IMG/VR virus record: IMGVR_UViG_3300042923_000252
Span: 1-55,621 of that record
Direction: 5' to 3' (one strand)
Length of the DNA stretch: 55,621 nt
From: a virus
This document shows, piece by piece, positions 1 through 55,621 of this stretch. How positions within the stretch are numbered: position 1 is the first letter of the stretch; the number at the start of each line of letters is the position of its first letter. The notes under the pieces are model-generated. The model saw only the letters and a list, made by a program, of their open reading frames with translations. It had not been told where the DNA came from and did no database searches. The translations under genes were made by a program, and so were the position numbers.

Positions 1-239
1 CCTTCCTTCGATCGTGTACGGGTTACGAATGAACAGAAGGCTCTCTGAGCCCCTAACTCGGCTTCGCCGCTCCAGCGTCTCCTAGACCCCCTAAACGGCC
101 CTCAGAGCCCCTCTCAGGCCCCTTCTCGACCCCACATGGCCTCTGAGCCTCTCTAGCAGGTCAGAATGAATGAATCATGAACCCTCAACTGTGTGATCTG
201 GGCCTCATTTTTTCATGATTCTGTCCAAAACAGGTTCCA

Positions 240-262
240 TTGACACCGACATCTATATTGTA
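240..262 (+). promoter_or_regulatory. Possible promoter, twin of central block
   Basis: A perfect TTGACA at 240-245 starts the block TGACACCGAC-A-TCTATA, nearly identical to 25,123-25,138. No good -10 hexamer stands 16-18 bp downstream, so a standard sigma-70 promoter is not shown. The conservation of the block and of its 38-bp spacing to an upstream TGTGATCTGGG suggests a regulatory role. Confidence 0.3.
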
Positions 263-283
263 GGGAGGGTTGTATACCCTCCC
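263..283. terminator. Hairpin 1 of left end
   Basis: GGGAGGGT and ACCCTCCC form a perfect 8-bp stem with a TGTAT loop. No T-run follows, so it may be a structural element rather than a terminator. Confidence 0.4.
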
Positions 284-308
284 GTTGGAGATCTTCAGAG
301 TGTCTGGA

Positions 309-330
309 GCCCCCTCTTCGGGGAGGGGGC
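309..330. terminator. Hairpin 2 of left end
   Basis: GCCCCCTC and GAGGGGGC form a perfect 8-bp stem around a TTCGGG loop. No clear T-run on either side. Confidence 0.4.
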
Positions 331-372
331 GACCGGAACCCCCTCCAGGAGAATGAATGAATTAGAGGGTTG

Positions 373-394
373 GCCGGCACCCTGAAGTGCCGGC
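373..394. terminator. Hairpin 3 of left end
   Basis: GCCGGCAC and GTGCCGGC form a perfect 8-bp stem with a CCTGAA loop, flanked on both sides by a GAATGAATGAATTA repeat. Confidence 0.4.
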
Positions 395-497
395 AGGGTC
401 TCTGAATGAATGAATTAAAGGGACTCAGCCCCGGAAATGAAAGAAGCCCCGCCCACTCCCTTTGAGGGAAGTGGACGAGGCCCCATATCACCCCGGA

Positions 498-683
498 TTA
501 GTGGCTATCAGCCTTCTCGTGAGTCTCGCCATGAGGCAGAGGGCACACATCTGCCACGCCAAGGGGCATCATCTGCTGCTGGGGGTGCACCCGGCAGTAT
601 CGACGGCCCCGGGCCGTGTCCATCCTCCACTCATCCATTGCGATATCACGCGGAGTGGGTACGTGATTCCGGCTGACAGCCAT
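498..683 (-). CDS. Small hypothetical protein
   Basis: A 61-residue protein not recognised. The start is well supported: AGGAGG lies four bases before the ATG. The sequence is rich in His, Arg and Met, with Cys30 and Cys47 and scattered histidines, so metal binding is possible but no known finger spacing is seen. It follows a small proline-rich frame and runs leftward towards the genome end. Confidence 0.5.
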   Translation of the reverse strand: MAVSRNHVPTPRDIAMDEWRMDTARGRRYCRVHPQQQMMPLGVADVCPLPHGETHEKADSH

Positions 684-691
684 GGAACCTC

Positions 692-787
692 CTACTGAGT
701 CAGGTCGTCCGGTGGTGGCGTAGGCGGATCGTCGTCCGGCTTCGGCACAGGCGGCCATGTCTTGACGGTTCCCAGAGTGCTCTTCAA
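692..787 (-). CDS. Small proline- and aspartate-rich peptide
   Basis: A 31-residue frame starting at TTG, preceded by a purine-rich GGAGGGGACC at good spacing. The second half is Pro/Asp-rich (KPDDDPPTPPPDD), a low-complexity tail common in short Streptomyces and phage proteins. Its stop lies just upstream of the ribosome binding site of the next gene. The TTG start and small size make it tentative. Confidence 0.35.
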   Translation of the reverse strand: MKSTLGTVKTWPPVPKPDDDPPTPPPDDLTQ

Positions 788-939
788 GGTCCCCTCCCCT
801 CTACTCCCCTGCCGACTCGGTCAAAGTCGGTCACAGTCGGGCCCCCACCCGGTACTTTCCCTCTCGGGCTGCCGGCACCGGGCGGGGGTTGTCCCAGGGC
901 GAAGGACTGCTTCCCCGGGACGATCTGACGGAGCAAACA

Positions 940-977
940 GGGGCCGGCCTCGGCCAACCTAGCTGGGAACCGGCCCC
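940..977 (-). terminator. Possible terminator of the small leftward operon
   Basis: GGGGCCGG and CCGGCCCC form a perfect 8-bp stem with a long 22-base loop; on the minus strand it is followed by TGTTTGCT. It lies downstream of the gene at 1013-1237. The long loop makes it weak. Confidence 0.3.
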
Positions 978-1012
978 CGTTGCCCCCTTCCACGACTCAG
1001 ACGCACGGGCGC

Positions 1013-1237
1013 CTAGGTCGTGGGGCTTGTGGTGTGCTCTCTCGGCACAAGTCGCCAACTGGCTGTGTTGACGGTCCGGAAGGTGTCGTGCCCCGGACGC
1101 TTCGTCATGTGGTCAGCAGCCCAGGCATCAACAGCGCTCTCGTCCCTGCTTGCGTCCAGGCACCTGGTGCACTCGATGAACTGCTTAACCGGAAGGCCAG
1201 AAGGCTTGAGAGTCAAAGGCAGGGAGGACGTAGTCAC
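1013..1237 (-). CDS. DUF7848-like small protein
   Basis: A 74-residue protein whose core (a Cys-x2-Cys pair, then AVDAWAADHMTKRPGHDTFR and WRLVPRE) resembles small Streptomyces proteins of the DUF7848 type, which have unknown function and often lie beside XRE/DUF397 regulatory pairs. The GTG start overlaps the TGA of the upstream gene (GTGA), so translation is probably coupled. It is divergent from the XRE gene. Family assignment rests on pattern memory, not a search. Confidence 0.55.
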   Translation of the reverse strand: MTTSSLPLTLKPSGLPVKQFIECTRCLDASRDESAVDAWAADHMTKRPGHDTFRTVNTASWRLVPREHTTSPTT

Positions 1238-1479
1238 CGACTACCACCCTGTGTCGCGTTCAACCATTCGCTGCTGAGATCCCCGGGAGTAGCAACCCGG
1301 GCCCACTTCTCCGCCACGTCCCACTCACGGCCTCCCCCGATCGGTCGGAGGTAGTACCGGCCGGCCTGGGCTCCCTGGAACTCACCGAGCTTGCTTCGAG
1401 CTGTGTCCACCATGACCGTTCCTACGGCTGGCAGATCCTTCGCTTCAGGACGCGACACGGCGCCTCCTAATCCCTGCAT
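1234..1479 (-). CDS. Small hypothetical protein with GGREWD motif
   Basis: An 81-residue protein containing PAVGTVMVDTARSKLGEF, then a YYLRPIGGGREWDV segment. Similar short proteins, beginning with a beta-rich 'VGTLAVDTRTGQLG' part and ending 'LRPPxGGREWD', are familiar from Streptomyces chromosomes next to whiJ-type clusters; function unknown. ATG at 1477-1479; a GTG four codons upstream is also possible. With the downstream gene it forms a leftward pair diverging from the XRE gene, so this whole 1.7-kb block looks host-derived. Confidence 0.55.
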   Translation of the reverse strand: MQGLGGAVSRPEAKDLPAVGTVMVDTARSKLGEFQGAQAGRYYLRPIGGGREWDVAEKWARVATPGDLSSEWLNATQGGSR

Positions 1480-1660
1480 GTGATCACCCACTGTACGCGG
1501 ACTGGCACTAACAGTGTGTCCAAAGTCGTACCCCGGATGCAACCCGTTGAACCAACTCAGCAAAATTGCAGTCGGATCAGGGCATGGTCTGGCCGACTGT
1601 GGAAAGCTGTAGCCACGCACCAGAGTTGGGCGAAGAATGGACAGGTAGAAGGGGGTGCGC
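1480..1660. promoter_or_regulatory. Divergent intergenic region
   Basis: About 180 bp between the leftward small-protein pair and the rightward XRE regulator. It must hold promoters for both directions. I see no clear -35/-10 pairs and no copy of the 13-bp GTTGAWWCGAGAC motif. Confidence 0.4.
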
Positions 1661-2515
1661 ATGGCAGAGCCCACGGTTCGGACGCGTCGACTCGGCTCCG
1701 AGCTGCGGACAGCCCGGGAAGCCAAGGGCCTGAAGCTGGACGACGTAGCAGCCCAAACAGACCTAACTCCGTCCAAGGTCAGCAGGGTTGAGAAGGCCGT
1801 GCTGGGGATCCGGCCGGTTGACCTCAATGTTCTTCTGGACCTCTACGAGATCACCGACCCGGAGAAGCGGGATGCCCTCCACATGTTCGCCCGGGACGGT
1901 AAGAAGCGCGGCTGGTGGCAGACCTACCGCGGCATCATCTCCCCGGCCTACGAAGACCTGATCAGCCTGGAGGATGACGCAGTCAACCTGCGGACCTACC
2001 AAGCCACGCTCATTCCGGGCCTGCTTCAGACCGCGGCCTACGCCCGCGCCACCATCAGCGCCATCAGCATGACTGCCACGCCCGAACAGGTGAACTCCCT
2101 TGTAGATGTTCGCCGGGCTCGTCAGTCGGTCCTTTCCCGCCCTGAGCCTCTGGAGCTGTGGGCAGTCATTCACGAGGCAGCTCTTCGCCCGCATCTGAAG
2201 AGCAGCCCAGCGATGATGAAGGAGCAGCTTCAATGGCTGCTGGACAAACAAGAGCTTCCGCACGTCTCGATACAGGTACTACCTCTGAACGCTCCCCCAA
2301 ACGTCGGGATGAGCGGCTCGTTCGCTGTCATCGGCTTCCCGGAGACGGCAGACCTGGACGTGGTGTACCTGGAGAACCTCACGAGTGCTCTCTACGTCGA
2401 GGACTCCGCGGAAGTCAGTCGATACGGCAGTGCCTTCGAGCGTCTACGCGCGGCGGCCCTGCCCTTCGATGAATCGGCCAACCTCATTGAACAACTGAAG
2501 GACTCCATCCGATGA
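1661..2515 (+). CDS. XRE-family regulator with DUF5753 (WhiJ-like)
   Basis: A 284-residue DNA-binding regulator. Residues about 8-65 form an XRE-type helix-turn-helix (LGSELRTAREAKGLKLDDVA, then TDLTPSKVSRVEKA). Residues about 85-275 match DUF5753, with the typical WWQTYR, EDDAVNLRTYQATLIPGLLQT and YLENLTSALYVED segments. In Streptomyces, WhiJ-like proteins pair with a DUF397 partner and affect differentiation and antibiotic production. ATG at 1661 chosen because GGGGG stands six bases before it; a GTG two codons upstream is possible. It overlaps DUF397 by ATGA. It is probably acquired from a host and may act on host genes; I do not think it binds the phage 13-bp motif, which is absent nearby. 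Confidence 0.9.
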   Translation: MAEPTVRTRRLGSELRTAREAKGLKLDDVAAQTDLTPSKVSRVEKAVLGIRPVDLNVLLDLYEITDPEKRDALHMFARDGKKRGWWQTYRGIISPAYEDLISLEDDAVNLRTYQATLIPGLLQTAAYARATISAISMTATPEQVNSLVDVRRARQSVLSRPEPLELWAVIHEAALRPHLKSSPAMMKEQLQWLLDKQELPHVSIQVLPLNAPPNVGMSGSFAVIGFPETADLDVVYLENLTSALYVEDSAEVSRYGSAFERLRAAALPFDESANLIEQLKDSIR

Positions 2516-2727
2516 CCATGATCGTTAACGCCTCGGCTACAGGCTACGCCTGGACGAAGTCTTCTTACAGTGGCGGCCAGGGGGACTGCCTGGAGGTGGC
2601 TCAGGGAGCCATCCCCGAGGCCCTTCCCGTCCGGGACTCCAAGGTCCCTGCCGGCCCCGCAGTCGTCTTCGCTGACACGGCCTGGGGCTGCTTCATCAGC
2701 GCCGTGCGAAAGGGTGATCTCATCTAG
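2512..2727 (+). CDS. DUF397 domain protein
   Basis: A 71-residue DUF397 protein: Trp-x-KSSYSGGQGDCLEVA, then VRDSK, GP, and a C-terminal W-x2-F segment, which is the whole family pattern. DUF397 proteins are the small partners of WhiJ-type XRE/DUF5753 regulators and are thought to modulate them; some pairs have been proposed to work like toxin-antitoxin systems. The start overlaps the stop of the XRE gene (ATGA), so the two are translationally coupled. Confidence 0.92.
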   Translation: MTMIVNASATGYAWTKSSYSGGQGDCLEVAQGAIPEALPVRDSKVPAGPAVVFADTAWGCFISAVRKGDLI

Positions 2728-2789
2728 TAGGCTGTCAGGCGTCTTCTAAGGCAGGCCTCGCCAGCCATGCAATGCCGAGGAAGACGAAG

Positions 2790-2835
2790 GAAGTCCCCCC
2801 TGCTGTACAAATCCTTTGAGTCCAGGGGGGACTTC
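2790..2835. other. Candidate attP (palindrome 1)
   Basis: Perfect 13-bp inverted arms at 2790-2802 and 2823-2835 (GAAGTCCCCCCTG / CAGGGGGGACTTC) enclose a 20-bp spacer containing CCTTTGAGT. As I recall phiC31 attP, it has the same plan: 9-bp arms, a 20-bp spacer and a CCTTTGAG core. The site is 600 bp upstream of the serine integrase. The long loop and lack of a T-run argue against a plain terminator. Two small genes lie between it and int, which is less usual, and a second palindrome at 3393-3430 competes. Confidence 0.45.
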
Positions 2836-2924
2836 TCCTAGTATGATCCCAGGGACTCCCAGACTCCTCGTATGGGCTACCAGCCAATCGGCTGGGGGCT
2901 GAGGCTAGGGGTCGCATAAGAAGA

Positions 2925-2953
2925 GCCCTCCCGGACTAACAGACCGGGAGGGC
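2925..2953. terminator. Bidirectional terminator-like hairpin
   Basis: GCCCTCCCGG and CCGGGAGGGC form a perfect 10-bp stem with a 9-base loop, preceded by AAGAA and followed by TTCTTC. It lies between the convergent DUF397 gene and the leftward gene at 2968, so it probably ends both transcripts. Confidence 0.7.
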
Positions 2954-2967
2954 TTCTTCGTGTCCGG

Positions 2968-3198
2968 CTACTGGCCAGCCGGCTCCTTGGGGAAGATGAC
3001 TCGCATCTCCGGGATGGTCCCTCGCTCTGCATGGCCGTTGTGCCACGCGTGCTGGAGGATGTTGGCAGCCACGTACAGGGCCCACCTGGTGGCCTCGGAC
3101 TGGCCCTTCCCTGTCTCCCGGATGACCCTCAGGTTCCGGTCCAGGTCATCCGTCCTCATGACGGACAGGTTCTTGGTGACGCGCTTCGGAGCCGTCAT
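2968..3198 (-). CDS. Putative ribbon-helix-helix-like small protein
   Basis: A 76-residue protein with KNLSVMRTDDLDRNLRVIRE near the N-terminus and GQSEATRWALYVAANIL after it: a beta strand followed by two helices, as in ribbon-helix-helix DNA-binding proteins. A good AGGAG stands before the ATG. It lies directly downstream of a 37-residue gene in a leftward pair facing the integrase. Candidate roles are a recombination directionality factor or a local repressor; neither is shown. Confidence 0.6.
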   Translation of the reverse strand: MTAPKRVTKNLSVMRTDDLDRNLRVIRETGKGQSEATRWALYVAANILQHAWHNGHAERGTIPEMRVIFPKEPAGQ

Positions 3199-3200
3199 GG

Positions 3201-3314
3201 CTACTCCTCTTCCTCATCCTCTGCAATGCTGTCGATCAACTCCCGTAGACGATCCGAGGGGATGAGGGGAGCCTGTTGCGTCCAGTGATCAACCCACTCA
3301 CTAGCTGTCATCAT
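3201..3314 (-). CDS. 37-residue acidic protein, SEW family
   Basis: A very small protein: TASEWVDHWTQQAPLI, then DRLRELIDSI and an acidic tail. The pattern S-x-E-W-x-D-x-W-x4-AP-x-I is shared with the 34-residue product at 4979-5083 on the other side of the integrase, so the two are paralogues. Two ATG codons in tandem are possible starts. It is immediately upstream of the ribbon-helix-helix-like gene. Confidence 0.6.
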   Translation of the reverse strand: MMTASEWVDHWTQQAPLIPSDRLRELIDSIAEDEEEE

Positions 3315-3392
3315 GCCTGGTCAGCCTCCCGGCTCGTATACGGAGATCCTGGAACTCCTGCACATGCAAGAGTTCCAAGAACACGGTACTCT

Positions 3393-3430
3393 CCTGACAC
3401 GGATCTGACCACCGCATCACCCGTGTCAGG
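3393..3430. other. Palindrome 2 before integrase (alternative attP or terminator)
   Basis: CCTGACACGG and CCGTGTCAGG form perfect 10-bp arms around an 18-base spacer, ending 12 bp before the integrase GTG; GGGGTTTT follows. Many serine-integrase attP sites lie directly 5' of int, so this is a serious alternative to 2790-2835. It could also be a terminator or a regulatory hairpin in the int leader. A smaller palindrome (TGGAACTC / GAGTTCCA) lies just upstream, near 3350. Confidence 0.3.
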
Positions 3431-3442
3431 GGGGTTTTCGTC

Positions 3443-4927
3443 GTGCCTATCGCAGGGTACCTCCGCATCTCCGATGCTGACCTAGCCGAGATCAGACGGG
3501 CTGTCAGGAACGGAGACATCACTCAGGAGGAGGGCCAGGAGCGGGAGCGGAAGGGCGTTCTTAAGCAGAAGGATGACGTGATCGGCCTAGGCGCACGGCA
3601 CGGCTACTCCCCCGACGAGATCGTTTGGTACGAGGACAACAACCTCAGCGCCTTCAGCCGCACCGTGAAGCGCAAGGACTTTGAACGGCTGCTTAAGGAT
3701 CTGCCCAAGGGACACCTGGACGGCATCCTCTACTACGACATCGACCGCTACACCCGTCAGCCGCGGGACCTTGAGCGGACAATCGACATCTACGAGACGT
3801 CCAAGAAGACTCTGATCTTTGACGGCCTGTCTGGACAGAACTTCGACCTGACCACTCCGGACGGCCGCTTCTCTGCTCGGTTGTTCGTGTCCATCGCCAA
3901 CAAGTCCAGTGAGGACACCAGACGTCGCATCAGGCGTGAGACGCAGCGCATGGCGGAGAAGGGCGAGTTCCACGGAGGAACGCCGGCCTTCGGCTGGGAC
4001 CCGAAGGACCGGCTGAAGCTGGACCCCGTAGCCGCGGACATGATCCGACGAGGCACGAAGTGGTTCGTCCAAGGGGACCGCATCCCCACAATCCTGGAAC
4101 GCTTCGCCGAAGAGAACCTCATCAACCCGAGCACGGGAAGGCCCTTCTCCAGAGAGCACTTCCGTCGCATCCTGATGCGGTGTCGTAACGCCGGCATCCT
4201 GAGGTTCCAGGGCGAACCGATGAAGGACAAGGACGGCAACTACGTCATGGGTGACTGGCCTCCCATCGTCTCCGTGGACGAGTGGGAAGCTCTCATGGCC
4301 AAGATCAAGAGCCGGGCCAAGAAGACCAAGCCGGACATCACCACGAAGTACCTGTTGTCCGGGATCGCTCGATGCGGTCGTTGTGGTTCGAGGATGCACG
4401 GAGCGCCTGTCTGGCAGAAGGGTGTTAAGACAGACACCTACGCCTACACCTGCCAGAAGCGCCAGGCGGACGAGTGCGGGCGTATGCAGATCACCGGTCC
4501 CCCGGTGGATCAGATGGTCCGTCAGCTCGTCTGGACCACGGTCGAAAGGTCCATGGCCGGCCTGGAGGTCAAAAAGGACACGGAGTGGACCAAACAGGCT
4601 GAGCTAGACGAGGTTGAGCAGGAGATCAAGGAGCTTCAGGCAAAGTGGAAGGCTAAGGAGATCCGGGCCAGTATCTACGTCTCGACACTGGAGGATCTGG
4701 AGTCCGACCGGGACGCCCTGAAGGCTGACCGGGCTCTGCACATGGCTGAGGCGCAGTCTCCCGTCCGAGAGGACGTCATCCGGAAGGGCTGGCAGGGCCT
4801 GTCCCTTGAGCGTCAGCGGGAGGTCGTCCGCTCCGTCCTCTCCGCGGTGATGGTCCACCCGGCCAAGAGCCGGGGAGCCAACTTCGATGCTGCCAGAGTG
4901 GAACCAGTCTTCAACGAAGCAGCCTAG
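3443..4927 (+). CDS. int: Large serine recombinase (integrase)
   Basis: A 494-residue large serine integrase, catalysing attP x attB recombination. The resolvase-type catalytic domain covers about 1-170: YLRIS near the N-terminus carries the nucleophilic Ser10, and YYDIDRYTR and the RLFVSIANKSSEDTRRR helix follow. The recombinase domain (about 190-290) is followed by a zinc ribbon (CGRCG about 310-315; two more Cys in TCQKRQADECG) and a coiled coil near 390-440. Between Ser10 and the following conserved part there is an insertion (about 20-40) rich in Glu and Arg. Start is GTG with a weak ribosome binding site. A strong terminator follows. No tyrosine integrase is present, so this defines the temperate lifestyle. 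Confidence 0.96.
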   Translation: MPIAGYLRISDADLAEIRRAVRNGDITQEEGQERERKGVLKQKDDVIGLGARHGYSPDEIVWYEDNNLSAFSRTVKRKDFERLLKDLPKGHLDGILYYDIDRYTRQPRDLERTIDIYETSKKTLIFDGLSGQNFDLTTPDGRFSARLFVSIANKSSEDTRRRIRRETQRMAEKGEFHGGTPAFGWDPKDRLKLDPVAADMIRRGTKWFVQGDRIPTILERFAEENLINPSTGRPFSREHFRRILMRCRNAGILRFQGEPMKDKDGNYVMGDWPPIVSVDEWEALMAKIKSRAKKTKPDITTKYLLSGIARCGRCGSRMHGAPVWQKGVKTDTYAYTCQKRQADECGRMQITGPPVDQMVRQLVWTTVERSMAGLEVKKDTEWTKQAELDEVEQEIKELQAKWKAKEIRASIYVSTLEDLESDRDALKADRALHMAEAQSPVREDVIRKGWQGLSLERQREVVRSVLSAVMVHPAKSRGANFDAARVEPVFNEAA

Positions 4928-4938
4928 GTAGACGAAAG

Positions 4939-4966
4939 CCCCCACCCGGCCGAAGCCGGGTGGGGG
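4939..4966. terminator. Strong terminator after integrase
   Basis: A perfect 12-bp stem, CCCCCACCCGGC / GCCGGGTGGGGG, with a stable CGAA tetraloop, followed by TTCTCTGTGTTT and preceded by GAAAG. It lies between convergent transcripts (integrase rightward, early genes leftward) and probably works in both directions. Confidence 0.9.
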
Positions 4967-4978
4967 TTCTCTGTGTTT

Positions 4979-5083
4979 CTAGCCTCGTTCGAGTTCGTAC
5001 AGGTCCAGAATCTTGTCCAGCGTCTCTTCAGCAATCACAGGGGCTTTAGGCAACCAGAGATCAAGCCACTCCTCAGAAGTCAC
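4979..5083 (-). CDS. 34-residue protein, paralogue of 3201-3314 product
   Basis: Last gene of the leftward early region. It starts at GTG, overlapping the TGA of the previous gene (GTGA). The sequence TSEEWLDLWLPKAPVIAEE followed by TLDKILDLY repeats the SEW-D-W-AP-I pattern of the small gene on the other side of the integrase. Tiny proteins of this pattern are frequent in actinophages; function unknown. Confidence 0.6.
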   Translation of the reverse strand: MTSEEWLDLWLPKAPVIAEETLDKILDLYELERG

Positions 5084-5304
5084 TCATCCTCCTCGTAGGG
5101 GTCTCCGAAGGACAGATCACCTCGGTAGTCACCGATCATGTAGTGCAGATTGAAGACCTCCACGGCCCTCACGTCAGGGTCGTCACGGAGGATCTCGACA
5201 AGATCCGAAGCCTCTTCCACGTTGTAGGTCTCCGGGTCTTCCGGGTCCTCATCGCTGTACCGGTAAACGCTGACTCGGTAGGCCCCGCCATCGAAGACAC
5301 CCAT
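5080..5304 (-). CDS. Hypothetical acidic protein
   Basis: A 74-residue acidic protein not recognised. YRVSVYRYSD near the start and VRAVEVFNLHYMIG later suggest a small alpha/beta fold. Coupled to both neighbours by 4-base overlaps, as in most of this operon. Confidence 0.7.
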   Translation of the reverse strand: MGVFDGGAYRVSVYRYSDEDPEDPETYNVEEASDLVEILRDDPDVRAVEVFNLHYMIGDYRGDLSFGDPYEEDE

Positions 5305-5534
5305 CAGACCTCCTCCAACCCGTTCTCGTACGCCGGACGAACCGCGGCACAGGCCGGGCCGAAGTCACCCTCATCAATGAGGCCGGCGCCGCCCTTGGCC
5401 TCCAGCAGCTCCACCCGAGCCTCAGCGTCCTTACGCTCGATGTACGGGCCCCAGATCTTCCCCTTGGGGTATCCGAATGCCGCTACGGTCTGAACAACTC
5501 GGTACATGGCTCCAGCCTCCGCAATACCTACCAT
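5304..5534 (-). CDS. Hypothetical protein
   Basis: A 76-residue protein not recognised. Start at 5534 chosen because its ATG overlaps the TGA of the upstream gene (ATGA). YRVVQTVAAFG, then IWGPYIERKDAEARVELLEAKGG resembles the 'strand, then edge helix' pattern of small phage proteins. An internal ATG at MYRVV is an alternative start. Confidence 0.65.
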   Translation of the reverse strand: MVGIAEAGAMYRVVQTVAAFGYPKGKIWGPYIERKDAEARVELLEAKGGAGLIDEGDFGPACAAVRPAYENGLEEV

Positions 5535-5707
5535 CAGGACTCCCTCCCACAGGGGCAGGCGCAATTGCCTTCGGGTGCCGGGCTACCGGCGTTCTCTGCA
5601 CATTCCACGTCCTCCTGGTCCCACCAAGGGTGAGGAGTAGGAGTATCGAAGCACTGCTCAAACTTGCAGGCCCAACAGGTTGCGTAACAGACGATGATTT
5701 CCGGCAT
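5534..5707 (-). CDS. Cysteine-rich small protein
   Basis: A 57-residue protein with seven cysteines: CYATCWACKFEQC near the start and CACPC at the end. It is probably a metal-binding mini-protein with two half-sites. Start at 5707 chosen for the ATGA overlap with the upstream gene. Confidence 0.7.
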   Translation of the reverse strand: MPEIIVCYATCWACKFEQCFDTPTPHPWWDQEDVECAENAGSPAPEGNCACPCGRES

Positions 5708-6015
5708 CAGACCTTGCCCCCTGCCGTCTCCCAGCACCGAATGAAGAAGCCTGCTTCCTCCGGATAACGGTCTGGCCCCCCATCCTCGGGAGACTCGATG
5801 TACTTATGCGTGTCGTAGTCCAGCTCGGCCACGTACATACGAAGAGCCGACTCCAGCCGGCTAGGGTCAAGCTCCTGATGAGTCAGCTCGTTCTTCGCAG
5901 ACATCAGGGCTGAGAGGAGCTTGTCATTCTCGTCTTCGAGATCCACAATCCGCTCAGCCATCTGATGCGTGAACATGTGCAACACGAGTTGAGTAATACG
6001 CTCTTCACGATCCAT
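5707..6015 (-). CDS. Coiled-coil hypothetical protein (ERIVDLEDE family)
   Basis: A 102-residue protein. Residues about 1-45 are helical and contain AERIVDLEDENDKLL, a short coiled coil. The next gene upstream carries the same AERIVDLEDE segment after a similar 15-residue N-terminus, so the two are tandem paralogues. The C-terminal half (RMYVAELDYDTHKY onward) is unique. Function unknown. Confidence 0.7.
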   Translation of the reverse strand: MDREERITQLVLHMFTHQMAERIVDLEDENDKLLSALMSAKNELTHQELDPSRLESALRMYVAELDYDTHKYIESPEDGGPDRYPEEAGFFIRCWETAGGKV

Positions 6016-6227
6016 CAGAAGTCCCCCGAGTCATAACGAGCCCAAGCTTCGCCGTAGCCCTCCCAGTTGTCGATGCCGGCAGCCTCAAGGGCATCGTGGA
6101 ACGCCTGTGCGTTACCCAGCTCATCCTTGATCTTCTTCACCTCGTCTTCGAGGTCTACGATCCGTTCTGCCAGATCCCAAGCACTTTGCTGGTAGTAGTT
6201 CTCAATACGTTCGTCACGTGATCTCAT
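6015..6227 (-). CDS. Coiled-coil hypothetical protein, paralogue of next gene
   Basis: A 70-residue protein with a short coiled coil around AERIVDLEDEVKKI. It shares this part with the product of 5707-6015, but the C-terminus differs. It overlaps the upstream gene by 14 bases. Function unknown. Confidence 0.7.
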   Translation of the reverse strand: MRSRDERIENYYQQSAWDLAERIVDLEDEVKKIKDELGNAQAFHDALEAAGIDNWEGYGEAWARYDSGDF

Positions 6228-6480
6228 AACCCAGCTCCTCCAGGATCTTCAGTACGTCCTCACCGAATGCCACATAGCTTGGTGCTCCGTCAGCCGCCTC
6301 CGCAATTCGGGTAATAGCCCGGTCTGACTCCTTGTACTTCAAAGCAATGCGGGCAGCAGCCAAGGCACGTTCCTTAGCCTTCTTGTTCTCTGCCAGGAGA
6401 GACCTGCTCTTCTTACGCTCCTCCTGATACCTCTCGTACCAGTGATTCGCTCGACGTTCGGCATCAGCTAGGTAGTTCAC
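6214..6480 (-). CDS. Helical hypothetical protein
   Basis: An 88-residue, mostly helical, Arg/Lys/Glu-rich protein (ADAERRANHWYERYQEERKK). GTG at 6480 chosen because it overlaps the TGA of the upstream gene (GTGA); an ATG further upstream would overlap by 58 bases. Possibly a third, diverged member of the neighbouring coiled-coil group. Confidence 0.65.
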   Translation of the reverse strand: MNYLADAERRANHWYERYQEERKKSRSLLAENKKAKERALAAARIALKYKESDRAITRIAEAADGAPSYVAFGEDVLKILEELGYEIT

Positions 6481-6920
6481 TCGATCACCTTCACGGGGAT
6501 ACCAACCTTCTTGCACTCGTTGACGCAGTTCCAAGTCCCGTAGGAATTACCGAGAGGGAAGGCCAGGCAGAGATCTGCGCCGGCCTGAGCCATCTTCCTG
6601 TTGCGCCGGGGACCTGCCGAAGGACAGTAATCCGGCAGAAGACCCGGGTGAACGGTGTCACCCGCTTTCTTCATCCGCCGATGTCCAGGAGGACAGGACA
6701 GCGAGCAGTTATCCCAGTCCGCGGGATGCGGGACCTCGTACGTGCCCCACTCACCATTCGTCCTAACCCATATTGACGCCAGTTGATCGGCCCCAGTGGG
6801 ACAGTCCCCATGCCGGACAACGAAGTTCCCGTCCTGAGATGCCCAGAGGCTTTCCAGGGCCTCAAACACCTTCTGATCGTCCGTGTAGTCCCGGCTACCG
6901 GTCACAATGACTGTGAACAT
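6477..6920 (-). CDS. DUF2493 / SLOG-fold nucleotide-binding protein
   Basis: A 147-residue Rossmann-like protein. VIVTGSRDY at residues 4-12, then HGDCPTGADQLASIW, a PADW, AGPRRNRKM and a final ADLCLAFPLG strand match DUF2493 (YspA-like, SLOG superfamily), thought to bind nucleotides or nucleotide-derived ligands. Extra cysteines and histidines in the middle (CSLSCPPGHRR) form an insertion. Next to dCMP deaminase, so it may act in nucleotide sensing or processing. Confidence 0.85.
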   Translation of the reverse strand: MFTVIVTGSRDYTDDQKVFEALESLWASQDGNFVVRHGDCPTGADQLASIWVRTNGEWGTYEVPHPADWDNCSLSCPPGHRRMKKAGDTVHPGLLPDYCPSAGPRRNRKMAQAGADLCLAFPLGNSYGTWNCVNECKKVGIPVKVIE

Positions 6921-7327
6921 CAGAGAATCACCTTGTGTACTCCGAGGGCATCAGCCCAGACGACCTTCACCACACCAGAGGCTCGAATCAACTTTGAGCA
7001 GTCCTTACAGGGCTTTCGGGTCACGTAGAGCGTCGAGCCCTGGCAGTCCTCCCAAGACGCATAGAGGAGCGCGTTGGCCTCGGCATGGACTTCAATACAG
7101 GACTCATAGCCTGACCCGGACGGTTGGTCAGAAAGGCATCGCTCGCATTCTCCAGCGCTGCAAGACGGGCCTCCCGGAGCCGATCCGTTGTAGCCGGTGG
7201 ACCGGATACGCCGATCAGGTCCCACGAGAACGGCACCAACTTGGCACCGGATGCAGTCACCTCGAAGTGAAACTGAGGATGCGATCCCAAGAAAGTAGGT
7301 CGTCCAGTCCGGTCGTACATTGGTCAC
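6920..7327 (-). CDS. dCMP/cytidine deaminase-like enzyme
   Basis: A 135-residue zinc deaminase. HAEANAL (His81, Glu83) and PCKDC (Cys107, Cys110) are the zinc ligands and catalytic Glu of the dCMP/cytidine deaminase fold; CIRCQVGAVLV and GYNGSAPG are typical of dCMP deaminases. It would make dUMP, the substrate of the ThyX encoded 3.5 kb upstream. Start is GTG in a GTGA overlap. Extra cysteines (CSAGECERC) may bind a second zinc, as in phage T4-type dCMP deaminases. Confidence 0.93.
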   Translation of the reverse strand: MTNVRPDWTTYFLGIASSVSLRGDCIRCQVGAVLVGPDRRIRSTGYNGSAPGGPSCSAGECERCLSDQPSGSGYESCIEVHAEANALLYASWEDCQGSTLYVTRKPCKDCSKLIRASGVVKVVWADALGVHKVIL

Positions 7328-7548
7328 TCGCCCTCCCCGGAGTCGAACACCGTCTCTTCCTTGACCACACGGATTCGGTAACGACCCCCGTGATTCTGAA
7401 CATCCCGGACGCCTACATGATGAGCCTTCTGCTTCATTCCACCCTCCCCCTCCCTCCTTCGAAGAAGACGGGCCTTCTCGTGCCAGAAGGACTCATTGCC
7501 GAGGTCCACGAACTGCTCGACAAGCCAAAACTCGTAGTCGTCACTCAC
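7324..7548 (-). CDS. Hypothetical protein
   Basis: A 74-residue protein not recognised. GTG at 7548 chosen because AGGAGG stands six bases before it; an ATG two codons upstream touches that site directly. WLVEQFVDLGNESFWHEKA resembles the coiled-coil region of nearby small proteins. It overlaps the previous gene by 8 bases. Confidence 0.6.
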   Translation of the reverse strand: MSDDYEFWLVEQFVDLGNESFWHEKARLLRRREGEGGMKQKAHHVGVRDVQNHGGRYRIRVVKEETVFDSGEGE

Positions 7549-7693
7549 TGACATCCTCCTGAAGGATCTGGTAGACAGCCTCGGCAAACTCCTCATTGGT
7601 AGGCGCATCGCAGTACGCCTTACCAATACGGTCGATCTGGGACTGAAGACGCTCAGCCTTGGCCTTGTAGAACTCCTTCATTGCCTCGCTCAT
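7541..7693 (-). CDS. 50-residue helical protein
   Basis: A small gene reading SEAMKEFYKAKAERLQSQID and ending FAEAVYQILQEDVSE. ATG at 7693 overlaps the upstream TGA (ATGA), and its own 3' end carries the ribosome binding site of the next gene. Composition is helical and acidic; function unknown. Confidence 0.65.
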   Translation of the reverse strand: MSEAMKEFYKAKAERLQSQIDRIGKAYCDAPTNEEFAEAVYQILQEDVSE

Positions 7694-7941
7694 CCCTCAC
7701 CACCCACCATGTAGATGGCAGAGGGGGAGGTCTCGAACTGGAAGTAGGAAAGGGCCATCTGGCCGGCAGCATCCCGAGGAAGGCCAGCCTCCCGACCTGC
7801 CTTGTAGATCTCCGCACTGTGCCTCGCGATGATCTGAGCGAGGTGAGCACGATTAGCCATCTCGTCAAGAAGCTTCTCGTACTGCATGCCCTCAGTCAGG
7901 GCCTCGAACTGCTCGTTGTAGTTGTCCTCGTTCGCGTCCAT
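7690..7941 (-). CDS. Hypothetical helical protein
   Basis: An 83-residue protein, mainly helical (NEQFEALTEGMQYEKLLDEM, then AHLAQIIARHSAEIY). Start chosen for the ATGA overlap with the upstream gene. Not recognised. Confidence 0.7.
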   Translation of the reverse strand: MDANEDNYNEQFEALTEGMQYEKLLDEMANRAHLAQIIARHSAEIYKAGREAGLPRDAAGQMALSYFQFETSPSAIYMVGGEG

Positions 7942-8180
7942 CAGTTCTCCTCTCGCCAGTCGAGACCCATCAGGAAAAGCCAGTTCTGCATGCCCTGCCA
8001 CACCTCACCATGAGGGTGGTCCCAGTCAAAGCAGTTGGCGTGGCAGAAGTCCCCTCCACCGAATACAGCGTCCCGGAGCTGTCCAGGACTGGAATAGGGG
8101 AGCCCATCCATGAGACGGGCGTACTCCCTTTCCATGTCCTCCTCAGTCAGCGTGATGACCACCGACTCTTCGTCGTCCAT
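7941..8180 (-). CDS. Hypothetical protein downstream of DNA polymerase
   Basis: A 79-residue protein with an acidic N-terminus and a Trp/His-rich second half (CHANCFDWDHPHGEVW). Overlaps the polymerase stop codon (ATGG/TGATGG), so it is cotranslated with it. Not recognised. Confidence 0.7.
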   Translation of the reverse strand: MDDEESVVITLTEEDMEREYARLMDGLPYSSPGQLRDAVFGGGDFCHANCFDWDHPHGEVWQGMQNWLFLMGLDWREEN

Positions 8181-10192
8181 CAGTGCTTAGACCCCTCTCG
8201 GTCAATTACCGATCCCCAGGACCGGTCTCCGATCTCACCATCAGCAGGGATCAGAAGTCCCTTGTAGACGAACTGCATGATCTGCGCTGCCTTCTTGGTC
8301 AGCTCCTCTGCACGTTCCTTGGGGAAGCTGAACACGATCTCGTCATGCACAATGAGACGCATCCAAGGAGTGAATCCAGCCTTGTCGAGTTCGATCACGG
8401 CACGAACCGTAATGTCCCGGCAGGTCGACTGAATCCGGTAGTTCATGCCGGCGTAAGGACGGCTCTCATCCGTGAGGATGCGTCGGCCAGTAGCCGTGTA
8501 GATGAAGCCGTTCTTCTTAGCCTCGTTGGTGCACTTGTCCGAGAGCTTCCGAGTAGCCGGGTAGGTCTCCCAGAACGCCTTCACGGCCTTCTTGGCGTCC
8601 TCTTCGGCGATGTCCCACTGAGTGGAGACTGCGTTCCAACCGCCACCGAAGCAGACGGTGTAGTTGGTGCCCTTACCTGCCTTGCGTTTGGGGTGCTTGG
8701 ACTCCTTGTCCTTCGGGTCCCAACCCATGGGGCCGAAGGCGCCTGCCGCGGTGATGTTGTGGAGGTCTTCGCCCTCGTTGTACGCCTGGAGCATCCTTCT
8801 ATCACCGCTGTCCGCGGCAAGGAACATCAGCTCCATGGACGCGTAGTCCACCGTTGCCGAGACGTGCCCTTCCTCAGCCAGGAAGGAGTGCCGGACGTAT
8901 CCGGTGCCGGCAGGAAGGGTCTGGGCTGCGATGGCACCTGTCACGGTCATGCGTGCTGATCGTGCCTGGCAACTGTTGATGCTCACGTGCACCCGTCCCT
9001 CTCGGGACAGGTTCTTGAGGATGTTCTCGAACCAGGTGGAGCGCTTCTTCTCAGCGGACTTGGCCTTGAGAATGGCCTCAGTCAGCGGGTGGTCGATGGA
9101 CTTCAGAACCGACTCATCCGTAGAGAGCTGCCCCTTGGGGTGAGCCTCTGTCGGCTTCGTCCTCTTGGTGAGCTTGAAGCCGAGATCCGTCAGAGCCGTG
9201 ATGATCTGCTCAGACGAGCCGATGAGGTCGACGCCCCACTCAGCGGCAACAGCGCGCCACTTGGCCTCTTCCTCCTTCAGCTCCTCAATCCGCATCTTGA
9301 CGTACGGGACGTCCACCAGGTAACCAGTCCGCTCCATCTGGTAGGTGACCCAGTGAAGACGGTGCTCCCAGCCGATCAGGCCGTAAGCCAGGGACTTCCT
9401 CGGGATCAGAGGGAACAGGATCTTGGTCAGCCGATAGGCGAAGATCGGGTCCATGCCGGCGTAGAGGTTGTACCCCTCGTGGAAGAGAGGGACCTTCCCC
9501 CACACCGTGTCCTTGGTGACCTTGCCGTAGATACCCTCCTTGAACTCCCGGATGTACGAGTAGCCCAGGGACTTCAGAAGCTCCTTGGTGATGTCAGGGT
9601 TCTCAGAGAACCGGAACTCCAGGGTCTCCCCGGCCTTGTTCCGGGCCTTGAAGCCAACGACCTCCTTCTGAGAGTTGAGATCCTTGGCTATCTCGTTCAT
9701 GGACCCCTTGATTCGGGCTCCCAGACCCGAGTCCACATAGTGCTTGACCAGCTCTTCGAGCTTGAGCCCGATCCCGCCTTCCTTGGTGGCCCTACCGTCC
9801 ACCAGGTGAGCGAGGATCTTGGTGTCCCACGTCTTCTTGATCAGAGGGAAGGGGTCCACTCCGAAGCAGGACTCAATGACGTGGAAGTCGAACCCGCGGT
9901 TCTGTGCTGCAAGCCTCTTGACCTTGCCCAGGGCCCACTTCATGGCCTGGACGAAAACCTCCCCCAGCTCTACCGGGAGAATGAATGCCGTGTCCCAGTT
10001 ACCAAACTGAGCCAGCCGGCACCCGTAGTTGCCGGGAGCATCCCACCAGTTGAACCCTCCCGTTGTCTCCGTGTCGAAACCAAGGAAGTCCTCGTTCTCG
10101 TTCACGAACTGGTAGAAGTGGGGGAGGTCTTCCGGGGTCTCAACCACGTAAATAGTGATCGGACCCTTAACGTCTGCTGTGATCGTCTTCAA
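8180..10192 (-). CDS. Family A DNA polymerase
   Basis: A 670-residue replicative polymerase with proofreading, no 5'-3' exonuclease domain. Exonuclease domain about 15-260: FDTETTG (Asp40, Glu42), NRGFDFHV, and MDPIFAYRL. Polymerase domain about 300-660: motif A VDYASMELMFLA, motif B R-x3-K-x3-NY in KRKAGKGTNYTVCFGG, motif C VHDEIVFSFP. Motif A is unusual: the canonical SQIELR reads ASMELMF, so the Arg is replaced by Phe. The motif B position that controls nucleotide discrimination is Tyr. It surely copies the phage genome with the primase and helicase of this operon. Confidence 0.95.
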   Translation of the reverse strand: MKTITADVKGPITIYVVETPEDLPHFYQFVNENEDFLGFDTETTGGFNWWDAPGNYGCRLAQFGNWDTAFILPVELGEVFVQAMKWALGKVKRLAAQNRGFDFHVIESCFGVDPFPLIKKTWDTKILAHLVDGRATKEGGIGLKLEELVKHYVDSGLGARIKGSMNEIAKDLNSQKEVVGFKARNKAGETLEFRFSENPDITKELLKSLGYSYIREFKEGIYGKVTKDTVWGKVPLFHEGYNLYAGMDPIFAYRLTKILFPLIPRKSLAYGLIGWEHRLHWVTYQMERTGYLVDVPYVKMRIEELKEEEAKWRAVAAEWGVDLIGSSEQIITALTDLGFKLTKRTKPTEAHPKGQLSTDESVLKSIDHPLTEAILKAKSAEKKRSTWFENILKNLSREGRVHVSINSCQARSARMTVTGAIAAQTLPAGTGYVRHSFLAEEGHVSATVDYASMELMFLAADSGDRRMLQAYNEGEDLHNITAAGAFGPMGWDPKDKESKHPKRKAGKGTNYTVCFGGGWNAVSTQWDIAEEDAKKAVKAFWETYPATRKLSDKCTNEAKKNGFIYTATGRRILTDESRPYAGMNYRIQSTCRDITVRAVIELDKAGFTPWMRLIVHDEIVFSFPKERAEELTKKAAQIMQFVYKGLLIPADGEIGDRSWGSVIDREGSKH

Positions 10193-10215
10193 GAAGACCT
10201 CCCCTGTTGAGTTGG

Positions 10216-10404
10216 TTACGCCTTAGACGCGGTTCCAATGACGACTTCAGACACTCGAACTACCCGCCACTGCCCAGGCCCCTGCGTAAAGGAACGACGA
10301 TGCATCTCGTCAAACGCTTCTTGCTCCCGGCTGTATGGCCCCCGGGTAGTCCACACGCCTCCCTGAAGACGTTCCCGAAGCTCGTACTCCTCGGAGTAAT
10401 TCAC
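10216..10404 (-). CDS. Hypothetical protein
   Basis: A 62-residue protein: YELRERLQGGVWTTRGPY, then EAFDEMHR and QWRVVRVSEVV. The pattern resembles small phage proteins in which a basic strand follows one helix. GTG start in a GTGA overlap with the membrane-protein gene. Confidence 0.65.
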   Translation of the reverse strand: MNYSEEYELRERLQGGVWTTRGPYSREQEAFDEMHRRSFTQGPGQWRVVRVSEVVIGTASKA

Positions 10405-10568
10405 TTGTCCTCCATGATGCAGCGACCAGGAATGTCCTTAGCCGGCGCCCAATTCCACATCCAACACGGACCACTGACACGGGACCAGATGCCGAAGCTC
10501 AGGATGCCAACCAGCACCAGAACCATGAGAGCCGAGACAAGCAGCTCGTCATTGCGGTTACGCCTCAT
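10401..10568 (-). CDS. Small membrane protein
   Basis: A 55-residue protein with one predicted membrane helix, ELLVSALMVLVLVGILSFGI, after a basic RRNRND N-terminus (inside). The C-terminal part has two cysteines (CWMW and GRCI). ATG at 10568 chosen because the upstream gene ends nearby. Function unknown. Confidence 0.65.
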   Translation of the reverse strand: MRRNRNDELLVSALMVLVLVGILSFGIWSRVSGPCWMWNWAPAKDIPGRCIMEDK

Positions 10569-10737
10569 AGCGCTCCCACCCCTTCCCCTCGTCACTCATG
10601 CCGAAGTACCAGTGGTCAGCAGCGAAGTCATCCCCGTCAACCCAGTTGACTGTCAGAATGTCCCCTTCATCTACACGGGCGAAGTCCCAACCATCAACCA
10701 GAATCCGGATCTTGTCTCCGGGCTTCAGCTCACTCAC
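10558..10737 (-). CDS. Small SH3-like hypothetical protein
   Basis: A 59-residue acidic protein starting at GTG in a GTGA overlap with thy[35 protein letters not shown] and HWYFG suggest a small SH3-like beta barrel, similar in style to the proteins at 18574 and 17954. Confidence 0.65.
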
Positions 10738-11447
10738 TTCTCACTCCCGTAAGGCTCGTCAGGGATGTCCTGGAAGGACGCAGGGGCGATTTCTCGAAGG
10801 TGCTCAAGGACCAGGCCGGCGAACTGCTGAATCTCGGCATCCGCGGCAACGTGGTGGCGCTTCCCGAGGACGTCACGCCATGCCCGGAGGTTTCCGGTAA
10901 CCACCATGTCCACCGGAGCGGCATTCGGGAGAACCGCCCTGGCAGCCTCACGAGCCTGCTTACGACTCTTTCCGAGGTCATCCATGAGGTACTTCACAAG
11001 GTTTTCGTAGAAGACCGTCTGAAGTCGGTACTCAGTGCGGATGTCCTCAGCAGCCGGTGTGTCCACCAGAGCCGGCGGAATCACAGGCTCGGTCTTCGAG
11101 TAGTCCACGTACCGCTGAGACACCACGGAGAAAGAGAGGTGCCGGTGTCGAGTCAGCTCAGCGAGAAGAGCACGAGAGACACCGCGGACGAGGAACGACA
11201 CCGAGGAGTGCTCCAGGACGCTGAAGTGCCCCTGATCCAGGATGTTCTTGAGGTAGTCCTCATTCCGAGCCGTGTTGGGGTTCGGACGGTTGAAAGACTT
11301 GTAGCAGAGTCGGCCGGCCGCTTCACCAAGAGCGTCTGCATCCTCTACATAGTCAGGATCGTTCTCGTCGCCGAAAGGCTCATAGCCGTATTCAGTCCGA
11401 AAGGAATGACCTGTCATGATCGTGCGACCAACAACGTCAACGTTCAC
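10734..11447 (-). CDS. thyX: Flavin-dependent thymidylate synthase ThyX
   Basis: A 237-residue ThyX, converting dUMP to dTMP with FAD and methylene-tetrahydrofolate. The signature R-H-R-x2-S-x4-S-x-R-Y is complete (Arg100, His101, Arg102, Ser105, Ser110, Arg112). GHFSVLEH and a C-terminal [14 protein letters not shown] segment are also typical. With dCMP deaminase and RNR it forms a dTTP supply route. GTG start in a GTGA overlap. Confidence 0.97.
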
Positions 11448-11617
11448 CAGTACAGCTCCGCAAGTCGGTTTTCGTATGTCTGAAGGAGGAACTCCGCTGT
11501 CTCATTGGTAAGCATCGGAGTTGTAAGCATTTCAACGAGTACAGAGCGCTTGAGATCCTCAAGGCTCATATGCTCAATATCCCTGCGGATTTCGGGAGTT
11601 AGCTCCATCCGGGACAC
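11444..11617 (-). CDS. Hypothetical protein
   Basis: A 57-residue helical protein ([18 protein letters not shown], then [17 protein letters not shown]). GTG at 11617 chosen because AGGAG stands five bases upstream; ATG three codons later is an alternative. Not recognised. Confidence 0.65.
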
Positions 11618-11625
11618 GACAGCTC

Positions 11626-12192
11626 CTAATACCAGTTGTTTCGCTGAGAGTGGTTCCAGGCCCCGCAGACTCCGCCATAGCGGGAGTCGACGTACGACTT
11701 CATCCAACGAAGCTGAGTAGCGGGGTTAGTGCGCCAATCGGCGCCGGCAGACGCCATCTTGGAGCCGGGAAGAGCCTGAGGAAGTCCATAGGCCCCAGAT
11801 GAAGGGTTGGTGGCGTTCACCCGCCACCCGGATTCCTTGTTGATCAGTGCATCAGCACAGGAGAACTGAGAGCCGAAGATGGTTCGAGCAATGTCCCGAG
11901 CACTTCCCCGAGGGACTGTCGTTCGTGGAGGAGCCTTCCGCTCATTGGAGCGGGAGACTTCCTTGGGGGCCTTAGGACGAACAGTCTTGGTCTCAACGAC
12001 CTTCTTCGTGACTGTTGGGCCCGGAACAGGCACCTTCACCGGGAAGCGGTCTGTCTGCGTCACCGTGGGGCCAGGAACGGGAACCGACCTGATCTCAGGG
12101 CCGTTCATCTCCAGCACCCCGTGGGCAACCACGCTACTGGCGAGAGCAACGCCCACACCCGCTACGAGGATCTTTGCTGCCTTCTCATTCAT
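11626..12192 (-). CDS. Secreted transglycosylase-like protein
   Basis: A 188-residue exported protein. The N-terminus has Lys residues then a hydrophobic stretch (ILVAGVGVALASSVVAHGVL), a signal peptide or anchor. Residues about 37-65 hold two copies of VPVPGPTVT, a linker rich in Pro and Thr. The C-terminal domain (about 98-188) contains NKESGW, NPSSGAYGLPQALPGSKM and YVDSRYGGVCGAWNH, as in lytic transglycosylase (SLT) domains; the Glu in NKESGW is the likely catalytic acid. It sits among early genes, not in the lysis cassette, so it may remodel the wall or affect superinfection. Motif and hairpin precede it. Confidence 0.85.
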   Translation of the reverse strand: MNEKAAKILVAGVGVALASSVVAHGVLEMNGPEIRSVPVPGPTVTQTDRFPVKVPVPGPTVTKKVVETKTVRPKAPKEVSRSNERKAPPRTTVPRGSARDIARTIFGSQFSCADALINKESGWRVNATNPSSGAYGLPQALPGSKMASAGADWRTNPATQLRWMKSYVDSRYGGVCGAWNHSQRNNWY

Positions 12193-12215
12193 AGAACTCC
12201 AGTGCCGAAGGGCAA

Positions 12216-12241
12216 GGGGGCCGGCCGGATTACCGGCCCCC
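12216..12241 (-). terminator. Hairpin in motif-hairpin module
   Basis: GGGGGCCGG and CCGGCCCCC form a 9-bp stem just after the 13-bp motif at 12254-12266 and before the ribosome binding site of the transglycosylase gene. On the minus strand it is followed by TTGCCCTT. Confidence 0.6.
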
Positions 12242-12253
12242 GAGAGACTAAGA

Positions 12254-12266
12254 GTCTCGAATCAAC
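12254..12266 (-). promoter_or_regulatory. 13-bp motif (stoperator-like) copy 1
   Basis: Exact GTTGATTCGAGAC on the minus strand, pointing with transcription, between the stop of the gene at 12288 and a hairpin. Confidence 0.75.
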
Positions 12267-12287
12267 TTAGGAAGCAAAAAAAGAGGC

Positions 12288-12854
12288 TTACTTCAGCTCG
12301 TACTTGCCAGACTTCTTGTTCTTGAAGGCAGGCGGGCACTGAGCACTCTTCTCGCGCTCCTGGCAGAACATCGCCTCCCAGTTGTCCTTCGCGAAGTGCT
12401 TGCGAGGACCGTGAGCACAGGTCGTCACCCCGAGGTCCGAACCGGCAGCCGGCGCAGCCTGGTTGTACTGGACCTGACCGTTCTGGAAGGACGGTTTGGC
12501 CTGAGCAGCCGGCGCGGCCTGAGTCTTCGGACCACCCTTGTACTGACCTCGGGTGTACTCCGCGGCCTGGGAGAAGAACTCGATGAGGCCCTTGTTCTTC
12601 ATGGCCAGGAGGAGATCCTGAGCGTTCTGCGCAGTCTCCTCGGCAGAGGCACCGTAGACGGTCGGGGTCAGCCACTCAGCGTCATAGCCGGCAGCAGCCT
12701 TCAGGGTCATGCCGATCTTGAAGGGGTTCGGGGCAGAAGCAACAACAGGCGGGTTGGTCACAGGCACCTCCGGTGCGGACGGCTGGGGCTCAGGCTGAGC
12801 AACTTCCCAGGGGCTCTTCTGCCCCCAGGGGTCGGTGGGGTCAAAGTCAGTCAC
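12288..12854 (-). CDS. Putative DNA-binding protein with zinc-ribbon C-terminus
   Basis: A 188-residue protein. The Pro-rich N-terminus (about 1-40) is followed by FKIGMTLKAAAGYDAEWLTP and a helical TAQNAQDLLLAMKNKGL. A linker of Ala, Pro and Gln leads to a C-terminal metal site (CAHG, FCQEREKSAQC). This domain order is common in replication regions of actinophages, sometimes annotated as a single-strand binding protein; I could not confirm that. GTG start preceded by AGGAGG and a promoter-like element at 12872-12900. Confidence 0.7.
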   Translation of the reverse strand: MTDFDPTDPWGQKSPWEVAQPEPQPSAPEVPVTNPPVVASAPNPFKIGMTLKAAAGYDAEWLTPTVYGASAEETAQNAQDLLLAMKNKGLIEFFSQAAEYTRGQYKGGPKTQAAPAAQAKPSFQNGQVQYNQAAPAAGSDLGVTTCAHGPRKHFAKDNWEAMFCQEREKSAQCPPAFKNKKSGKYELK

Positions 12855-12871
12855 GCTTACCTCCTACTTCC

Positions 12872-12901
12872 AGTGTGGCAGGGTTGCGGTCTCGAATCAA
12901 C
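12872..12901 (-). promoter_or_regulatory. Promoter overlapping 13-bp motif copy 2
   Basis: The exact motif GTTGATTCGAGAC (12889-12901) supplies TTGATT as -35. Seventeen bases later stands CACACT as -10 (12872-12877). The gene at 12854 starts about 18 bases further, with AGGAGG between. A repressor on the motif would cover the -35. Confidence 0.6.
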
Positions 12902-12908
12902 TACAGAG

Positions 12909-13277
12909 TCAGTGCTGTGGGTCACAATGCTTGCTGTACTTGCCGTGCTTGTAGTTGTAGTGGGCCGTCCCACTCGGAGCCCAGTGCCGGCCCTTGGCGT
13001 CACGGTCCGCTGTGTTCTCAGTGGGAGTACCAAGGAAGAGGTGGTCCGGGTTACAGCACTGTGGGACGTCGCAGGTGTGGCACACCTGAAGACCCTTGGG
13101 AACAGGACCACGCCACAGCATGTACGCCGCGACGTGAGTCCCTATGCCGACTCGAACGTTGCCACCAGGCTTGATGCGGCCATACTTCTTACCGGCCCTG
13201 GTGTCTATCCAGCACTCACCTGACTTGTCCAGTCGAGCAACAAGTCGCTCCTCCAACGGAGCCGCTACGTACGGCAT
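12909..13277 (-). CDS. HNH homing-type endonuclease
   Basis: A 122-residue HNH nuclease. CWI, then a CHTCDVPQCCNPDHLFLGT core and ENTADRDAKGR match the HNH_3 family of phage free-standing nucleases. Start at 13277 overlaps the RNR stop (ATGA), so it is tightly joined to the RNR gene. Such nucleases are often mobile and sit beside conserved genes. Confidence 0.9.
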   Translation of the reverse strand: MPYVAAPLEERLVARLDKSGECWIDTRAGKKYGRIKPGGNVRVGIGTHVAAYMLWRGPVPKGLQVCHTCDVPQCCNPDHLFLGTPTENTADRDAKGRHWAPSGTAHYNYKHGKYSKHCDPQH

Positions 13278-15307
13278 CAGACCGGACACGCGCCAGAGGC
13301 GCATACCTCGTCAAAGCCTGTGTCGGTCACTTCGATGCCGACTTCCGCGGCACGCTGAAGGTACTCCTCCTTGGTGATCCTCTCGTAGGGGGTCTGAGGC
13401 ATGCTCATCTCAGGGAAGCAAGTCGTCCCCTTCAGCTCCGGGAGGTACTCGGCCAGGAGGCCGGCAAGCTCCTCCGCGGTGTACTTCTCCGGGTCGACGT
13501 TGACCGTGTAGGACACGGCCTGGTCAGCCCAGTACTTCTGGTAGAGCCGCTGGACGTTCAGCATGTCCTTGATGGTCAGGTCTCCAGCGTGCTGGAAGTA
13601 CTCGGGGTACTCCAGCTCGTCAAGGAGACTGTCCTTCGTCGGGATCTCCACCACAGACGTGTTGGGGGCGTACTGACACGGCTCCACCCGGTAGCCCTTG
13701 CGTCGGTACTCCTCCACCTGAGCAATCTCCACCGGGTCCACGTTCGAGAACCGGATTCGACGGATGAAGTAGTCCGCGAAGGGGGCATGCGTCGCCTCAC
13801 CCGAGACGCCGGCCAACTTGCTGATGGTGCCAGTCGGAGCAATCACCCGCTTCTTGATCGGAACCGGGATACGCAGCTCGTTGGCGTACTCGGCTGCTGC
13901 CTCGTCCACCACACGGGCCCAGGTGGTCAGGTGGGACCTGATGGCCGTGGAGGATGAAGCCTCTACGTACCGCCAACCCTGCTTGTAAAGGAAGTCAGCA
14001 AACCCAAGATGTCCAACACCGATGCGACGGTAACGAGCAATCGCCTCAGCCGACTTGGGGTCAGCCACATCAGCGAACGTCGCACGGATCAGATACCGAG
14101 TAATGAGCCGGTGGGCCTGTACCAGACCAGAGGTGTCAACCCCATCAGACTCAACAAACGCACCGAGGTTGACCGACCCCAGGTTGCACGGCTCCCAGGG
14201 AGTCAGCGTTGCCTCACCACAGGGGTTAGTGGTGAAGGTGCCGTCCACCTCCCCTTCCGCGGTGAGAGCCGAGTTCCACACACCAGGCTCCCCGTTCCGG
14301 AGCATGCCTTCAGCGATGGCCTGGAGAACCTCGTACGCCTGTCCGCCGTAGTACTTCTCCCGAGCCTCGAAGAACCGCTCATCCACCTCCACGCTGATGT
14401 TGGTGGTCCAGTGACCTCCCTCAGCCTTGATGTTGATGAAGTCAAAGATCACTGGGTCATCCCAACGCATGATCGACATGCGAGCAGAACGACGGACACC
14501 ACCAGAGACGATGCACTTGGCAATGGCGTGGTCGATCCGCATGGCGTCCAGGCCGTTGATGCTGGAGAAGATGTCCAGGTCATCAAGACGTCGGTAGACC
14601 AGAGAGAGGATCTGCCCAACCTCCCACATCATCTCTGCGAAGGGCTCGGGGCCCGAAGCAGTCCCACCGAACGACTTCAGCGGAGAACCCTTCTCCCGAA
14701 CCCGAGAGACGTCGTAGACCCTCTGAGTGTGCCGAGTCTTCGGATCATGGGCAGTGCGGATCAGGTCCCCGAGGGCCTCAGCCCAACCCTCCCGAGAGTC
14801 CTCCACTGCGTAGGCGCCAGCCCACTCGTGGTGATACTCGGTGGAGATCAGACCGGCCTCCTTCAGAGCCCCATAGTCCGGGTGTCCCGGATGACAGACG
14901 ATGTGGACGTTGACCGGGACCTGAACCGCGGGGTAGTCCTCAAGGAACCGCTCCGAGTAGTTCGAGCCCACTCCCCCGCCCTCGGCCAGGCGGAGGAGAG
15001 TGAAGGTGAAGTGCTCCTCAGGCTTCGCCGGGTCCCAGCCGGCAGCCCAACAGTTGTTCAGGGCAAAGTCGTTGACACCACTGGACTTCAGGTGCCGTCC
15101 AGCCGGCAGGAGCTTGAAGCTCTCAATCAGCTCGATGAGGGCCTCTCGCTCACCCTCTTCGATGTACCGCGGATCAACGAGCTTCAGGTTGCCGTCGACC
15201 ACACGACGAACGGTCTCAGGCCAGGACTCCTGACTCCCGTCAGGCTTGGTCCGGGAGTAGGTCCGGTAATAGACCTGCTTCGCAGTCTCAGTCTTGAACT
15301 CCGTCAT
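13277..15307 (-). CDS. nrdJ: Class II (adenosylcobalamin) ribonucleotide reductase
   Basis: A 676-residue monomeric-type RNR reducing ribonucleotides for phage DNA synthesis. LLPAGRHLKSSG and NNCW near the N-terminus carry the first redox Cys; the radical Cys is in NPCGE, followed by PCNLGSVNL; the C-terminus CASGACPV provides the reductant cysteine pair. No small subunit gene or glycyl-radical motif is present, so vitamin B12 dependence is inferred; Streptomyces makes B12. Central in the nucleotide-supply set with ThyX and dCMP deaminase. Confidence 0.93.
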   Translation of the reverse strand: MTEFKTETAKQVYYRTYSRTKPDGSQESWPETVRRVVDGNLKLVDPRYIEEGEREALIELIESFKLLPAGRHLKSSGVNDFALNNCWAAGWDPAKPEEHFTFTLLRLAEGGGVGSNYSERFLEDYPAVQVPVNVHIVCHPGHPDYGALKEAGLISTEYHHEWAGAYAVEDSREGWAEALGDLIRTAHDPKTRHTQRVYDVSRVREKGSPLKSFGGTASGPEPFAEMMWEVGQILSLVYRRLDDLDIFSSINGLDAMRIDHAIAKCIVSGGVRRSARMSIMRWDDPVIFDFINIKAEGGHWTTNISVEVDERFFEAREKYYGGQAYEVLQAIAEGMLRNGEPGVWNSALTAEGEVDGTFTTNPCGEATLTPWEPCNLGSVNLGAFVESDGVDTSGLVQAHRLITRYLIRATFADVADPKSAEAIARYRRIGVGHLGFADFLYKQGWRYVEASSSTAIRSHLTTWARVVDEAAAEYANELRIPVPIKKRVIAPTGTISKLAGVSGEATHAPFADYFIRRIRFSNVDPVEIAQVEEYRRKGYRVEPCQYAPNTSVVEIPTKDSLLDELEYPEYFQHAGDLTIKDMLNVQRLYQKYWADQAVSYTVNVDPEKYTAEELAGLLAEYLPELKGTTCFPEMSMPQTPYERITKEEYLQRAAEVGIEVTDTGFDEVCASGACPV

Positions 15308-15528
15308 TCAGTCTCCTTGTTGGTCGGCTGTCGGCTCTCCAGCTCATCCCGAGCCACGGACAGCATGTGAATCAGCGTGTTGAGGTCGTCAAGACCCAAA
15401 CCATTTTCCGACTCCGGATATTCATGACTTCCGAAGTTGAGATCGACCTCGCTCCGGTCACCCCCAAAGGTGACCGTGACGAAGTAACTACTCCCATACA
15501 GCAGATGAGAAAGACGCGTCTCAATCAT
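15304..15528 (-). CDS. Hypothetical protein
   Basis: A 74-residue protein: IETRLSHLLYGSSYFVTVTFGGD, then a helical second half LDDLNTLIHMLSVARDEL. Overlaps both neighbours by 4 bases. Not recognised. Confidence 0.7.
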   Translation of the reverse strand: MIETRLSHLLYGSSYFVTVTFGGDRSEVDLNFGSHEYPESENGLGLDDLNTLIHMLSVARDELESRQPTNKETE

Positions 15529-16082
15529 CGGCCTGTCCGAATGTTGCGGTTCATAATCTGCGTCAGGCTGTCGACAGCCCGGTAAGAGGCTCGACGCTCG
15601 TTGGCGTCCCTCGGAGGCAGGCCATAGATGAAGACTCGCTCAACGACTGCCTTGTAACCCTCAGAGAGCTTGTGGAGGCCCTTCTGAGCATCAATGCGAG
15701 CAGTCACGATGTTGTCCGAGATCTTGGCCTGAGTCAGGTCGTCCTTCTTGCCGATGACCTGCCCAATCTCCTCGTCCGAGTAGACGAAGGACCGGAGAGC
15801 GATTCGGACCTCATCGGGGGTGTAGAAGTACTGATCGTCCATCAGGTCATAGTGGTTGCGCTCCTTCGCAGCGAAGCGCTTGCCGGCAGTCCAGCAGACC
15901 TTTCGGAGGAAGTCAGTGTCCCCGAAGTGAGGAGCAAGACGCTCACGCTCCTCCAGGAGGTGAACCATGATCTCCTGCTTCACATCATCGGCTTCAACCA
16001 CCGACCACTTCTCAGCAATCTCATAGGCGACCTTGCCTGCAATCTCGATGACCGGCTCCCAGTCGAACTCAGTCTTGGTCAC
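15525..16082 (-). CDS. Sigma-factor-like / HTH protein
   Basis: A 185-residue protein. VEADDVKQEIMVHLLEERERL resembles region 2 of sigma-70-type factors (the 'DLxQExxxxL' part), followed by FLRKVCWTAGKRFAAKE. A second helical domain (about 110-180, GYKAVVERVFIYGLPPRD and YRAVDSLTQIMNRNIR) could be region 4-like. Such divergent sigma-like proteins occur in actinophages between RNR and exonuclease genes. A role in middle or late transcription is inferred only. GTG start in a GTGA overlap. Confidence 0.65.
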   Translation of the reverse strand: MTKTEFDWEPVIEIAGKVAYEIAEKWSVVEADDVKQEIMVHLLEERERLAPHFGDTDFLRKVCWTAGKRFAAKERNHYDLMDDQYFYTPDEVRIALRSFVYSDEEIGQVIGKKDDLTQAKISDNIVTARIDAQKGLHKLSEGYKAVVERVFIYGLPPRDANERRASYRAVDSLTQIMNRNIRTGR

Positions 16083-16306
16083 TCGTCCTCCGTGTAAATC
16101 TGGTATTCCCCGTCATGCATCACAGGCTCAAGCTCTCCGTCGTCCTCCCGAGACCAGGGCTGCCCCCAGCCTCCACACTGAGCACAAACCCCGCCAGGAG
16201 CCTCCTCATAAGCCTGATCAATGATCTCCTCAGGGTCAGTGGAATCCGTTTCCACTGTCACTGTGACACCAATGGTCTGGTTGAACAGCACCGTCTTCTT
16301 AGCCAT
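16079..16306 (-). CDS. Small protein with CxxC
   Basis: A 75-residue protein starting MAKKTVLFNQ. A beta strand VTVTVETDSTDPEEIID, then one CAQCGGWG, then an acidic end. Possibly zinc-binding as a dimer. ATGA overlap fixes the start at 16306. Confidence 0.7.
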   Translation of the reverse strand: MAKKTVLFNQTIGVTVTVETDSTDPEEIIDQAYEEAPGGVCAQCGGWGQPWSREDDGELEPVMHDGEYQIYTEDE

Positions 16307-16617
16307 CAGTCCTCCTCCTTCACGGGCTTCCACTCAGTGGTGACTACCTCAACCTGTTCGACCTCTACGGCCTTGATCTGGTCTTCGTAGTCCCAAGGGT
16401 CAACGTCATCCTGACTGTCACTGGCACCCACCTCGTAATAGACGCGGTACGCCTTACCGTCGTCCGGGGCCCGAAAGACAAACTCATAGACGTTGGTCCA
16501 CCGAGTGGTGTCGTACAGCTCGTCACGAAGCTCTTCCGCGGTCCCCTCGCCCCCTCCGCACTCGTAGGGGACGCCGAACGCCTCAAGCTCGTCTCGGGTG
16601 AAGATGCGAGTCTTCAT
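16306..16617 (-). CDS. Hypothetical acidic protein
   Basis: A 103-residue acidic protein: TRDELEAFGVPYEC, RWTNVYEFVFRAPDDGKAYR and VEVEQVEVVTTEW. The strand pattern is seen in uncharacterised actinophage proteins. ATGA-type overlaps at both ends. Confidence 0.7.
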   Translation of the reverse strand: MKTRIFTRDELEAFGVPYECGGGEGTAEELRDELYDTTRWTNVYEFVFRAPDDGKAYRVYYEVGASDSQDDVDPWDYEDQIKAVEVEQVEVVTTEWKPVKEED

Positions 16618-16799
16618 CAGTCCTCCGGAATCTCAATGCCGTTGAAGTAGTCACGGAGACCCTTGGTGACATCCCAGTCAGCCGCGAACTCGTCCATCTC
16701 AATCACGAAAGCAACCAGCTCTTTAGTGGACAGGTTCCGAACCAGCTCCCGTGCAATGTCGACGCTCTCAACGTCGACCTCAATGGTTGTGTGAGCCAT
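16617..16799 (-). CDS. Small hypothetical protein
   Basis: A 60-residue protein: HTTIEVDVESVDIARELV, STKELVAFVIEMDEF and a short acidic tail. Start overlaps the upstream stop (TAATG). Not recognised. Confidence 0.7.
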   Translation of the reverse strand: MAHTTIEVDVESVDIARELVRNLSTKELVAFVIEMDEFAADWDVTKGLRDYFNGIEIPED

Positions 16800-17539
16800 T
16801 ACTTCACCCCTCGAATCTCGACACCGGATAGGCGCTTACCACTTCGCATCCACTTACCGCAGTCGTCACACCGGTACTGCTGGAAGGCAGAGACCTGGGT
16901 GTAGGCAATCCCGCGCTTCTTCAGGTTGGCCCCACCACAGTTCGTGCAGGTGTCCTCATCTCCCTCCTGGTAAAGACCATGAGTCGGGTGAGAGGAGATC
17001 CACGGAAGAAGTCGGTCGTAGAGCTGCTCAGTGATCACAACGTCCTGGACGTTGTACTTCTTCATCTCCTCCCAAGCCTGGTAGTCGCCGGCCATGCACT
17101 TGACCCAGAGCTGATGGCCACCGTTGGAAACCTTGTGGTCCAGGTCGAGAGCCTTGGTGACGTAGTCCAGCTTGTTGCTCGGGAACCGGAAGTTCTTCTT
17201 GACGACCTTCAGGAGGTCGATCTGAGCGTAAGGAGAGGGCGGGGTCAGGCCGGCCTCAATGAACTCCCGGTTGAGGTGCGGGATGTCAAACCGGGCCCCA
17301 TTGAAGTGGATTACGGCGTCAGCCTCGTCCAGGTGAGCATGAGCCGCAGCAACCATCTCGGACTTGCCGTGATGAAAGCTGCTGAAGAACGCAGTCTCCG
17401 AAGAGTCGTACCACTTGGCTGCAAAGCAGATGACCTCACCAGACTCAAGGAGCTGAGAGAGACCTACGTTCTGCTGCCAAAGGCCCCAGACGTGAGCGAG
17501 GTTGGGGCTTGTCTCGATGTCCAGCGTTAGTAGCCTCAA
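16799..17539 (-). CDS. DnaQ/RNase H-like 3'-5' exonuclease
   Basis: A 246-residue exonuclease of the RNase H fold. Motif I LTLDIETSP (Asp6, Glu8), motif II VIHFNGARFDIPHL, and motif III with YNVQDVVITEQLY carry the acidic metal ligands. A C-terminal zinc ribbon (CTNCG about 195 and CDDCG about 228) is fused to it. Phage proteins of this type are predicted to act on DNA during replication or recombination. It adds to the exonuclease domain already present in the polymerase. Confidence 0.9.
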   Translation of the reverse strand: MRLLTLDIETSPNLAHVWGLWQQNVGLSQLLESGEVICFAAKWYDSSETAFFSSFHHGKSEMVAAAHAHLDEADAVIHFNGARFDIPHLNREFIEAGLTPPSPYAQIDLLKVVKKNFRFPSNKLDYVTKALDLDHKVSNGGHQLWVKCMAGDYQAWEEMKKYNVQDVVITEQLYDRLLPWISSHPTHGLYQEGDEDTCTNCGGANLKKRGIAYTQVSAFQQYRCDDCGKWMRSGKRLSGVEIRGVK

Positions 17540-17772
17540 GATCCATCCTCCGTCTCAGTGAGGTTGAACGAGACCCGAAGGACAGCGTTAGGGGTGATCC
17601 AAACGTATCGAGCCTCCTCCATGACGAGGAAGAAGCCGTCCTTGGAGATGGTGTCTACAGCTTCCTGAACCTCGTCGGAAAAGTACTCAGGCGAACATTC
17701 GGCCTTAACCGTGTGGACCTTCGGAAGGCCGTTAGGGTCCAGGTAGTCAATAATGATCTCTGATTCGGTCAC
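17536..17772 (-). CDS. Hypothetical protein
   Basis: A 78-residue protein: SEIIIDYLDPNGLPKVHTV, then AVDTISKDGFFLVMEEARYV and a strand VLRVSFNLTE. GTG start in a GTGA overlap. Not recognised. Confidence 0.7.
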   Translation of the reverse strand: MTESEIIIDYLDPNGLPKVHTVKAECSPEYFSDEVQEAVDTISKDGFFLVMEEARYVWITPNAVLRVSFNLTETEDGS

Positions 17773-17954
17773 TGCTGTACCTCCTTGATGACGAGAGCCT
17801 TGCCGGCCGGCAGAGTCTCAAGAGCTTCCTCAACCACGTAGCCCGAGCTATCCAGGTCGAAATCAAAGTCATGGTCCCCGAGCTGCATCGAGCCCACGTT
17901 CAGTTCACAGATGCTCTCGTGAGCATCGACAATCCACGCGTAGTAGATCGGCAC
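17769..17954 (-). CDS. Small hypothetical protein
   Basis: A 61-residue acidic protein: YYAWIVDAHESICELN, DHDFDFDLDSS, and LPAGKALVIKE. GTG start overlapping the stop of the gene upstream. Not recognised. Confidence 0.65.
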   Translation of the reverse strand: MPIYYAWIVDAHESICELNVGSMQLGDHDFDFDLDSSGYVVEEALETLPAGKALVIKEVQQ

Positions 17955-18577
17955 TACTTCCCGCCCCCGCTCTTCATACGGAACTGCACGAGTTCGGCAA
18001 GCATCACGTTGAAGACAATGGCCATCGCGTGATCCTCGGTCTTGTCACCGCAGAGGTACTGCATGAGATGCCGGAAGAGGCTTTCCTGAGCCCGCTCCAG
18101 CTCAGCCGGCGAGTTGGCAAGCTCGAAGTTCCGCTTCGAGTACTTCTGAGCGCCGCGGGTGAGGAGCTGAGCGAACCGGGTAAGGAACTGCTCCTCGTAG
18201 GGAACTCCCTGCTGGACCATCAGGAAGAAGTTGTCCTTCGTGGCCCCATCAGCGTCCCTAACCATCCCGCTTGCGTAGGTCTCGCGAGCCCCAGAGTCCT
18301 TGGTGACAAACCCCGAGTCTCTCGAATCAACCTTGACAGCAGGAGAAGAGGAAGACTGCTCAGCAGGCTTCGCACTCAGCTCGTCGTAGACGTGCTCGAA
18401 CTCCAGCTCAGAAGAATCGAACTGCCGAGTGTAACCCTCGTCCATGAGCACCCTCACCTCATATTCGGCTTCCGAGCCAATGGAGGTTACCTCCCCTCTA
18501 TTTCCGAGGTAGTTTTCGTATCCATCGTGGTTGTTCCTCACAACCACAACCCGGTCACCAGCCTCGAACTTGCTCAT
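17954..18577 (-). CDS. dATP/dGTP diphosphohydrolase-like protein with SH3-like head
   Basis: A 207-residue fusion. The N-terminus (about 1-62; FEAGDRVVVVRN, NRGEVTSIG, YEVRVLMDEGYTRQF) is an SH3/KOW-like barrel. After a Ser-rich linker, residues about 98-200 (FFLMVQQGVPYEEQFLTRFA, GAQKYSKRNF, ERAQESLFRHLMQYLCGDKTEDHAMAIVFN) match the DUF5664-type dATP/dGTP diphosphohydrolase group related to MazG; metal-binding Glu and Asp lie in the helices. It probably adjusts dNTP pools. The next upstream gene is a stand-alone copy of the head domain. A copy of the 13-bp motif lies inside the linker coding region. Confidence 0.75.
   Translation of the reverse strand: MSKFEAGDRVVVVRNNHDGYENYLGNRGEVTSIGSEAEYEVRVLMDEGYTRQFDSSELEFEHVYDELSAKPAEQSSSSPAVKVDSRDSGFVTKDSGARETYASGMVRDADGATKDNFFLMVQQGVPYEEQFLTRFAQLLTRGAQKYSKRNFELANSPAELERAQESLFRHLMQYLCGDKTEDHAMAIVFNVMLAELVQFRMKSGGGK
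18319..18331 (-). promoter_or_regulatory. 13-bp motif copy 3 (intragenic)
   Basis: GTTGATTCGAGAG on the minus strand, one mismatch at the last base, inside the diphosphohydrolase-like gene where it encodes V-D-S-R. Orientation agrees with transcription. Confidence 0.5.
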
Positions 18578-18762
18578 GCGTCCACCTTCCGAAGCTCGTG
18601 AGCCTCAAACCACAGCGGGGAGAAGCCAGTTTCCTTGTCACCATCCAAGAGGACTCGAATAGAGGGAACGAAGCCATCGAACAACTCCACGACCTCCCCA
18701 GCCTGATTCGTCAGGGCGTCATTTGTTTCGGTAATGACCCTGTCACCAACTTCGAACATCAC
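18574..18762 (-). CDS. Stand-alone SH3-like protein
   Basis: A 62-residue protein: FEVGDRVITETNDALTNQAG, VVELFDGFVPSIRVLLDGD, W-F-EAHELRKV. It resembles the first 62 residues of the downstream product, so the two come from a domain duplication. GTG start in a GTGA overlap. Function unknown. Confidence 0.75.
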   Translation of the reverse strand: MMFEVGDRVITETNDALTNQAGEVVELFDGFVPSIRVLLDGDKETGFSPLWFEAHELRKVDA

Positions 18763-19457
18763 GCCTCCAGGCCAAGCAGTTGACGAATGACTCCGTCACC
18801 GTGTTCACGACGAAGGGAGTCGGGATCTGAACCAGCAGGGAGTTCGATAGGAACTCCGTTGGGAAGTCGCTCAGCTAGCTTCTCCGTCATCTTGGCGCCG
18901 GCCTCGTCCCCGTCTCCGAGGATGAACACCTTCTCGTAGCCGGCGAAGGCCCTATCGAAGTGGTCCTTCCAGGCACTCACACCCTGGACAGCCACCGAGG
19001 GAATCCCGTCCAGCTCCACGGCCCAACCCGAGAACTCACCCTCGGAGATGGCCACGTAGGGACTGGGCACGATCAGGGCCTCAGTGTTGAAGAGCCGAGG
19101 GTGGTCACCGGGCAGGGACTGATACTTCCCGTGGCCCTGGTGCTGTTCCTTCTCGTTCTTGAGGAAGAAGTAGGTGCCGTCCACGTCCTTCACACACTCA
19201 TCCCGGATGCACCGGAACCTGACCGTAGCTACCTTGTGCGGACCTCCAGCAGGACGGAGGTACGGGATGACGAGGTGATCCCGATACTTCTCATGACCCG
19301 TCACCGAATCGCCTACGAACCCGGGAAGCCACCTGCCGGCCCCCTCGCCCAAACCGCGGGCGATCAGGTATTCCTCTGCGGGGCTCCCCTTGTACTGGCT
19401 CTGATAGAACTTCGCTGTCTCCACCGAACCGGGCACTTGCCCATTCGATCGCTTCAC
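18759..19457 (-). CDS. DNA primase, Toprim half
   Basis: A 232-residue protein with the Toprim catalytic centre: ISEGEFSGW (Glu139, Glu141 region) and ILGDGDEAG (Asp182, Asp184), binding the metal ions for RNA primer synthesis. GSPAEEYLIARGLG at 24-37 is the standard bridge seen in bacterial and phage primases. GTG start, GAGGAGG about 10 bases before. It overlaps the zinc-finger half by 167 bases in another frame, so the normal single-chain primase is split here. Confidence 0.9.
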   Translation of the reverse strand: MKRSNGQVPGSVETAKFYQSQYKGSPAEEYLIARGLGEGAGRWLPGFVGDSVTGHEKYRDHLVIPYLRPAGGPHKVATVRFRCIRDECVKDVDGTYFFLKNEKEQHQGHGKYQSLPGDHPRLFNTEALIVPSPYVAISEGEFSGWAVELDGIPSVAVQGVSAWKDHFDRAFAGYEKVFILGDGDEAGAKMTEKLAERLPNGVPIELPAGSDPDSLRREHGDGVIRQLLGLEA

Positions 19458-19701
19458 GGAAGCCGATCCCCTCCTCTCGCATGATCACTGACCAGGAGTC
19501 CTCCGAGATGTCACATGCGTGACAACACCACCGGTCCAACTCCGTGTTGACGGAAGCACTTGGTCTCGATTCAACGTGGAGGACACAAAAAATCTTCTGC
19601 CACCATCGAGACTCCGAGACCTCAACGCCGTAGTAGTGGTTAAGCACTTCCCCGATGGGAGGCTTAGGCGGGGTCGATCCGGACGAGGCTCCGCGTACCA
19701 T
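19291..19701 (-). CDS. DNA primase, zinc-finger half
   Basis: A 136-residue protein whose core (VLNHYYGVEV, W-x-K-x-FCVLHVESRPSASVN, WCCHACDISED, EGIGFREAIEWA) is the CHC2-type zinc domain of primase; ligands are Cys, His, Cys, Cys. The last part (from about SARFGGD onward, rich in Arg) is translated over the start of the Toprim gene and looks non-conserved. ATG at 19701 overlaps the upstream gene by 38 bases; GTG at 19647 begins closer to the conserved part and is a good alternative. The Cys-His core also contains motif copy 4. Confidence 0.8.
   Translation of the reverse strand: MVRGASSGSTPPKPPIGEVLNHYYGVEVSESRWWQKIFCVLHVESRPSASVNTELDRWCCHACDISEDSWSVIMREEGIGFREAIEWASARFGGDSEVLSEPVQGEPRRGIPDRPRFGRGGRQVASRVRRRFGDGS
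19563..19575 (-). promoter_or_regulatory. 13-bp motif copy 4 (intragenic)
   Basis: Exact GTTGAATCGAGAC on the minus strand inside the primase zinc domain, coding V-E-S-R. Because the HVESRPS protein motif is conserved in primases, this copy may be partly coincidental. Confidence 0.45.
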
Positions 19702-19810
19702 CTTCGTTCTCCCGGTAGACGCTGACGGGGAAGTCATACTCACGGTAGAGCTGCTTCATGAAGTGAGCGTTGCCCATGTACTCGCGGTAGTTCGAGACGA
19801 TGGTGTCCAT
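19664..19810 (-). CDS. 48-residue hypothetical protein
   Basis: A small gene starting in the ATGA overlap with the endonuclease gene upstream: DTIVSNYREYMGNAHFMKQL, YDFPVSVYREN. Not recognised. It lies between the endonuclease and primase genes. Confidence 0.6.
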   Translation of the reverse strand: MDTIVSNYREYMGNAHFMKQLYREYDFPVSVYRENEDGTRSLVRIDPA

Positions 19811-20235
19811 CAGTCGGTGTCCCTTCGGTTTTCCTTGTGGATGCGCTCTCCGATGTGGTCGAGCGCTGGAGGTCGTTCGAGGTAATCCGCAGCACGGCGG
19901 AGAGTCTCGGGATTGTCCCTGGCAGAGGTAAGCAGCCGGCCGTTGCACATTCGGCAAAGAAGGCCCCGGACAAGCCCTGTCTTGTGGCAGTGGTCTACAG
20001 AGAGCCTCTGCCGGCGAGTGCCACCACAGATGGCACACTTCCCGCCTTGAGCCTCAAACAGCTTGTCGTACTCGCCGGCCTCAAGGCCGTATACGTCCTG
20101 CACGCGGTTCTCGTGTGAAGCCTTGCTCCTGGACTTCTTCCGGCAGTCGGAACAGACCCGACCCCGCGGAGTGAAGAACCTCAGCGCCCTGTTCTTCAGG
20201 CACTTCGTGCACTGCCGTGTCTTAGAACGAGACAC
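19810..20235 (-). CDS. Recombination endonuclease VII-like HNH nuclease
   Basis: A 141-residue nuclease. Two zinc ribbons: CTKC with CSDC near the N-terminus, and CAICGG, VDHCHKTGLVRGLLCRMCN (about 73-102) which is the endonuclease VII/HNH catalytic core. In T4, endonuclease VII resolves branched DNA before packaging; in actinophages this fold also acts as a free-standing nuclease. It lies in the replication cluster. Motif copy 5 lies just past its start, in the overlapping downstream end of the neighbouring frame. Confidence 0.9.
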   Translation of the reverse strand: MSRSKTRQCTKCLKNRALRFFTPRGRVCSDCRKKSRSKASHENRVQDVYGLEAGEYDKLFEAQGGKCAICGGTRRQRLSVDHCHKTGLVRGLLCRMCNGRLLTSARDNPETLRRAADYLERPPALDHIGERIHKENRRDTD

Positions 20236-20521
20236 GGTCTCGATTCAACTTACGCTCCAGAAAAAGAAGCCGGTTCTCGTTGAAGCTGGCCTGGAGCTGA
20301 CCGAGGAATTCAACGAGCTTCATCTTCTGCCGTCTGAGGGGACCTTGGTCCAGTATCAGTGTCTCGAATCCACCTTGCAGGTAGCGAACGAGGACTTCCC
20401 CGAGGGTCTGAGTGTTCAGCCGGCGAGGGTTCGTGATCCTGAGGTGGAGGACCGCTCCGGCACTCGTGATGTCCCGCTGGAGTCCGAAGCCGTTGTGGTT
20501 CGTGCGCTTGTTCGTCTTCAT
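20222..20521 (-). CDS. Hypothetical protein, possibly leaderless
   Basis: A 99-residue basic protein: RTNHNGFGLQRDITSAGAVLHLRI, LNTQTLGEVLVRYLQGGFETLILD and LVEFLGQLQASFNENRLLFLERKL. ATG at 20521 lies about 7 bases after a -10 element (20528-20533), so the predicted transcript starts at or beside the ATG; no ribosome binding site is visible. Leaderless messages are common in actinomycetes. Motif copies 5 and 6 lie inside its coding region. Confidence 0.6.
   Translation of the reverse strand: MKTNKRTNHNGFGLQRDITSAGAVLHLRITNPRRLNTQTLGEVLVRYLQGGFETLILDQGPLRRQKMKLVEFLGQLQASFNENRLLFLERKLNRDRVSF
20237..20249 (-). promoter_or_regulatory. 13-bp motif copy 5 (intragenic)
   Basis: Exact GTTGAATCGAGAC on the minus strand at the 3' end of the gene at 20222-20521, coding L-N-R-D, just before the endonuclease gene start. 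Confidence 0.6.
20361..20373 (-). promoter_or_regulatory. 13-bp motif copy 6 (intragenic, one mismatch)
   Basis: GTGGATTCGAGAC on the minus strand inside the gene at 20222-20521. One mismatch to consensus, same orientation as transcription. Confidence 0.5.
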
Positions 20522-20527
20522 GTCTCT

Positions 20528-20558
20528 AGTGTGCACCCCGTGAAGGTCTCGAATCAAC
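20528..20558 (-). promoter_or_regulatory. Promoter overlapping 13-bp motif copy 7
   Basis: Exact motif GTTGATTCGAGAC (20546-20558) provides TTGATT as -35; CACACT as -10 follows after 18 bases (20528-20533). The predicted start site coincides with the ATG at 20521. Confidence 0.6.
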
Positions 20559-20589
20559 TTGTGTGCCAGATGTGAAGGGGTGATCTAGG

Positions 20590-20940
20590 TCACTCAACCG
20601 GAAGCATGTGCTTCTCCCATGACGTGTCGTGAACCCCGTCCTTGTCCTTGATGACCCACATGGGCACGCCCTCATCGCCAGGGAAGGGGCCGGCCACCAG
20701 CTCGAACATGTCTCCGCTCTGGCTGTACGTGAACGTGACCTTCTGCCTCACCTCGAACGTACACACACTCGTGTCAGCGGCAGTCCAGACCGCAGCCTTC
20801 CCCTTGGAATCTCCTTCGAGCATCTCCACCAGATAGGCAGGCCCGTTGATGTATGACGCTACGGACTCAAAGGGTCCATAGAGCACCTTGCCCCGGTTCT
20901 CCGTGTGCTTGTTCTTCACAGTCGTCCCAGACTCGAACAT
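20590..20940 (-). CDS. Hypothetical beta-rich protein
   Basis: A 116-residue protein: FESGTTVKNKHTENRGKVLYG, then AYLVEMLEGDSKGKAAVW and KVTFTYSQSGDMFELVAGPF. The first part again resembles the SH3/KOW-like proteins at 17954 and 18574. AGGAGTAGGC precedes the ATG. Function unknown. Confidence 0.7.
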   Translation of the reverse strand: MFESGTTVKNKHTENRGKVLYGPFESVASYINGPAYLVEMLEGDSKGKAAVWTAADTSVCTFEVRQKVTFTYSQSGDMFELVAGPFPGDEGVPMWVIKDKDGVHDTSWEKHMLPVE

Positions 20941-20951
20941 GCCTACTCCTC

Positions 20952-21782
20952 CTAGAAGTTGATGCCCATGGCTTCCTCTGCGTCCTTGAGACGCAGGGTC
21001 TGACTGTCAAGCTCCAGACGGGCAAAGGTGTTGCCCGAGGCGTCTGCGAAGCCTTCACGGTTCTTCACAGGTGAGATGTTGAGAACCCGGTTCATGCCGG
21101 CCTCGTCCGGCTCCCGGTGAATAGTCAGGATCAGAGACGGCACTCGGCCGATCTTCCCCTTCACTCCAGACAAAGGGATCGGCTTCAACCCATCCGAGTA
21201 TTCGCCAGTCACGTGATGGAGAGCCATCACATGAGACTCGGTCTCTCGGGCCATGTCGTTGAGGTACTCACACATGCCCTCCAGGCCGAAGGTGAAGGAC
21301 TCGGCATCGCCGGCACCACCGTTGTCCACGTTCGTGATGTTGTCGACAACGCAGAGGTGTGGGTAGCAGCCGAAGACCTCGTAGTAGACCTCCAGATCAG
21401 CTTCCATGTCTGCCGGCGTCGGCATGGCCTCATAGGACATGCGGACCCACCACTTGTCCCCAAGGACTCGTTCGTACTCCTGGAACTTGTCCTCCAGGAG
21501 CGCCTTCTTGACGTCTCGGACGTCGTCCCCCGTCAGCATGGCCGTAGCCCGGCTGAGCTGCGTAGCAGCGTTCGAGTCCGCGGACCAGTACATGACCGGC
21601 ATGGAACCGTGAAGAGCGAGGTTCAGCGCCAGGAGCGACTTACCCGTACCCGGGCCGGCAGCACCAAGGGACAGCTCACCGCGGCGGAAGTCCACATCGA
21701 GCTTCTGAAGGGCCTTGCTCGGATTGGGGATCGGCTCACCCGCTGATCCCTTGATGCGCGCACTCTGGACGAGTGAGTACAT
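20952..21782 (-). CDS. DnaB-like replicative helicase / RecA-fold ATPase
   Basis: A 276-residue ATPase equal to the C-terminal half of DnaB-type helicases. Walker A GAAGPGTGKS (about 40-49), Walker B LCVVDNITN (about 136), HVMALHH strand with the sensor His residues, and PLSGVKGKIGRVPSLILTIHRE. There is no N-terminal primase-binding domain. ATG at 21782 preceded by AAGGAG. It probably unwinds DNA ahead of the family A polymerase with the split primase. Confidence 0.9.
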   Translation of the reverse strand: MYSLVQSARIKGSAGEPIPNPSKALQKLDVDFRRGELSLGAAGPGTGKSLLALNLALHGSMPVMYWSADSNAATQLSRATAMLTGDDVRDVKKALLEDKFQEYERVLGDKWWVRMSYEAMPTPADMEADLEVYYEVFGCYPHLCVVDNITNVDNGGAGDAESFTFGLEGMCEYLNDMARETESHVMALHHVTGEYSDGLKPIPLSGVKGKIGRVPSLILTIHREPDEAGMNRVLNISPVKNREGFADASGNTFARLELDSQTLRLKDAEEAMGINF

Positions 21783-21802
21783 CCTTCTCCTTCCAACAGG
21801 AA

Positions 21803-21829
21803 GGGGACCCGTCAACGGTAACGGGCCCC
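21803..21829 (-). terminator. Hairpin in motif-hairpin module
   Basis: GGGGACCCGT pairs with ACGGGCCCC with one bulge. It lies between motif copy 8 and the helicase ribosome binding site. Confidence 0.55.
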
Positions 21830-21831
21830 CT

Positions 21832-21844
21832 GTCTCGAATCAAC
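21832..21844 (-). promoter_or_regulatory. 13-bp motif copy 8
   Basis: Exact GTTGATTCGAGAC on the minus strand, between the stop of 21864-22280 and the hairpin before the helicase gene. Confidence 0.75.
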
Positions 21845-21863
21845 ATTTCAAGCAGAAGAAACG

Positions 21864-22280
21864 TCAGTCGTGGGAGTAGAACTCCACTTCGATACCGTCC
21901 TTTCGGACAGTCACCATGGCGTGATCCCCGAAGTTCTCAAGCAGTACGTTGTCAAAGGCGCCGGACTGAAGAGCCCCAGAGAGAGCCTCAACCCGGTCAT
22001 AGCGAGCCTCATCCGGGCCCTCGTAGCCGTCCTTAACATACTCACGGTTGGGCCAGTCGCCTTCCCAGTGACCACTTACCTTGCCGAGGCTCGGATGTCC
22101 CCAAAGGTCAAGGTCGTACTCGCTGAAGGTTTCGTCATCCGTGTCGACCTCTGCGGTGGTCCGAACCCAAGCCTCGTCAACCAGTCGCTCTGCTTCCTTA
22201 CGAATGTCGTCCAGCCGGCCAACTCGGGTCACAGCCAGAGAGTTCGTCAGAGTCGAGACGAGCTTTTCCCTGGCAGTCAC
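21864..22280 (-). CDS. Hypothetical protein
   Basis: A 138-residue protein: AREKLVSTLTNSLAVTRVG, ERLVDEAWVRTTAEVDTDD, and a C-terminal strand VTVRKDGIEVEFY. Not recognised. ATGA-type overlap (GTGA) with the upstream gene. Confidence 0.7.
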   Translation of the reverse strand: MTAREKLVSTLTNSLAVTRVGRLDDIRKEAERLVDEAWVRTTAEVDTDDETFSEYDLDLWGHPSLGKVSGHWEGDWPNREYVKDGYEGPDEARYDRVEALSGALQSGAFDNVLLENFGDHAMVTVRKDGIEVEFYSHD

Positions 22281-22498
22281 TAAGAGACCTCCGGGTCAAT
22301 GAAGTCCGCGGCTGCATTGCAGTCGCTCATGTGGTCATCGGTGAAGTCTCGGAGTTCCTCAGAGTTGCGGATGCTCTCCGCAAGTTCATGGGCGTAGGCG
22401 TCAATTAGCTCTTCTCCAGTGGAACAGAGCGAACTACCGCAGTAGCAGAGGCCGTCGGCACCTGTGATGGCGTCTATCAGAGCCTGTCGAGCACTCAC
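22280..22498 (-). CDS. Hypothetical protein
   Basis: A 72-residue protein with CYCGSSLCS near the N-terminus, then a helical acidic part (ELIDAYAHELAESIRNSEEL). It starts like the next product (AREKLV / ARQALID), so a distant relationship is possible. GTG start preceded by AGGAGC. Confidence 0.65.
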   Translation of the reverse strand: MSARQALIDAITGADGLCYCGSSLCSTGEELIDAYAHELAESIRNSEELRDFTDDHMSDCNAAADFIDPEVS

Positions 22499-22506
22499 GA
22501 CAGCTC

Positions 22507-22737
22507 CTAGCGGGTGTAGGGAGGGTCGACCTTGGTGACCTGAGTAGTGGTCACGAACTCGAAGACCTCGAATTCATCACCGGACTCTTCTCGCTCGAAG
22601 TAGCCCAGAGCGTCATACGCCTCCTGCGGAGTATCCCGCACTACATCCCCGTAGTAACGGTGGTCTCCCTTACGCTCCTTGGCGTTCTCGATGTCTCGGC
22701 CGGCGACATACACCGTCTCCTCCTCACGGAGGCTCAT
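22507..22737 (-). CDS. Hypothetical protein
   Basis: A 76-residue protein: SLREEETVYVAGRDIENAK, YYGDVVRDTPQEAYDAL, FEVFEFVTTTQVTKV. ATG at 22737 preceded by GAGGAAG at good spacing. Not recognised. Confidence 0.7.
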   Translation of the reverse strand: MSLREEETVYVAGRDIENAKERKGDHRYYGDVVRDTPQEAYDALGYFEREESGDEFEVFEFVTTTQVTKVDPPYTR

Positions 22738-22766
22738 ACTGATCTTCCTCACGACTCCCCTTCCGG

Positions 22767-22779
22767 GTCTCGAATCAAC
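22767..22779 (-). promoter_or_regulatory. 13-bp motif copy 9
   Basis: Exact GTTGATTCGAGAC on the minus strand, between the hairpin at 22795-22819 and the ribosome binding site of 22507-22737. Here hairpin precedes motif, the reverse of the usual order. Confidence 0.75.
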
Positions 22780-22794
22780 CGCTAGGGCCAAGGG

Positions 22795-22819
22795 AAGGGG
22801 CTCGACCAGTGAGCCCCTT
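22795..22819. terminator. Hairpin between motif copies 9 and 10
   Basis: AAGGGGCTC and GAGCCCCTT form a perfect 9-bp stem with a 7-base loop. It lies within the leader that would be transcribed from the promoter at 22834-22863. Confidence 0.6.
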
Positions 22820-22833
22820 TTCCCTCTAACTCC

Positions 22834-22863
22834 AGTATGGCAGCTTTCTAGTCTCGAATCAAC
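22834..22863 (-). promoter_or_regulatory. Promoter overlapping 13-bp motif copy 10
   Basis: Exact motif GTTGATTCGAGAC (22851-22863) gives TTGATT as -35; CATACT stands 17 bases later (22834-22839). The stop codon TGA of the RecB/Cas4-like gene lies inside the motif. Confidence 0.65.
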
Positions 22864-23695
22864 CTCGGGACCGAGAAAAAGTGCACGCATGACTCACGTC
22901 ACAGAAGCGGCAGTGGAATCCCGGCTTGGCCGGGAAGTCTCCTCGCTTCACGCCCTGGTCCATCTCGACGTACCGAGCCGCTACCTGCTCCTCTGTCACC
23001 TCGGACAGATCCAGGGTCTTCGAGAGGTTCCCCGTCTTGCCGAGGTACCAGTCACCCTTGTTGACCGTGACATGGAACGCCTGCTCAACAGCGACCTTGT
23101 ACGTCTGAAGTTGGAACTCAGACTTCGTGGACCCTGTCTTGAGGTCCCGAACCCTGACCGAGCCGTCATCCTCCTGGATCAGCTGGTCAATGTAGCCACG
23201 GACCGCGACGCCTCCCAGCTCGACCTTGAAGTACAGCTCCAGGCCCTGAGAGGGCATGTAGTCGTCGGCCTCCGAGATGTCCGCACCGTTCCAGCCTTCG
23301 CCATCGAACCAGATCTCAGGCCGGTTCTCCTCGGACCACTCGACGTACCGAGCAACCTGCTTCTGTCCGAGAACGTACCGTTCTTCGATGTCCTGCCCAG
23401 CCGGCTTCTGACTTCCCGTCATCCACCGGTCAAGGTTCGGCTCCCGGTCCATCGCCTTATTCACCAAGGCGCTGTACTGGTCGGAGAAGAGCTGAACCAT
23501 CTCCTCGGCCGAAGGCTCTCGGAACTCCTTCTCGAACTTCTCAGCGGCAGAGTGGAAGGCCGTACCCTGGAAGGACCAGGCAGCCGGCCGCGGGACGACC
23601 CGCTCCACCCGCTGAAGGTAGAACTGCCAACCGCACTTCTCGTACTGCTCTGTCTGGGAGACGGACCGCGGCTGTGTGGTGATGTCTCGACTCAC
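22859..23695 (-). CDS. Cas4/RecB-like PD-(D/E)XK exonuclease
   Basis: A 278-residue nuclease. WSFQGTAFHSAAEKFEKE (about 40-57) carries the His of motif I; GYIDQLIQEDDGSVRVRDLKTGS (about 165-187) holds the catalytic Asp, Asp and Lys; FQLQTYKVAVEQ is the QhxxY motif. The C-terminus has CRFCDVSHAC, which with CGWQF near residue 21 could bind an iron-sulphur cluster as in Cas4/AddB. It probably acts in phage recombination or end processing. No cas genes are present. GTG start. Confidence 0.9.
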   Translation of the reverse strand: MSRDITTQPRSVSQTEQYEKCGWQFYLQRVERVVPRPAAWSFQGTAFHSAAEKFEKEFREPSAEEMVQLFSDQYSALVNKAMDREPNLDRWMTGSQKPAGQDIEERYVLGQKQVARYVEWSEENRPEIWFDGEGWNGADISEADDYMPSQGLELYFKVELGGVAVRGYIDQLIQEDDGSVRVRDLKTGSTKSEFQLQTYKVAVEQAFHVTVNKGDWYLGKTGNLSKTLDLSEVTEEQVAARYVEMDQGVKRGDFPAKPGFHCRFCDVSHACTFSRSRG

Positions 23696-23732
23696 TGGAC
23701 CTCCTGGTTTGGCTGTGCCTGGGCATGAAAAA

Positions 23733-23759
23733 GGGCCATGTCCCTGAATGACATGGCCC
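23733..23759 (-). terminator. Terminator of gene 23775-24107
   Basis: GGGCCATGTC / GACATGGCCC, a perfect 10-bp stem with a 7-base loop; on the minus strand it is followed by TTTTTC. It separates the gene upstream from the nuclease gene. Confidence 0.9.
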
Positions 23760-23774
23760 CTGGTGGGTGAGCTC

Positions 23775-24107
23775 TCATCCTCCGTACACCGTCACAAGAT
23801 CGAAGTACTTACTTCCGGGGAACCTGCTGTGTGGCTTCTGAACTCTCTCCCGTTCAACAACACAGTCACTCAGGTTCTTCCCCAACTCCCGCTCCAACCG
23901 GTCCAGTTCGGTTACGTCATCCTCGTTGACATCGTTCGTCATCACGATCATGAAGTACCGCTGAAACGGTTCTCCGAGAACCTCAGTGATCAAGAGGGCT
24001 GACGTCTCAACCCATGTCCGGGTTGTCTGGACCGTGCCCGTGTAGATCACTTTCAGTACGTCTACCCGCCCCGCCAGGACGTCTTGAGACGCAAGCAAAC
24101 GGACCAT
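23775..24107 (-). CDS. Hypothetical protein in its own transcription unit
   Basis: A 110-residue protein not recognised: VRLLASQDVLAGRVDVLKV, TSALLITEVLGEPFQRYFMIVMTN, DVTELDRLERELG. ATG at 24107 chosen because GGGGAGGGCCC stands before it; a GTG at 24179, directly after motif copy 11, would add 24 residues. Bounded by the repressor terminator upstream and its own terminator downstream, so it is regulated separately, next to the repressor: a possible immunity accessory gene. Confidence 0.65.
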   Translation of the reverse strand: MVRLLASQDVLAGRVDVLKVIYTGTVQTTRTWVETSALLITEVLGEPFQRYFMIVMTNDVNEDDVTELDRLERELGKNLSDCVVERERVQKPHSRFPGSKYFDLVTVYGG

Positions 24108-24187
24108 GGGCCCTCCCCGTGTCATCGGCGGACGTTGAAACTGTCCACCCGCCGTACGGAATGTACACACGTTCTTCACTCAACTAC

Positions 24188-24200
24188 ATCTCGAATCAAC
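24188..24200 (-). promoter_or_regulatory. 13-bp motif copy 11
   Basis: GTTGATTCGAGAT on the minus strand, one mismatch, between the repressor terminator and the gene 23775-24107. It probably controls that gene. Confidence 0.65.
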
Positions 24201-24257
24201 GTGACCATGACCACACAGTCACCAGTACAACCATTAGGGTTACCTAACTAAAACGAA

Positions 24258-24281
24258 AGACCCCCTGGTCACAGGGGGTCT
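24258..24281 (-). terminator. Terminator of the repressor gene
   Basis: AGACCCCCTG / CAGGGGGTCT, a perfect 10-bp stem with a GTCA-type 4-base loop; on the minus strand it is followed by TTCGTTTTAG. It insulates the repressor from the early genes. Confidence 0.9.
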
Positions 24282-24295
24282 CGCTGTATCGACGG

Positions 24296-24796
24296 TCAGT
24301 TGTTAGAGGTCGGAGGCAGCTCCAGCGCCCTCCGAAACCTCTCATCTGGGAAGGGAATCGCTTTCGGCCAGTCGATGACCCGGTTCCCGTCCTGGGGTGT
24401 CCGGGGCCTGTAGTACCACCCGTCGACAGTGTCCGGGTCGTAGCACAGCACCTCGTTGTGCTCTCTCAGCCGGCGCTCCCAGCGCTCCGCTAGAAGAAGC
24501 TGCGCCTTGCTCAGGGTGTCGTCCCCGAGCCGTCTCCGTAGCCAGACCTTCAGTGCCTTGGCGCTGTACCTGTTGTGGTGCCCGGTCCCCTCCTTCGGGG
24601 CCCAGATCGACCAACGCGTTGCCAGGGCTTCGTTGACCTGCTTGGAGATGGGCTTCCGGAACAAGCCCAACTTGGACAGCCTCTTGTTCACTGCCTGAAC
24701 GGTGACACCGTACTCCTTGGCGATCTCCTTGTCGGAGACGTCCCGGTGATACAGCTTGACTAGCTCATGATCAGGCGGTAGCAGAGTGGTGGGCAT
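24296..24796 (-). CDS. Probable immunity repressor (HTH protein)
   Basis: A 166-residue protein with an N-terminal helix-turn-helix at about 11-42: ELVKLYHRDVSDKEIAKEYG then VTVQAVNKRLSKLG. The remainder is basic and aromatic (WLRRRLGDD, RWERRLREHNEVL), with no known effector domain. It is first in the leftward direction, has its own terminator and faces an operator-rich control region, just as the L5-type repressor gene does. It is the best candidate to bind the 13-bp GTTGAWWCGAGAC sites. Two motif variants (24897, 24990) lie upstream, so autoregulation is likely. It could instead be a Cro-like or early activator protein. Confidence 0.7.
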   Translation of the reverse strand: MPTTLLPPDHELVKLYHRDVSDKEIAKEYGVTVQAVNKRLSKLGLFRKPISKQVNEALATRWSIWAPKEGTGHHNRYSAKALKVWLRRRLGDDTLSKAQLLLAERWERRLREHNEVLCYDPDTVDGWYYRPRTPQDGNRVIDWPKAIPFPDERFRRALELPPTSNN

Positions 24797-24896
24797 GTCA
24801 TGTCCTTCGTGGCGGTGTTACATGCAGTGGCCCTTTCGTCACAAGGCCGGCAGTCCCCGTGACACGGTCACCATAGTCAGTAACGGTTCTGAGAGT

Positions 24897-24909
24897 CTCT
24901 CGTTTCAAC
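24897..24909 (-). promoter_or_regulatory. 13-bp motif copy 12, upstream of repressor
   Basis: GTTGAAACGAGAG on the minus strand, 100 bp before the repressor start. With GTTACT 18 bases downstream it could be the -35 of a weak promoter for the repressor. Confidence 0.5.
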
Positions 24910-24989
24910 ATGTGATGTACGTCTCACTTCAATACGGAGTCTTGCGTTCCCTTTGAGCTACCCCCATAGGCATCACACGTCACAATCTG

Positions 24990-25002
24990 GTCTCGATGCA
25001 AC
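24990..25002 (-). promoter_or_regulatory. 13-bp motif copy 13
   Basis: GTTGCATCGAGAC on the minus strand, one mismatch. No clear -10 follows. Confidence 0.5.
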
Positions 25003-25083
25003 GTTGTGGCCCCACCGTAAACCACCTAGTAACCTTTGGCCAACGCACTTATTCAGATCAAGACACCCAACCCTGTGATCTGG

Positions 25084-25096
25084 GTCTCACTTCAAC
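25084..25096 (-). promoter_or_regulatory. 13-bp motif copy 14
   Basis: GTTGAAGTGAGAC on the minus strand, two mismatches. It lies in the segment that resembles the left end (TGTGATCTGGG at 25074-25084). Confidence 0.45.
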
Positions 25097-25171
25097 ATCC
25101 TGTGTCACAAACCCTAGGCGAGTGACACCGACGTCTATAGTAGAAGAGAAAAGAGAAAATACTTAGTAGTT

Positions 25172-25194
25172 ACTCGGTTCCTGAAGAACCGAGT
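25172..25194. repeat. Inverted repeat before the rightward promoter
   Basis: ACTCGGTTC and GAACCGAGT form perfect 9-bp arms with a CTGAA loop, ending where the -35 begins. It may be an activator or repressor site. Confidence 0.6.
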
Positions 25195-25223
25195 TGACAC
25201 GAGACTCTCTTAGTAGTTATACT
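25193..25223 (+). promoter_or_regulatory. Rightward promoter with overlapping motif copy 15
   Basis: TTGACA (25194-25199), 18-base spacer, TATACT (25218-25223): the best sigma-70-type promoter in the window. The motif variant GTTGACACGAGAC (25193-25205) covers the -35. In L5 the operator overlaps the -35 TTGACA of the early promoter in the same way. The -10 lies in the loop of a 10-bp inverted repeat (25205-25214 / 25227-25236). Predicted start near 25,230. Confidence 0.8.
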
Positions 25224-25236
25224 AGAACTAAGAGAG
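25205..25236. repeat. Inverted repeat around the -10
   Basis: CTCTCTTAGT and ACTAAGAGAG form perfect 10-bp arms; the 12-base centre contains the -10 TATACT. A dimeric regulator bound here would block open-complex formation. Confidence 0.65.
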
Positions 25237-25253
25237 AAGTTAGTAAGTAAGTA

Positions 25254-25277
25254 GTGAGTCTCCTTAAAGAGACTCAC
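25254..25277 (+). terminator. Internal hairpin of the leader
   Basis: GTGAGTCTC / GAGACTCAC, a perfect 9-bp stem with a CTTAAA loop. The tail AAGTTTCCTT is only weakly U-rich, so it may be a structural or pausing element. Confidence 0.55.
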
Positions 25278-25316
25278 CCTAAGTTTCCTTCTTGTTGATC
25301 TCCCTGTTGAGTAAGT

Positions 25317-25342
25317 AGCCGACCCTTGAAGGTCGGCTTTTT
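25317..25342 (+). terminator. Intrinsic terminator before late genes
   Basis: AGCCGACC / GGTCGGCT, a perfect 8-bp stem with a CTTGAA loop and a following T-run (25338-25342). It stands about 100 bp after the main rightward promoter and before all late genes, so late expression must bypass it or start elsewhere. Confidence 0.88.
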
Positions 25343-25354
25343 AGTTCCAGGTTG

Positions 25355-25367
25355 ATTGATTCGAGAT
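25355..25367 (+). promoter_or_regulatory. 13-bp motif copy 16
   Basis: ATTGATTCGAGAT on the plus strand, two mismatches at the ends, between the intrinsic terminator and the hairpin before the HNH gene. Confidence 0.5.
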
Positions 25368-25381
25368 CCAAGAGGGTAGTT

Positions 25382-25416
25382 GGCCCCGGCTGCTAGACCA
25401 GTATCCAGCCGGGGCC
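25382..25416 (+). terminator. Hairpin before HNH gene
   Basis: GGCCCCGGCTG / CAGCCGGGGCC, a perfect 11-bp stem with a 13-base loop, between motif copy 16 and the GGAGG of the HNH gene: the usual motif, hairpin, ribosome-binding-site order. Confidence 0.65.
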
Positions 25417-25437
25417 CAAGACTTCTTGGAGGTGGTC

Positions 25438-25755
25438 ATGCCCAGGGCGAAGAGTGTATGTCTCACGGCCGGCTGCCCCTCCAAGACTTTCCGCGACGGC
25501 CGGTGCCGAGAGCACCAAGTTCGGAAACCCTGGCAGAACACATCGGCCAGGAACCAGAGCCGGCCCGGTAACTGGCCCTCCATCAGGGCCAGGGTGCTTG
25601 CTCGGGACAGGTTCGCTTGTCAAAGCTGCGGAAAGAGATCCGAGCTTGAGGTGGACCACATTGTCCCGGTGGCCCGGGGAGGCTCCTGGGAGTTGGACAA
25701 CCTCTGGACCTTGTGCAAACCGTGCCACGGTGCCAAGACGAGGAAGTTCGGCTAA
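25438..25755 (+). CDS. HNH endonuclease (first late gene)
   Basis: A 105-residue HNH nuclease: CLTAGC and a second Cys/His pair near the N-terminus, then CQSCGKRSELEVDHIVPVARGGS, DNLWTLCKPCHGAKTRK. HNH proteins next to terminase genes in siphoviruses often assist terminase cleavage. Here it is about 1.9 kb before terminase, with tRNAs and small genes between. ATG at 25438 chosen for the GGAGG before it; an earlier ATG lies four codons upstream. Confidence 0.93.
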   Translation: MPRAKSVCLTAGCPSKTFRDGRCREHQVRKPWQNTSARNQSRPGNWPSIRARVLARDRFACQSCGKRSELEVDHIVPVARGGSWELDNLWTLCKPCHGAKTRKFG

Positions 25756-25832
25756 TTACTCCTCACCGTCCGGGCCCTGCCCGCACTGGTGGGGCTATTG
25801 CAACCCACCTCGTTCCTTGTGGGCGAGGTTTT

Positions 25833-25906
25833 CCCTCGGTAGCTCAGTTGGTTAGAGCGCCGCCCTCATAAGGCGGAGGTCGCTGGTTCAAGTCCAGCCT
25901 GCGGGA
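25833..25906 (+). tRNA. tRNA with CAT anticodon (Met or Ile2)
   Basis: A 74-base cloverleaf: D-arm GCTC/GAGC with AGTTGGTTA loop, anticodon stem CCGCC/GGCGG with loop CTCATAA (anticodon CAT at 25867-25869), T-arm GCTGG/CCAGC with TTCAAGT loop. The acceptor stem CCCTCGG / CTGCGGG has one T-C mismatch at pair 4-69 and a G-T pair. Discriminator A; CCA not encoded. Elongator Met and lysidine-modified Ile cannot be told apart by eye. Confidence 0.85.
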
Positions 25907-25976
25907 CGAGGCAGAGTGATGGGGTGAAGAGCCTCCCCCGGTGGTGAGCCGCGGTGTGCTAGCAGCACTTTGCCCT

Positions 25977-26068
25977 TCCTTGGTAGCTCAAAGGTAGAGC
26001 ACTCGGGGCCCCGCCGCTTCGGCGGCAACAGACGAGAGTGGTTGCGGGTTCGAATCCCGTCCAAGGAA
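25977..26068 (+). tRNA. tRNA-like gene with expanded anticodon arm
   Basis: A 92-base tRNA-like sequence. Acceptor TCCTTGG / CCAAGGA is perfect (7 bp), the D-stem GCTC/GAGC is perfect, and the T-arm GCGGG-TTCGAAT-CCCGT is good. The anticodon arm is abnormal: CTCG and CGAG, 27 bases apart, enclose an extra hairpin GCCGC-TTCG-GCGGC, so about 18 bases more than normal and no clear anticodon. A long variable arm does not explain it well. Pseudogene, insertion or decoy tRNA are possible. Confidence 0.6.
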
Positions 26069-26072
26069 CGAA

Positions 26073-26145
26073 GGGGAGGCTGGCTGCTCGCCGGCACGAG
26101 TAAAAGCACCGCTGGTGCCACAGGGTGCAAGTCCCTGACTCCCTA
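26073..26145 (+). other. Degenerate tRNA-like remnant
   Basis: Six of seven acceptor pairs (GGGGAG.. with CTCCCT) and a T-arm-like CAGGG-TGCAAGT-CCCTG are visible, with a hairpin GCACC-GCT-GGTGC in the middle, but no anticodon stem and a T-loop with G in place of T55. Directly follows the tRNA-like gene. Probably a decayed copy; not counted as a gene. Confidence 0.25.
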
Positions 26146-26174
26146 CAACTTCATTCACCCAACAGGGGGTTGGC

Positions 26175-26255
26175 GTGGCTACAGAGGAAGAGATGAGAGA
26201 TCCGGCCTTCTGCTGGATCTGCATGAGAAAGTGTGGTTCCCAACCACACAAGTAG
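26175..26255 (+). CDS. 26-residue Cys-rich peptide (tentative)
   Basis: Short frame ATEEEMRDPAFCWICMRKCG with a basic end. It has CWIC plus another Cys, and AGGGGG stands before the GTG; an internal ATG is also possible. It ends nine bases before the next gene, whose GGAGC overlaps its end. Could be a leader peptide or metal-binding micro-protein. Confidence 0.35.
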   Translation: MATEEEMRDPAFCWICMRKCGSQPHK

Positions 26256-26263
26256 GAGCACCG

Positions 26264-26557
26264 ATGCCCAAGCCGCGGTACGACGTCCCAGTCAAGGTCT
26301 TCGTTCAGATCGGAGACGGGGAGGTCACCGAGCTGGGCTCAGGCGGCATCCACTACCCCTACATCGTTGACACAGCACTCCCCCGCATCCTGCGGGACAT
26401 AGCCAAGGAACTGGAGAGGAGCCCCGATGACCGAACCCAAGCCCGGCGACTTCGGCCTGACCAAGATCAAGGGTCTGGCCGGCGCCTTCGTCAACTTCGG
26501 TCAATGGTTCGTTGGGGACTTCGCTCCCGTCCAACACGCTCTCGTCTACGTCGGTAA
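26264..26557 (+). CDS. Hypothetical protein with long overlap
   Basis: A 97-residue frame. The first 55 residues look protein-like: RYDVPVKVFVQIGDGEVTEL, IHYPYIVDTALPRILRDIAKEL. From about residue 56 on it reads through the start of the next gene and becomes Arg-rich, so only the N-terminal part may be under selection. GGAGCACC precedes the ATG. A 131-base overlap is unusual in this genome. Confidence 0.55.
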   Translation: MPKPRYDVPVKVFVQIGDGEVTELGSGGIHYPYIVDTALPRILRDIAKELERSPDDRTQARRLRPDQDQGSGRRLRQLRSMVRWGLRSRPTRSRLRR

Positions 26558-26945
26558 CGGCCTGGTCGTCCAGGCCATGCCCTCCGGGGCAGAGTTGATC
26601 CGGCTGGAGGACGCTTCGCCTGTTGTGAAGTGGTCCACAGGTCTGGTCGAACTGAACGAGGTTGAGCGCTGGAAGATCGCTCTCAAGGCTACTGAACTGG
26701 CCGGCACCCCCTACTCCTTCCTGGACTACGTCTCAATCGCCCTGAAGCGCCTTGGCGTGCCCTCACGGTTGATTCGAGACCGCGTCCGGGACTCGGGGCA
26801 CCTCATCTGCTCACAGCTCGTCGTGGAGGCGTACAGACGCGCCGGCATCGAGCTGTTCGGACCCGACACCTTCCCCGGCGACTACACGCCCGGGGACCTC
26901 TGGAAGCTGCTCAAGGAAATGGAAGCCGATGCACGAGTTCGATGA
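26427..26945 (+). CDS. NlpC/P60-like papain-fold hydrolase
   Basis: A 172-residue enzyme of the permuted papain-like group (YiiX/NlpC-P60 type). HALVYVG (His about 37) and HLICSQLVVEAYRRAG (Cys about 128) are the catalytic pair; KATELAGTPYSFLDYV resembles the substrate-groove part. Likely cleaves peptide or amide bonds in peptidoglycan, or a related amide. Its location before terminase is not that of a lysin, so a virion or early-late wall role is possible. GAGGAG precedes the ATG. It contains motif copy 17. Confidence 0.75.
   Translation: MTEPKPGDFGLTKIKGLAGAFVNFGQWFVGDFAPVQHALVYVGNGLVVQAMPSGAELIRLEDASPVVKWSTGLVELNEVERWKIALKATELAGTPYSFLDYVSIALKRLGVPSRLIRDRVRDSGHLICSQLVVEAYRRAGIELFGPDTFPGDYTPGDLWKLLKEMEADARVR
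26769..26781 (+). promoter_or_regulatory. 13-bp motif copy 17 (intragenic)
   Basis: Exact GTTGATTCGAGAC on the plus strand inside the hydrolase gene, coding L-I-R-D in the gene frame. Orientation agrees with rightward transcription. Confidence 0.65.
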
Positions 26946-27090
26946 CGAGTACCTCTACGAGGACGTTAAGCGGCCCTCCAAGGCCGCGGAGCGCTCTGGT
27001 TGGCGCTCTTCCGTCCAGGAGGAGCTTGACGACCTTGGAGACCTCTACGAGCTTCCTGAGGGCATTCAGATACCGGGGGTTCGTCTCTGA
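26929..27090 (+). CDS. 53-residue acidic protein
   Basis: A small gene: HEFDDEYLYEDVKRPSKAAE, then SVQEELDDLGDLYELPEG. It overlaps the end of the hydrolase gene by 17 bases and the next gene by one base (TGATGG). Acidic, helical; unknown. Confidence 0.6.
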   Translation: MHEFDDEYLYEDVKRPSKAAERSGWRSSVQEELDDLGDLYELPEGIQIPGVRL

Positions 27091-27383
27091 TGGATGTCTA
27101 CCGGGAGAGAGCACACCTGCTCTCGCACCTTGCAGCTATCTACCCGTCTCGACTCATCCGCGGTGCTGACCCGGAAGAGCCTGACTGGCCAGTGTTGTTC
27201 ATTGACTTCGGATTCCCGGATGGACAGGCCACTTGGCACATTTCGCCTGAGGATCTGGACCTCTTCGAGGACGTCAGTGACGAGGAAGCCGACTGGGCTA
27301 TCTGGGATGGCCACTCCACTGAGGAGAAGTACGAGCGGCTGGACAAGGCAACCAAGCAAGTCTACTGGGGGTACGAACTCTGA
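27090..27383 (+). CDS. Hypothetical protein (WDGHSTEEKYERL)
   Basis: A 97-residue acidic protein: VLFIDFGFPDGQATWHISPEDLDLFEDV and AIWDGHSTEEKYERL. The WDGHxTEEKYxRL pattern recurs in small Streptomyces-phage and actinomycete proteins of unknown function. One-base overlaps (TGATG) at both ends. Confidence 0.75.
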   Translation: MDVYRERAHLLSHLAAIYPSRLIRGADPEEPDWPVLFIDFGFPDGQATWHISPEDLDLFEDVSDEEADWAIWDGHSTEEKYERLDKATKQVYWGYEL

Positions 27384-27646
27384 TGTGTTCTCACCCTGAG
27401 CACTCCGTTGAGGTGCTTCCTGACGGACAGATTGCTGAAGAGCACGTTCTGAGTGATGAGCAGATGGCGGAAGTAGCTAACCACCAACCCATCCTGTATC
27501 GCCCTGAGGGCGAGAGCAGGCACAGCACTCCTGCTGAAGTCTGTTCAACTTGCAGTGATTTCGAGGCTGGACGTTTGGTACCCGCCTCCTTCTGCGAGAG
27601 ATCGAAAGCCATTATGGATAGGGAGGTGGTCCTTTATGGGTTCTAG
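27383..27646 (+). CDS. Hypothetical Cys/His-containing protein
   Basis: An 87-residue protein: CSHPEHSVEVLPDG at the start and CSTCSDFEAG, FCERSKAIMD later. Possible zinc ligands. Its end overlaps the start of the small terminase gene by 11 bases. Not recognised. Confidence 0.65.
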   Translation: MCSHPEHSVEVLPDGQIAEEHVLSDEQMAEVANHQPILYRPEGESRHSTPAEVCSTCSDFEAGRLVPASFCERSKAIMDREVVLYGF

Positions 27647-28064
27647 GGGACCAGCTCCCAAGGAGAACGCCGTAAGGCGTAACAAGCATGACTATGAGGT
27701 CGAGCTGAGTCCCAAGGCTCAGCCTGGACGACCTCTTCCCAAGACTCTCCCCGTCCAGACTGCCAGCGCTAAGCGCTTCTGGAAGACCTGGGCTGAGTCA
27801 CCTCAGTCGGCTACGTGGATGGAAACCGACTGGATTGAACTGGAGATCACAACTCTCCTCGTGGACCAACTCTACCTAGGTGACACCAAGTTGGCCGGCG
27901 AGATCCGGCAGAGGGTTGCCAAGTGGGGCGCCACCAACGAGGACCGGGCTCGACTTCGCATGTCCTTCGAGAAGAAGGACGACGAAGGCTCTGAGAGCCC
28001 TTCTAAGGGCTCCGAAGTACCCGAGATGGATGACGAGTTGTTCAAGAGGCTTAGAGCCGTGTAG
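27636..28064 (+). CDS. terS: Terminase small subunit
   Basis: A 142-residue protein directly before the large subunit. GSRGPAPKENAVRRNK is the typical beginning of P27-type small terminases, followed by helical DNA-recognition and oligomerisation parts (TDWIELEITTLLVDQLY, RQRVAKWGATNEDRARLRM). ATG at 27636 preceded by GGGAGG. It would recognise the pac/cos site. Confidence 0.85.
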   Translation: MGSRGPAPKENAVRRNKHDYEVELSPKAQPGRPLPKTLPVQTASAKRFWKTWAESPQSATWMETDWIELEITTLLVDQLYLGDTKLAGEIRQRVAKWGATNEDRARLRMSFEKKDDEGSESPSKGSEVPEMDDELFKRLRAV

Positions 28065-28077
28065 GGGGTGATACAGG

Positions 28078-29664
28078 ATGCCCCAGACAGGCAACCTGCC
28101 CCTCACGGTCCCCTCCCCCAAGGAGACTCTGGGATACCAGATCATCCGTTGGGCTCAGAAGTACGTCGTTACTCCTGATGGTGAACGAGCCGGTGAACCC
28201 TGGCAGTTCACTGACGAACAGCTCCGTTTCGTTCTCTGGTTCTACGCCATCAACCCTGACGGGACATGGAAGTACGCCGCGGGAACACTAAGGCGTGCAA
28301 AGGGCTGGGGAAAGACACCTCTCCTTGCAGCCCTGGCCATTACGGAGTTCCTGGGGCCTTGCCGGTTCAGTCACTTCGATGCCTTTGGCCTCCCTGTTGG
28401 TAAGCCGGTTCCTCTGCCCATTGTGCAGATTGGTGCCACTGCGCTGGACCAGACCGAGCAGACCTTGGACATGATCCGAGGAATGCTCTCGGAGTCTCCT
28501 GCTGAAGCTGAGTACGGCCTTGAGATCTCTAAGTCCATCATTCAGTTCAAGTCTGGTAAGCCGGGCAGTATCAAGCCTAAGGCGACTGCCGGCCGTACCA
28601 ATGAGGGTAACCGGCCCACATTCGTTGTGATGGACGAGGTTCACCACTGGGTTGGCTCCAATGGCGGCCCTGACTTCTATCAGGTGCTCAAGCGCAACGT
28701 CGAGAAGACGACGAAGGCTGGCTCCCGGTGGGTGACCACTACCAACGCTTACAACCCCAATGAGGACAGCGTTGCGCAGCGAATCCACGAGTCCGAAATG
28801 GTGGCTCAGGGATTCTGGCTGTACGACTGTCTTGAGGGCGACATCGCGGTTGAGGACATCCGTGATGAGGAGAAGGTAAAGAAGGCGCTGACAGAGGCGT
28901 ATGGGGACGCTACGTGGGCGGATATTGACGGACTCACCAAGACGATCCTGTACGACCGCACAACGCCTGACTCCACCTACTGCCGGTTCTACTTCAACCA
29001 GATCGCAGAGTCCTCGGACGGATGGATGTCCAAGGTCGAATGGGATGCCATTCACTCTAGCTATGAGCCCATCAAGCTCGGTGACCAGATAGCCATTGGC
29101 TTTGACGGTTCTATCCGCGGTGACGCCACGGGCCTTGTGGGCTGCCGGCTGAGTGATGGGAAGCTCTTTGTGATCGACGTCTGGGAGCGCCCCAAAGACG
29201 CTCGGGACGATTGGGAAGTTGACACCCTCGCGGTTGAGGCTGCGGTTTACAAGGCTTTCCGGGATTACAAGGTCGAGTGGTTCTACGGGGACCCTCCCTA
29301 CTTCCAGGAAGCCCTTGGTAGGTGGGCTATCCAGTTCGCCACAAGGGATACCGAGTACGTCTTTGAGTTCTGGACTAACAAGCCTACTCGCATGGTTCAG
29401 GCAACGGAGCGTTTCCGTTCCGCAGTGATGACCAAGGAAATCTGCCACGACGGAGACGAGCGTCTTACTCGTCACGTTCTCAATGCCGTTACCCGTGAAG
29501 TCACGGTGGGTGGCGAAGTCGGAATTCTCATTCAGAAGGACAGCCCACGATCCAAGAGGAAGATTGACCTTGCGGTATGCGCGATTCTCGCCCTGGAGGC
29601 GAGGGCGGATGCAATAGCCGACGGACGCATGAAGCGCCGTAGGAGCCGTGTCGTGGGGTTCTAG
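28078..29664 (+). CDS. terL: Terminase large subunit
   Basis: A 528-residue packaging motor. ATPase domain: Walker A RRAKGWGKT (72-80; a divergent form), Walker B FVVMDEVHHW (about 181-190), coupling motif WVTTTNAYNP. Nuclease domain: IGFDGSIRGDATGLVG (Asp about 344) and later acidic residues, ending with KRKIDLAVCAILALE. It translocates DNA into proheads and cuts it. Confidence 0.96.
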   Translation: MPQTGNLPLTVPSPKETLGYQIIRWAQKYVVTPDGERAGEPWQFTDEQLRFVLWFYAINPDGTWKYAAGTLRRAKGWGKTPLLAALAITEFLGPCRFSHFDAFGLPVGKPVPLPIVQIGATALDQTEQTLDMIRGMLSESPAEAEYGLEISKSIIQFKSGKPGSIKPKATAGRTNEGNRPTFVVMDEVHHWVGSNGGPDFYQVLKRNVEKTTKAGSRWVTTTNAYNPNEDSVAQRIHESEMVAQGFWLYDCLEGDIAVEDIRDEEKVKKALTEAYGDATWADIDGLTKTILYDRTTPDSTYCRFYFNQIAESSDGWMSKVEWDAIHSSYEPIKLGDQIAIGFDGSIRGDATGLVGCRLSDGKLFVIDVWERPKDARDDWEVDTLAVEAAVYKAFRDYKVEWFYGDPPYFQEALGRWAIQFATRDTEYVFEFWTNKPTRMVQATERFRSAVMTKEICHDGDERLTRHVLNAVTREVTVGGEVGILIQKDSPRSKRKIDLAVCAILALEARADAIADGRMKRRRSRVVGF

Positions 29665-29676
29665 TTAGGAGGCCCC

Positions 29677-31119
29677 ATGATTGTCCCTCCCAGCGGCTAC
29701 ACGTCCGTTGGTCCTCCTCAGACGGAGTTGGACTGGCTTGCGTTCCTGCAAGGGAAGCTGACCGAGAGACGTGCTGAGTACCTCAAGTACGCAAGCTACT
29801 ACGAGGGCGAACAGCAGAAGTTGAAGTTCGCTCAGGCTCGGTACAAGTCCGCATTCAAGGATCTTTTCAACGACTGGCGAGACAACTTCTGTGGTCTCAT
29901 CATCGACTCTGCTACGGAGCGAATGCGCGTTGAGGGCTTCCGGTTCCCCGGCAAGGGCAAGATGGACGAGGACGCTCAGAAGTTCTGGCAGCGCAACCAG
30001 CTCGATGCCCTGTCCAATGCCGTGCACCTGGACGCCATGGTCCAGGGCCGTGCCTACGTCATCGTGTGGGGCGGCCCCGATGGGGAGCCTCTCATCACGC
30101 CTGTCTCCGCAGAGGAGATGGCAGTCCAGTACAAGCCCGGCTCCAGCACGGAGCTGGAGGCCGCGGCCCGGTTCTTCATGGACGCCTGGGGCCGGCAGTG
30201 GGTGACGCTCTGGACCGAGACGTATGTGTACGAGGTCCCTCTTGGTAACACCTTGTGGGAGCAGGGAGAGCGGAAGCCCAACCCTCTTGGGATTGTGCCT
30301 GTCGTCCCCTTCCACAACAGGTCCCGCATCAATGGTGACCCCTACTCGGACCTTGCCAACGTCATCCCAATCCAGGATGCAATCAACAAGATTACGTCCG
30401 ATGCTCTCTTGGCCTCTGAGTTCGCAGCCTGGCCACAGAGGTGGGTCACGGGACTTGAGATCCAAGAGGATGACAACGGGAATCCCAAGGCCCCTTATGA
30501 CGTGGGTCTCGACAAGCTTCTTCAGGCTGAGAACCCCGAAGTGAAGTTCGGTCAGTTCGAGGCAGCAGACCTGAAGAACTATGTGAACTTTATCAACCTC
30601 CTGGTGCAGCATCTCAGCTCGGTTTCCCGTACTCCGAGCCACTACTTCCTTGTGAACCAGAACACGGCTCCGTCTGGTGAGGCCATCATCAGCGCTGAAG
30701 CCGGTCTGGTCTCCAAGGTCAAGGAACGGATGCTCTACTTCGGGGAAGCCTGGGAACAGGTCATTCGACTTTGTTTCGCTGTCAAGAAGGACAAGCGGGC
30801 AGAGGAATGGTCCATGGAGACCGTTTGGGCCGATCCCGAGTATCGGACCGAAGCCCAGCACATTGATTCACTCCTCAAGCTCAAGCAGCTCAACGTTCCG
30901 GAAGAGATTCTGTGGATGCGGGCTGGCTTTACCGCTACCGAGATAGCAGCCTTCCGAGAGCTTCGGAAGGAAGACGCCAAGGCAGCGAAGGAAATCCAGG
31001 AACTCGGGCCCCAGGCCCCTGAACCTGGTGCACCTGGGAAGGACAAGGCAGCCGCAATGGCGGCCAAGCCTCCTCAGGGCAACTCCGGGAATGTCTCTCG
31101 GAAGCTCAACGAGAAGTAG
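29677..31119 (+). CDS. Portal protein (SPP1 gp6-like)
   Basis: A 480-residue portal of the SPP1 gp6-like family: FKDLFNDWRDNFCGLIIDSATERM, VHLDAMVQGRAYVIVWGG, NVIPIQDAINKITSDALLASEFAAWPQRWVTG, SRTPSHYFL followed by SGEAIISAEAGL. It forms the dodecameric vertex where DNA enters and the tail attaches. Thirteen bases after terL with AGGAGG. Confidence 0.95.
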   Translation: MIVPPSGYTSVGPPQTELDWLAFLQGKLTERRAEYLKYASYYEGEQQKLKFAQARYKSAFKDLFNDWRDNFCGLIIDSATERMRVEGFRFPGKGKMDEDAQKFWQRNQLDALSNAVHLDAMVQGRAYVIVWGGPDGEPLITPVSAEEMAVQYKPGSSTELEAAARFFMDAWGRQWVTLWTETYVYEVPLGNTLWEQGERKPNPLGIVPVVPFHNRSRINGDPYSDLANVIPIQDAINKITSDALLASEFAAWPQRWVTGLEIQEDDNGNPKAPYDVGLDKLLQAENPEVKFGQFEAADLKNYVNFINLLVQHLSSVSRTPSHYFLVNQNTAPSGEAIISAEAGLVSKVKERMLYFGEAWEQVIRLCFAVKKDKRAEEWSMETVWADPEYRTEAQHIDSLLKLKQLNVPEEILWMRAGFTATEIAAFRELRKEDAKAAKEIQELGPQAPEPGAPGKDKAAAMAAKPPQGNSGNVSRKLNEK

Positions 31120-31182
31120 TAATCCGCGCAGGCCGGCAAGCCGAAATGGGGAGCCGGCTCAACACCGAAATGGGATGAGCGC

Positions 31183-31773
31183 ATGCCTGAAGAGAACACG
31201 CCCAACGAGCAGACCCCTACCACGGAGAATGCTCCTGGGGCTACTAGCACGACAACGGAGACTGCCTCGCAGGAGCCGAAGGCTCCCGCCACTCTCGAAG
31301 AGGCTCTGGCCCTCCTGGAGGAGGAGCGTAAGAGCACTACGAAGTGGAAGACTCTGTCTCGTCAGAACGAGAAGAAGTGGGAAGACGCTTCTGCTGAGCG
31401 TGATCAGCTCAAGCAGGCGACGATGACTGACGCTGAGAAGGCCATTGAGACCGCACGTACTGAGGGCCGGAATTCCGCACTCAGTGAGGTGGGGACAGAC
31501 CTGGTTTCTGCCGAAATGGCACTCCAGGCTGTTACGGCCGGCGTCACCCTTCCCGACGCTGAATATCTGAACGTCTCCAAGTTCATCGGGGACAACGGAC
31601 GTCCTAACAAGGACGCTATCAAGTCCTTTGTGGAGTCGCTTCCCAAGGCGAACTCTGGTCAGGGGTTCCCTAACCTCCAGGGTGCTGGACGACAGTCCGG
31701 TAGCGCTGGTGAGTTCACGTCCATGGACCCCAATGAACTTGCAGATTTCATTGGTGATGGGTCCGTTATCTGA
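31183..31773 (+). CDS. Capsid scaffolding protein
   Basis: A 196-residue protein between portal and capsid. The N-terminus is low-complexity Thr/Glu/Pro, then a long coiled coil (ATLEEALALLEEERKSTTKW, SAERDQLKQATMTDAEKAIE), and a C-terminal FPNLQGAGRQSGSAGEF, MDPNELADFIGDG. This is the usual make-up of actinophage scaffolds. The 63-base gap before it contains two copies of CCGAAATGGG. Confidence 0.88.
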   Translation: MPEENTPNEQTPTTENAPGATSTTTETASQEPKAPATLEEALALLEEERKSTTKWKTLSRQNEKKWEDASAERDQLKQATMTDAEKAIETARTEGRNSALSEVGTDLVSAEMALQAVTAGVTLPDAEYLNVSKFIGDNGRPNKDAIKSFVESLPKANSGQGFPNLQGAGRQSGSAGEFTSMDPNELADFIGDGSVI

Positions 31774-31795
31774 CCGTCCCATGCCACTTCTGTAA

Positions 31796-31820
31796 GCCCT
31801 CCCCTCCGGAGGGCTTTTTT
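31796..31820 (+). terminator. Terminator between scaffold and capsid genes
   Basis: GCCCTCC / GGAGGGC with a CCTCC loop and six T: a classical intrinsic terminator. It probably trims upstream messages while the capsid gene is read from its own promoter or by partial readthrough. Confidence 0.9.
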
Positions 31821-31840
31821 CATGCCCTTGGAGGGGTTTT

Positions 31841-32929
31841 ATGGCTACTACGCATCACTTTAATCTTGACCCGAAGCAGGTGACCATTGCTGCTCTGGGT
31901 CTGCTGGACCGTCAGCTCACCCTTGGCTCCATCCCGGCTCGTTACTCCGAGCTGGACTTCACCGGTGGCCTGGGTGACGTCATCAACGTCAACCGTCCTT
32001 CCCGGAGCATCCCGGTTCAGGAGACTGGTGTCTCCAACATCATCAAGAACCCGATCACGGGTGACAAGAACGTCTTCGCCGCGGCCTCGGACCGTCCGCT
32101 GCCTTCGGCTGCGCGTCGGGCCCCGAACGGCTTCATCAACGAGACCCGGTTCCCGGTCCAGCTCACCACGCTGGCCCAGAACGCCTCCACCCTCTCGATG
32201 GAGCAGGTTGCCTTTGACCTGAAGAAGTTCGGTGGCCAGGTGCTGGCTCCGCTGACCCGCGGTATGGCCGAGTACTTCGATGACACGATTGCCGCTTGGA
32301 TCAAGGCCAACATCACCCGTTCCGCGCTGACCACGGCGCAGAAGACGGCCATCGGTGGTGACGTTGAGGTCTCCATTCCGCAGTACGACGGTACCCGTCA
32401 GAACATGATGGACCGTGCGCTTGCCCTGCGCGTGGCCTTCGTTGACGCTCGACTGCACCTGAACCGTGCGAACGTTCCGCACTCCGAGCGGTACGTCATC
32501 GCCGGCCCCGAGGTTGAGGCCATCCTTCTGAAGGACCCGGAGTTCGTGGCCGTCGACTATAGCGGTGACACCAACGCCCTTCGTCGGGCCACCATCGGTT
32601 CCTTCTACGGCTTTGACGTCGTGGTCCACAACTCGTTCGACCTGGAAATGTACTTCTTCCACAAGAGCGCGTTCCTCCTGGCCTCCGTGTGCCCGGCCAT
32701 CCCGATGGGTGCCGTCACCGGCTCGGTCCAGAACGTGAACGGCATCGCCACCCGCATGCTGGTCGACTACGACTACGACCTCAAGGCGGACACGATCGGC
32801 CTGGACACCATGTACGGCTTCACCACGATCAAGGAAGACCCGGACTACAACGTCCGCGGGACCCTGATCGGTGAGAAGTTCGTCCGTGGCCTCAAGGTGA
32901 ACATCACCGAGGTTGCTCCGACTCCGTGA
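31841..32929 (+). CDS. Major capsid protein
   Basis: A 362-residue coat protein following scaffold, with P22-coat-like/HK97-fold features: VTIAALGLLDRQLTLGSIP, INVNRPSRSIPV, LTTLAQNASTLSMEQVAFDLK, YVIAGPEVEAILLKDPEFV, GSFYGFDVVVHNSF, ATRMLVDYDYDLKADTIG. Codon choice is visibly the most GC-rich and regular of the genome, as expected of the most expressed gene. Confidence 0.93.
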   Translation: MATTHHFNLDPKQVTIAALGLLDRQLTLGSIPARYSELDFTGGLGDVINVNRPSRSIPVQETGVSNIIKNPITGDKNVFAAASDRPLPSAARRAPNGFINETRFPVQLTTLAQNASTLSMEQVAFDLKKFGGQVLAPLTRGMAEYFDDTIAAWIKANITRSALTTAQKTAIGGDVEVSIPQYDGTRQNMMDRALALRVAFVDARLHLNRANVPHSERYVIAGPEVEAILLKDPEFVAVDYSGDTNALRRATIGSFYGFDVVVHNSFDLEMYFFHKSAFLLASVCPAIPMGAVTGSVQNVNGIATRMLVDYDYDLKADTIGLDTMYGFTTIKEDPDYNVRGTLIGEKFVRGLKVNITEVAPTP

Positions 32930-32962
32930 CCAACCCCTTCCCTTTGAAGGGAGGGATGACTA

Positions 32963-33520
32963 GTGGCCTTTGTCACTACTGAGGAGGTGGCCACCCGTCT
33001 TGGGTGGCCCCTCACTCCCGAGGAAACAGCCAAGGTCCAGGCGTTCATTGACGACTGCACTGTCCTGATAGAGGACTACTGCGGTAAGGACTTTGAGCGC
33101 AGGACGAACCAGTCCTTCCAACTCCCAGCAGAAGACTTCTGCACCATCCTCATTCCGTCCAGGTACCTCCCTTACTTGACGGTGACCTCCGTCTCCTTCG
33201 AGGACGGAGTTCCTTTGACGGACTGGGAGTACGGGAACGGGGTTCTCTACCGGGAAGCCGGCTGGGCAACGGGACAGCTCATCACAGTCACCGGGTCCTG
33301 GGGCTACACCACGTTGCCCGGAGTCCTCAAGCCGACCACTTCGGCTGAGGTCATTCGGTGGATGACTCAGACTCCTGGCCTGGCCATGGAACGTACGGGT
33401 GAGCGAGAGGTGGAGTACGCAACGGCCTCGTCTCCTCAGTCCCTGTCTGAGGCTGCCAAGTTCGCCCTTCGTCGTTTCAGGCCATCAGTGGGAACGCTCT
33501 CCTTGCGGAGGGCGGACTGA
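32963..33520 (+). CDS. Head-tail connector (adaptor)
   Basis: A 185-residue protein with the gp6/gp15-like adaptor pattern: VTTEEVATRLGWPLTPEE, VQAFIDDCTVLIEDYCG, then a central beta part (YLTVTSVSFEDGVPL, ITVTGSWGYTTLP), and a C-terminal FALRRFRPSVG. GTG start. It would bind the portal ring. Confidence 0.85.
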   Translation: MAFVTTEEVATRLGWPLTPEETAKVQAFIDDCTVLIEDYCGKDFERRTNQSFQLPAEDFCTILIPSRYLPYLTVTSVSFEDGVPLTDWEYGNGVLYREAGWATGQLITVTGSWGYTTLPGVLKPTTSAEVIRWMTQTPGLAMERTGEREVEYATASSPQSLSEAAKFALRRFRPSVGTLSLRRAD

Positions 33521-33849
33521 TGAGCCAGTACAACGAGCGGATTGAGGTCTACTCCGCGGCTGAGGTTGAGGGCACGTACACCACGAAGAGGGACTGGGAT
33601 CACCCGGTCCTGGTCCTCACTTCTCGTGCCAGTGTCCAGCCTGACCGCAACTTCGAGATGAGGTCCCCTGAAAGGGACCTAGCTCAGGAGCGTCTCAACG
33701 TCTTCATCCCATACACAGAGGTGATAGACGATCAGGACCGCGTCAAGTGGCGCGGGCTCTGGTACGAGATCGACGGACCTCCGGACCTCTGGCCCTACGG
33801 CTCCACCCGTCACACCCTGCTGAAGATCTGGAGGGCGAAGAACGGATGA
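33520..33849 (+). CDS. Head-tail stopper
   Basis: A 109-residue beta-barrel type protein: YNERIEVYSAAE, VLVLTSRASVQPDRNFEM, LNVFIPYTEVIDDQDRVKW, YEIDGPPDLWPYGSTRHTLL. Position and pattern fit the stopper (SPP1 gp16-like), closing the head after packaging. One-base-type overlap with the gene before it. Confidence 0.8.
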   Translation: MSQYNERIEVYSAAEVEGTYTTKRDWDHPVLVLTSRASVQPDRNFEMRSPERDLAQERLNVFIPYTEVIDDQDRVKWRGLWYEIDGPPDLWPYGSTRHTLLKIWRAKNG

Positions 33850-34199
33850 GAGATGGCGAATTCAAGCTGACCATGCACCGGGGTTGGGAGAACGAGGTTC
33901 TCTCCACCCTAGAGGCTGGTGCACTCGTTGCCGAGGTCACTGGAGAGCTGCGGAACATGGTTGTCCGGGATGCTCCTCGGGCTAAGAACGTCAATACCAA
34001 CTGGAACCAGATCAAGAAGAACGTCTCTGCCTTCGTGGAGAAGGACGTCAAGGGCTACTACGGCAACGTCACACTGGAACTCAATGACCGAGTTCGTCAC
34101 GCCCTGCTTCAGGATCAAGGATGGACCGACAAGCGAGGACGCCGGCACCCCGGTAAGCGATACCTCAGGGAAGTCCTGCTGAAGGCGAGGATGGAATGA
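33846..34199 (+). CDS. Tail completion / minor head-tail protein (HK97 gp10-like)
   Basis: A 117-residue protein: MHRGWENEVLSTLEAGALVAEVTGELRNMV, APRAKNVNTNWNQIKKNV, and YLREVLLKARME. Position before the tail terminator and the helix-then-loop pattern suggest an HK97 gp10-like head-tail joining protein. ATGA overlap at the start. Confidence 0.7.
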   Translation: MRDGEFKLTMHRGWENEVLSTLEAGALVAEVTGELRNMVVRDAPRAKNVNTNWNQIKKNVSAFVEKDVKGYYGNVTLELNDRVRHALLQDQGWTDKRGRRHPGKRYLREVLLKARME

Positions 34200-34588
34200 A
34201 CCTTGATCCCATCGCCTCAGTGGTCACGTTCCTACGGAGCCTCCCTGATCTGCCTCCAGGCAGTGTCACGGGTGACCTGAGTGCTCGTGAGGTCGGAGAC
34301 ACCACCATCTACGTTGAACATGACGGGGGTTACCGGGTAGAGCGAGACGCAGAGCTTGACCGGGTCTACATTGCCTACGAGGTCTACTCCCTGGACAGGG
34401 AAGAGGCTGCTTCACTGGCCTTCCTCGTTCGGAAGCTGCTTCTTCGAGGTCTCCGTAATGGGGTGACTGTGAAGGATCTCTTCTTCCTGGACTCCCGAGA
34501 CGAGGAACTCCCGGACTACGAGCCGGATGGCAGTTCACGAGAACACGTTTACTGCGGAGTGGTCTCCCTGTACTACCTGGAGACCTAA
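34196..34588 (+). CDS. Tail terminator protein
   Basis: A 130-residue protein: IASVVTFLRSLPDLPPGSVTGDL, TTIYVEHDGGYRVERDAELDRVYIAYEVYS, EAASLAFLVRKLLL. The strand pattern and place just before the major tail protein match tail terminators, which cap the tail tube. ATGA-type overlap with the previous gene. Confidence 0.82.
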   Translation: MNLDPIASVVTFLRSLPDLPPGSVTGDLSAREVGDTTIYVEHDGGYRVERDAELDRVYIAYEVYSLDREEAASLAFLVRKLLLRGLRNGVTVKDLFFLDSRDEELPDYEPDGSSREHVYCGVVSLYYLET

Positions 34589-34612
34589 CCCCCTGAGGCA
34601 TGACCTCAGTTG

Positions 34613-34635
34613 ACGGCCCTTTGGGGCCGTTTTTT
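34613..34635 (+). terminator. Terminator before major tail protein
   Basis: ACGGCCC / GGGCCGT with a TTTG loop followed by TTTTT: intrinsic terminator between the connector genes and the major tail gene. Confidence 0.88.
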
Positions 34636-34665
34636 GTTGCCCCCAAAGCCGTTTAGGAGAGCCCT

Positions 34666-35262
34666 ATGCCTTCTGGAGATGCAAAGAAGATCCGGTTTGC
34701 ACCGGATGGAATGATCTACCTTGCCCCCGTCTCTGAGTCCCTCGTCCTTCCTGAGGAGGTCGGTGACGGTGCCACTGCCCCCGCGGGTTTCAAGGCCCTC
34801 GGTTACGTCTCGGAGAACGGCGTCACCCTGACTCCGACCATTCAGACCACGCCTATGCCGGCCTGGCAGTCTGCGGCCCCGGTCCTCTACAACGTGGACT
34901 CCGCGGCCTTCCAGATGCAGGCCACCCTTCTGGAGGCGTCCAAGCTCGTCACGGAGACCTTCTTCGGTGCCGAGTGGCAGGAGGTCGTTGAGGACGTTGC
35001 CGGCGTTCCTACGCCGACCGGTGAGTACAAGCTGACCCTCAGCTCTCTTCCGGAGCTGAAGGAGTTCGCCATCGTCGTTGACTGGCGTCACGGCGAGCAC
35101 CTGTGGCGAGTCGTCATGGAGCGCTCGATGGTTGCCGAGCGTGGCGCCATCACCCTCCAGCGGACGCAGTCCCAGCAGTTCGAACTCACCATTGACGCGC
35201 TGGACTCCGCGGGCAACCTCGGACACGTCTACACCACGGAGAACATGGGCAACACTCCCTGA
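34666..35262 (+). CDS. Major tail protein
   Basis: A 198-residue tube protein: IRFAPDGMIYLAPVSESLVLP, LGYVSENGVTLTPTIQTTPM, FQMQATLLEASKLVTETFFG, FAIVVDWRHGEHLWRVVMERSMV, FELTIDALDSAGN. Strong, regular codon use and flanking terminator and motif-hairpin module suggest high separate expression. Confidence 0.93.
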   Translation: MPSGDAKKIRFAPDGMIYLAPVSESLVLPEEVGDGATAPAGFKALGYVSENGVTLTPTIQTTPMPAWQSAAPVLYNVDSAAFQMQATLLEASKLVTETFFGAEWQEVVEDVAGVPTPTGEYKLTLSSLPELKEFAIVVDWRHGEHLWRVVMERSMVAERGAITLQRTQSQQFELTIDALDSAGNLGHVYTTENMGNTP

Positions 35263-35269
35263 TCTCTTG

Positions 35270-35308
35270 GTTGAAACGAGACCCTGGCCGGGAGGTCTAA
35301 ATCCCGGC
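35270..35308 (+). promoter_or_regulatory. 13-bp motif copy 18 with hairpin
   Basis: GTTGAAACGAGAC (35270-35282) on the plus strand, followed by hairpin GCCGGGA / TCCCGGC (35287-35293 / 35302-35308). The module stands between the major tail gene and the tail assembly chaperone gene. Confidence 0.7.
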
Positions 35309-35345
35309 ACCTCTCTCACTCACTCACTGTCTCCAGGAGATACCC

Positions 35346-35636
35346 ATGACCACTGCGCGTAAGACTGCTGCCGCCAAGCCCAAGCCGGCCGAGACGGAAG
35401 AGGCTCCGAAGCTCAGCACCTTTGAGTACAAGGGTGTTAGCTACTCGGTCCCGGGTGACCCGCTGGACCTGCCTCTTGAAGTTGCCCTGGCCGAGTCTGA
35501 GTTCGAGATCATTCAGGAGATCGTGGGTCCGGATCAGTGGGTTGAGTTCCGTAAGACTCGCCCGTCCATCCGTGACTTCTCCGACTTCTCGGATCTGGTC
35601 CTCAAGGCGGCCGGATACAACGACTCGGGAAACTGA
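35346..35636 (+). CDS. Tail assembly chaperone (G product)
   Basis: A 96-residue protein, start AGGAGATACCC-ATG. Lys/Ala/Pro-rich beginning, then FEYKGVSYSVPGDPLDLPLEVALAESEFEIIQEIVG and DFSDFSDLVLKAAG. It lies before the tape measure gene and ends directly after a slippery sequence; a second, frameshifted product is made from the same start. Confidence 0.9.
   Translation: MTTARKTAAAKPKPAETEEAPKLSTFEYKGVSYSVPGDPLDLPLEVALAESEFEIIQEIVGPDQWVEFRKTRPSIRDFSDFSDLVLKAAGYNDSGN
35627..35633 (+). promoter_or_regulatory. Slippery heptamer for -1 frameshift
   Basis: GGGAAAC read as G-GGA-AAC, immediately before the TGA at 35634-35636. It fits the X-XXY-YYZ rule and the -1 frame is open up to 36055. Confidence 0.9.
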
Positions 35637-36055
35637 TCACTACCGTCCGCGCACTCCAGGAACACAGAGACGAACTCGAAGCAGACCTTCAGGAGTTCTT
35701 TCATTTGGACCTGGACGACCTAGAGCGTGGACGGTTGTCCCTTCACAAGATCTACGTCTGTGTCAAATCACTCATGCGGAAGCCAGGTCGTTCCACGCTG
35801 CTGATGGTTCTGGACGAAACCTCAGTGTGGGGCCCGGAGATGTGGGTGTCTGCTCGCATCTCCGATGCTCTCGAACTGAGCAACTACCTGTTCATTCAGG
35901 CTAACTCATCTGAGGAATCGGAAGAGGTTCCGTTGCCTGAGCCCATTGAGCGTCCAGGGCAGCCCAAGATGGCTGCCGAGGCGAAGCCCAAACCAGAGGA
36001 GTTCGCATCTGGCCAAGAAGTGGCCGCGTTCTTCAACAGGATGAATAGCTTGTAG
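35633..36055 (+). CDS. Tail assembly chaperone, frameshift extension (GT product)
   Basis: The -1 frame after the slippery site adds about 141 codons to the chaperone (join 35346-35633, 35633-36055). The extension reads LITTVRALQEHRDELEADLQ, EFFHLDLDDLERGRLSLHKI, SLMRKPGRSTLLMVLDET, SARISDALELSNYLFIQA and ends KPEEFASGQEVAAFFNRMN. It recruits tape measure in related phages. It has no convincing start of its own. Confidence 0.88.
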   Translation: MITTVRALQEHRDELEADLQEFFHLDLDDLERGRLSLHKIYVCVKSLMRKPGRSTLLMVLDETSVWGPEMWVSARISDALELSNYLFIQANSSEESEEVPLPEPIERPGQPKMAAEAKPKPEEFASGQEVAAFFNRMNSL

Positions 36056-36063
36056 GAGGCCGT

Positions 36064-39000
36064 ATGGCTACGACTGGCAGCGGCCGGGGTCCGATCAAGG
36101 TCGGCAGCGGCTACATCGACGTCTTCCCTAAGATCAACCAGAAGCAGCTTCGAGAGGCCAAGGCTCAGCTAGAAAAGCAGATGGGGGCTTCCGGGAAGAA
36201 GGCTGGAAAGGCTCTCTCAGACGGTATCTCGACTCAGCTTGCCAACATCCCCAAGAAGGTGGCGCAAGCCTCCCAGAAGGCTCAGAAGGAGCTTCAGAGG
36301 GGTGCTCAGGACTCCAAGAAGGTGCTCAAGCGCATCGAGCAGGAGATCACCCGGGAGTACGGCAAGGAAGCCGGCAAGAGGTTCCGTGAGGCTGCCGAGC
36401 TGGAGAAGAAGAAGGCCAAGCTCCTCCAGAACACCTCTGCTGAGACCCGGAGGGCTCTTCAGGCCACGGTCCGAGGAGAGCAGCAGGCAGCCCGTGACAC
36501 GGCCCGGTCCTGGGAGACCGCGGAGCGTGAACGCCTTCGGATGATCCGAGAGCGGACCGTAGCTGCCGAGAAGGCTGCCCGGGAGGAAGCGGCTGCCCAT
36601 CGTCGTGCACAGCAGCAGATGCGTGAGGAGCTGCGGCGCACTCTTGCCGAGGCTCGCACTGCTCGTCTTGCAGACCTCCGGGGGCAGATGGATGCCCACC
36701 GGGACCAGGTACGGGCTCTCCGGGCTCAGCTCCTGGACTACCGGCGTCAGATGCAGGACCACTCACGCGCTGTGGGTCGGGGTCTGACTGACCTTAGGAC
36801 GGGTTGGCGCCGGCAGGGCGAGGCCATCGAGCGTCTCGGTACGAACATCACCGAGACCGGCCGCCTGGTCACCATGAACCTCCTGGCGCCCCTTGGCGCT
36901 GTTTCCACCATGCTCAGCACCATTGGTGTGCAGTCCGCAGACATGCGGATTCTGGGTCAGATGGGTCTTTCCGCTGCGGGTGTCTCGAAGAAATCTTCCG
37001 CTTCTGAAATGCGTAAGATTCAGGAATACGCCATCAACACTCCCTTCAGCATCGACACGATGCACGAATACCAGATGAAGATTATTCGCTCTATCGCTGG
37101 TAACGACAAGGAGTGGTACAAGAAGTCCACCAGGGGCGAGGCTGCAAACCGAGCCGCGGGTAAGACCACTGACATCATTATGGCCATCGGTGACACGATG
37201 GCCCGTGCCGGTAACCTGGACCCGGAGATGTTCAAGAGGGCCATGTATGCGGTTGACCGCATCATGGACATGGACAAGGCCCCGACTCGTAACATCAACC
37301 AGCTCGTTCAGGCCACCGGTATTCCTGCCGGTGAGCTTGCCCGGATGTTCGGCTTCTCGTCTGCCGGCGACTTCTGGAAGCAGGTTGGTACGCCTGTCGC
37401 CAAGGGTGGCGGTATCTCGGGTCAGGACATGATCAACAACCTTCTCATGGGTTGGGACCCGAACTACTTCGTCAAGGGCAAGAACGGCAAGCTGAAGATC
37501 GACCCGAAGACGGGTCAGCCCATCGTCAACAGCAATGACCACAGTACGGCTGGAGGTTCAGCCGGCTTCGGTGAGCGGATGACCTCCGCCACCATCTCGG
37601 GTCGTATTTCCCAGATCAAGGAGCGGGCTCAGTACGAGCTTGGTTCTCTCTTTGCCGAGGAAGACCCCAAGACGGGTGAGTACAAGTACACCGGTCTGGG
37701 TGAAGCCATCATGGGCAAGGCTCAGGGCAAGGACAAGAACGGAAACACCATCTACGAGGGCGGCCTTCTTCAGAAGGTCCAGGAGCTGGGTGGGGATCAG
37801 AAGGGGAACGTCACCACCCTCCTGAAGACGTTCTTCTCGTCCATCGGCACCTTCGTTGATCAAATCCAGTGGTTCTCCGACTGGCTGAATGCTCACCCGC
37901 AGGTCAAGGAGGTCTTCGCAAACCTCCTGAAGATGGCTGCTGCTGCTCTCCCGTTCATTATCGCTCTCGGTCTCCTGACGAAGACCTTCGGCAAGGTGAA
38001 CAAGATCCTCGGAGCCGCTCTCACGCCTTTGGCGGCAGTCTTCAAGGGTGTTCGTGGCGCCACTCGTACCGGTCGCCAGGTCCGCGCCGGCATGCAATCC
38101 CGTAACGAGGGTGGTTCCTTCCGGGACGGCTACCGTGCACGTCGCACCGAGCTTCGTGACGGTGACGACCGCGGTCCGCTGACTCGTACTCGGGACCGTG
38201 TGACTGGCAGGAACTCAAACCTTGATGGCCTGAGAGGGCAGATCCGGGACACAGAGGATGCCATCAGGCAGGCAGAGGACGGCATCACCGACCTCCAGCG
38301 GCAGATCCGAGAAGTCAACAGCGTCTCCATCCGTCAGTTGGTCGACAGGTTCGCCGGCTCGGGTGACGACAGCCTTCAGGGTGCTGCCCAGACTGCTCGT
38401 CAGCAGGTCGGCCAGACCACCCGAGAGGTCAACCAGCTCAACGGCCAGGGCCTCAACCAGGTGTCCGGTGAGGTCTCCGACCTCCAGGACAAGGTACGAA
38501 GCCTGACGGAGAAGGTCCGGGACTCGAAGGCTGCCTTCGGCAACCTGAATGATCAGAAGCTGACCCAACTGAAGGTGACGGTTGACGGTGCTGAGGGCAC
38601 CGTCACTGACCTGAAGAACAAGGTCGACAACACGGCTCTCTCGGTCGGTGACCTCAACGGCAAGAACCTGTCCCGACTGCGGGATCAGATACAGAACACG
38701 ATCAAGACCGCGGGTGACCTGGACGAGAAGATCAAGGGTGTCCGCAGCCGTGTGACCAACCTGAACGGGGCCGGCCTCGGCACCGTCCGGAAGCAGTTCA
38801 ACCAGCTCAACTCTGCCGCCAATGAGGTCTACAAGACGGTCGGCACCACCAAGTCCGGTGTGAACGGTCGGATTACGACTCTCAATGGTCGGAGCCTCAA
38901 GAGCATCATCTCCGCGGTGAAGGACTTGAAGGATGCTCTGGACGGGGCGGACGGCAAGGCAGACAACCTCAACGACTCCCTGAATGACATCTCCAAGCAT

Positions 39001-40632
39001 GCTCCCGGTGGTGGCTCTTCTGGCAAGAAAAAGAAGAAGGCCATGGGTGGTGTTCTTCCCGGTTACACACCGGGTGTCGACGTCCACCGGTTCTTCAGCC
39101 CTACGGCCGGCACGCTGGACCTGTCTGGTGGAGAGGCAGTCATGCGTCCCGAGTGGACCGCGGCTGTTGGTCCTCAGAAAGTCAACGAGCTGAACCAGAT
39201 CGCCCGTACCAAGGGCGTTCATGGTGTCCGTGATGCAATGCAGTTCGCCAACGGCGGCATCATCGAGAAGCTCGGTCTTCAGGGAATCATCGACACAGCA
39301 CGGGGATTCAACCTCGGTGTCGACGTCATCGGTGCGGCCCGGACCATGGACATGGATTCCTCGTCCCGCCCTCTCGGGGGCGATGTCCAGAGAGGCATCA
39401 TCGGTTCGGGCACGGACAGTGGGCACTTCATTGGTAGTGACACCTCCGTTCGTCTGGACACTCTCCGGAACTTCATGTCCCGGGATGCCTGGACGCTTCT
39501 GCGGAGGCTCCCGTCCAACGGAGCCAGTCAGGTTCTGGGCACCATCGGTGGTGCCCTTGCCCCGGTTGCCGGTGAGCACTTCTGGGATGACGTCTGGAAG
39601 GGCTCAGGGAACATCGTGGAGCGAGGAAATACCTTCCTCCAGCACATGTTCTCTCCGAGTTCCATCACGAAGATAATCACCAACTCACTGGACAATATCT
39701 GGGACACCATCACCGGGTTCTTCAACTCAGCGACGTCGTTCGCAACCGACCCGTACGGCACCATCAAGGATGCCCTGTCCGGTGTCTGGGAGATGACCAA
39801 GGAATCCTATGCCGGCGTCACCAGCACGGTGCAGGGCCTGAAGGAAATCTGGCAGAGCCCGAAGGACTATGCCGAGCAGGTTGTCAGCGATATCTATTCC
39901 ACGGCGAAGGACTCCCTTCCCAACATGAAGGGTCTTTTCGACTTCTCCAAGGACGACAAGCTGACGGCCAAGAAGCCCAACTTCGATCAGGTCATAGAGA
40001 GCGGGGGGCCGGGTACGGCTAGAGCCCTTACCTGGGCTCGTACTCAGCACGGCAAGCCTTATCAGTGGGGCGGAAACGGTAATCCCTCGTGGGACTGTTC
40101 AGGTTTCATGAGTGCTATCGAGTCCATGATTCGAGGGGAAAAGCCTCACCGTCGTTGGGCTACTGGGGCCTTCTCCGGTAGCCATGCTCCTTCCGGATGG
40201 GTACGCGGCCTAAAGGCACCCTTCATGATCGGTATTACCAATAAGGGTGTGGGCCACACAGCCGGAACTCTCAATGGCGTCAACGTTGAATCGAGAGGTG
40301 GAGCCGGCGTCATCGTCGGTCCAGGTGCACGAGGTTGGAACAACAGCCTCTTCACCGACACCTACGGCTTCAAGCCTTCCATTCCCGCGGCATACGCCAC
40401 TGGGACGCTCTCTGCGTCTCCTGGCCTCGCTCTGGTGGGTGAGAAGGGTCCTGAGCTTGTCGACTTCGGAAAGGGCGGTCAGCGGGTCTTCAACGACCGG
40501 GACACAGAGGCTCTTTTGGGTGGTGGCCGGCCGGTCTCTGTGACTGTCAACGAGGCCAAGCACGAGACAACGCCTCAGGCAATTCTCCGAGGCTTCCAGT
40601 GGATTGACGCCATGTACGGCAGTCGACTCTAA
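36064..40632 (+). CDS. Tape measure protein with C-terminal NlpC/P60 domain
   Basis: A 1,522-residue protein setting tail length. Residues about 30-270 are Lys/Arg/Glu/Ala-rich coiled coil; about 630-660 is a hydrophobic segment (MAAAALPFIIALGLL). Residues about 715-970 form a repeated ladder with units like DLNGKNLSRLRDQI and NLNGAGLGTVRKQ. Near the end (about 1320-1460) an NlpC/P60-like papain-fold peptidase is visible: WDCSGF with Cys1345 and GHTAGTLNG with His1398. It could open the wall at DNA injection. Motif copy 19 lies inside that domain. Confidence 0.95.
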   Translation: MATTGSGRGPIKVGSGYIDVFPKINQKQLREAKAQLEKQMGASGKKAGKALSDGISTQLANIPKKVAQASQKAQKELQRGAQDSKKVLKRIEQEITREYGKEAGKRFREAAELEKKKAKLLQNTSAETRRALQATVRGEQQAARDTARSWETAERERLRMIRERTVAAEKAAREEAAAHRRAQQQMREELRRTLAEARTARLADLRGQMDAHRDQVRALRAQLLDYRRQMQDHSRAVGRGLTDLRTGWRRQGEAIERLGTNITETGRLVTMNLLAPLGAVSTMLSTIGVQSADMRILGQMGLSAAGVSKKSSASEMRKIQEYAINTPFSIDTMHEYQMKIIRSIAGNDKEWYKKSTRGEAANRAAGKTTDIIMAIGDTMARAGNLDPEMFKRAMYAVDRIMDMDKAPTRNINQLVQATGIPAGELARMFGFSSAGDFWKQVGTPVAKGGGISGQDMINNLLMGWDPNYFVKGKNGKLKIDPKTGQPIVNSNDHSTAGGSAGFGERMTSATISGRISQIKERAQYELGSLFAEEDPKTGEYKYTGLGEAIMGKAQGKDKNGNTIYEGGLLQKVQELGGDQKGNVTTLLKTFFSSIGTFVDQIQWFSDWLNAHPQVKEVFANLLKMAAAALPFIIALGLLTKTFGKVNKILGAALTPLAAVFKGVRGATRTGRQVRAGMQSRNEGGSFRDGYRARRTELRDGDDRGPLTRTRDRVTGRNSNLDGLRGQIRDTEDAIRQAEDGITDLQRQIREVNSVSIRQLVDRFAGSGDDSLQGAAQTARQQVGQTTREVNQLNGQGLNQVSGEVSDLQDKVRSLTEKVRDSKAAFGNLNDQKLTQLKVTVDGAEGTVTDLKNKVDNTALSVGDLNGKNLSRLRDQIQNTIKTAGDLDEKIKGVRSRVTNLNGAGLGTVRKQFNQLNSAANEVYKTVGTTKSGVNGRITTLNGRSLKSIISAVKDLKDALDGADGKADNLNDSLNDISKHAPGGGSSGKKKKKAMGGVLPGYTPGVDVHRFFSPTAGTLDLSGGEAVMRPEWTAAVGPQKVNELNQIARTKGVHGVRDAMQFANGGIIEKLGLQGIIDTARGFNLGVDVIGAARTMDMDSSSRPLGGDVQRGIIGSGTDSGHFIGSDTSVRLDTLRNFMSRDAWTLLRRLPSNGASQVLGTIGGALAPVAGEHFWDDVWKGSGNIVERGNTFLQHMFSPSSITKIITNSLDNIWDTITGFFNSATSFATDPYGTIKDALSGVWEMTKESYAGVTSTVQGLKEIWQSPKDYAEQVVSDIYSTAKDSLPNMKGLFDFSKDDKLTAKKPNFDQVIESGGPGTARALTWARTQHGKPYQWGGNGNPSWDCSGFMSAIESMIRGEKPHRRWATGAFSGSHAPSGWVRGLKAPFMIGITNKGVGHTAGTLNGVNVESRGGAGVIVGPGARGWNNSLFTDTYGFKPSIPAAYATGTLSASPGLALVGEKGPELVDFGKGGQRVFNDRDTEALLGGGRPVSVTVNEAKHETTPQAILRGFQWIDAMYGSRL
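40285..40297 (+). promoter_or_regulatory. 13-bp motif copy 19 (intragenic)
   Basis: GTTGAATCGAGAG on the plus strand near the end of the tape measure gene, one mismatch, coding V-E-S-R. Confidence 0.45.
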
Positions 40633-40647
40633 GAAAGAGGTGGACGT

Positions 40648-41637
40648 ATGCCTATTCCGGTGCTAAGGCGGGTTAACACGCCTGTACCCACAGGGCCCCC
40701 GCCCCCTCAGCCGGTGCACTGGGAGCGGACGTACGTATCCATCCGAGGGAAGAACGGTGAGGGGGAGGAAATCCCCCTCACTGACTTCTCTAACTCGAAG
40801 TGGCCGGGCATTTTCATGATGCCCGGCGCTACGGGTTTGGATGCACCTCCGTTCGAACTGCACTCGGATGACAGCCCCAATCTGGACGGTGGAATGTTCC
40901 GGGATGCTCGGGCAGTTGCCCGGGAAATCATGCTCCCGATCTACCTCCACGGAATCGACAGGCAGACAGTCAAGGAGCTGAAGAAGCGACTTGTATCGGC
41001 CCTGAACCCCAAGAAGGGGTTCTGTGTCCTGAAGTTCGTAGAGGGGGACGGAGTCCCTCGCTACCTCAAGTGTTACTACAAGAGTGGCATGGAAGGCAGT
41101 GAGGCGCAGGACCAGTCAGGTTTCACCTGGAAGAAGTTCGGTATCCAGCTCACTGCCTTTGACCCCTACTTCTACTCGGACGATGTCCAGGTAGCTCAGT
41201 GGGTTTTCGGTGGAGGGAAGGCGTTCTTCTCTACGACCGAAGCGTTCTATCCCCTGCGTCTGAACGCAGGCATGGTCGCCGGCTCCTCAGTCGACGTCTC
41301 CAACCCGGGTGACGTTGAGGCGTGGCCCCGGTGGGAACTGGAAGGCCCCATCAAGGGGTTCACCTTCGCCAGTCCCGATGGCCAGTCCTTCGGGGTCACT
41401 CCCCCGTCCAACGGCTCCGACGTTGTCCCTGCCGGCCGGACTCTGACCATCGACACCAGACCGGGCTTCAAGTCCCTCAGGGACGACGTGAATACGAACT
41501 ACTGGCCGGTCCTGGACCCCAACCCGCAACTCTGGTCACTTCCTGAAGGGCACTCCACGTGCACTGTCGACATTCTTCCTGGTGCCACAGGGGCCAAGGT
41601 GCGGCTGATATTCCAGCCGAGATACGAGGGCTACTGA
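40648..41637 (+). CDS. Distal tail protein (Dit-like)
   Basis: A 329-residue protein right after tape measure. A basic, Pro-rich N-terminus; VSIRGKNGEGEEIPLTDFSNSKW; then VAREIMLPIYLHGIDRQTVKEL and LTAFDPYFYSDD, typical of Dit proteins (ring at the tube end); the second half is a beta-rich domain (FTFASPDGQSFGVTPPSNGSD). Confidence 0.88.
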   Translation: MPIPVLRRVNTPVPTGPPPPQPVHWERTYVSIRGKNGEGEEIPLTDFSNSKWPGIFMMPGATGLDAPPFELHSDDSPNLDGGMFRDARAVAREIMLPIYLHGIDRQTVKELKKRLVSALNPKKGFCVLKFVEGDGVPRYLKCYYKSGMEGSEAQDQSGFTWKKFGIQLTAFDPYFYSDDVQVAQWVFGGGKAFFSTTEAFYPLRLNAGMVAGSSVDVSNPGDVEAWPRWELEGPIKGFTFASPDGQSFGVTPPSNGSDVVPAGRTLTIDTRPGFKSLRDDVNTNYWPVLDPNPQLWSLPEGHSTCTVDILPGATGAKVRLIFQPRYEGY

Positions 41638-41638
41638 C

Positions 41639-43027
41639 ATGTACAGAATTGAGGTACGGGACAAGGACCTGAATCGTATTGGCGAGATCGACACCTGGAT
41701 TCAGTTGGACTTGGTCATTCAGTTCTGTGACCAGGGCTCCTGGAAGCTCCTGGTGAAGGCAGGCACAGAGCAGGCCGAACTACTCCAGCGCGGAGGTGGC
41801 GTCGCCATCTACCAGGACGGTGTGGAGAAGCCTCTTCTCACTGGACAGATTGAGGACTTCCAGAAGTACTGGACTACTGTCCAGCACTCCTCAGAGGGAT
41901 CGGTCTTCGTCGGTGGGAAGACCGACAACAAGCTTGCCTTCTCTCGGCTCGCTTTCCCTGACCCCTCCAAGTCTGTTTCCCAGCAGTGGTCCAGCTCGAT
42001 GGACGTACGAGCTGCCAGAGGTGCCGTAAATACCCTGGTGTGGAACGAGATAGACAAGGCCATGGGCCCTTCTGCCATCACCAATCGACGGGTAGCCGGC
42101 ATCAATGTAGGGACCCCTCCTACTCCGTTCGCTGATCTCAAGGCAGACACCCTCAGGTACGACGTTATCGGGGAGAAGTTGTCTGAGTGGTGCAGCAACA
42201 AGAAGACAGGCTGGCAGCTTCTCTACAACCCCAACACCAAGACGATTGATCTGGACGTCTATACGCCGCGGGACCTCTCCAAGGAGGTCCGCTTCTCTAC
42301 CGACCTGGGAAACCTCCGTGAGTTCATCTGGACCTTGTCCGCTCCGAAGGTGACCAGAGTCATCGTCGCCTGCCAGGGCGAGGGCAAGGAGCGCTACGTC
42401 TGGCAGAAGATTGACTCGACCTCAGAAGCTGAGTGGGGTCTTCAGATCGAGCAGTTCGTGGACCGCAGGGACATCCCCCTCAAGACCGCCTCGAACGGCC
42501 AGCCGGCCTTGGTTACCAAGAAGCTGGAGAACGGCTGGGAGGACATCGGGACGAACCCCGATGGTGAGGAGTGGACGACCGAGCTTGCCACTGCCAGGGC
42601 TGCTTACGAGGCTGCCGTGGATGCCGACCCCGAAGGAAACCATGACGTCGAATATGACGCCGTGGTGTACGCCATTGCTGCCGCCAAACCCGTTGCCGTC
42701 GCCTACTACCTGGACGTCATCGAGCAGGCCGCGGACGACGTGCTGAAGGAAGGCGAGAAGAACGGCAACTTCCAGATCTATCCCATTGACACCGAACAGA
42801 TCAAGTTCGGGCGGGACTACTTCGTTGGGGACTTCGTAACCGTTGAGATCGACGGAACTGAGTACGTGGACATGGTCCGTGAAGTGAATATCACCGTGGA
42901 TGACGGAGGCAACGCCGTAACGGTCGCTCCGAAGATCGGTGAGCAAGGGAGTGGTGACCCTCTGAACCTCTACAAGTCCGTATTTGAGATGCGTGAGAAG
43001 CTGCGCAAACTGGAAGCGAGGATGTGA
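41639..43027 (+). CDS. Minor tail protein (Gp37-like tail tip protein)
   Basis: A 462-residue protein of the ReqiPepy6 Gp37-like type: YRIEVRDKDLNRIGEIDTW, DQGSWKLLVKAGTE, GGGVAIYQDGVEKPLLTGQIEDF, then WQLLYNPNTKTIDLDVYTPRDL and FGRDYFVGDFVTVEIDG, and a coiled end (SVFEMREKLRKLEARM). It forms part of the baseplate/tip hub. Confidence 0.88.
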   Translation: MYRIEVRDKDLNRIGEIDTWIQLDLVIQFCDQGSWKLLVKAGTEQAELLQRGGGVAIYQDGVEKPLLTGQIEDFQKYWTTVQHSSEGSVFVGGKTDNKLAFSRLAFPDPSKSVSQQWSSSMDVRAARGAVNTLVWNEIDKAMGPSAITNRRVAGINVGTPPTPFADLKADTLRYDVIGEKLSEWCSNKKTGWQLLYNPNTKTIDLDVYTPRDLSKEVRFSTDLGNLREFIWTLSAPKVTRVIVACQGEGKERYVWQKIDSTSEAEWGLQIEQFVDRRDIPLKTASNGQPALVTKKLENGWEDIGTNPDGEEWTTELATARAAYEAAVDADPEGNHDVEYDAVVYAIAAAKPVAVAYYLDVIEQAADDVLKEGEKNGNFQIYPIDTEQIKFGRDYFVGDFVTVEIDGTEYVDMVREVNITVDDGGNAVTVAPKIGEQGSGDPLNLYKSVFEMREKLRKLEARM

Positions 43028-43028
43028 A

Positions 43029-44096
43029 ATGGCAGAAATCAGCTACCCGTTTGCGGATGACTCCGCTGGTGGAGGCAGTAAGAATCTCTCTCAGGTTCAG
43101 TGGCAGGCCATGGCTCGTATGTGGGGCGGAGACCGGGTTGACTTCCAGCTCACCTCAACCTCCTATGCGAGCACTGCCCTCCCCTTCTCGGCCGTGGTGA
43201 ACACCAACCGCAATGTGGTCGTTCAGCCGGGCAAGGCTTGGGTCGGAGGCTTCTACTACGAACTCACTGCGCCGGCCACCGTGGCTGTGCCGGACAACCT
43301 GACCAGCAACCCGCGGAAGGATCTCATCGTCCTTCAGGCGAACCTCTCCACCGGCTCGGTGAACATCAAGCTCGTCCAGGGAACGCCGGCCGCAAGCCCG
43401 ATCGTTCCTCAGCCTCGCAGGCAGATCGGCTCTCTGTGGGAGATGCCTCTGTGGGAGGTCAACGCGGGAGCGAACAACGCCACCGTCAGCGTCAACCTCC
43501 GTATGCCGTTCGACCAGCCTCACCACGTGGCCTACCCGATCAACTCGGGGAACAGTGCAGCGTTGATGCCCCGCGGCACCTTCTTCCTGGACATGGACAC
43601 CAACCAGGACGGGGCTCAGTTCGAGGGCTTCATGGGTCGGGATGGCCAGGCAGTCACCCGACACCTGGGTTCCCGGGTCGAGTACACCCCTGACCTCTTC
43701 ACGGTGACCAACAAGCCTTCTGCGGCCAACCGGAAGGGCTACTGGAGGTACATAGCTCCGGGCCTTGCGTACTTCTCCCTGAAGATCAGCAACACCTCCA
43801 CCTCCGCAGTCAATGCCGCATCGGGTGGATGGGCTATTGGTTTCACTCTGCCTGTGCCGACTTCCAAGGCCACCAACACCATTCTCTATGGCTTCCTGGA
43901 CAACCCGGAGAAGAGAAGCAGCTTCCCGAACTTCCTTCACGTCGTGGGCAAGAACGAGAACGGCGGAAACACCAACTGCTACCTGCACTACACCAACTTC
44001 AACACCCTCAAGGAGGGGTTGGACGGACTCAAGACTATCCCCGGCAAGTCGGTGCTGACCATCACGGGAGTCTACGAGACAAACGACTTTGACTAA
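43029..44096 (+). CDS. Minor tail protein
   Basis: A 355-residue protein: ISYPFADDSAGGGSKNLSQ, FSAVVNTNRNVVVQPGKAWVGGFYYEL, ADNLT-type strands with RKDLIVLQANLSTGSVNIKLVQG typical of receptor-binding upper-baseplate proteins. The second half is a separate beta domain (YWRYIAPGLAYFSLKIS, GWAIGFTLPVPTSKA). Start at 43029 chosen for the reading frame after GAGGATGTGAA. Confidence 0.82.
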   Translation: MAEISYPFADDSAGGGSKNLSQVQWQAMARMWGGDRVDFQLTSTSYASTALPFSAVVNTNRNVVVQPGKAWVGGFYYELTAPATVAVPDNLTSNPRKDLIVLQANLSTGSVNIKLVQGTPAASPIVPQPRRQIGSLWEMPLWEVNAGANNATVSVNLRMPFDQPHHVAYPINSGNSAALMPRGTFFLDMDTNQDGAQFEGFMGRDGQAVTRHLGSRVEYTPDLFTVTNKPSAANRKGYWRYIAPGLAYFSLKISNTSTSAVNAASGGWAIGFTLPVPTSKATNTILYGFLDNPEKRSSFPNFLHVVGKNENGGNTNCYLHYTNFNTLKEGLDGLKTIPGKSVLTITGVYETNDFD

Positions 44097-44107
44097 GCGG
44101 AGGAACT

Positions 44108-46765
44108 ATGGCTCGAAATCTGTTTGGTGGTTCAGCCGCTGATGTCGCTGAGGACATTGAAGGCGTCCGAGTCCCTGACGCCGTAGGTAACGTCTATGAC
44201 GGCCCCACTCCTGGGGCCAGCCTGGTAACAGACCTTCAGGACGCATCCGGCAACCCCATCACTTCACTCGTTTCTGACACTCAGGGCATGGTGTCTCACT
44301 TCTACGGCCCTGACGGTGTCACCCTTCTCTACGCGGACTTCGGGGCCGGCCGTGTGGCCATGGTCCCCGTCAACCTTGCTACCGACTTTGCTGAACATGT
44401 GGAGGCTGACGACCCTCACGGCTCCAAGGCTGATGCCCTGGCTGAAGTCAACGCTCAGAAGGGAGCTGCTCTCGGTATCGCCACCCTTGATGAGTTTGGA
44501 AAGGTCCCCGCGGCACAGCTCCCCACGGGTACCGGAGGGGGCGGAGGCAGTGGCTCGTCCGTCTGGCTCAACGTCAAGGACGCTCCCTACAACGCCGTTG
44601 GTGACGGCATAGCAGACGACACCACGGCCCTCCAGAGCTCAATCAACGCAGCCGGCATCGGTGGCGTGGTCTACCTCCCCAAGGGTGTCTACCGCACCTC
44701 TCAGCCTCTCGACCTTCCGCGGGGCATCACCCTCCAGGGCTCCCACTCCAACCTGATGGTGGGCCCGGGGATGACGGACAACGACTTCCCTTGCTACATA
44801 CAGGCCCTCCCCTCCTTCACCGGAGGGGCCATGATCCGGATTGTCGGGGAGAACGATGGTGTTCACCCGGCCATCAACGGTGAGCAGCGTCTGTATAACC
44901 TCATGCTCGACGGCTCGAAGGCCACCGGTCCTGTCGTGGACGGTATCTACGCCAAGGGCAACGTTCAGAACGTCGTCATGCGGGACGTCTGTATCCGCAA
45001 GGTCTCCCATGACGGGATCACCTCCGCTCCCAACGCTGCCGGTGAGTGGCCCTACTCCTGGCGTCTCCACTCCGTGATGGTGGACAACGTCAAGGGTGCG
45101 GGCATGATCTTCGAGAGGAACACTGACCTGACCCTTGATGACTGCCAAGTCATCGGCTCGAAGTTCAGCGGTATCAAGCTCGTCAACTGTGCCAACACCA
45201 TCGTGGAGAAGTGCCGTGCCGAGTGGAACGGTGAGTTCGGCTTCCACATCACTGGAGCCTGGGGCAACTGGCCCGGTTCAGGCTCGATGACCCTCACCAA
45301 CTGCTCGACTGACCGCAACGGTTGGGACGGTGTCCGGGTGGACTCCACCGGCAACGGAGCCATTCTGATCAACGCCCTGATGACTCGCCGGGATGGCCGG
45401 AATGGTGGTCCTGGTGGTGGAGGCTACGCCGGCCTGAAGCTGGGCAATCAGTCCCCTGTCGTGGTCAACGGCATCACGTGCTACGTCGGCACAGACGACG
45501 GTGGTACGGCCAACACCTCTCCCCAGTACGGGGTTCGTATCGGTGGTGCGCGGGACGTCCAGATCGACAACGCCTACCTCCACGGCCTTGCTGCCGGCCT
45601 CTACGACGAAGGCAACAACACCCGGGTGACCCTGGGTATGGTTACCTCTGTCGCCGGCAACAACTACGCCGAAGACCGAGTGGTCATCGACGCCTCAGAC
45701 GCAGCCCTTGGCTGGCACAACGTCAAGGCATTCGGAGCACGAGGAGACGGTGTCTCCGATGACACCGCTGCCATTCAGGCCGCGGTGAACCAGGCTGCTG
45801 CCGACAAGACGACCGTGTACTTCCCCACTGGCACCTTCCTGGTCTCGACTCCCGTCATCCTGCCTGCCGGTGAGGGCTACGCCCTCGTCGGGTCTGGCTG
45901 GGGTGCCCGGGTCAAGCTCAAGGGAAGCAGCAACGCGTACGTCTTCCGTATGACCGGTGAGGACACCCGGATCACCGTCCGGGACATCACCATTGACGGC
46001 AACTGCCTCGAACAGCAGACAACCGGTACGTCTGGTGGCATCTACGGTGCCGGCGCCGTTGCCTGCCGGTTCGACAACGTCCACTTCATCGCATGCCGGG
46101 ACGATGCTCTGTACCTCGGAGGCATGAACAACGCTGCCTTCGGCCACAACAACAGGATCATCGGCTGTCTCTTCGATGAGTCCATGACCTCCCCTGGTCC
46201 TGGCCGCGGTATCTACATGAACAGCAGCGATGAGAACCAGATCATTGCCTGTGACTTCGAGTTCCTCGGAGGCTCCGGAGGCACTGGGCTGGAGACTGCC
46301 GTGTGCATCCTGGACCGGGCAGGGACGCAGTTCATCGACGCGTGCAACTTCGTCGGTGGAGCCACGAATAACACCAAGGGTGTTCGTCTCCAGGACTGTT
46401 CCAGTACCAAGGTCATCGGATGCAACTTCGATGGCACTGCCGGGGACTCCGTCTTCATTGCTGCCACCGGCAACAGCGTCACGGGATGCACCATCTTCAG
46501 TCCTGGTGAGGTTGGCACCCTGAACGGTCAGGTCTCCGGTATCCACCTGGAGTACGGCTCCAAGAACAACCTGATTCAGGGCAACTCCATCGCCTCGTCT
46601 CCGACCAATGGACGCACTCGTTCCCTGATCCGGGAAGAGGCCATGGGAGACGCCGGCCCCAACCTGATCACTGGCAACGTCCTGATCACCAAGGGCACCC
46701 TCGCTGTTGAGGTAGCCGAGATCGACGGTGCAGGAACAATCTTCACCAACAACCTTGGAGCTTAA
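44108..46765 (+). CDS. Tail spike with two pectate-lyase-like beta-helix domains
   Basis: An 885-residue tailspike. Residues about 1-100 are an adaptor (DLQDASGNPITSLVSDTQGMVSHFYGPDG); a Gly-rich hinge GTGGGGGSGSS follows. Two similar pectate-lyase-3 modules come next: the first starts NVKDAPYNAVGDGIADDTTALQ (about 158), the second NVKAFGARGDGVSDDTAAIQ (about 540). Each continues with turns of beta helix. It likely binds or cuts a surface polysaccharide, e.g. a teichoic or other wall glycan. Confidence 0.9.
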   Translation: MARNLFGGSAADVAEDIEGVRVPDAVGNVYDGPTPGASLVTDLQDASGNPITSLVSDTQGMVSHFYGPDGVTLLYADFGAGRVAMVPVNLATDFAEHVEADDPHGSKADALAEVNAQKGAALGIATLDEFGKVPAAQLPTGTGGGGGSGSSVWLNVKDAPYNAVGDGIADDTTALQSSINAAGIGGVVYLPKGVYRTSQPLDLPRGITLQGSHSNLMVGPGMTDNDFPCYIQALPSFTGGAMIRIVGENDGVHPAINGEQRLYNLMLDGSKATGPVVDGIYAKGNVQNVVMRDVCIRKVSHDGITSAPNAAGEWPYSWRLHSVMVDNVKGAGMIFERNTDLTLDDCQVIGSKFSGIKLVNCANTIVEKCRAEWNGEFGFHITGAWGNWPGSGSMTLTNCSTDRNGWDGVRVDSTGNGAILINALMTRRDGRNGGPGGGGYAGLKLGNQSPVVVNGITCYVGTDDGGTANTSPQYGVRIGGARDVQIDNAYLHGLAAGLYDEGNNTRVTLGMVTSVAGNNYAEDRVVIDASDAALGWHNVKAFGARGDGVSDDTAAIQAAVNQAAADKTTVYFPTGTFLVSTPVILPAGEGYALVGSGWGARVKLKGSSNAYVFRMTGEDTRITVRDITIDGNCLEQQTTGTSGGIYGAGAVACRFDNVHFIACRDDALYLGGMNNAAFGHNNRIIGCLFDESMTSPGPGRGIYMNSSDENQIIACDFEFLGGSGGTGLETAVCILDRAGTQFIDACNFVGGATNNTKGVRLQDCSSTKVIGCNFDGTAGDSVFIAATGNSVTGCTIFSPGEVGTLNGQVSGIHLEYGSKNNLIQGNSIASSPTNGRTRSLIREEAMGDAGPNLITGNVLITKGTLAVEVAEIDGAGTIFTNNLGA

Positions 46766-46770
46766 CCAAA

Positions 46771-46812
46771 GTTGAATCGAGACAGAGGGGCCGTTCCTCA
46801 GGGAGCGGCCCC
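46771..46812 (+). promoter_or_regulatory. 13-bp motif copy 20 with hairpin
   Basis: Exact GTTGAATCGAGAC (46771-46783) on the plus strand, directly followed by GGGGCCGTTCC / GGAGCGGCCCC (11 bp, one G-T pair, 46787-46812). It stands after the spike stop codon and before the lysis genes. Confidence 0.8.
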
Positions 46813-46903
46813 TTACTCATGACCACTTAGCCGCGCGAGTCGCTTACGAGGATCACCGCTCAGTGGTTTCCGTCCTCGTGCGGATTCCATTCGAGGGGGA
46901 ACC

Positions 46904-47173
46904 TTGCTTGATCTCCTAAACCTAGGCGGGGCCCTAGCCGGCGTTTCCGGCGCTGCTGCCCTTGTAGTCGCAAGCATCCGAACCAACTCCGCCCGCATCT
47001 GGAAGGAAGAGGCCGAGGCTCAGAAGACTCGGGCTGACCGCCTCTTCGGAGAGCTGGAAGAAATCAAGAACCGGCTTACACATCTGGAGCAGTACAACCG
47101 CAACTTGGTTTCCCTGCTCTCCACCATTGACCCACAGAAGCTCGAAGAGCTTCGAATACAGAGGGGGCTCTAA
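46904..47173 (+). CDS. Membrane protein with coiled coil (holin candidate)
   Basis: An 89-residue protein with one membrane helix near the N-terminus (GGALAGVSGAAALVVAS), then basic and a coiled coil (KEEAEAQKTRADRLFGELEE, IKNRLTHLEQYNRNLVSLL). TTG start with GAGGGGGAACC before it. One base overlap with the endolysin gene. Such single-span proteins beside amidases are annotated as holins or spanin-like factors in actinophages. Confidence 0.7.
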   Translation: MLDLLNLGGALAGVSGAAALVVASIRTNSARIWKEEAEAQKTRADRLFGELEEIKNRLTHLEQYNRNLVSLLSTIDPQKLEELRIQRGL

Positions 47174-48243
47174 TGGCTACTCCCATGACTCCGAATCAGA
47201 TTCTTGCTCAACTCAAGAAGTGGGGAGTCTCGTACAAGGAATACCAGGACTGGGAGACCCACAACCGTAACCATAAGGGTCCTTGGGGCCCTATGCATGG
47301 CTTCATGGTCCACCACACGGGTAGTGATGCCAAGGACCAGCGATCCCTTCTCTACAACGGGATCTCGGGTCTTCCTGGCCCGCTCTGTCACTTCGGTCTG
47401 GATCAGAACGGTGTCGTCCACCTGATCGGCTGGGGCCGTGCCAACCATGCCGGCCTTGGGGACGATGACGTCCTGGACGCGGTCATAGACGAGCGTCCTG
47501 CGCCCGTCGACAACGAGGCGAACACCGACTTCAACCGCCACTTCTACGGTGTTGAAATCTGGTACTCGGGTTCCCACAAGATGACGGACGCTCAGTACAA
47601 GGCTCTTATCAAGCTGGCTGCGGCAGTCCACGACTTCCACGGGTGGAGCAAGTACAGCCTCATCGGGCACGGAGAATCGGGCTCCCCGGGAAAGTGGGAC
47701 CCTGGCTACGCCCCCGGCAAGATGATGGACATGGACCCTGTCCGGGATGACCTCGAAGAGGCCCTGAAGGGTAAGACCACCACGACCCCCCAGAAGCCTG
47801 CTGAGCCCAAGCCCGTTGGGTCCGCCTACACGGTCCTGGCCGGCGACACCCTCTCGGGTATCGGCCGGAAGCTGAAGGTCGACTGGCAGGAGCTTGCCAA
47901 GCTCAACGGGCTGGAGGACCCTTACCGGATTGACCCTGGTGACCAGCTCAAGGTCCCCGGGAAGGCGTCGACTCCCAAGCCCCCGGCCAAGGTGGAGTAC
48001 GAGCCGTGGCCTGGCTACGCCTTCTTCAAGCGGTACCCGAAGTCTGACCTGGTCACCCGACTGGGGAAGAGGCTCGTGGCTGAGGGCTGTGGTGTCTACC
48101 AGTCTGGTCCCGGTCCTCAGTTCACCGAGGTTGATCGAAAGAGCTGCCGTAAGTGGCAGCTCAAGTTGGGTTTCCGAGGAGCTGACGCAGACGGATGGCT
48201 TGGGAAGGTTTCCTGGGACGAGCTGAAGGTTCCAAAGAAATGA
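47173..48243 (+). CDS. Endolysin: amidase, LysM and peptidoglycan-binding domains
   Basis: A 356-residue lysin. Amidase_2 domain about 10-200: FMVHHTGSD (His46/47 region), HFGLDQNGVVHLIGWGRANHAG, HDFHGWSKYSLIGHGESG, SPGKWDPG; zinc His residues present. LysM about 218-265: YTVLAGDTLSGIGRKLKVDWQ, LAKLNGLEDPYRIDPGD. The C-terminal domain FFKRYPKSDLVTRLGKRLVAEG, CRKWQLKLGFRGADADGWLG is a peptidoglycan-binding repeat. No signal peptide, so it needs a holin. Confidence 0.95.
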   Translation: MATPMTPNQILAQLKKWGVSYKEYQDWETHNRNHKGPWGPMHGFMVHHTGSDAKDQRSLLYNGISGLPGPLCHFGLDQNGVVHLIGWGRANHAGLGDDDVLDAVIDERPAPVDNEANTDFNRHFYGVEIWYSGSHKMTDAQYKALIKLAAAVHDFHGWSKYSLIGHGESGSPGKWDPGYAPGKMMDMDPVRDDLEEALKGKTTTTPQKPAEPKPVGSAYTVLAGDTLSGIGRKLKVDWQELAKLNGLEDPYRIDPGDQLKVPGKASTPKPPAKVEYEPWPGYAFFKRYPKSDLVTRLGKRLVAEGCGVYQSGPGPQFTEVDRKSCRKWQLKLGFRGADADGWLGKVSWDELKVPKK

Positions 48244-48340
48244 TGTGACCGGTGAGGGTCGGGCGGCCTCGCGCCCCCGCCCTCGCGTCCGGGCCTGCCC
48301 GCGCGCCCCCGCGCGCGAGTCACTTACCGCGTTTCAAATA

Positions 48341-48535
48341 TCAGTGGATTTCACTGTGAAGCGGATGCCAAACGAAACCCGCTTTTTCTGGGTCGAGTAA
48401 GTGATTTGCATTAGACCGCTGAGCCGGCTTGCCCTCCCCTCGAATAACTCGAATACATTTAGGTATTCCTCTAAGCCGGCCCGGATTTCCGTCTAGCAAA
48501 TGCGTAAATGAAAGAATGGGGGAGCATTCTTTCAT
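48341..48535 (-). CDS. Doubtful small frame
   Basis: A 64-codon frame, MKECSPILSFTHLLDGNPG and LLDPEKAGFVWHPLHSEIH. Composition is protein-like and its third codon positions are A/T-richer than any neighbour, which would fit a recent acquisition, but no ribosome binding site is visible and its start lies in the hairpin. It would run against the late genes. Confidence 0.25.
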   Translation of the reverse strand: MKECSPILSFTHLLDGNPGRLRGIPKCIRVIRGEGKPAQRSNANHLLDPEKAGFVWHPLHSEIH

Positions 48536-48536
48536 T
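48507..48536. terminator. 12-bp hairpin with GAAT repeat
   Basis: AATGAAAGAATG / CATTCTTTCATT with a GGGGAG loop. No clear T-run after it, so it may be a structural feature joined to the GAAT repeat family. Confidence 0.5.
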
Positions 48537-48649
48537 CATTCAAAGGGGTGCCTACGGTCGCACCCAACCCCTACCGCGGAGCAACGTGCCGGCCTAGGGC
48601 CCTAGCCGGCTGAGCATCCTCCGCCCTCTACTCCTGCTGAGGTGAGCCA

Positions 48650-48853
48650 ATGAAGACATGGATACTCCGAAACGTCGTGCGCTTCTCCGCAACCGTTGCC
48701 GCGGTTGCTCCTGTAGCCGTAGCCGTCCTGGATACGCTCCCGTGGAAGGCTGCTGTGAGCCTTTCTGCCGTAGTTCTCGGAGCCGGTGAACTTGCTCAGC
48801 GTGTCGAGAATGCCAAGACTCTCCGCGCGTACTGGACTTCCCCCAACGAGTAA
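48650..48853 (+). CDS. Membrane protein (holin candidate)
   Basis: A 67-residue protein with two likely membrane helices: FSATVAAVAPVAVAVLDTL and AAVSLSAVVLGAGELAQ, then a short charged tail. AGGTGAG precedes the ATG. Small two-helix proteins just after the endolysin are typical class II holins; not proven. Confidence 0.7.
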   Translation: MKTWILRNVVRFSATVAAVAPVAVAVLDTLPWKAAVSLSAVVLGAGELAQRVENAKTLRAYWTSPNE

Positions 48854-48949
48854 CCCCTAGCCGGCCCCGTAGTGGGCACGGCTCCTTGTGCTGGGATCGG
48901 TGGAGACTGATCCGGGTGAGAGAGAGTGCCTACGGCACAAACACAAAAA

Positions 48950-48977
48950 GGCCCCCGCCATTTGGCGGGGGCCTTTT
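48950..48977. terminator. Bidirectional terminator closing the late region
   Basis: GGCCCCCGCC / GGCGGGGGCC, perfect 10-bp stem with an ATTT loop, A-run before and TTTT after. It separates convergent late and right-arm transcripts. Confidence 0.95.
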
Positions 48978-48984
48978 CTCGTTT

Positions 48985-49155
48985 CTAACGCCTGTACTCC
49001 CGAAGTATGTCAATGAGTGCCCATGGGATGAGCACAGCAGGACTCCACCTAACGAGCCACCATGCGTCATCCAATTGGATGATCACAGCGAATGACAGGA
49101 TAGCCCACCAAATGGCGACCATGGACAGAACTATGGTCCAGACACTCTCACGCAT
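48985..49155 (-). CDS. Small two-helix membrane protein
   Basis: A 56-residue protein with hydrophobic parts VWTIVLSMVAIWWAILSFAVIIQL and WWLVRWSPAVLIPWALIDIL. ATG at 49155 preceded by GGGGGGTAAGA. It overlaps the gene upstream by 8 bases. Function unknown; membrane localisation inferred. Confidence 0.65.
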   Translation of the reverse strand: MRESVWTIVLSMVAIWWAILSFAVIIQLDDAWWLVRWSPAVLIPWALIDILREYRR

Positions 49156-49273
49156 TCTTACCCCCCGTTTCGGTCTTCCACTTACCATCCGACCACTTGC
49201 GCACTAACCCGGAGTACCGGCCCTGTACGTAGCGGGAAGGCACACCCCTTTGAGGCATTTCAAGAGGGCTCAC
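49148..49273 (-). CDS. 41-residue basic protein
   Basis: A small gene: SPLEMPQRGVPSRYVQGRYS, then GLVRKWSDGKWKTETGG. GTG start overlaps the stop of the ATPase gene (GTGA). Basic, with aromatic residues; function unknown. Confidence 0.55.
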   Translation of the reverse strand: MSPLEMPQRGVPSRYVQGRYSGLVRKWSDGKWKTETGGKNA

Positions 49274-50586
49274 AGCCACCCTCCCCCCGCTAGAGCTAGC
49301 TCAGGTTCCGGAGCAACGGGCGCCACCACTACCGGCGCCACTACGGCCGGCTCAGGTTCGGGAGTCTCTGCCTCTTGCTCAGCCGGCTGGATACGCCGGT
49401 AAATGTCGGGACGCCTTCCGCGTCCCGAGGCAGTCTGCCCCTTGACAACTTCCACATCATCCATGGATTCGACCGCAGAGCGGAGACTTGCTGCCGTTGC
49501 TCGCATTCCAAGAGCCCTGAGCATGAGGCTAGACGTAGCCTCCCCCTCATACCGGTCCAGAATCTCCCGGACTAGTTCGGGCAGGCTCTTAACGGCTCGC
49601 CCCTGAGACGACGTAACGTCATCCCTCACAAGTTTCTCAACACTTCGCATGCTGTACTGGACGAATGACCATGCCGCATTTACAGCGTCACGGCTGATAG
49701 TCGTACGTCGTTCCGTAGCGGTGAGCACAGCAGCAACCCGAACGATTTGCTCGGGAGTCCGCTCGATATAGCATCGAAGGTATTCCGGCATATCTGCCAA
49801 CTTGGCAAGGAACATGCCGCGGAGTTCATCAAACCTACGGCCGGCATCCTTGCTCAGGGACATACGCCGCGGACTACGCCGGGCCCAATCGTACGCCTCG
49901 GAAAGTTCCGGTACCTCAGGAAGTACTTCCCTGTGGTTGTACGGCAGTACCTTAGAGCCTTCCACCAACACAGGCAAGAGCCGGTTGAAACTCCCGCCCT
50001 TTGCGTCCCGCGGCTTGACGTATTCCGACCACTCACCCGGTGTGATGTGGGCATGGAATCCAAGCCTAGGCTCGTCAACCGTCATGCTCACTTTTGTAGT
50101 GGTGTGCCGAATGGTCACTCCGTCCCAGCAGGACCGAAGCTTGGATGCGAAAGTGGGGCACCGGTTCTGTCGTTTCAGGTTTTCCGACCACTCCTCATCC
50201 ACCACGATAAGTCGTGTGTCGGTGCCTGCCTCGGTACCCGTTGTCTCCTCCTGCCGCTCATACAGGAGCTGCGTGAGGGAGGGACCGGAGGACACACCTC
50301 CTTCCGTCCGGGCACTCAGGAAAGAGCCTATGGCAGGCTTTAGAATGCCTTCTGCCACACGCTTAGCCGTGCCCTTACGGCCGATGGCACTGCCCCCAAC
50401 CAACACGGTCCAGACGACTACGGGCCGGCCGTTGTCCATCCGGACATGACCGTTGATTGCAGTCGACCACATAGCCATCATGGCGGCGTAAACGCCTACC
50501 GGGTCCGCCTCAGTGTGAGGTTCGGCAAGTGCTACAGCGTCGCCTAGCGGACCGTACCTCATGCCCTCAAATGCTTCGAGACTCAC
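49270..50586 (-). CDS. DUF3987-like ATPase
   Basis: A 438-residue RecA/DnaB-like ATPase. The N-terminal part matches DUF3987 proteins: YAAMMAMWSTAINGHVRM, VLVGGSAIGRKGTAKR (Walker A with Arg in GRKGTA, about 65-80), LIVVDEEWSENL (Walker B, about 125), GFHAHITPGEW. A winged-helix-like region near 330-395 is followed by a Pro/Val/Ala-rich tail. Such proteins occur with phage and plasmid primases. This second helicase-like gene is far from the replication cluster, so it may serve another process, e.g. late replication or defence. GTG start. Confidence 0.8.
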   Translation of the reverse strand: MSLEAFEGMRYGPLGDAVALAEPHTEADPVGVYAAMMAMWSTAINGHVRMDNGRPVVVWTVLVGGSAIGRKGTAKRVAEGILKPAIGSFLSARTEGGVSSGPSLTQLLYERQEETTGTEAGTDTRLIVVDEEWSENLKRQNRCPTFASKLRSCWDGVTIRHTTTKVSMTVDEPRLGFHAHITPGEWSEYVKPRDAKGGSFNRLLPVLVEGSKVLPYNHREVLPEVPELSEAYDWARRSPRRMSLSKDAGRRFDELRGMFLAKLADMPEYLRCYIERTPEQIVRVAAVLTATERRTTISRDAVNAAWSFVQYSMRSVEKLVRDDVTSSQGRAVKSLPELVREILDRYEGEATSSLMLRALGMRATAASLRSAVESMDDVEVVKGQTASGRGRRPDIYRRIQPAEQEAETPEPEPAVVAPVVVAPVAPEPELALAGGGWL

Positions 50587-50753
50587 TTACTCTCCCCCTT
50601 CCTCCGGTACTCAGTGACAGGAATGGTGACGGTCCTTACGTATTCCGGACCAATGTTTGCGGAGAACATGTAAACTCGATACACATTTACCTCTATACGG
50701 TCCCTGTATTCACTCACCTCATACAGGGAAGTACCCCGTTTAATTATCAGCAT
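50583..50753 (-). CDS. 56-residue hypothetical protein
   Basis: A small gene: IIKRGTSLYEVSEYRDRIEV, NVYRVYMFSANIGPEYVRTV, then PVTEYRRKGE. Beta-rich and basic. The stop overlaps the GTG of the ATPase gene. Unknown. Confidence 0.6.
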   Translation of the reverse strand: MLIIKRGTSLYEVSEYRDRIEVNVYRVYMFSANIGPEYVRTVTIPVTEYRRKGESK

Positions 50754-50938
50754 TACTTACCCTCCCCCGGATCACCCATGATTCCGACGAATTGATTTGC
50801 AAACTTCTTCTCGTGCTCCTGACACAGGAACCACGTCTTCCCGTCAAGCGTGATTTCCATGACTGACTCCCGCGGAGTCTTATCCCTTTTCCAGCACGCA
50901 TCGCATGCATCATCTAGTTCTATGACTACCCTTGCCAT
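50753..50938 (-). CDS. Small zinc-finger protein, Lsr2-like start
   Basis: A 61-residue protein: ARVVIELDDACDACWKRD, then ESVMEITLDGKTWFLCQEHEKKF. CDAC and CQEH would form one zinc site. The beta part resembles the dimerisation domain of Lsr2 (a nucleoid silencer of actinomycetes), which has a similar 'VEFGLDGVTYEIDL' strand, but the Lsr2 DNA-binding tail is missing. Possible Lsr2 antagonist; speculative. AGGAGACGCA precedes the ATG. Confidence 0.65.
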   Translation of the reverse strand: MARVVIELDDACDACWKRDKTPRESVMEITLDGKTWFLCQEHEKKFANQFVGIMGDPGEGK

Positions 50939-50970
50939 TGCGTCTCCTTTCTGAGCTTCCATGAACACAA

Positions 50971-51000
50971 GCAAGCCTCCCCGTTTCCAGGGAGGCTTGC
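50971..51000 (-). terminator. Hairpin between right-arm genes
   Basis: GCAAGCCTCCC / GGGAGGCTTGC, perfect 11-bp stem with an 8-base loop; on the minus strand it is followed by TTGTGTTCAT. Confidence 0.75.
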
Positions 51001-51016
51001 GTGCGAACACGGGAGT

Positions 51017-51229
51017 TCAGCCGGCTACACGAGCAAGGATGGACTTGACCGCATCCTTGCTGCCTTCTGCAATCCACTCGTGCTTATCTGTCTCCCGGTT
51101 GTAGTGGTAGGCGAACCAATTTCCATATTCGTCTACCTGCACCACATAACCGCGGTAGGACTCGTCATCCTTGGAGGGCCCTCCGAGATACTCGATTCCG
51201 TCATAGCCGCCTAGAATCCATTCAGTCAT
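51017..51229 (-). CDS. Hypothetical protein
   Basis: A 70-residue protein: EWILGGYDGIEYLGG, YRGYVVQVDEYGNWFAYHYN, KHEWIAEGSKDAVKSILARVAG. The C-terminal KxxxxARVAG resembles the end of the next upstream product (KIYRVAG). Unknown. Confidence 0.7.
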   Translation of the reverse strand: MTEWILGGYDGIEYLGGPSKDDESYRGYVVQVDEYGNWFAYHYNRETDKHEWIAEGSKDAVKSILARVAG

Positions 51230-51252
51230 TTCCTTGCTCCTGTCTTGAGGAC

Positions 51253-51492
51253 TTAGCCGGCTACGCGGTAGATCTTTGCCTTACGAGCGTCCATAAAGGC
51301 TTTCGACACGGCCTTTACGAACAAGTCAGTGATGGTTGGTGGATCGTTGTAGATGAGTGCTGAACTTCCGCAGTCCTGAAACACTCTGCGGATTGCTGCC
51401 ATGCGCTCCGTTGACGTTTCCAGCCATGCCGCCTCAGCGGCACGGTGCGTCAAGTTGTCTATGTCCTCTTGAAACCGCTTAGTGAGGCTCAT
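51253..51492 (-). CDS. Hypothetical helical protein
   Basis: A 79-residue protein: KRFQEDIDNLTHRAAEAAWL, ERMAAIRRVFQDCG, ITDLFVKAVSKAFMDARKAK. Mostly helical. ATGA-type overlap with the gene upstream. Unknown. Confidence 0.7.
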   Translation of the reverse strand: MSLTKRFQEDIDNLTHRAAEAAWLETSTERMAAIRRVFQDCGSSALIYNDPPTITDLFVKAVSKAFMDARKAKIYRVAG

Positions 51493-51686
51493 TTACCGGC
51501 CCCCTGGCTCATGTCCACACACCGCGGCACGAGAATGTCAGCGGAGGATTCCTTGACTACCCAATCCAAGCCCGGATACCTAAGGCATACCATCATGTCG
51601 ACTAGTGCCTGAGCTTCCCGTGTCGGTACGTCGTACCTAAATTCCTCGTGAGTGTTCAGGTTGAACAGAATGACGAATGTTCCCAT
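51489..51686 (-). CDS. Hypothetical protein
   Basis: A 65-residue protein: GTFVILFNLNTHEEFRYDV, AQALVDMMVCLRYPGLDWVV. ATG at 51686 preceded by GGAGGCAAGGTA. It follows a motif-hairpin module, so it begins a regul-able unit. Unknown. Confidence 0.7.
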   Translation of the reverse strand: MGTFVILFNLNTHEEFRYDVPTREAQALVDMMVCLRYPGLDWVVKESSADILVPRCVDMSQGAGK

Positions 51687-51701
51687 TACCTTGCCTCCTA
51701 C

Positions 51702-51738
51702 CGGCCCCCGTTTCCGGGGGCCGTAGTCTCGTTTCAAC
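51702..51738 (-). promoter_or_regulatory. 13-bp motif copy 21 with hairpin
   Basis: GTTGAAACGAGAC on the minus strand (51726-51738), then hairpin CGGCCCCCG-TTTC-CGGGGGCCG (51702-51723), then the ribosome binding site of 51489-51686. Nearly identical to the module at 53435-53470. Confidence 0.8.
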
Positions 51739-51752
51739 TTTGAACGCTGTAC

Positions 51753-52028
51753 TCAGACCCCGTTACGGCAGCCTTGACGAACGTACGAAACCTGAGCCTT
51801 GACGGACCGACGCTTACCGTCATCGGTGTTGTCAGCGATCATGTCCCGGTAGGCAATGCGGCCGGCCTCAGTCTTTCGCATTACCTTGCAGGGGCCGTAG
51901 TTGGCCGTACCGGCAATCACCTTCTGCCGGTAGGTCTGAGGCTTGGCTGTAGCCGTTTCCGCGGTCCCCAGAATGCTCCCCCCGACCATGACGAGAAGGG
52001 TCAGAGTAGATGCGATGAACTTACGCAT
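51753..52028 (-). CDS. Secreted small protein
   Basis: A 91-residue protein with a signal peptide: RKFIASTLTLLVMVGGSILG, then TAETATA as likely cleavage region. The mature part has two cysteines (YGPCKVMRK and RQGCRNG) that may form a disulphide, and many Arg/Lys. It could act outside the cell, for instance in superinfection exclusion; unknown. Confidence 0.75.
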   Translation of the reverse strand: MRKFIASTLTLLVMVGGSILGTAETATAKPQTYRQKVIAGTANYGPCKVMRKTEAGRIAYRDMIADNTDDGKRRSVKAQVSYVRQGCRNGV

Positions 52029-52050
52029 GAGTGATGCTCCTGTCTGTTGC

Positions 52051-52245
52051 TCAGAACTCTGTCTCAGTGAAACCGGCGTCAAGGGATGCGCAGAAAATGC
52101 ATTCCGTTGTCTCGCCCAACAGTATGCTGACATTGTCACACCAGCATTCCGCCTCACATGCCGAGCAACCGTGTAGCCGGCCGTATTCGTGCGGATAGGT
52201 GTTGTGCTGCAGGGGGAGGGTTTCGCCCTCGTGTTCGCTAACCAT
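52051..52245 (-). CDS. Small Cys-rich (zinc) protein
   Basis: A 64-residue acidic protein: HGCSACEAECWCDN and ECIFCASLD. Six cysteines and several histidines suggest zinc binding. ATG at 52245 lies in the end of the preceding gene. Unknown. Confidence 0.7.
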   Translation of the reverse strand: MVSEHEGETLPLQHNTYPHEYGRLHGCSACEAECWCDNVSILLGETTECIFCASLDAGFTETEF

Positions 52246-52438
52246 GCTTGTGCTCCATTCCCAGGTACAGAACCTTTGCCTTTTCCGCGGTCTTAGGAGC
52301 AAGGTTCTTACGCCCCCATTCCCGCGCCTTTTCCGCCGCAGCCTCACTACTCTTGGATGACCAGACAACGTGAGCAAACTCCGTGTCTGCCATGTCGCGA
52401 GTCCCGTACCAACTGATGACTGCCCAATACTTTTGCAT
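52238..52438 (-). CDS. Hypothetical protein
   Basis: A 66-residue protein: KYWAVISWYGTRDMADTEF, VVWSSKSSEAAAEKAREWG, VLYLGMEHKHG. Strand-helix-strand pattern. ATG at 52438 chosen for GGAGCAAGTGACC before it; an ATG five codons upstream is possible. Confidence 0.68.
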   Translation of the reverse strand: MQKYWAVISWYGTRDMADTEFAHVVWSSKSSEAAAEKAREWGRKNLAPKTAEKAKVLYLGMEHKHG

Positions 52439-52440
52439 GG

Positions 52441-52764
52441 TCACTTGCTCCATTCCGTCATTGCGTGCCGCTCACCGTGAAACTCACTGCCGCACCCCTG
52501 ACACGTGCTCGTGCTGAATGTGATTCGCTCACAGTCACACTCGTAATCTCCCGGAGCGTCTGAGCCCATAAGGAACCTGAGACACTGCTCGTCGTGCTCG
52601 CTAGAAGGCATGCCGGCCGTAGAATTGCGGTAGTCGACACGGTTAAGAGGCTCCCCGCCCTCATGTCCATCAGAGTTGTGGCAGTCTCCACACTCCCCGT
52701 TAGCGTGGTGCATAATGCAATTCACGCAAACCCAAAGGGTGATGTACTTATCCAGGATTGCCAT
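52441..52764 (-). CDS. Cys-rich zinc-ribbon protein
   Basis: A 107-residue protein: LWVCVNCIMHHANGECGDC (two CxxC pairs), ECDCERITFSTSTCQGCGSEFHG (two more). Two zinc ribbons are likely. Proteins of this cysteine pattern recur in the right arm of Streptomyces phages; function unknown. Possibly nucleic-acid binding. Confidence 0.75.
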   Translation of the reverse strand: MAILDKYITLWVCVNCIMHHANGECGDCHNSDGHEGGEPLNRVDYRNSTAGMPSSEHDEQCLRFLMGSDAPGDYECDCERITFSTSTCQGCGSEFHGERHAMTEWSK

Positions 52765-52805
52765 TGTCGTATCTTTCTGCTCGTGCCGATATGGTCAATG
52801 CGGCA

Positions 52806-52828
52806 GACAGACCCGTAAAGGGTCTGTC
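52806..52828 (-). terminator. Hairpin between right-arm genes
   Basis: GACAGACCC / GGGTCTGTC, perfect 9-bp stem with a GTAAA loop. No long T-run. Confidence 0.6.
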
Positions 52829-52842
52829 CACCTCCATTCGCC

Positions 52843-53004
52843 TCACCGACTGAGGTACTTACGGATGGAAGTACGCCACTCCCCCTTTTCGTAAGAGCGC
52901 TGAGCCCTCTTACTCCTCTTAGGCTTAGGCTTGTGCGTACGCCGGCACCGTGGCGAACAACCCGTGCCGGCCATCCCGCACACTCCAAGCATGCGTGCTT
53001 TCAC
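52843..53004 (-). CDS. 53-residue basic protein
   Basis: A small Arg/Lys-rich protein: MAGTGCSPRCRRTHKPKPKR, then SKRAQRSYEKGEWRTSIRKY. GTG at 53004 starts the longest form; the ATG before AGTGC has GGAG nine bases upstream and is a good alternative start. Probably nucleic-acid binding by charge alone. Confidence 0.5.
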   Translation of the reverse strand: MKARMLGVCGMAGTGCSPRCRRTHKPKPKRSKRAQRSYEKGEWRTSIRKYLSR

Positions 53005-53007
53005 TGC

Positions 53008-53418
53008 CTAGCCCTTTCCGTGCCTGTAGTACTCCGCCAATTCGTTCAAGTCGTTGTTCCTGAGGTAGTAACCCCATTCCGCGGAGACGCGGGCGCCGTT
53101 CTGATAACGGCGCCAAGCAAGTTCATACTCCGTAGGGGGCTCTCCGTCATTACGGAAGTACTTCCACTGACTGAGGCTCTTGACCAGAGACACGGGGAGG
53201 TAGGGAAACAGCTCACCTGCGTTTTCCACCACATAAGCGGAGCATGTGGGGGAGGGAAGGGGTACGTCCCGAATAGGCCCCCACTTGCTGTCGTTGGGCA
53301 GTGCCCAGACGTGTCCTCGAATCTTCCGCGGGAATACATCAGTCACGTAGTAATAGGCCGTTCCGGTAAGGATGACCATTCCGGGGCGCACGTCGACTGT
53401 CGTCTCAATGCTTCGCAT
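53008..53418 (-). CDS. Hypothetical protein
   Basis: A 136-residue protein: VRPGMVILTGTAYYYVTDVFPRKIRGHVWALP, CSAYVVENAGELFPYLPVSL, and a helical end (AEWGYYLRNNDLNELAEYYR). First part resembles small beta barrels. Begins a unit after motif-hairpin module 53435-53470. Unknown. Confidence 0.7.
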   Translation of the reverse strand: MRSIETTVDVRPGMVILTGTAYYYVTDVFPRKIRGHVWALPNDSKWGPIRDVPLPSPTCSAYVVENAGELFPYLPVSLVKSLSQWKYFRNDGEPPTEYELAWRRYQNGARVSAEWGYYLRNNDLNELAEYYRHGKG

Positions 53419-53434
53419 TGCTTTGCCTCCTGCC

Positions 53435-53470
53435 GGCCCCCGTTTCCGGGGGCCCTAGTCTCGATTCAAC
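53435..53470 (-). promoter_or_regulatory. 13-bp motif copy 22 with hairpin
   Basis: Exact GTTGAATCGAGAC on the minus strand (53458-53470), then GGCCCCCG-TTTC-CGGGGGCC (53435-53454), then AGGAGGCAAAGCA and ATG. Almost the same sequence as the module at 51702-51738. Confidence 0.8.
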
Positions 53471-53484
53471 CGTGTGACTATGCG

Positions 53485-53667
53485 TCAGCCGTAGTAATAC
53501 CGGGAGCGGAACACCGAAAGTGCCTCCCGTTCGCTGACAATCCCAAGGGCCCGCATGTGGTGCTGAGCCTTAGCGGCCCAATGTGTGGGCCAGTCGGCTA
53601 CGTCCCTGTAGGCCACGACGTCGTTGACGTCCACACCGACCAACCATGCGATGAAACCTGCGTTCAC
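53485..53667 (-). CDS. Small hypothetical protein
   Basis: A 60-residue protein: GFIAWLVGVDVNDVVAYRDV, AKAQHHMRALGIVSEREALS. Ends in SRYYYG. The 4-base overlap with the upstream gene suggests coupling. Unknown. Confidence 0.68.
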   Translation of the reverse strand: MNAGFIAWLVGVDVNDVVAYRDVADWPTHWAAKAQHHMRALGIVSEREALSVFRSRYYYG

Positions 53668-53849
53668 TTGCCTTCCACCCTTTCCATCATGCGCACGTCT
53701 ATTTCCGCCCCGTAAAAGTTCATGAGCACAGCCGCAGCGTGCCTTACGTGGTCGGGAGTGTCCCCGTGAGTAAGGATGCTGTCCATTTGGCGCCGCGCCT
53801 CATACAGGGCATCCATGGTGCAGGTGTTCAGTGCTTGAATGCGCCTCAC
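53664..53849 (-). CDS. Small helical protein
   Basis: A 61-residue protein: RRIQALNTCTMDALYEARRQ, DHVRHAAAVLMNFYGAEIDV. GTG at 53849 overlaps the TGA of a 23-codon gene (GTGA). Unknown. Confidence 0.65.
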   Translation of the reverse strand: MRRIQALNTCTMDALYEARRQMDSILTHGDTPDHVRHAAAVLMNFYGAEIDVRMMERVEGK

Positions 53850-53917
53850 TTGTTCTCCCCCTTGCACTTATGCGGGAACGTCGTCATGGTGCCCTTGCCC
53901 TTAGAACAGACCAGCAT
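53846..53917 (-). CDS. 23-residue basic peptide
   Basis: Very small frame LVCSKGKGTMTTFPHKCKGE with two cysteines. Coupled at both ends: its ATG overlaps the upstream TAA (TAATG) and its TGA overlaps the downstream GTG. That double coupling is the only support; it may be a real mini-protein or a coupling spacer. Confidence 0.45.
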   Translation of the reverse strand: MLVCSKGKGTMTTFPHKCKGENK

Positions 53918-54195
53918 TACTTCCCCTTGGCCACAAACTTGTAAGGGCCACTGCCCCCGTTGCGGAGCATGAGCCGGCCGTTCTTACTCCACCGGGTCTC
54001 GTAACCCTCATACAGGGCAGTGAAGACGTCCGCATACTCGGCATACGCCTCAGCGTGGAATGCGTCCCATTCCGCGGTTTCGCTCACCGTGTCCGGGGTG
54101 TGGTGCTCGATGATGTGCCGTGCCGGCATGCTCAGTGCCTGTATCCCACTGAGGTACGTCACGGCCATGATTCCTGCGATGATCCAAGCAAGCAT
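53917..54195 (-). CDS. Membrane-anchored hypothetical protein
   Basis: A 92-residue protein with one N-terminal membrane helix (LAWIIAGIMAVTYLSGIQAL) and a His/acidic outer part (ARHIIEHHTPDTVSETAEW, YAEYADVFTALYEGYE). ATG at 54195 follows GGAAGGGTGAGC, right after motif copy 23. Unknown. Confidence 0.7.
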   Translation of the reverse strand: MLAWIIAGIMAVTYLSGIQALSMPARHIIEHHTPDTVSETAEWDAFHAEAYAEYADVFTALYEGYETRWSKNGRLMLRNGGSGPYKFVAKGK

Positions 54196-54210
54196 GATGC
54201 TCACCCTTCC

Positions 54211-54223
54211 GTCTCGATTCAAC
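54211..54223 (-). promoter_or_regulatory. 13-bp motif copy 23
   Basis: Exact GTTGAATCGAGAC on the minus strand, immediately before the ribosome binding site of 53917-54195; no hairpin. Preceded by CGCCTACA, as at copy 24. Confidence 0.75.
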
Positions 54224-54285
54224 TGTAGGCGGAAACAAGAGGGCGCACAGCACGTTGTCTGTGCACCCGATGATCCTTACCTACG

Positions 54286-54438
54286 TTAGTCTGTCATGTT
54301 GTCAAGCCACTCACGCCAAGGCATCCTGTCAATGGTGAAATGACCCATGGACCCTTCAATGTCCCGAGAATGCAAGGCAATTCCATGGTTGGCTGCCTGG
54401 GTAACGATGAACCACTTGTCTTCCGGCTCTTCCATCAT
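54286..54438 (-). CDS. 50-residue hypothetical protein
   Basis: A small gene with AGGAGGA before two tandem ATG: EEPEDKWFIVTQAANHGIAL, SMGHFTIDRMPWREWLDNM. Ends shortly before motif copy 23. Unknown. Confidence 0.65.
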   Translation of the reverse strand: MMEEPEDKWFIVTQAANHGIALHSRDIEGSMGHFTIDRMPWREWLDNMTD

Positions 54439-54443
54439 TCCTC

Positions 54444-54695
54444 CTAGCGGACGGTTTCCCTAACCGCGTCTTCGAACGTTCGGGGGTGCAGAAGTTCCCC
54501 GCCCCTACGGACATTGTAGAAAGGAGGGTTGCACCAGTCTTCCCCCCGCGGGTAGGTGAAACCCAGGATGCTCCTGCACCCCTCTTGCTTGAAAAGGAAC
54601 CACCACTCGTTTGGGTGGCTGTACGTCGTTCCTTCAGAGATCTGATAGACGACGTAGGTCACACCGTCGACTGTGAACTGATCACCCTTGTTCAT
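54444..54695 (-). CDS. Rightmost gene, hypothetical protein
   Basis: An 83-residue protein: KGDQFTVDGVTYVVYQISEG, EWWFLFKQEGCRSILGFTYP, ELLHPRTFEDAVRETV. Start ATG at 54695 directly abuts motif copy 24; the only purine tract (GGGAG) lies on the far side of the motif. Unknown. Confidence 0.7.
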   Translation of the reverse strand: MNKGDQFTVDGVTYVVYQISEGTTYSHPNEWWFLFKQEGCRSILGFTYPRGEDWCNPPFYNVRRGGELLHPRTFEDAVRETVR

Positions 54696-54708
54696 GTCTC
54701 GATTCAAC
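54696..54708 (-). promoter_or_regulatory. 13-bp motif copy 24, abutting a start codon
   Basis: Exact GTTGAATCGAGAC on the minus strand; its last base touches the ATG at 54693-54695. Occupation would block both transcription and, in RNA, nothing; the position is the tightest to any gene. Confidence 0.75.
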
Positions 54709-54836
54709 TCCCTGTGTAGGCGACAGTAAGGGGGCACCCGGACCCTGCGAGGGGGCCGGCTACCCGATACCGCTTACCTACTTGGCTAGCCTTGATTGTG
54801 GACTAGGGCCCGCTAGCCGGCCCTACCCTCTCATGT

Positions 54837-54854
54837 CGGGTGACGTATCACCCG
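54837..54854. repeat. Palindrome CGGGTGA-CGTA-TCACCCG
   Basis: A perfect 7-bp inverted repeat with a CGTA centre, itself nearly self-complementary, making an 18-bp palindrome. Possible dimeric regulator site. Confidence 0.55.
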
Positions 54855-55168
54855 CGGGGAATGTTCTTACGTATGGACGTTTGATCTGTTGGCTTGCCTA
54901 GTGTTCGCCATGCCGGCAACTACACGACATGCGACAGACTGTGTCTGCCAGGTTACCCCATTTTGAAACCCCTAGATCAAAGCTCCCGTAGCTCTCTAGG
55001 GACTATCGCGGTATACGGCGCGTCATTCTTCCTACTGACTAGGTCTTACTGGCCTGTAGATCTTTAGCACGCTCTTTAGTTGACTGTGGAACGGATGCTT
55101 CCTTGGTACTAGGCCCCTTGTCGGGGGCCGTTCCTTCCGGGCACACCACTATGACAACACAGGTGAGG

Positions 55169-55181
55169 GTCTCGATTCAAC
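55169..55181 (-). promoter_or_regulatory. 13-bp motif copy 25
   Basis: Exact GTTGAATCGAGAC on the minus strand, 470 bp upstream of the right-arm genes. No good -10 at 17-18 bases, so it may control a non-canonical promoter for the whole right arm. Confidence 0.65.
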
Positions 55182-55198
55182 CCCGTGGGCAGACTTCT

Positions 55199-55570
55199 TT
55201 CATTCATTCATGAGGGGAGTGCAGGGGCCGGCCCCGACGGCGGTCGACCTAGGGTCCTGGCTAGGTACATAGGAACGTGCACGCGTATAGCGCACTGTTA
55301 GACCTATGTCAACAGGTGTTAGGTGTGCAGTAGGACACACGCCTACTCAGGGGTTCATGGGCCCGGATGGACACGGCTACACAGCCGGCCTGACAGAGAC
55401 GACAGCAGGAGCCGGCGTCGACCTCCCCTCCCTAGGCCGGCCCGTCCCTCGCTCCCCTAGGCGCCTTCCTATTCGCATTGTCATGAATGAATGTAGGCAT
55501 TCCTAGCCGGCTAAGCCTGAATGCTCGAATGCTATTGCCTGACACCCTCGCTCGTTTATTCATTCATTCA
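55199..55570 (-). repeat. GAAT repeats, right end
   Basis: TTCATTCATTCA at 55199-55210 and ATTCATTCATTCA at 55558-55570 repeat the left-end GAATGAATGAAT in inverted orientation; a forward TGAATGAATG occurs at 55484-55493. The last copy is about 50 bp from the end of the window. Confidence 0.7.
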
Positions 55571-55621
55571 TACGTGCACACACATACATGGGGTAATGCG
55601 TTAGAAAGACCCACGAGGACC

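Follow-up and report, generated by a model that had tools for sequence, protein, structure and literature searches.

The window, by which we mean the whole 55,621-nt stretch of viral DNA analysed here, very likely belongs to a temperate Streptomyces phage with an immunity system of the L5 repressor-stoperator type, in which about 25 oriented sites would serve to block early promoters and, elsewhere, to stop elongation. The stoperator reading is well supported, and the repressor very probably uses these sites to silence the viral genes. The original prediction of a genome-wide stoperator-like system in a Streptomyces-type phage thus agrees with the sites, their orientation and the homology of the repressor. 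Judged from its sequence, the predicted integrase gene (Table 1) marks the phage as temperate; gp5 of phage Ibantik is annotated integrase (S-int). The system would place the L5 switch of mycobacteriophages in a diverse Streptomyces phage lineage, supply natural data on how a genome-wide set of about 25 sites and a single repressor change in step and on the way a presumably monomeric repressor splits reading between two domains, and give predicted immunity groups and repressible promoters for Streptomyces hosts.

An oriented 13-bp motif recurs throughout the window

We found 16 exact copies of GTTGAWWCGAGAC in the window, namely seven of GTTGATTCGAGAC, seven of GTTGAATCGAGAC and two of GTTGAAACGAGAC, the same counts as in the original prediction, which had put the motif at about 25 copies in all. 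Allowing up to two mismatches gave 28 sites, compared with a mean of 4.53 (sd 2.32, largest 11) in 100 dinucleotide shuffles, and a weight matrix built from the 16 exact copies gave 24 strong sites above a cut-off of 14 bits, compared with a mean of 0.22 (largest 2) in 60 shuffles. About two dozen asymmetric 13-bp sites spread genome-wide is what is expected of an L5-type system (20-30). The sites listed earlier do lie between 12,254 and 55,181, but a further one at 6980 falls outside that range.

All 24 strong sites point with transcription on a hand-set block map, which is partly circular for 24897, 24990 and 25193, as these lie in the divergent repressor region whose boundary we set ourselves; without that region, 21 of 21 are oriented with transcription, so the orientation bias persists in a formal scan. 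Automatic assignment at a lower cut-off (27 sites) gave 19 with transcription, two against (27146 and 50570, each weak and within a gene) and six undecided, four of them in the divergent region and two at the right end. The claim that every copy follows transcription hence holds for the strong sites but not for 27146, a minus-strand site with two mismatches in a plus-strand gene that is probably a chance match. As had also been predicted, most sites are intergenic: 19 of the 24 strong sites lie mainly between genes and five within them, whereas intergenic DNA makes up 14.6% of the window by the gene calls made in this analysis.

Table 1. Sites and predicted features of the window (exact: exact copy of GTTGAWWCGAGAC; relatives: G001, G002, G003 and Ibantik)
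Feature	Position	Strand	Remarks
Predicted serine-type integrase	3443..4927	+	phrog_95 integrase, E 2.2e-78
Site GTTGATTCGAGCC	6980..6992	-	same in G001
Site, exact	12254..12266	-	orthologous site in G001, G002, G003, Ibantik
Site, exact	12889..12901	-	-10-like CACACT 17 bp on, CATACT at matching sites of G001, G002, G003, Ibantik
Site GTTGATTCGAGAG, within gene	18319..18331	-	sites <=15 bp from predicted place in 4/4 relatives
Site, exact	19563..19575	-	no ortholog found among the four relatives
Site, exact, at gene junction	20237..20249	-	in 4/4 relatives
Site GTGGATTCGAGAC, within gene	20361..20373	-	same in G001
Site, exact	20546..20558	-	in 4/4 relatives
Site, exact	21832..21844	-	in 3/4 relatives
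Site, exact	22767..22779	-	in 4/4 relatives
Site, exact, at stop of RecB-like exonuclease gene	22851..22863	-	-10-like CATACT 17 bp on, in 5/5 phages
Site GTTGATTCGAGAT, between repressor stop and early operon	24188..24200	-	T13 kept in 9/10 phages having a site there (14 examined)
Predicted immunity repressor, 166 aa	24296..24796	-	N-terminal HTH + Stoperator domain, L5/TipsytheTRex family
Site GTTGAAACGAGAG, 100 bp before repressor start	24897..24909	-	G13 kept in 9/13 phages having a site there (14 examined)
Site GTTGCATCGAGAC, repressor leader	24990..25002	-	
Weak site GTTGAAGTGAGAC, repressor leader	25084..25096	-	also in G001
Candidate -10 TACTAT, leftward repressor promoter	25137..25142	-	read by eye
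Operator GTTGACACGAGAC, contains predicted P_R -35	25193..25205	+	
Candidate -10 of P_R, TATACT	25218..25223	+	from sequence
Weak site ATTGATTCGAGAT, behind leader terminator	25355..25367	+	place holds GTTGATTCGAGAT in G001 and G002
Site, exact, within gene	26768..26780	+	in G001, G002
Site, exact, 7 bp past stop codon	35270..35282	+	in G001, G002
Site GTTGAATCGAGAG, within tape measure gene	40285..40297	+	
Site, exact, 5 bp past stop codon	46771..46783	+	in G001
Site, exact	51726..51738	-	
Site, exact	53458..53470	-	
Site, exact	54211..54223	-	
Site, exact	54696..54708	-	
Site, exact, upstream of right-hand leftward genes	55169..55181	-	

The predicted repressor is related to L5-family repressors

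The protein that had been proposed as the repressor is 62% identical to gp55 of Ibantik, annotated 'immunity repressor'. Its profile matches PDB 7r6r (E 1.3e-8 and 6.8e-9), and hhalign gave 1.4e-18 with six cluster A-type repressors and 2.8e-12 with the R4/phiHau3 repressors. A model predicted from 12 sequences (pLDDT 83) aligned 155 of its 166 residues with 7r6r at Z 14.3 and rmsd 3.1 (VIA; next-best row 6.0), and Foldseek gave 1.3e-5 with a TM of 0.71. A first model from four sequences was discarded (pLDDT 70, TM to 7r6r 0.32). A PDB search with the single repressor sequence found no relative, and a search of the genome contig collection did not find the repressor. Profile and model comparisons thus indicate that the protein is homologous to the L5-family repressor across both DNA-binding domains. 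The base-contacting residues of 7r6r that are important in L5 (R45, W50, D104 and R108; PMC9283540, in excerpt) correspond to V33, K38, A98 and L102 in the window repressor. Hence, recognition details must differ. A RecB-like exonuclease gene lies one gene from the repressor, an arrangement shared with Ibantik and with First, a cluster A-like phage.

An operator overlaps a predicted early promoter

The operator at 25193 overlaps a predicted early lytic promoter, P_R (TTGACA-18-TATACT, 25194-25223), whose -35 lies inside it. Thirteen of 14 such promoters, window included, retain GTTGACA, and positions 8-11 match the phage's own site class in those 13; G001 keeps the promoter and has lost the operator half. 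For the candidate leftward repressor promoter, no good -35 was seen by eye, and Ibantik has TATAAT at the place of its -10. Across five phages, -10-like hexamers follow 15 of 88 sites at a spacing of 17-18, with about 0.8 expected, and seven of 88 at 27-28; the window alone has a -10 after three of 24 sites, and First has no such hexamer at 17-18 among 20 sites. The leader behind P_R is hairpin-rich and conserved. An Rfam search of 24000-26200 placed only two tRNAs above the gathering score.

Sites and repressor change together among relatives

We compared 14 phages or contigs, window included, and found that GTTG is kept in the sites and that positions 5-8 and 10 vary with the repressor, position 5 in four of the 14 (Ibantik, G003, G004 and G013). 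Within a phage the 3' half of the site is as conserved as the 5' half; between phages it differs with the repressor. Conservation and orientation of the sites extend to relatives. In four of these (G001, G002, G003 and Ibantik; reciprocal-best-hit proteins on average 62-79% identical), eight of the 28 window sites have a counterpart no more than 25 bp from the orthologous place in every one of the four, and 20 of the 28 have one in at least one of them. Where a place is shared, the sites of G003 and Ibantik read GTTGWYACGAGA or nearly so, and those of the window, G001 and G002 read GTTGAWWCGAGA or nearly so, so that when the site class changes, orthologous sites switch together. Further lineages carry GTTGAYAAGAGA, GTTGAYATGCGA, GTTGACWTGCGA and GTTGMANTGAGA, and sites of G010 and G012 read GTTGATAAGAGAG and GTTGACATGCGAC; at least five site classes occur among the 14, at orthologous places. 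No site was found just behind the repressor in G005, G007, G008 and G013.

These comparisons differ in how their sites were obtained. Sites of G005, G007 and G008 come from a pattern scan presupposing GTTGNNNCGAGAC, and the G004 motif was picked by resemblance from four tied top de novo motifs. In whole-genome de novo searches other repeats won in Ibantik, Ponzi, Success, phiHau3 and R4; searches of sense-strand intergenic DNA did better, except for R4. The candidates for Ponzi (AACTTGAAWCTGT) and Success (GTTGCCTCCTGGG) were weak, with four and five exact copies, one Success copy being on the wrong strand, and matrix refinement drifted mostly antisense (Ponzi, five with and 15 against; Success, five with and eight against). 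Because of the few copies and this drift, both were given no weight. We also set aside the conservation between the window and G001 (97% in sites, 74% and 66% in flanks), since the pairs had been picked by motif match, which biases the figure.

Less secure is how specificity evolves. It is conceivable, though we consider it doubtful, that the upstream half is locked because P_R and other early promoters also use it as their -35 (GTTGACA), and that changes in immunity specificity fall mainly on the centre and the downstream half, which the Stoperator domain would read, with residues 65, 67 and 71 setting base 8 and a basic residue 33 (L5 R45) going with C at position 6. Two alignments pair residue 71 with the base-contacting D78 of L5, and a third pairs it with K75. 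Many of the compared sites are orthologous, hence not independent, and the repressor tree is poorly resolved and needs only three class changes; therefore, the correlations between residues and sites may reflect ancestry. If such a two-part code were true, repressor and sites would become readable, and 14 natural variants would be at hand for testing the code.

A model of repression and its alternatives

We infer that a repressor monomer binds each of the roughly 25 asymmetric 13-bp sites, with the HTH reading GTTGA in the upstream half and the Stoperator domain reading the downstream half. At sites containing a -35, as at P_R (25193) and at a few promoters of the early operon, it would block initiation; at the others, mostly intergenic and oriented with transcription, bound repressor would halt elongating RNA polymerase, and this stop would keep the prophage silent beyond the repressor gene, in the downstream direction. 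Binding is probably weaker at the deviant sites that surround the repressor gene, which would allow the repressor to be expressed and to regulate itself.

Repressor bound at non-promoter sites could instead act as a decoy or compaction point that sets the free repressor level, rather than as a roadblock. We regard this as improbable. Only a minority of sites have a -10 (in the window, three of 24), a stop codon is found in the 40 bp upstream of fewer than half (9/22; 17/29 in Bxb1 and 11/19 in First), and cluster A work leaves the roles of many sites in superinfection open (PMC6550527, in excerpt), all of which would suit decoys. A decoy needs no orientation, yet every strong site outside the divergent region follows transcription, and L5 sites lose repression of elongation when reversed (PMC9283540, in excerpt, citing earlier work).

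It is more improbable still that the motif is a promoter element, with TTGAxx as the -35 of many internal promoters and without repressor binding. P_R and the 15 sites followed by -10-like hexamers at 17-18 fit such a reading; 73 of the 88 sites lack such a -10, and a -35 needs no 3' half, yet this half is conserved within a phage and changes with the repressor. The start-associated sequences of cluster K mycobacteriophages are a tag lying a few bases before start codons, and a translation-linked tag of this kind would account for sites that are 13 bp long, asymmetric, oriented and mostly intergenic. It is scarcely credible here: the median distance to the next start codon is 72 bp, with three of 24 sites within 12 bp, the sites are without Shine-Dalgarno-like content, and their change is coupled to the repressor. 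Equally little credence goes to a role in partition, packaging or recombination that has no link to the repressor, which would explain repetition through the genome; the phage has a predicted integrase, and the sites track transcription direction and repressor class.

Comparison with known systems

The L5-type repressor-stoperator reading links the window to cluster A phages (L5, Bxb1 and TipsytheTRex, with Gordonia A15 and Rhodococcus CA). In both, a homologous two-domain repressor is encoded close to a RecB-like gene, the asymmetric 13-bp sites number about 20-30, are transcription-oriented and are mostly intergenic, and an operator lies over a -35. The original prediction held the motif to be unrelated to the L5 site and perhaps an independent repression system, and here it has to be corrected. 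The sites published for cluster A have TCAAG at their end (PMC5559632, in excerpt); in the direction of transcription this becomes an initial CTTGA, which is in register with GTTGA of the window. Bxb1 sites that we found de novo read CTTGA[CT][AT]CGTAAC in the direction of transcription, and GTTGATTCGAGAC differs from Bxb1 CTTGATTCGTAAC at positions 1, 10 and 11 only (3/13). With a related site and a homologous repressor, the window therefore represents a diverged branch of the same system and no independent invention. The L5 (A2) site CTTGACAKCCACC is of the same kind as GTTGAWWCGAGAC with a different specificity, and the L5 contact residues differ as well.

Cluster A sites do not vary at positions 1 and 9-13, and their positions 2-8 are correlated with immune specificity (PMC5559632, in excerpt); the C-terminal region of the repressor correlates with immunity phenotype (PMC6550527, in excerpt). 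The TTGA half (the reverse complement of TCAA) is mostly kept in both groups and the other half is variable. Window position 1 (cluster A position 13) is G and that of cluster A is C; position 5 (cluster A position 9) varies in the four genomes named above, unlike in cluster A. Also unlike cluster A, the window group has several new 3' halves, the window repressor lies mid-genome, and the structural genes are read away from it, behind P_R.

Ibantik is the closest named phage by the searches run. Its sites, at orthologous places, read GTTGWYACGAGAC, often followed by AT, unlike those of the window, and recognition-helix residue 33 is K in its repressor and V in that of the window. We found no earlier report of these exact sites in the openly accessible literature; subscription papers may hold one. 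A repressor-stoperator system has been described in R4 and relatives (PMC10276819, in excerpt). The repressors of the R4-like phages R4 and phiHau3, annotated 'similar to L5 gp71', are homologous to that of the window and differ from it in their HTH. De novo searching gave nothing convincing in R4 and, in phiHau3, a candidate site, TGTGTTAGACTGA, that often directly follows stop codons and differs from the window site. Hence, this type of system is already known for Streptomyces phages, and the window is a further, diverged case with a new DNA address.

Motif copies, orientation and placement

On recounting, we found the motif copies in the same numbers and at the same places as in the original prediction. 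Allowing two mismatches, the window holds 28 matches vs 4.5 in shuffled sequences, and a formal scan with a weight matrix built from 16 exact sites gave 24 sites above the cut-off (strong sites) vs 0.22 in shuffles. The predicted orientation with local transcription holds for 24/24 strong sites; for three of them, within the divergent region (24.8-25.4 kb), the block boundary is partly circular, and without them the count is 21/21. Placement between genes was also borne out, with 19/24 strong sites mostly intergenic vs 14.6% of the window, by our own gene finder, whose calls matched the deposited Ibantik annotation well by eye (first 40 calls printed). In 9/22 window sites the distance from the upstream stop codon is at most 40 bp.

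An automatic count over 14 phages and contigs (window included) gave 213 sites, 158 of them intergenic: 152 run with transcription, 20 against and 41 are undecided. Among the antisense sites, 15 are in-gene matches (some at only one mismatch), and the other five fall in the region of the rightward promoter P_R, where a minus-strand gene called by the finder is doubtful.

The nearest named phage to this single virus record is Streptomyces phage Ibantik (host S. lividans). The window encodes a serine-type integrase, and its repressor gene sits at the divide between leftward and rightward genes. The Ibantik counterpart of the tRNA pair behind P_R is tRNA-Met plus tRNA-Gly.

Coordinates of features in the window and of candidate motifs in other phages
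Feature	Genome	Position	Strand	Remark
Leftward genes (replication)	window	to about 24.8 kb	-	except integrase and two neighbours
Repressor P0001	window	24296-24796	-	
Inverted repeat	window	25173-25193	+	8-bp arms; ends at base just before P_R TTGAC
P_R operator	window	25193-25205	+	
Leader	window	25254-25338	+	
Leader element	window	25287-25310		CCTTCTTGTT(N)GATCTCCCTGTTGA
Rightward genes (virion, lysis)	window	about 25.4 to 48.9 kb	+	
tRNA genes	window	25833-25906, 25977-26068	+	behind P_R
Second leftward block	window	after about 48.9 kb to near right end	-	
DUF3987 protein	window	49270-50586	-	second leftward block; Pfam PF13148, E 3.7e-16
TGTGTTAGACTGA examples	phiHau3 (L015)	8373, 26127, 31654, 47353, 47891		
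GTTGCCTCCTGGG copies	Success (L014)	6363, 8127, 13825, 20422, 21303		
AACTTGAAWCTGT copies	Ponzi (L013)	11765, 18344, 19423, 48038		

The repressor

P0001 is 62% identical to the annotated Ibantik immunity repressor and matches PHROG families 357 and 3929, as do the repressors of Bxb1, First and R4. Its profile matches include PDB 7r6r, the DNA-bound repressor of mycobacteriophage TipsytheTRex. A predicted model of P0001 (12 sequences, pLDDT 83, with residues 64-73, including 71, below 50) aligned with 7r6r over 155 residues (Z 14.3, rmsd 3.1; next row Z 6.0). PMC9283540 describes the 7r6r repressor as a monomer with two DNA-binding domains, of which the HTH is met first by polymerase; its contacts R45, W50, D104 and R108 align with V33, K38, A98 and L102 in P0001.

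Sites and repressor change together

Sites are conserved at orthologous places (no more than 25 bp from where they are predicted) in G001, G002, G003 and Ibantik: 8/28 window sites are matched in all four and 20/28 in at least one, and site 25355 has an additional match in G001 and G002. A conserved 24-base element behind P_R led us to ten further records, and nine of them encode a repressor homologue (45-63% identical). Close to the repressor, de novo searching yielded the classes GTTGAYAAGAGA (G006, G010), GTTGAYATGCGA (G011), GTTGACWTGCGA (G012) and GTTGMANTGAGA (G004, where it tied, and G013); G005, G007 and G008 were instead scanned with GTTGNNNCGAGAC and carry GTTGATTCGAGAC. Lineages differ at positions 5-8 and 10; GTTG and positions 9, 11 and 12 hardly change.

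Orthologous places change class together with the genome. Behind the repressor, the site sequence is GTTGATTCGAGAT in the window, G001 and G002, GTTGTTACGAGAT in Ibantik and G003, GTTGATGAGAGAT in G006 and G010, GTTGATATGCGAT in G011, GTTGTTTTGCGAC in G012 and GTTGATGTGAGAT in G004; G005, G007, G008 and G013 yielded no site at that place. Position 13 is T in this site in 9/10 phages that have it, and G in 9/13 phages with a site about 100 bp before the repressor. These deviant sites are probably tuned weak sites.

P_R and its leader

GTTGACA is kept in 13/14 P_R promoters, with positions 8-11 matching each phage's own class. The exception is G001, which keeps the promoter (TTGACT-18-TAGACT) and has lost the operator half. 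A -10-like hexamer follows at spacing 17-18 in 15/88 sites of five phages (about 0.8 expected; orthologs included), among them 3/24 in the window, and also at spacing 27-28 in 7/88; at 17-18, Bxb1 has 7/32 and First 0/20. The inverted repeat before P_R TTGAC occurs in 10/14 phages with differing arms; a second regulator may use it as an operator, or it may fold into a hairpin in RNA transcribed leftward.

The leader shows one to three hairpins by eye, e.g. GTGAGTCTC-CTTAAA-GAGACTCAC. It lies at the same place in G001-G008, G010-G013 and Ibantik; G009, whose sequence ends inside it, has only the 3' part. Besides a terminator-like hairpin, it holds a near-invariant element, preceded by a perfect hairpin in 14/14 and followed by one in 13/14 (not G013). 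The stems differ in sequence among phages and keep complementarity. No Rfam family matched the leader at gathering score; it could be a small RNA, an attenuator or an antitermination site.

A possible repressor-site code

Among 14 aligned repressors, the base-8 classes can be told apart by residues 65, 67 and 71: T71 goes with C, E71 with A and D71 with T. For residue 71 the L5 counterpart is D78 in two alignments and K75 in a third, both base contacts in 7r6r. Where residue 33 (L5 R45) is K or R, position 6 is mostly C (G003, Ibantik, G012, First); Bxb1 has P there and C or T at position 6. However, K75A and D78A in the L5-type repressor gave no phenotype, and the authors expect this region to vary freely (PMC9283540), which counts against a code. 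Many other alignment columns also separate the smaller site classes, the repressor tree (16 rows, without First) is not resolved, and three class changes suffice to explain the pattern; hence the code is a lead, not proof. After rechecking the alignments and considering the mutant data, we rate it slightly lower than before, as rather unlikely.

Proposed mechanism

L5 repressor behaviour is known from the literature. In a lysogen of this phage, P_R and the promoters of the early operon would be shut off by repressor bound to operators over the -35. The repressor would also halt transcription that runs on from its own gene towards the leftward replication genes, both at 24188 and at later gene junctions. 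We infer repressor binding, a polymerase roadblock and weak-site tuning.

Comparison with known stoperators

In phiHau3, the candidate R4-group stoperator TGTGTTAGACTGA often lies just after stop codons, mostly with transcription. The few-copy motifs of Success and Ponzi, phages with distant repressors, are weak candidates.

Comparison motifs were found de novo, refined and read with transcription: CTTGA[CT][AT]CGTAAC in Bxb1, CTTGACAT[TC]CACC in First and CTTGACAA[TC][AT]GAC in Rhodococcus phage Yogi, the last consistent with the reverse complement of the CA consensus TGTCTATTGTCAAG published in PMC13313380. The original prediction held the site unrelated to that of L5; instead, GTTGATTCGAGAC differs from Bxb1 CTTGATTCGTAAC at 3/13 positions (at least 10 matches by chance: p about 1.3e-4 for a single register and 1.8e-3 when 14 registers and orientations are allowed) and is of L5/Bxb1 type. 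A stoperator-like system of the L5 plan is real and well supported by the homologous repressor, site anatomy and coupled evolution, and the suggested independent repression system instead belongs to the known L5-type kind. The cluster A rule of PMC5559632 (TCAAG half invariant, positions 2-8 correlating with specificity) is obeyed in outline by sites of the window lineage; they depart from it in having G at position 1 and, in Ibantik, G003, G004 and G013, variation at position 5 as well.

Follow-up and report, generated by a model that had tools for sequence, protein, structure and literature searches.

The 5′ end of the late operon in a relative of Streptomyces phage Ibantik, represented here by a 55,621-base virus record from IMG/VR that was analysed over its full length (the window), was found to carry a conserved RNA fold in leader position, a two-site box and an operator-like sequence overlapping a consensus promoter, together with conserved terminators inside the operon. 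We favour, at a probability of roughly 0.45, the interpretation that this site represents a structured late-operon leader, with two predicted promoters (designated here as P1 and P2) and an element that would confer resistance to terminators.

Genomic context

The leftward genes of the window start from a repressor gene (24296-24796), and the rightward genes from an HNH endonuclease gene (25438-25755, plus strand; PF01844, E 8e-14; Ibantik gp57), the first gene of the late operon, which is followed by two tRNA genes and by terminase, portal, capsid, tail and lysis genes. P1, P2 and the leader occupy the non-coding gap that separates the leftward early genes from this HNH-tRNA-terminase-capsid operon. 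Since the relatives of the window include prophages in Streptomyces chromosomes, and since Ibantik encodes a serine integrase, the phage group is temperate. About 30 related phages and prophages served as the comparison set for the control region.

A conserved two-arm RNA element in the late leader

A sequence-only reading of the window had recognized an intrinsic terminator in the hairpin at 25317-25338 (8 pairs and then TTTT, with T also as the final base of the stem). This hairpin is indeed present, and was shown to be the tip of a bigger conserved RNA fold, which spans positions 25287-25416. Arm 1 of this fold (25287-25376, plus strand) is composed of helices A (25287-25294/25369-25376), B (25297-25302/25363-25368) and C (25303-25306/25348-25351), such that CCTTCTTG-TT-GATCTC-CCTG (25287-25306) pairs across the tip hairpin with CAGG-GAGATC-CAAGAGGG (25348-25376). 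Arm 2 (25382-25416, plus strand) is a hairpin, termed D, with an 11-bp stem and the loop CYAGWnnAGnAnC, for which 28 distinct sequences were obtained. The minimum-energy fold of the single sequence gave the same structure (z -6.9). The element, which starts about 60 nt from the predicted P2 start, is about 95-140 nt in length and has a variable tip.

A covariance model (R1) trained on 10 relatives retrieved 22 further distinct members (E 5e-6 or better, with one good match per locus), all 22 of which are positioned at the start of a late operon. The resulting alignment of 32 sequences displayed two-sided changes at 22/29 pairs and 97.6% paired cells, a result matched by 0/500 shuffles; as the alignment was fitted to the model, it favours the structure, yet slid controls (32-57% paired) agree with it, as does a table of helices A, B and C that was segmented by hand. 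Across the 32 sequences, two-sided changes were observed at 8/8, 3/6 and 3/4 pairs of helices A, B and C, respectively. For hairpin D alone, the 28 distinct sequences exhibited such changes at 8/11 pairs, and 98.4% of cells were paired compared with 88% in shuffles (0/500 shuffles). The 10 close sequences alone provide thin support, with one pair exhibiting two-sided changes, the weight being carried by the wider set. The D loop is retained even in cases of extensive stem replacement, for example in locus L053. Furthermore, the hand-segmented table contained 16 G.T cells against 1 A.C cell, consistent with a plus-strand RNA. Leader position and RNA fold are thus both well supported.

A model restricted to hairpin D (R2) matched 9/393 Streptomyces genomes, once each. 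When the window was compared with Rfam 15 at gathering score, its two tRNAs passed and nothing else did; sub-threshold matches, the best of which reached 15-20 bits and all of which lay below gathering, were judged to be due to chance. As far as Rfam and the literature searched go, the RNA element is undescribed. Consistent with the earlier claim that no coding frame is present, no start-codon ORF of at least 60 aa was found between P2 and the tip hairpin, and stop-free stretches of at least 20 codons near this interval begin only at 25319 and 25360. A leader peptide was rejected, as no conserved frame was visible by eye.

Predicted start signals and repressor sites

P2 (25194-25223, plus strand) is an exact TTGACA-N18-TATACT sequence, and its designation in the sequence-only reading as the best promoter of the window was borne out: it is the sole site scoring at least 11/12, all other listed promoter-like sites in the 55.6 kb scoring 9/12. 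In simulated windows, such sites numbered 0.08 on average, and 12/150 windows harboured at least one. The pattern TTGAC[AT]-N17/18-TA.ACT was present at the P2 position in 13/13 close relatives, and P2 is absent from distant relatives of the window phage. Both inverted repeats reported around P2 were also found to be perfect. The first, HP1 (25172-25180/25186-25194, plus strand; 9 bp), abuts the -35 hexamer and was observed in 12/13 close relatives, each time in the same register against TTGACA and with compensating sequence changes. The second (25205-25214/25227-25236, plus strand; 10 bp), which holds the -10 hexamer in its loop, is peculiar to the window genome and was rejected as a functional feature.

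Upstream of P2, a bipartite box of 67 bp, P1 (25075-25141, plus strand), was identified, consisting of an upstream element, GTGATCTGGGTCTCAC (25075-25090), and of GTGACACCGACGTCTATAGT (25122-25141), the starts of which are 47 bp apart. In relatives, the consensus reads GTGA..TG..TCTCACTT, followed 47 bp on, start to start, by TGACACCGACaTcnwTAGT, and the length of the box is fixed at 66-67 bp in many of them. A weight matrix, for which 15 sites from outside the window served as the training set, recovered two sites only in the window, at 25075 (78.7) and 193 (64.8), the third best scoring -2.8. The second copy (193-259, plus strand) is located at the left genome end and has equivalents in relatives: the two best sites in Ibantik are at 24720 and 194, and left-end boxes were found in Ponzi at 173 and, weakly, in Success at 171. 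In the window, the left-end copy is followed by hairpins with GAATGAATGAATT linkers (193-480, box included), with no rightward gene nearby, and this stretch represents a candidate left-end non-coding RNA, to be compared with its counterparts in D29 and WC1.

An interpretation of P1 as a sigma70 promoter was rejected, as the -10-like TATAGT varies (CTTAGT, ATCAGT) and no -35 is present at 17 bp; because no -35 fits, P1 is likely to be read by a phage factor. With P2 absent, P1 constitutes the sole evident late start signal in distant relatives. The conserved HP1 stands upstream of the P2 start, implying that RNA enters the leader from P1. On these grounds, P1 is probably the general late promoter, with P2 as an addition in close relatives, the activity of both promoters being predicted.

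One candidate factor for P1 is the putative sigma-like protein encoded at 15525-16082 (phrog_354, 'sigma-K factor', E 4e-21), for which a single-sequence structure model was poor (pLDDT 53). The sequence-only reading had listed this protein as a possible antiterminator; if it is a sigma factor, reading the P1 box would be its more natural role. Its gene adjoins that of a ribonucleotide reductase; in R4, a sigma factor from a different PHROG is likewise annotated close to the reductase.

The repressor gene (24296-24796, minus strand) encodes an immunity repressor of the L5 gp71/R4 type (phrog_3929, E 1.4e-10), with further matches to phrog_357 (E 2.9e-7) and to R4 gp29 (34% identity over 68 aa, E 2e-9), and with 62% identity to Ibantik gp55, which is annotated as an immunity repressor. 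Repressors of the L5/R4 type bind stoperator sites and block both initiation and elongation. In the window, the 13-mer GTTGAWTCGAGAC occurs at 22 sites with no more than one mismatch, compared with 0.25 expected, and these asymmetric sites follow transcription, lying on the minus strand in leftward regions and on the plus strand in the late operon. The array as a whole comprises about 25 GTTGAWTCGAGAC sites over positions 6980-55181, with a consensus that differs between close relatives.

The motif copy previously noted across P2 was confirmed as GTTGACACGAGAC (25193-25205, plus strand), an operator variant that overlaps the -35 hexamer and differs from GTTGAWTCGAGAC by two mismatches. The stoperators of Ibantik are themselves GTTGACACGAGAC, those of L004 and L014 are GTTGATAAGAGA and those of L007 and L096 are GTTGANNTGAGA, and the eighth base of the P2 operator (C, A or T) matches the stoperator variant of each phage. 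Because this base tracks the phage's own stoperators, the overlap with P2 resembles a real operator, to which the repressor is predicted to bind.

The repressor and stoperator part of the system is of the known L5/R4 kind (PMC9283540, PMC10276819), sharing with it a gp71-type repressor and more than 20 sites of 13 bp, almost all oriented along transcription and one of them over a promoter -35. It differs in that the sites are GTTGAWTCGAGAC and in that the operator-covered promoter faces the late operon. Degenerate stoperator-like copies were additionally observed on the minus strand upstream of the repressor gene (24897-25096), at a spacing of about 93 bp (24898, 24991 and 25085), one of which overlaps the P1 upstream element. 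Leftward sigma70 promoters at these copies were rejected, as no -10 was visible by eye.

Internal terminators of the late operon

Two terminators were identified within the late operon of the window, one directly upstream of the major capsid gene at 31841 (31796-31819, plus strand) and one directly upstream of the major tail gene at 34666 (34614-34635, plus strand), both at positions conserved in relatives. Since these terminators are only about 25-35 nt from the respective start codons, the capsid and tail mRNA must cross them. An identical scan for strong intrinsic terminators (stem of at least 6, at least 5 G-C pairs and a U-run) was used for the late operons compared. At least one strong internal terminator was present in 19/19 element-bearing operons, with 40 in sense and 2 in antisense orientation, although these phages are related and the terminators do not represent independent events. 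By comparison, 1/25 element-less operons contained such terminators; in this group the GC content of relatives is about 0.69, versus 0.55-0.60, which makes U-runs rarer, and some stretches are short. None was found in the late operons of eight named actinophages that lack the element, nor in 16/17 terminase relatives without an R2-detected D hairpin, the remaining one (L034) having two. Early operons contain one internal terminator each without the element (at 23759 in the window and 20069 in Ibantik), and the notion that internal terminators occur in late operons only was dropped. The association between element and terminators is suggestive.

Proposed mechanism and alternative explanations

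Under the favoured interpretation, the site would comprise both the control region of the phage late operon and its 5′ leader, with two tandem start signals, namely the phage-specific bipartite P1 and, in close relatives, the added consensus P2, which the L5/R4-type immunity repressor could shut by binding over its -35. Transcripts from P1 and P2 would both run into the two-arm element at 25287-25416, which would most likely bind the elongating RNA polymerase, either by itself or together with a protein of host or phage origin, whereupon the polymerase would become resistant to the intrinsic terminators before the capsid and tail genes. That the element suppresses termination, in the manner of HK022 put or lambda nut, is what we infer. 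The apparent terminator at 25317 would then correspond to the variable tip of arm 1, which may end part of the transcripts in the window genome. The element cannot assist the polymerase past this hairpin, as it is complete only about 75 nt beyond it.

Of the two outcomes that the sequence-only reading had offered for transcription from P2, a late leader with antitermination is the better one: a late-operon leader with a covarying RNA and conserved internal terminators was found, antitermination itself being putative. It is doubtful that the RNA by itself makes the polymerase of an actinobacterial host terminator-resistant, which would define a new cis-acting class, a non-lambdoid put analogue for late genes; a nut-like version, with a protein on loop D, is equally compatible with the observations.

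The other half, a free RNA of ~110 bases, did not hold as a conserved product. Within the stretch that comprises the tip hairpin and its U-run (25317-25342, plus strand), the hairpin is conserved in close relatives with turnover of its sequence, and a U-run of at least four T follows in about 8/14 of them. In about 6/14 it does not, being missing in L001, L004, L005, L014 and L111 and reduced to UUU in L008. In distant relatives, the tip is short and its hairpin is gone, with both arms kept. A canonical terminator at 25317-25342 is thus present in the window genome but is not a conserved function across the relatives. As the U-run is optional and the tip hairpin absent from distant relatives, a free RNA ending at 25343 is not the conserved function, although one ending at the tip hairpin may be made in the window genome.

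These observations bear on the first rival explanation, in which release or processing of the leader would yield an abundant and stable non-coding RNA acting in trans. The consensus P2, located under a repressor site, runs into a non-coding structured RNA with a terminator-like hairpin, and precedents exist in L5, D29 and StarStuff, which make abundant small RNAs from the operator-controlled Pleft (PMC5712189), and in phage WC1, which makes small RNAs at its ends and middle (PMC10986025). Nevertheless, besides the loss of U-run and tip hairpin, the most conserved part of the fold lies beyond the tip hairpin and so outside the short RNA, and the structure always heads the late operon, making this explanation rather unlikely.

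Alternatively, the arms and a chain of hairpins may shield or process the highly expressed late mRNA at its 5′ end, as an RNase barrier or cleavage site or in tRNA release, leaving termination unaffected. The leader contains a further hairpin, HP3 (25254-25277, plus strand), with a CUUAAA loop, and close relatives carry 1-3 such extra hairpins that vary in number and sequence while keeping their shape; tRNA genes are also close downstream, and a hairpin chain without hairpin D precedes the HNH gene in Thermobifida phage P318. This proposal leaves the conserved D loop unexplained, as well as the near confinement of internal terminators to element-bearing operons, and appears fairly improbable.

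A unit that acts simply as an attenuator, or that produces a ~110-base RNA from a plain promoter-terminator pair, fits the sequence of 25194-25342 but is very unlikely, given that the terminator is not conserved as such and that the conserved pairing surrounds the tip. A DNA-level site (packaging, origin or attachment) with untranscribed inverted repeats is extremely improbable: the bipartite box does recur roughly 200 bp inside the left end of the genome, a possible packaging location, but wobble changes are of the G.T and not the A.C type, the left-end sequence common to the window and Ibantik lies far from the 25 kb region, and in the relative P318 the 3′ cos ends have been mapped to a place away from terminase (PMC6893835), so that a packaging site was rejected on the grounds that the genome ends of relatives lie elsewhere.

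Comparison with known systems

A close parallel in arrangement to the favoured interpretation of a leader that would confer terminator resistance is provided by RNA of the put type, which binds the zinc-binding domain of the RNA polymerase beta′ subunit and, unaided by other factors, suppresses both pausing and termination. The put RNA of phage HK022 is ~70 nt in length, forms two stem-loops near early promoters and suppresses termination without a protein (PMC9378689). As in putL and putR, two stem-loop arms occur in the window soon after a phage promoter, in an operon with downstream terminators. However, put belongs to the early operons of lambdoid coliphage and the present element to the late operon of Streptomyces phages; moreover, in a comparison based on the described arrangement, put measures ~70 nt against about 95-140 nt, and the element is marked by a tip that varies and a D loop that is conserved.

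With the lambda N/nut and Q/late leader systems, the window shares late genes behind terminators and a promoter followed by leader RNA. It differs in that its element is larger and folded differently, that boxA is not established and that no N- or Q-like protein was identified, with 0/6 scanned window proteins matching a Q-like protein. A claim of boxA was dropped, as CUCUUUAA-like stretches were visible by eye in some leaders but not in all. The Pleft small RNAs of L5 and D29 resemble the present arrangement in that an operator-controlled promoter is followed by non-coding RNA, whereas theirs lie at the right genome end and are directed towards early genes.

The start of late transcription in L5 and D29 has been described as poorly known (PMC5712189), and the same holds for the activation of late genes in Streptomyces phages. 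To this the analysis contributes a covariance model that defines an RNA family, a bipartite late box present at two sites, and internal terminators that match. If the element does suppress termination without a protein, RNA-only antitermination would extend beyond lambdoid phages, and the element would be usable as a processivity tag in Streptomyces, a host in which long GC-rich gene clusters matter.

Leaders of other actinophages exhibit structures of their own. In R4, phiHau3 and Lika (L119 1-670, L123 1-590 and L126 1-725, respectively), a conserved stem of the form CCTCGG-GTYGA, tip hairpin and CCGAGG stands directly before the HNH gene. It occupies the same position as the element described here and similarly comprises an outer stem whose 5′ strand is followed by GTYGA, along with a tip hairpin, but is without a D hairpin, is unmatched by R1 or R2 and occurs in operons without internal late terminators; it is possibly a second type of leader RNA. 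In Thermobifida phage P318 (L099), about five tandem hairpins with A/T-rich linkers are present at about 2170-2480, upstream of an HNH-like gene.
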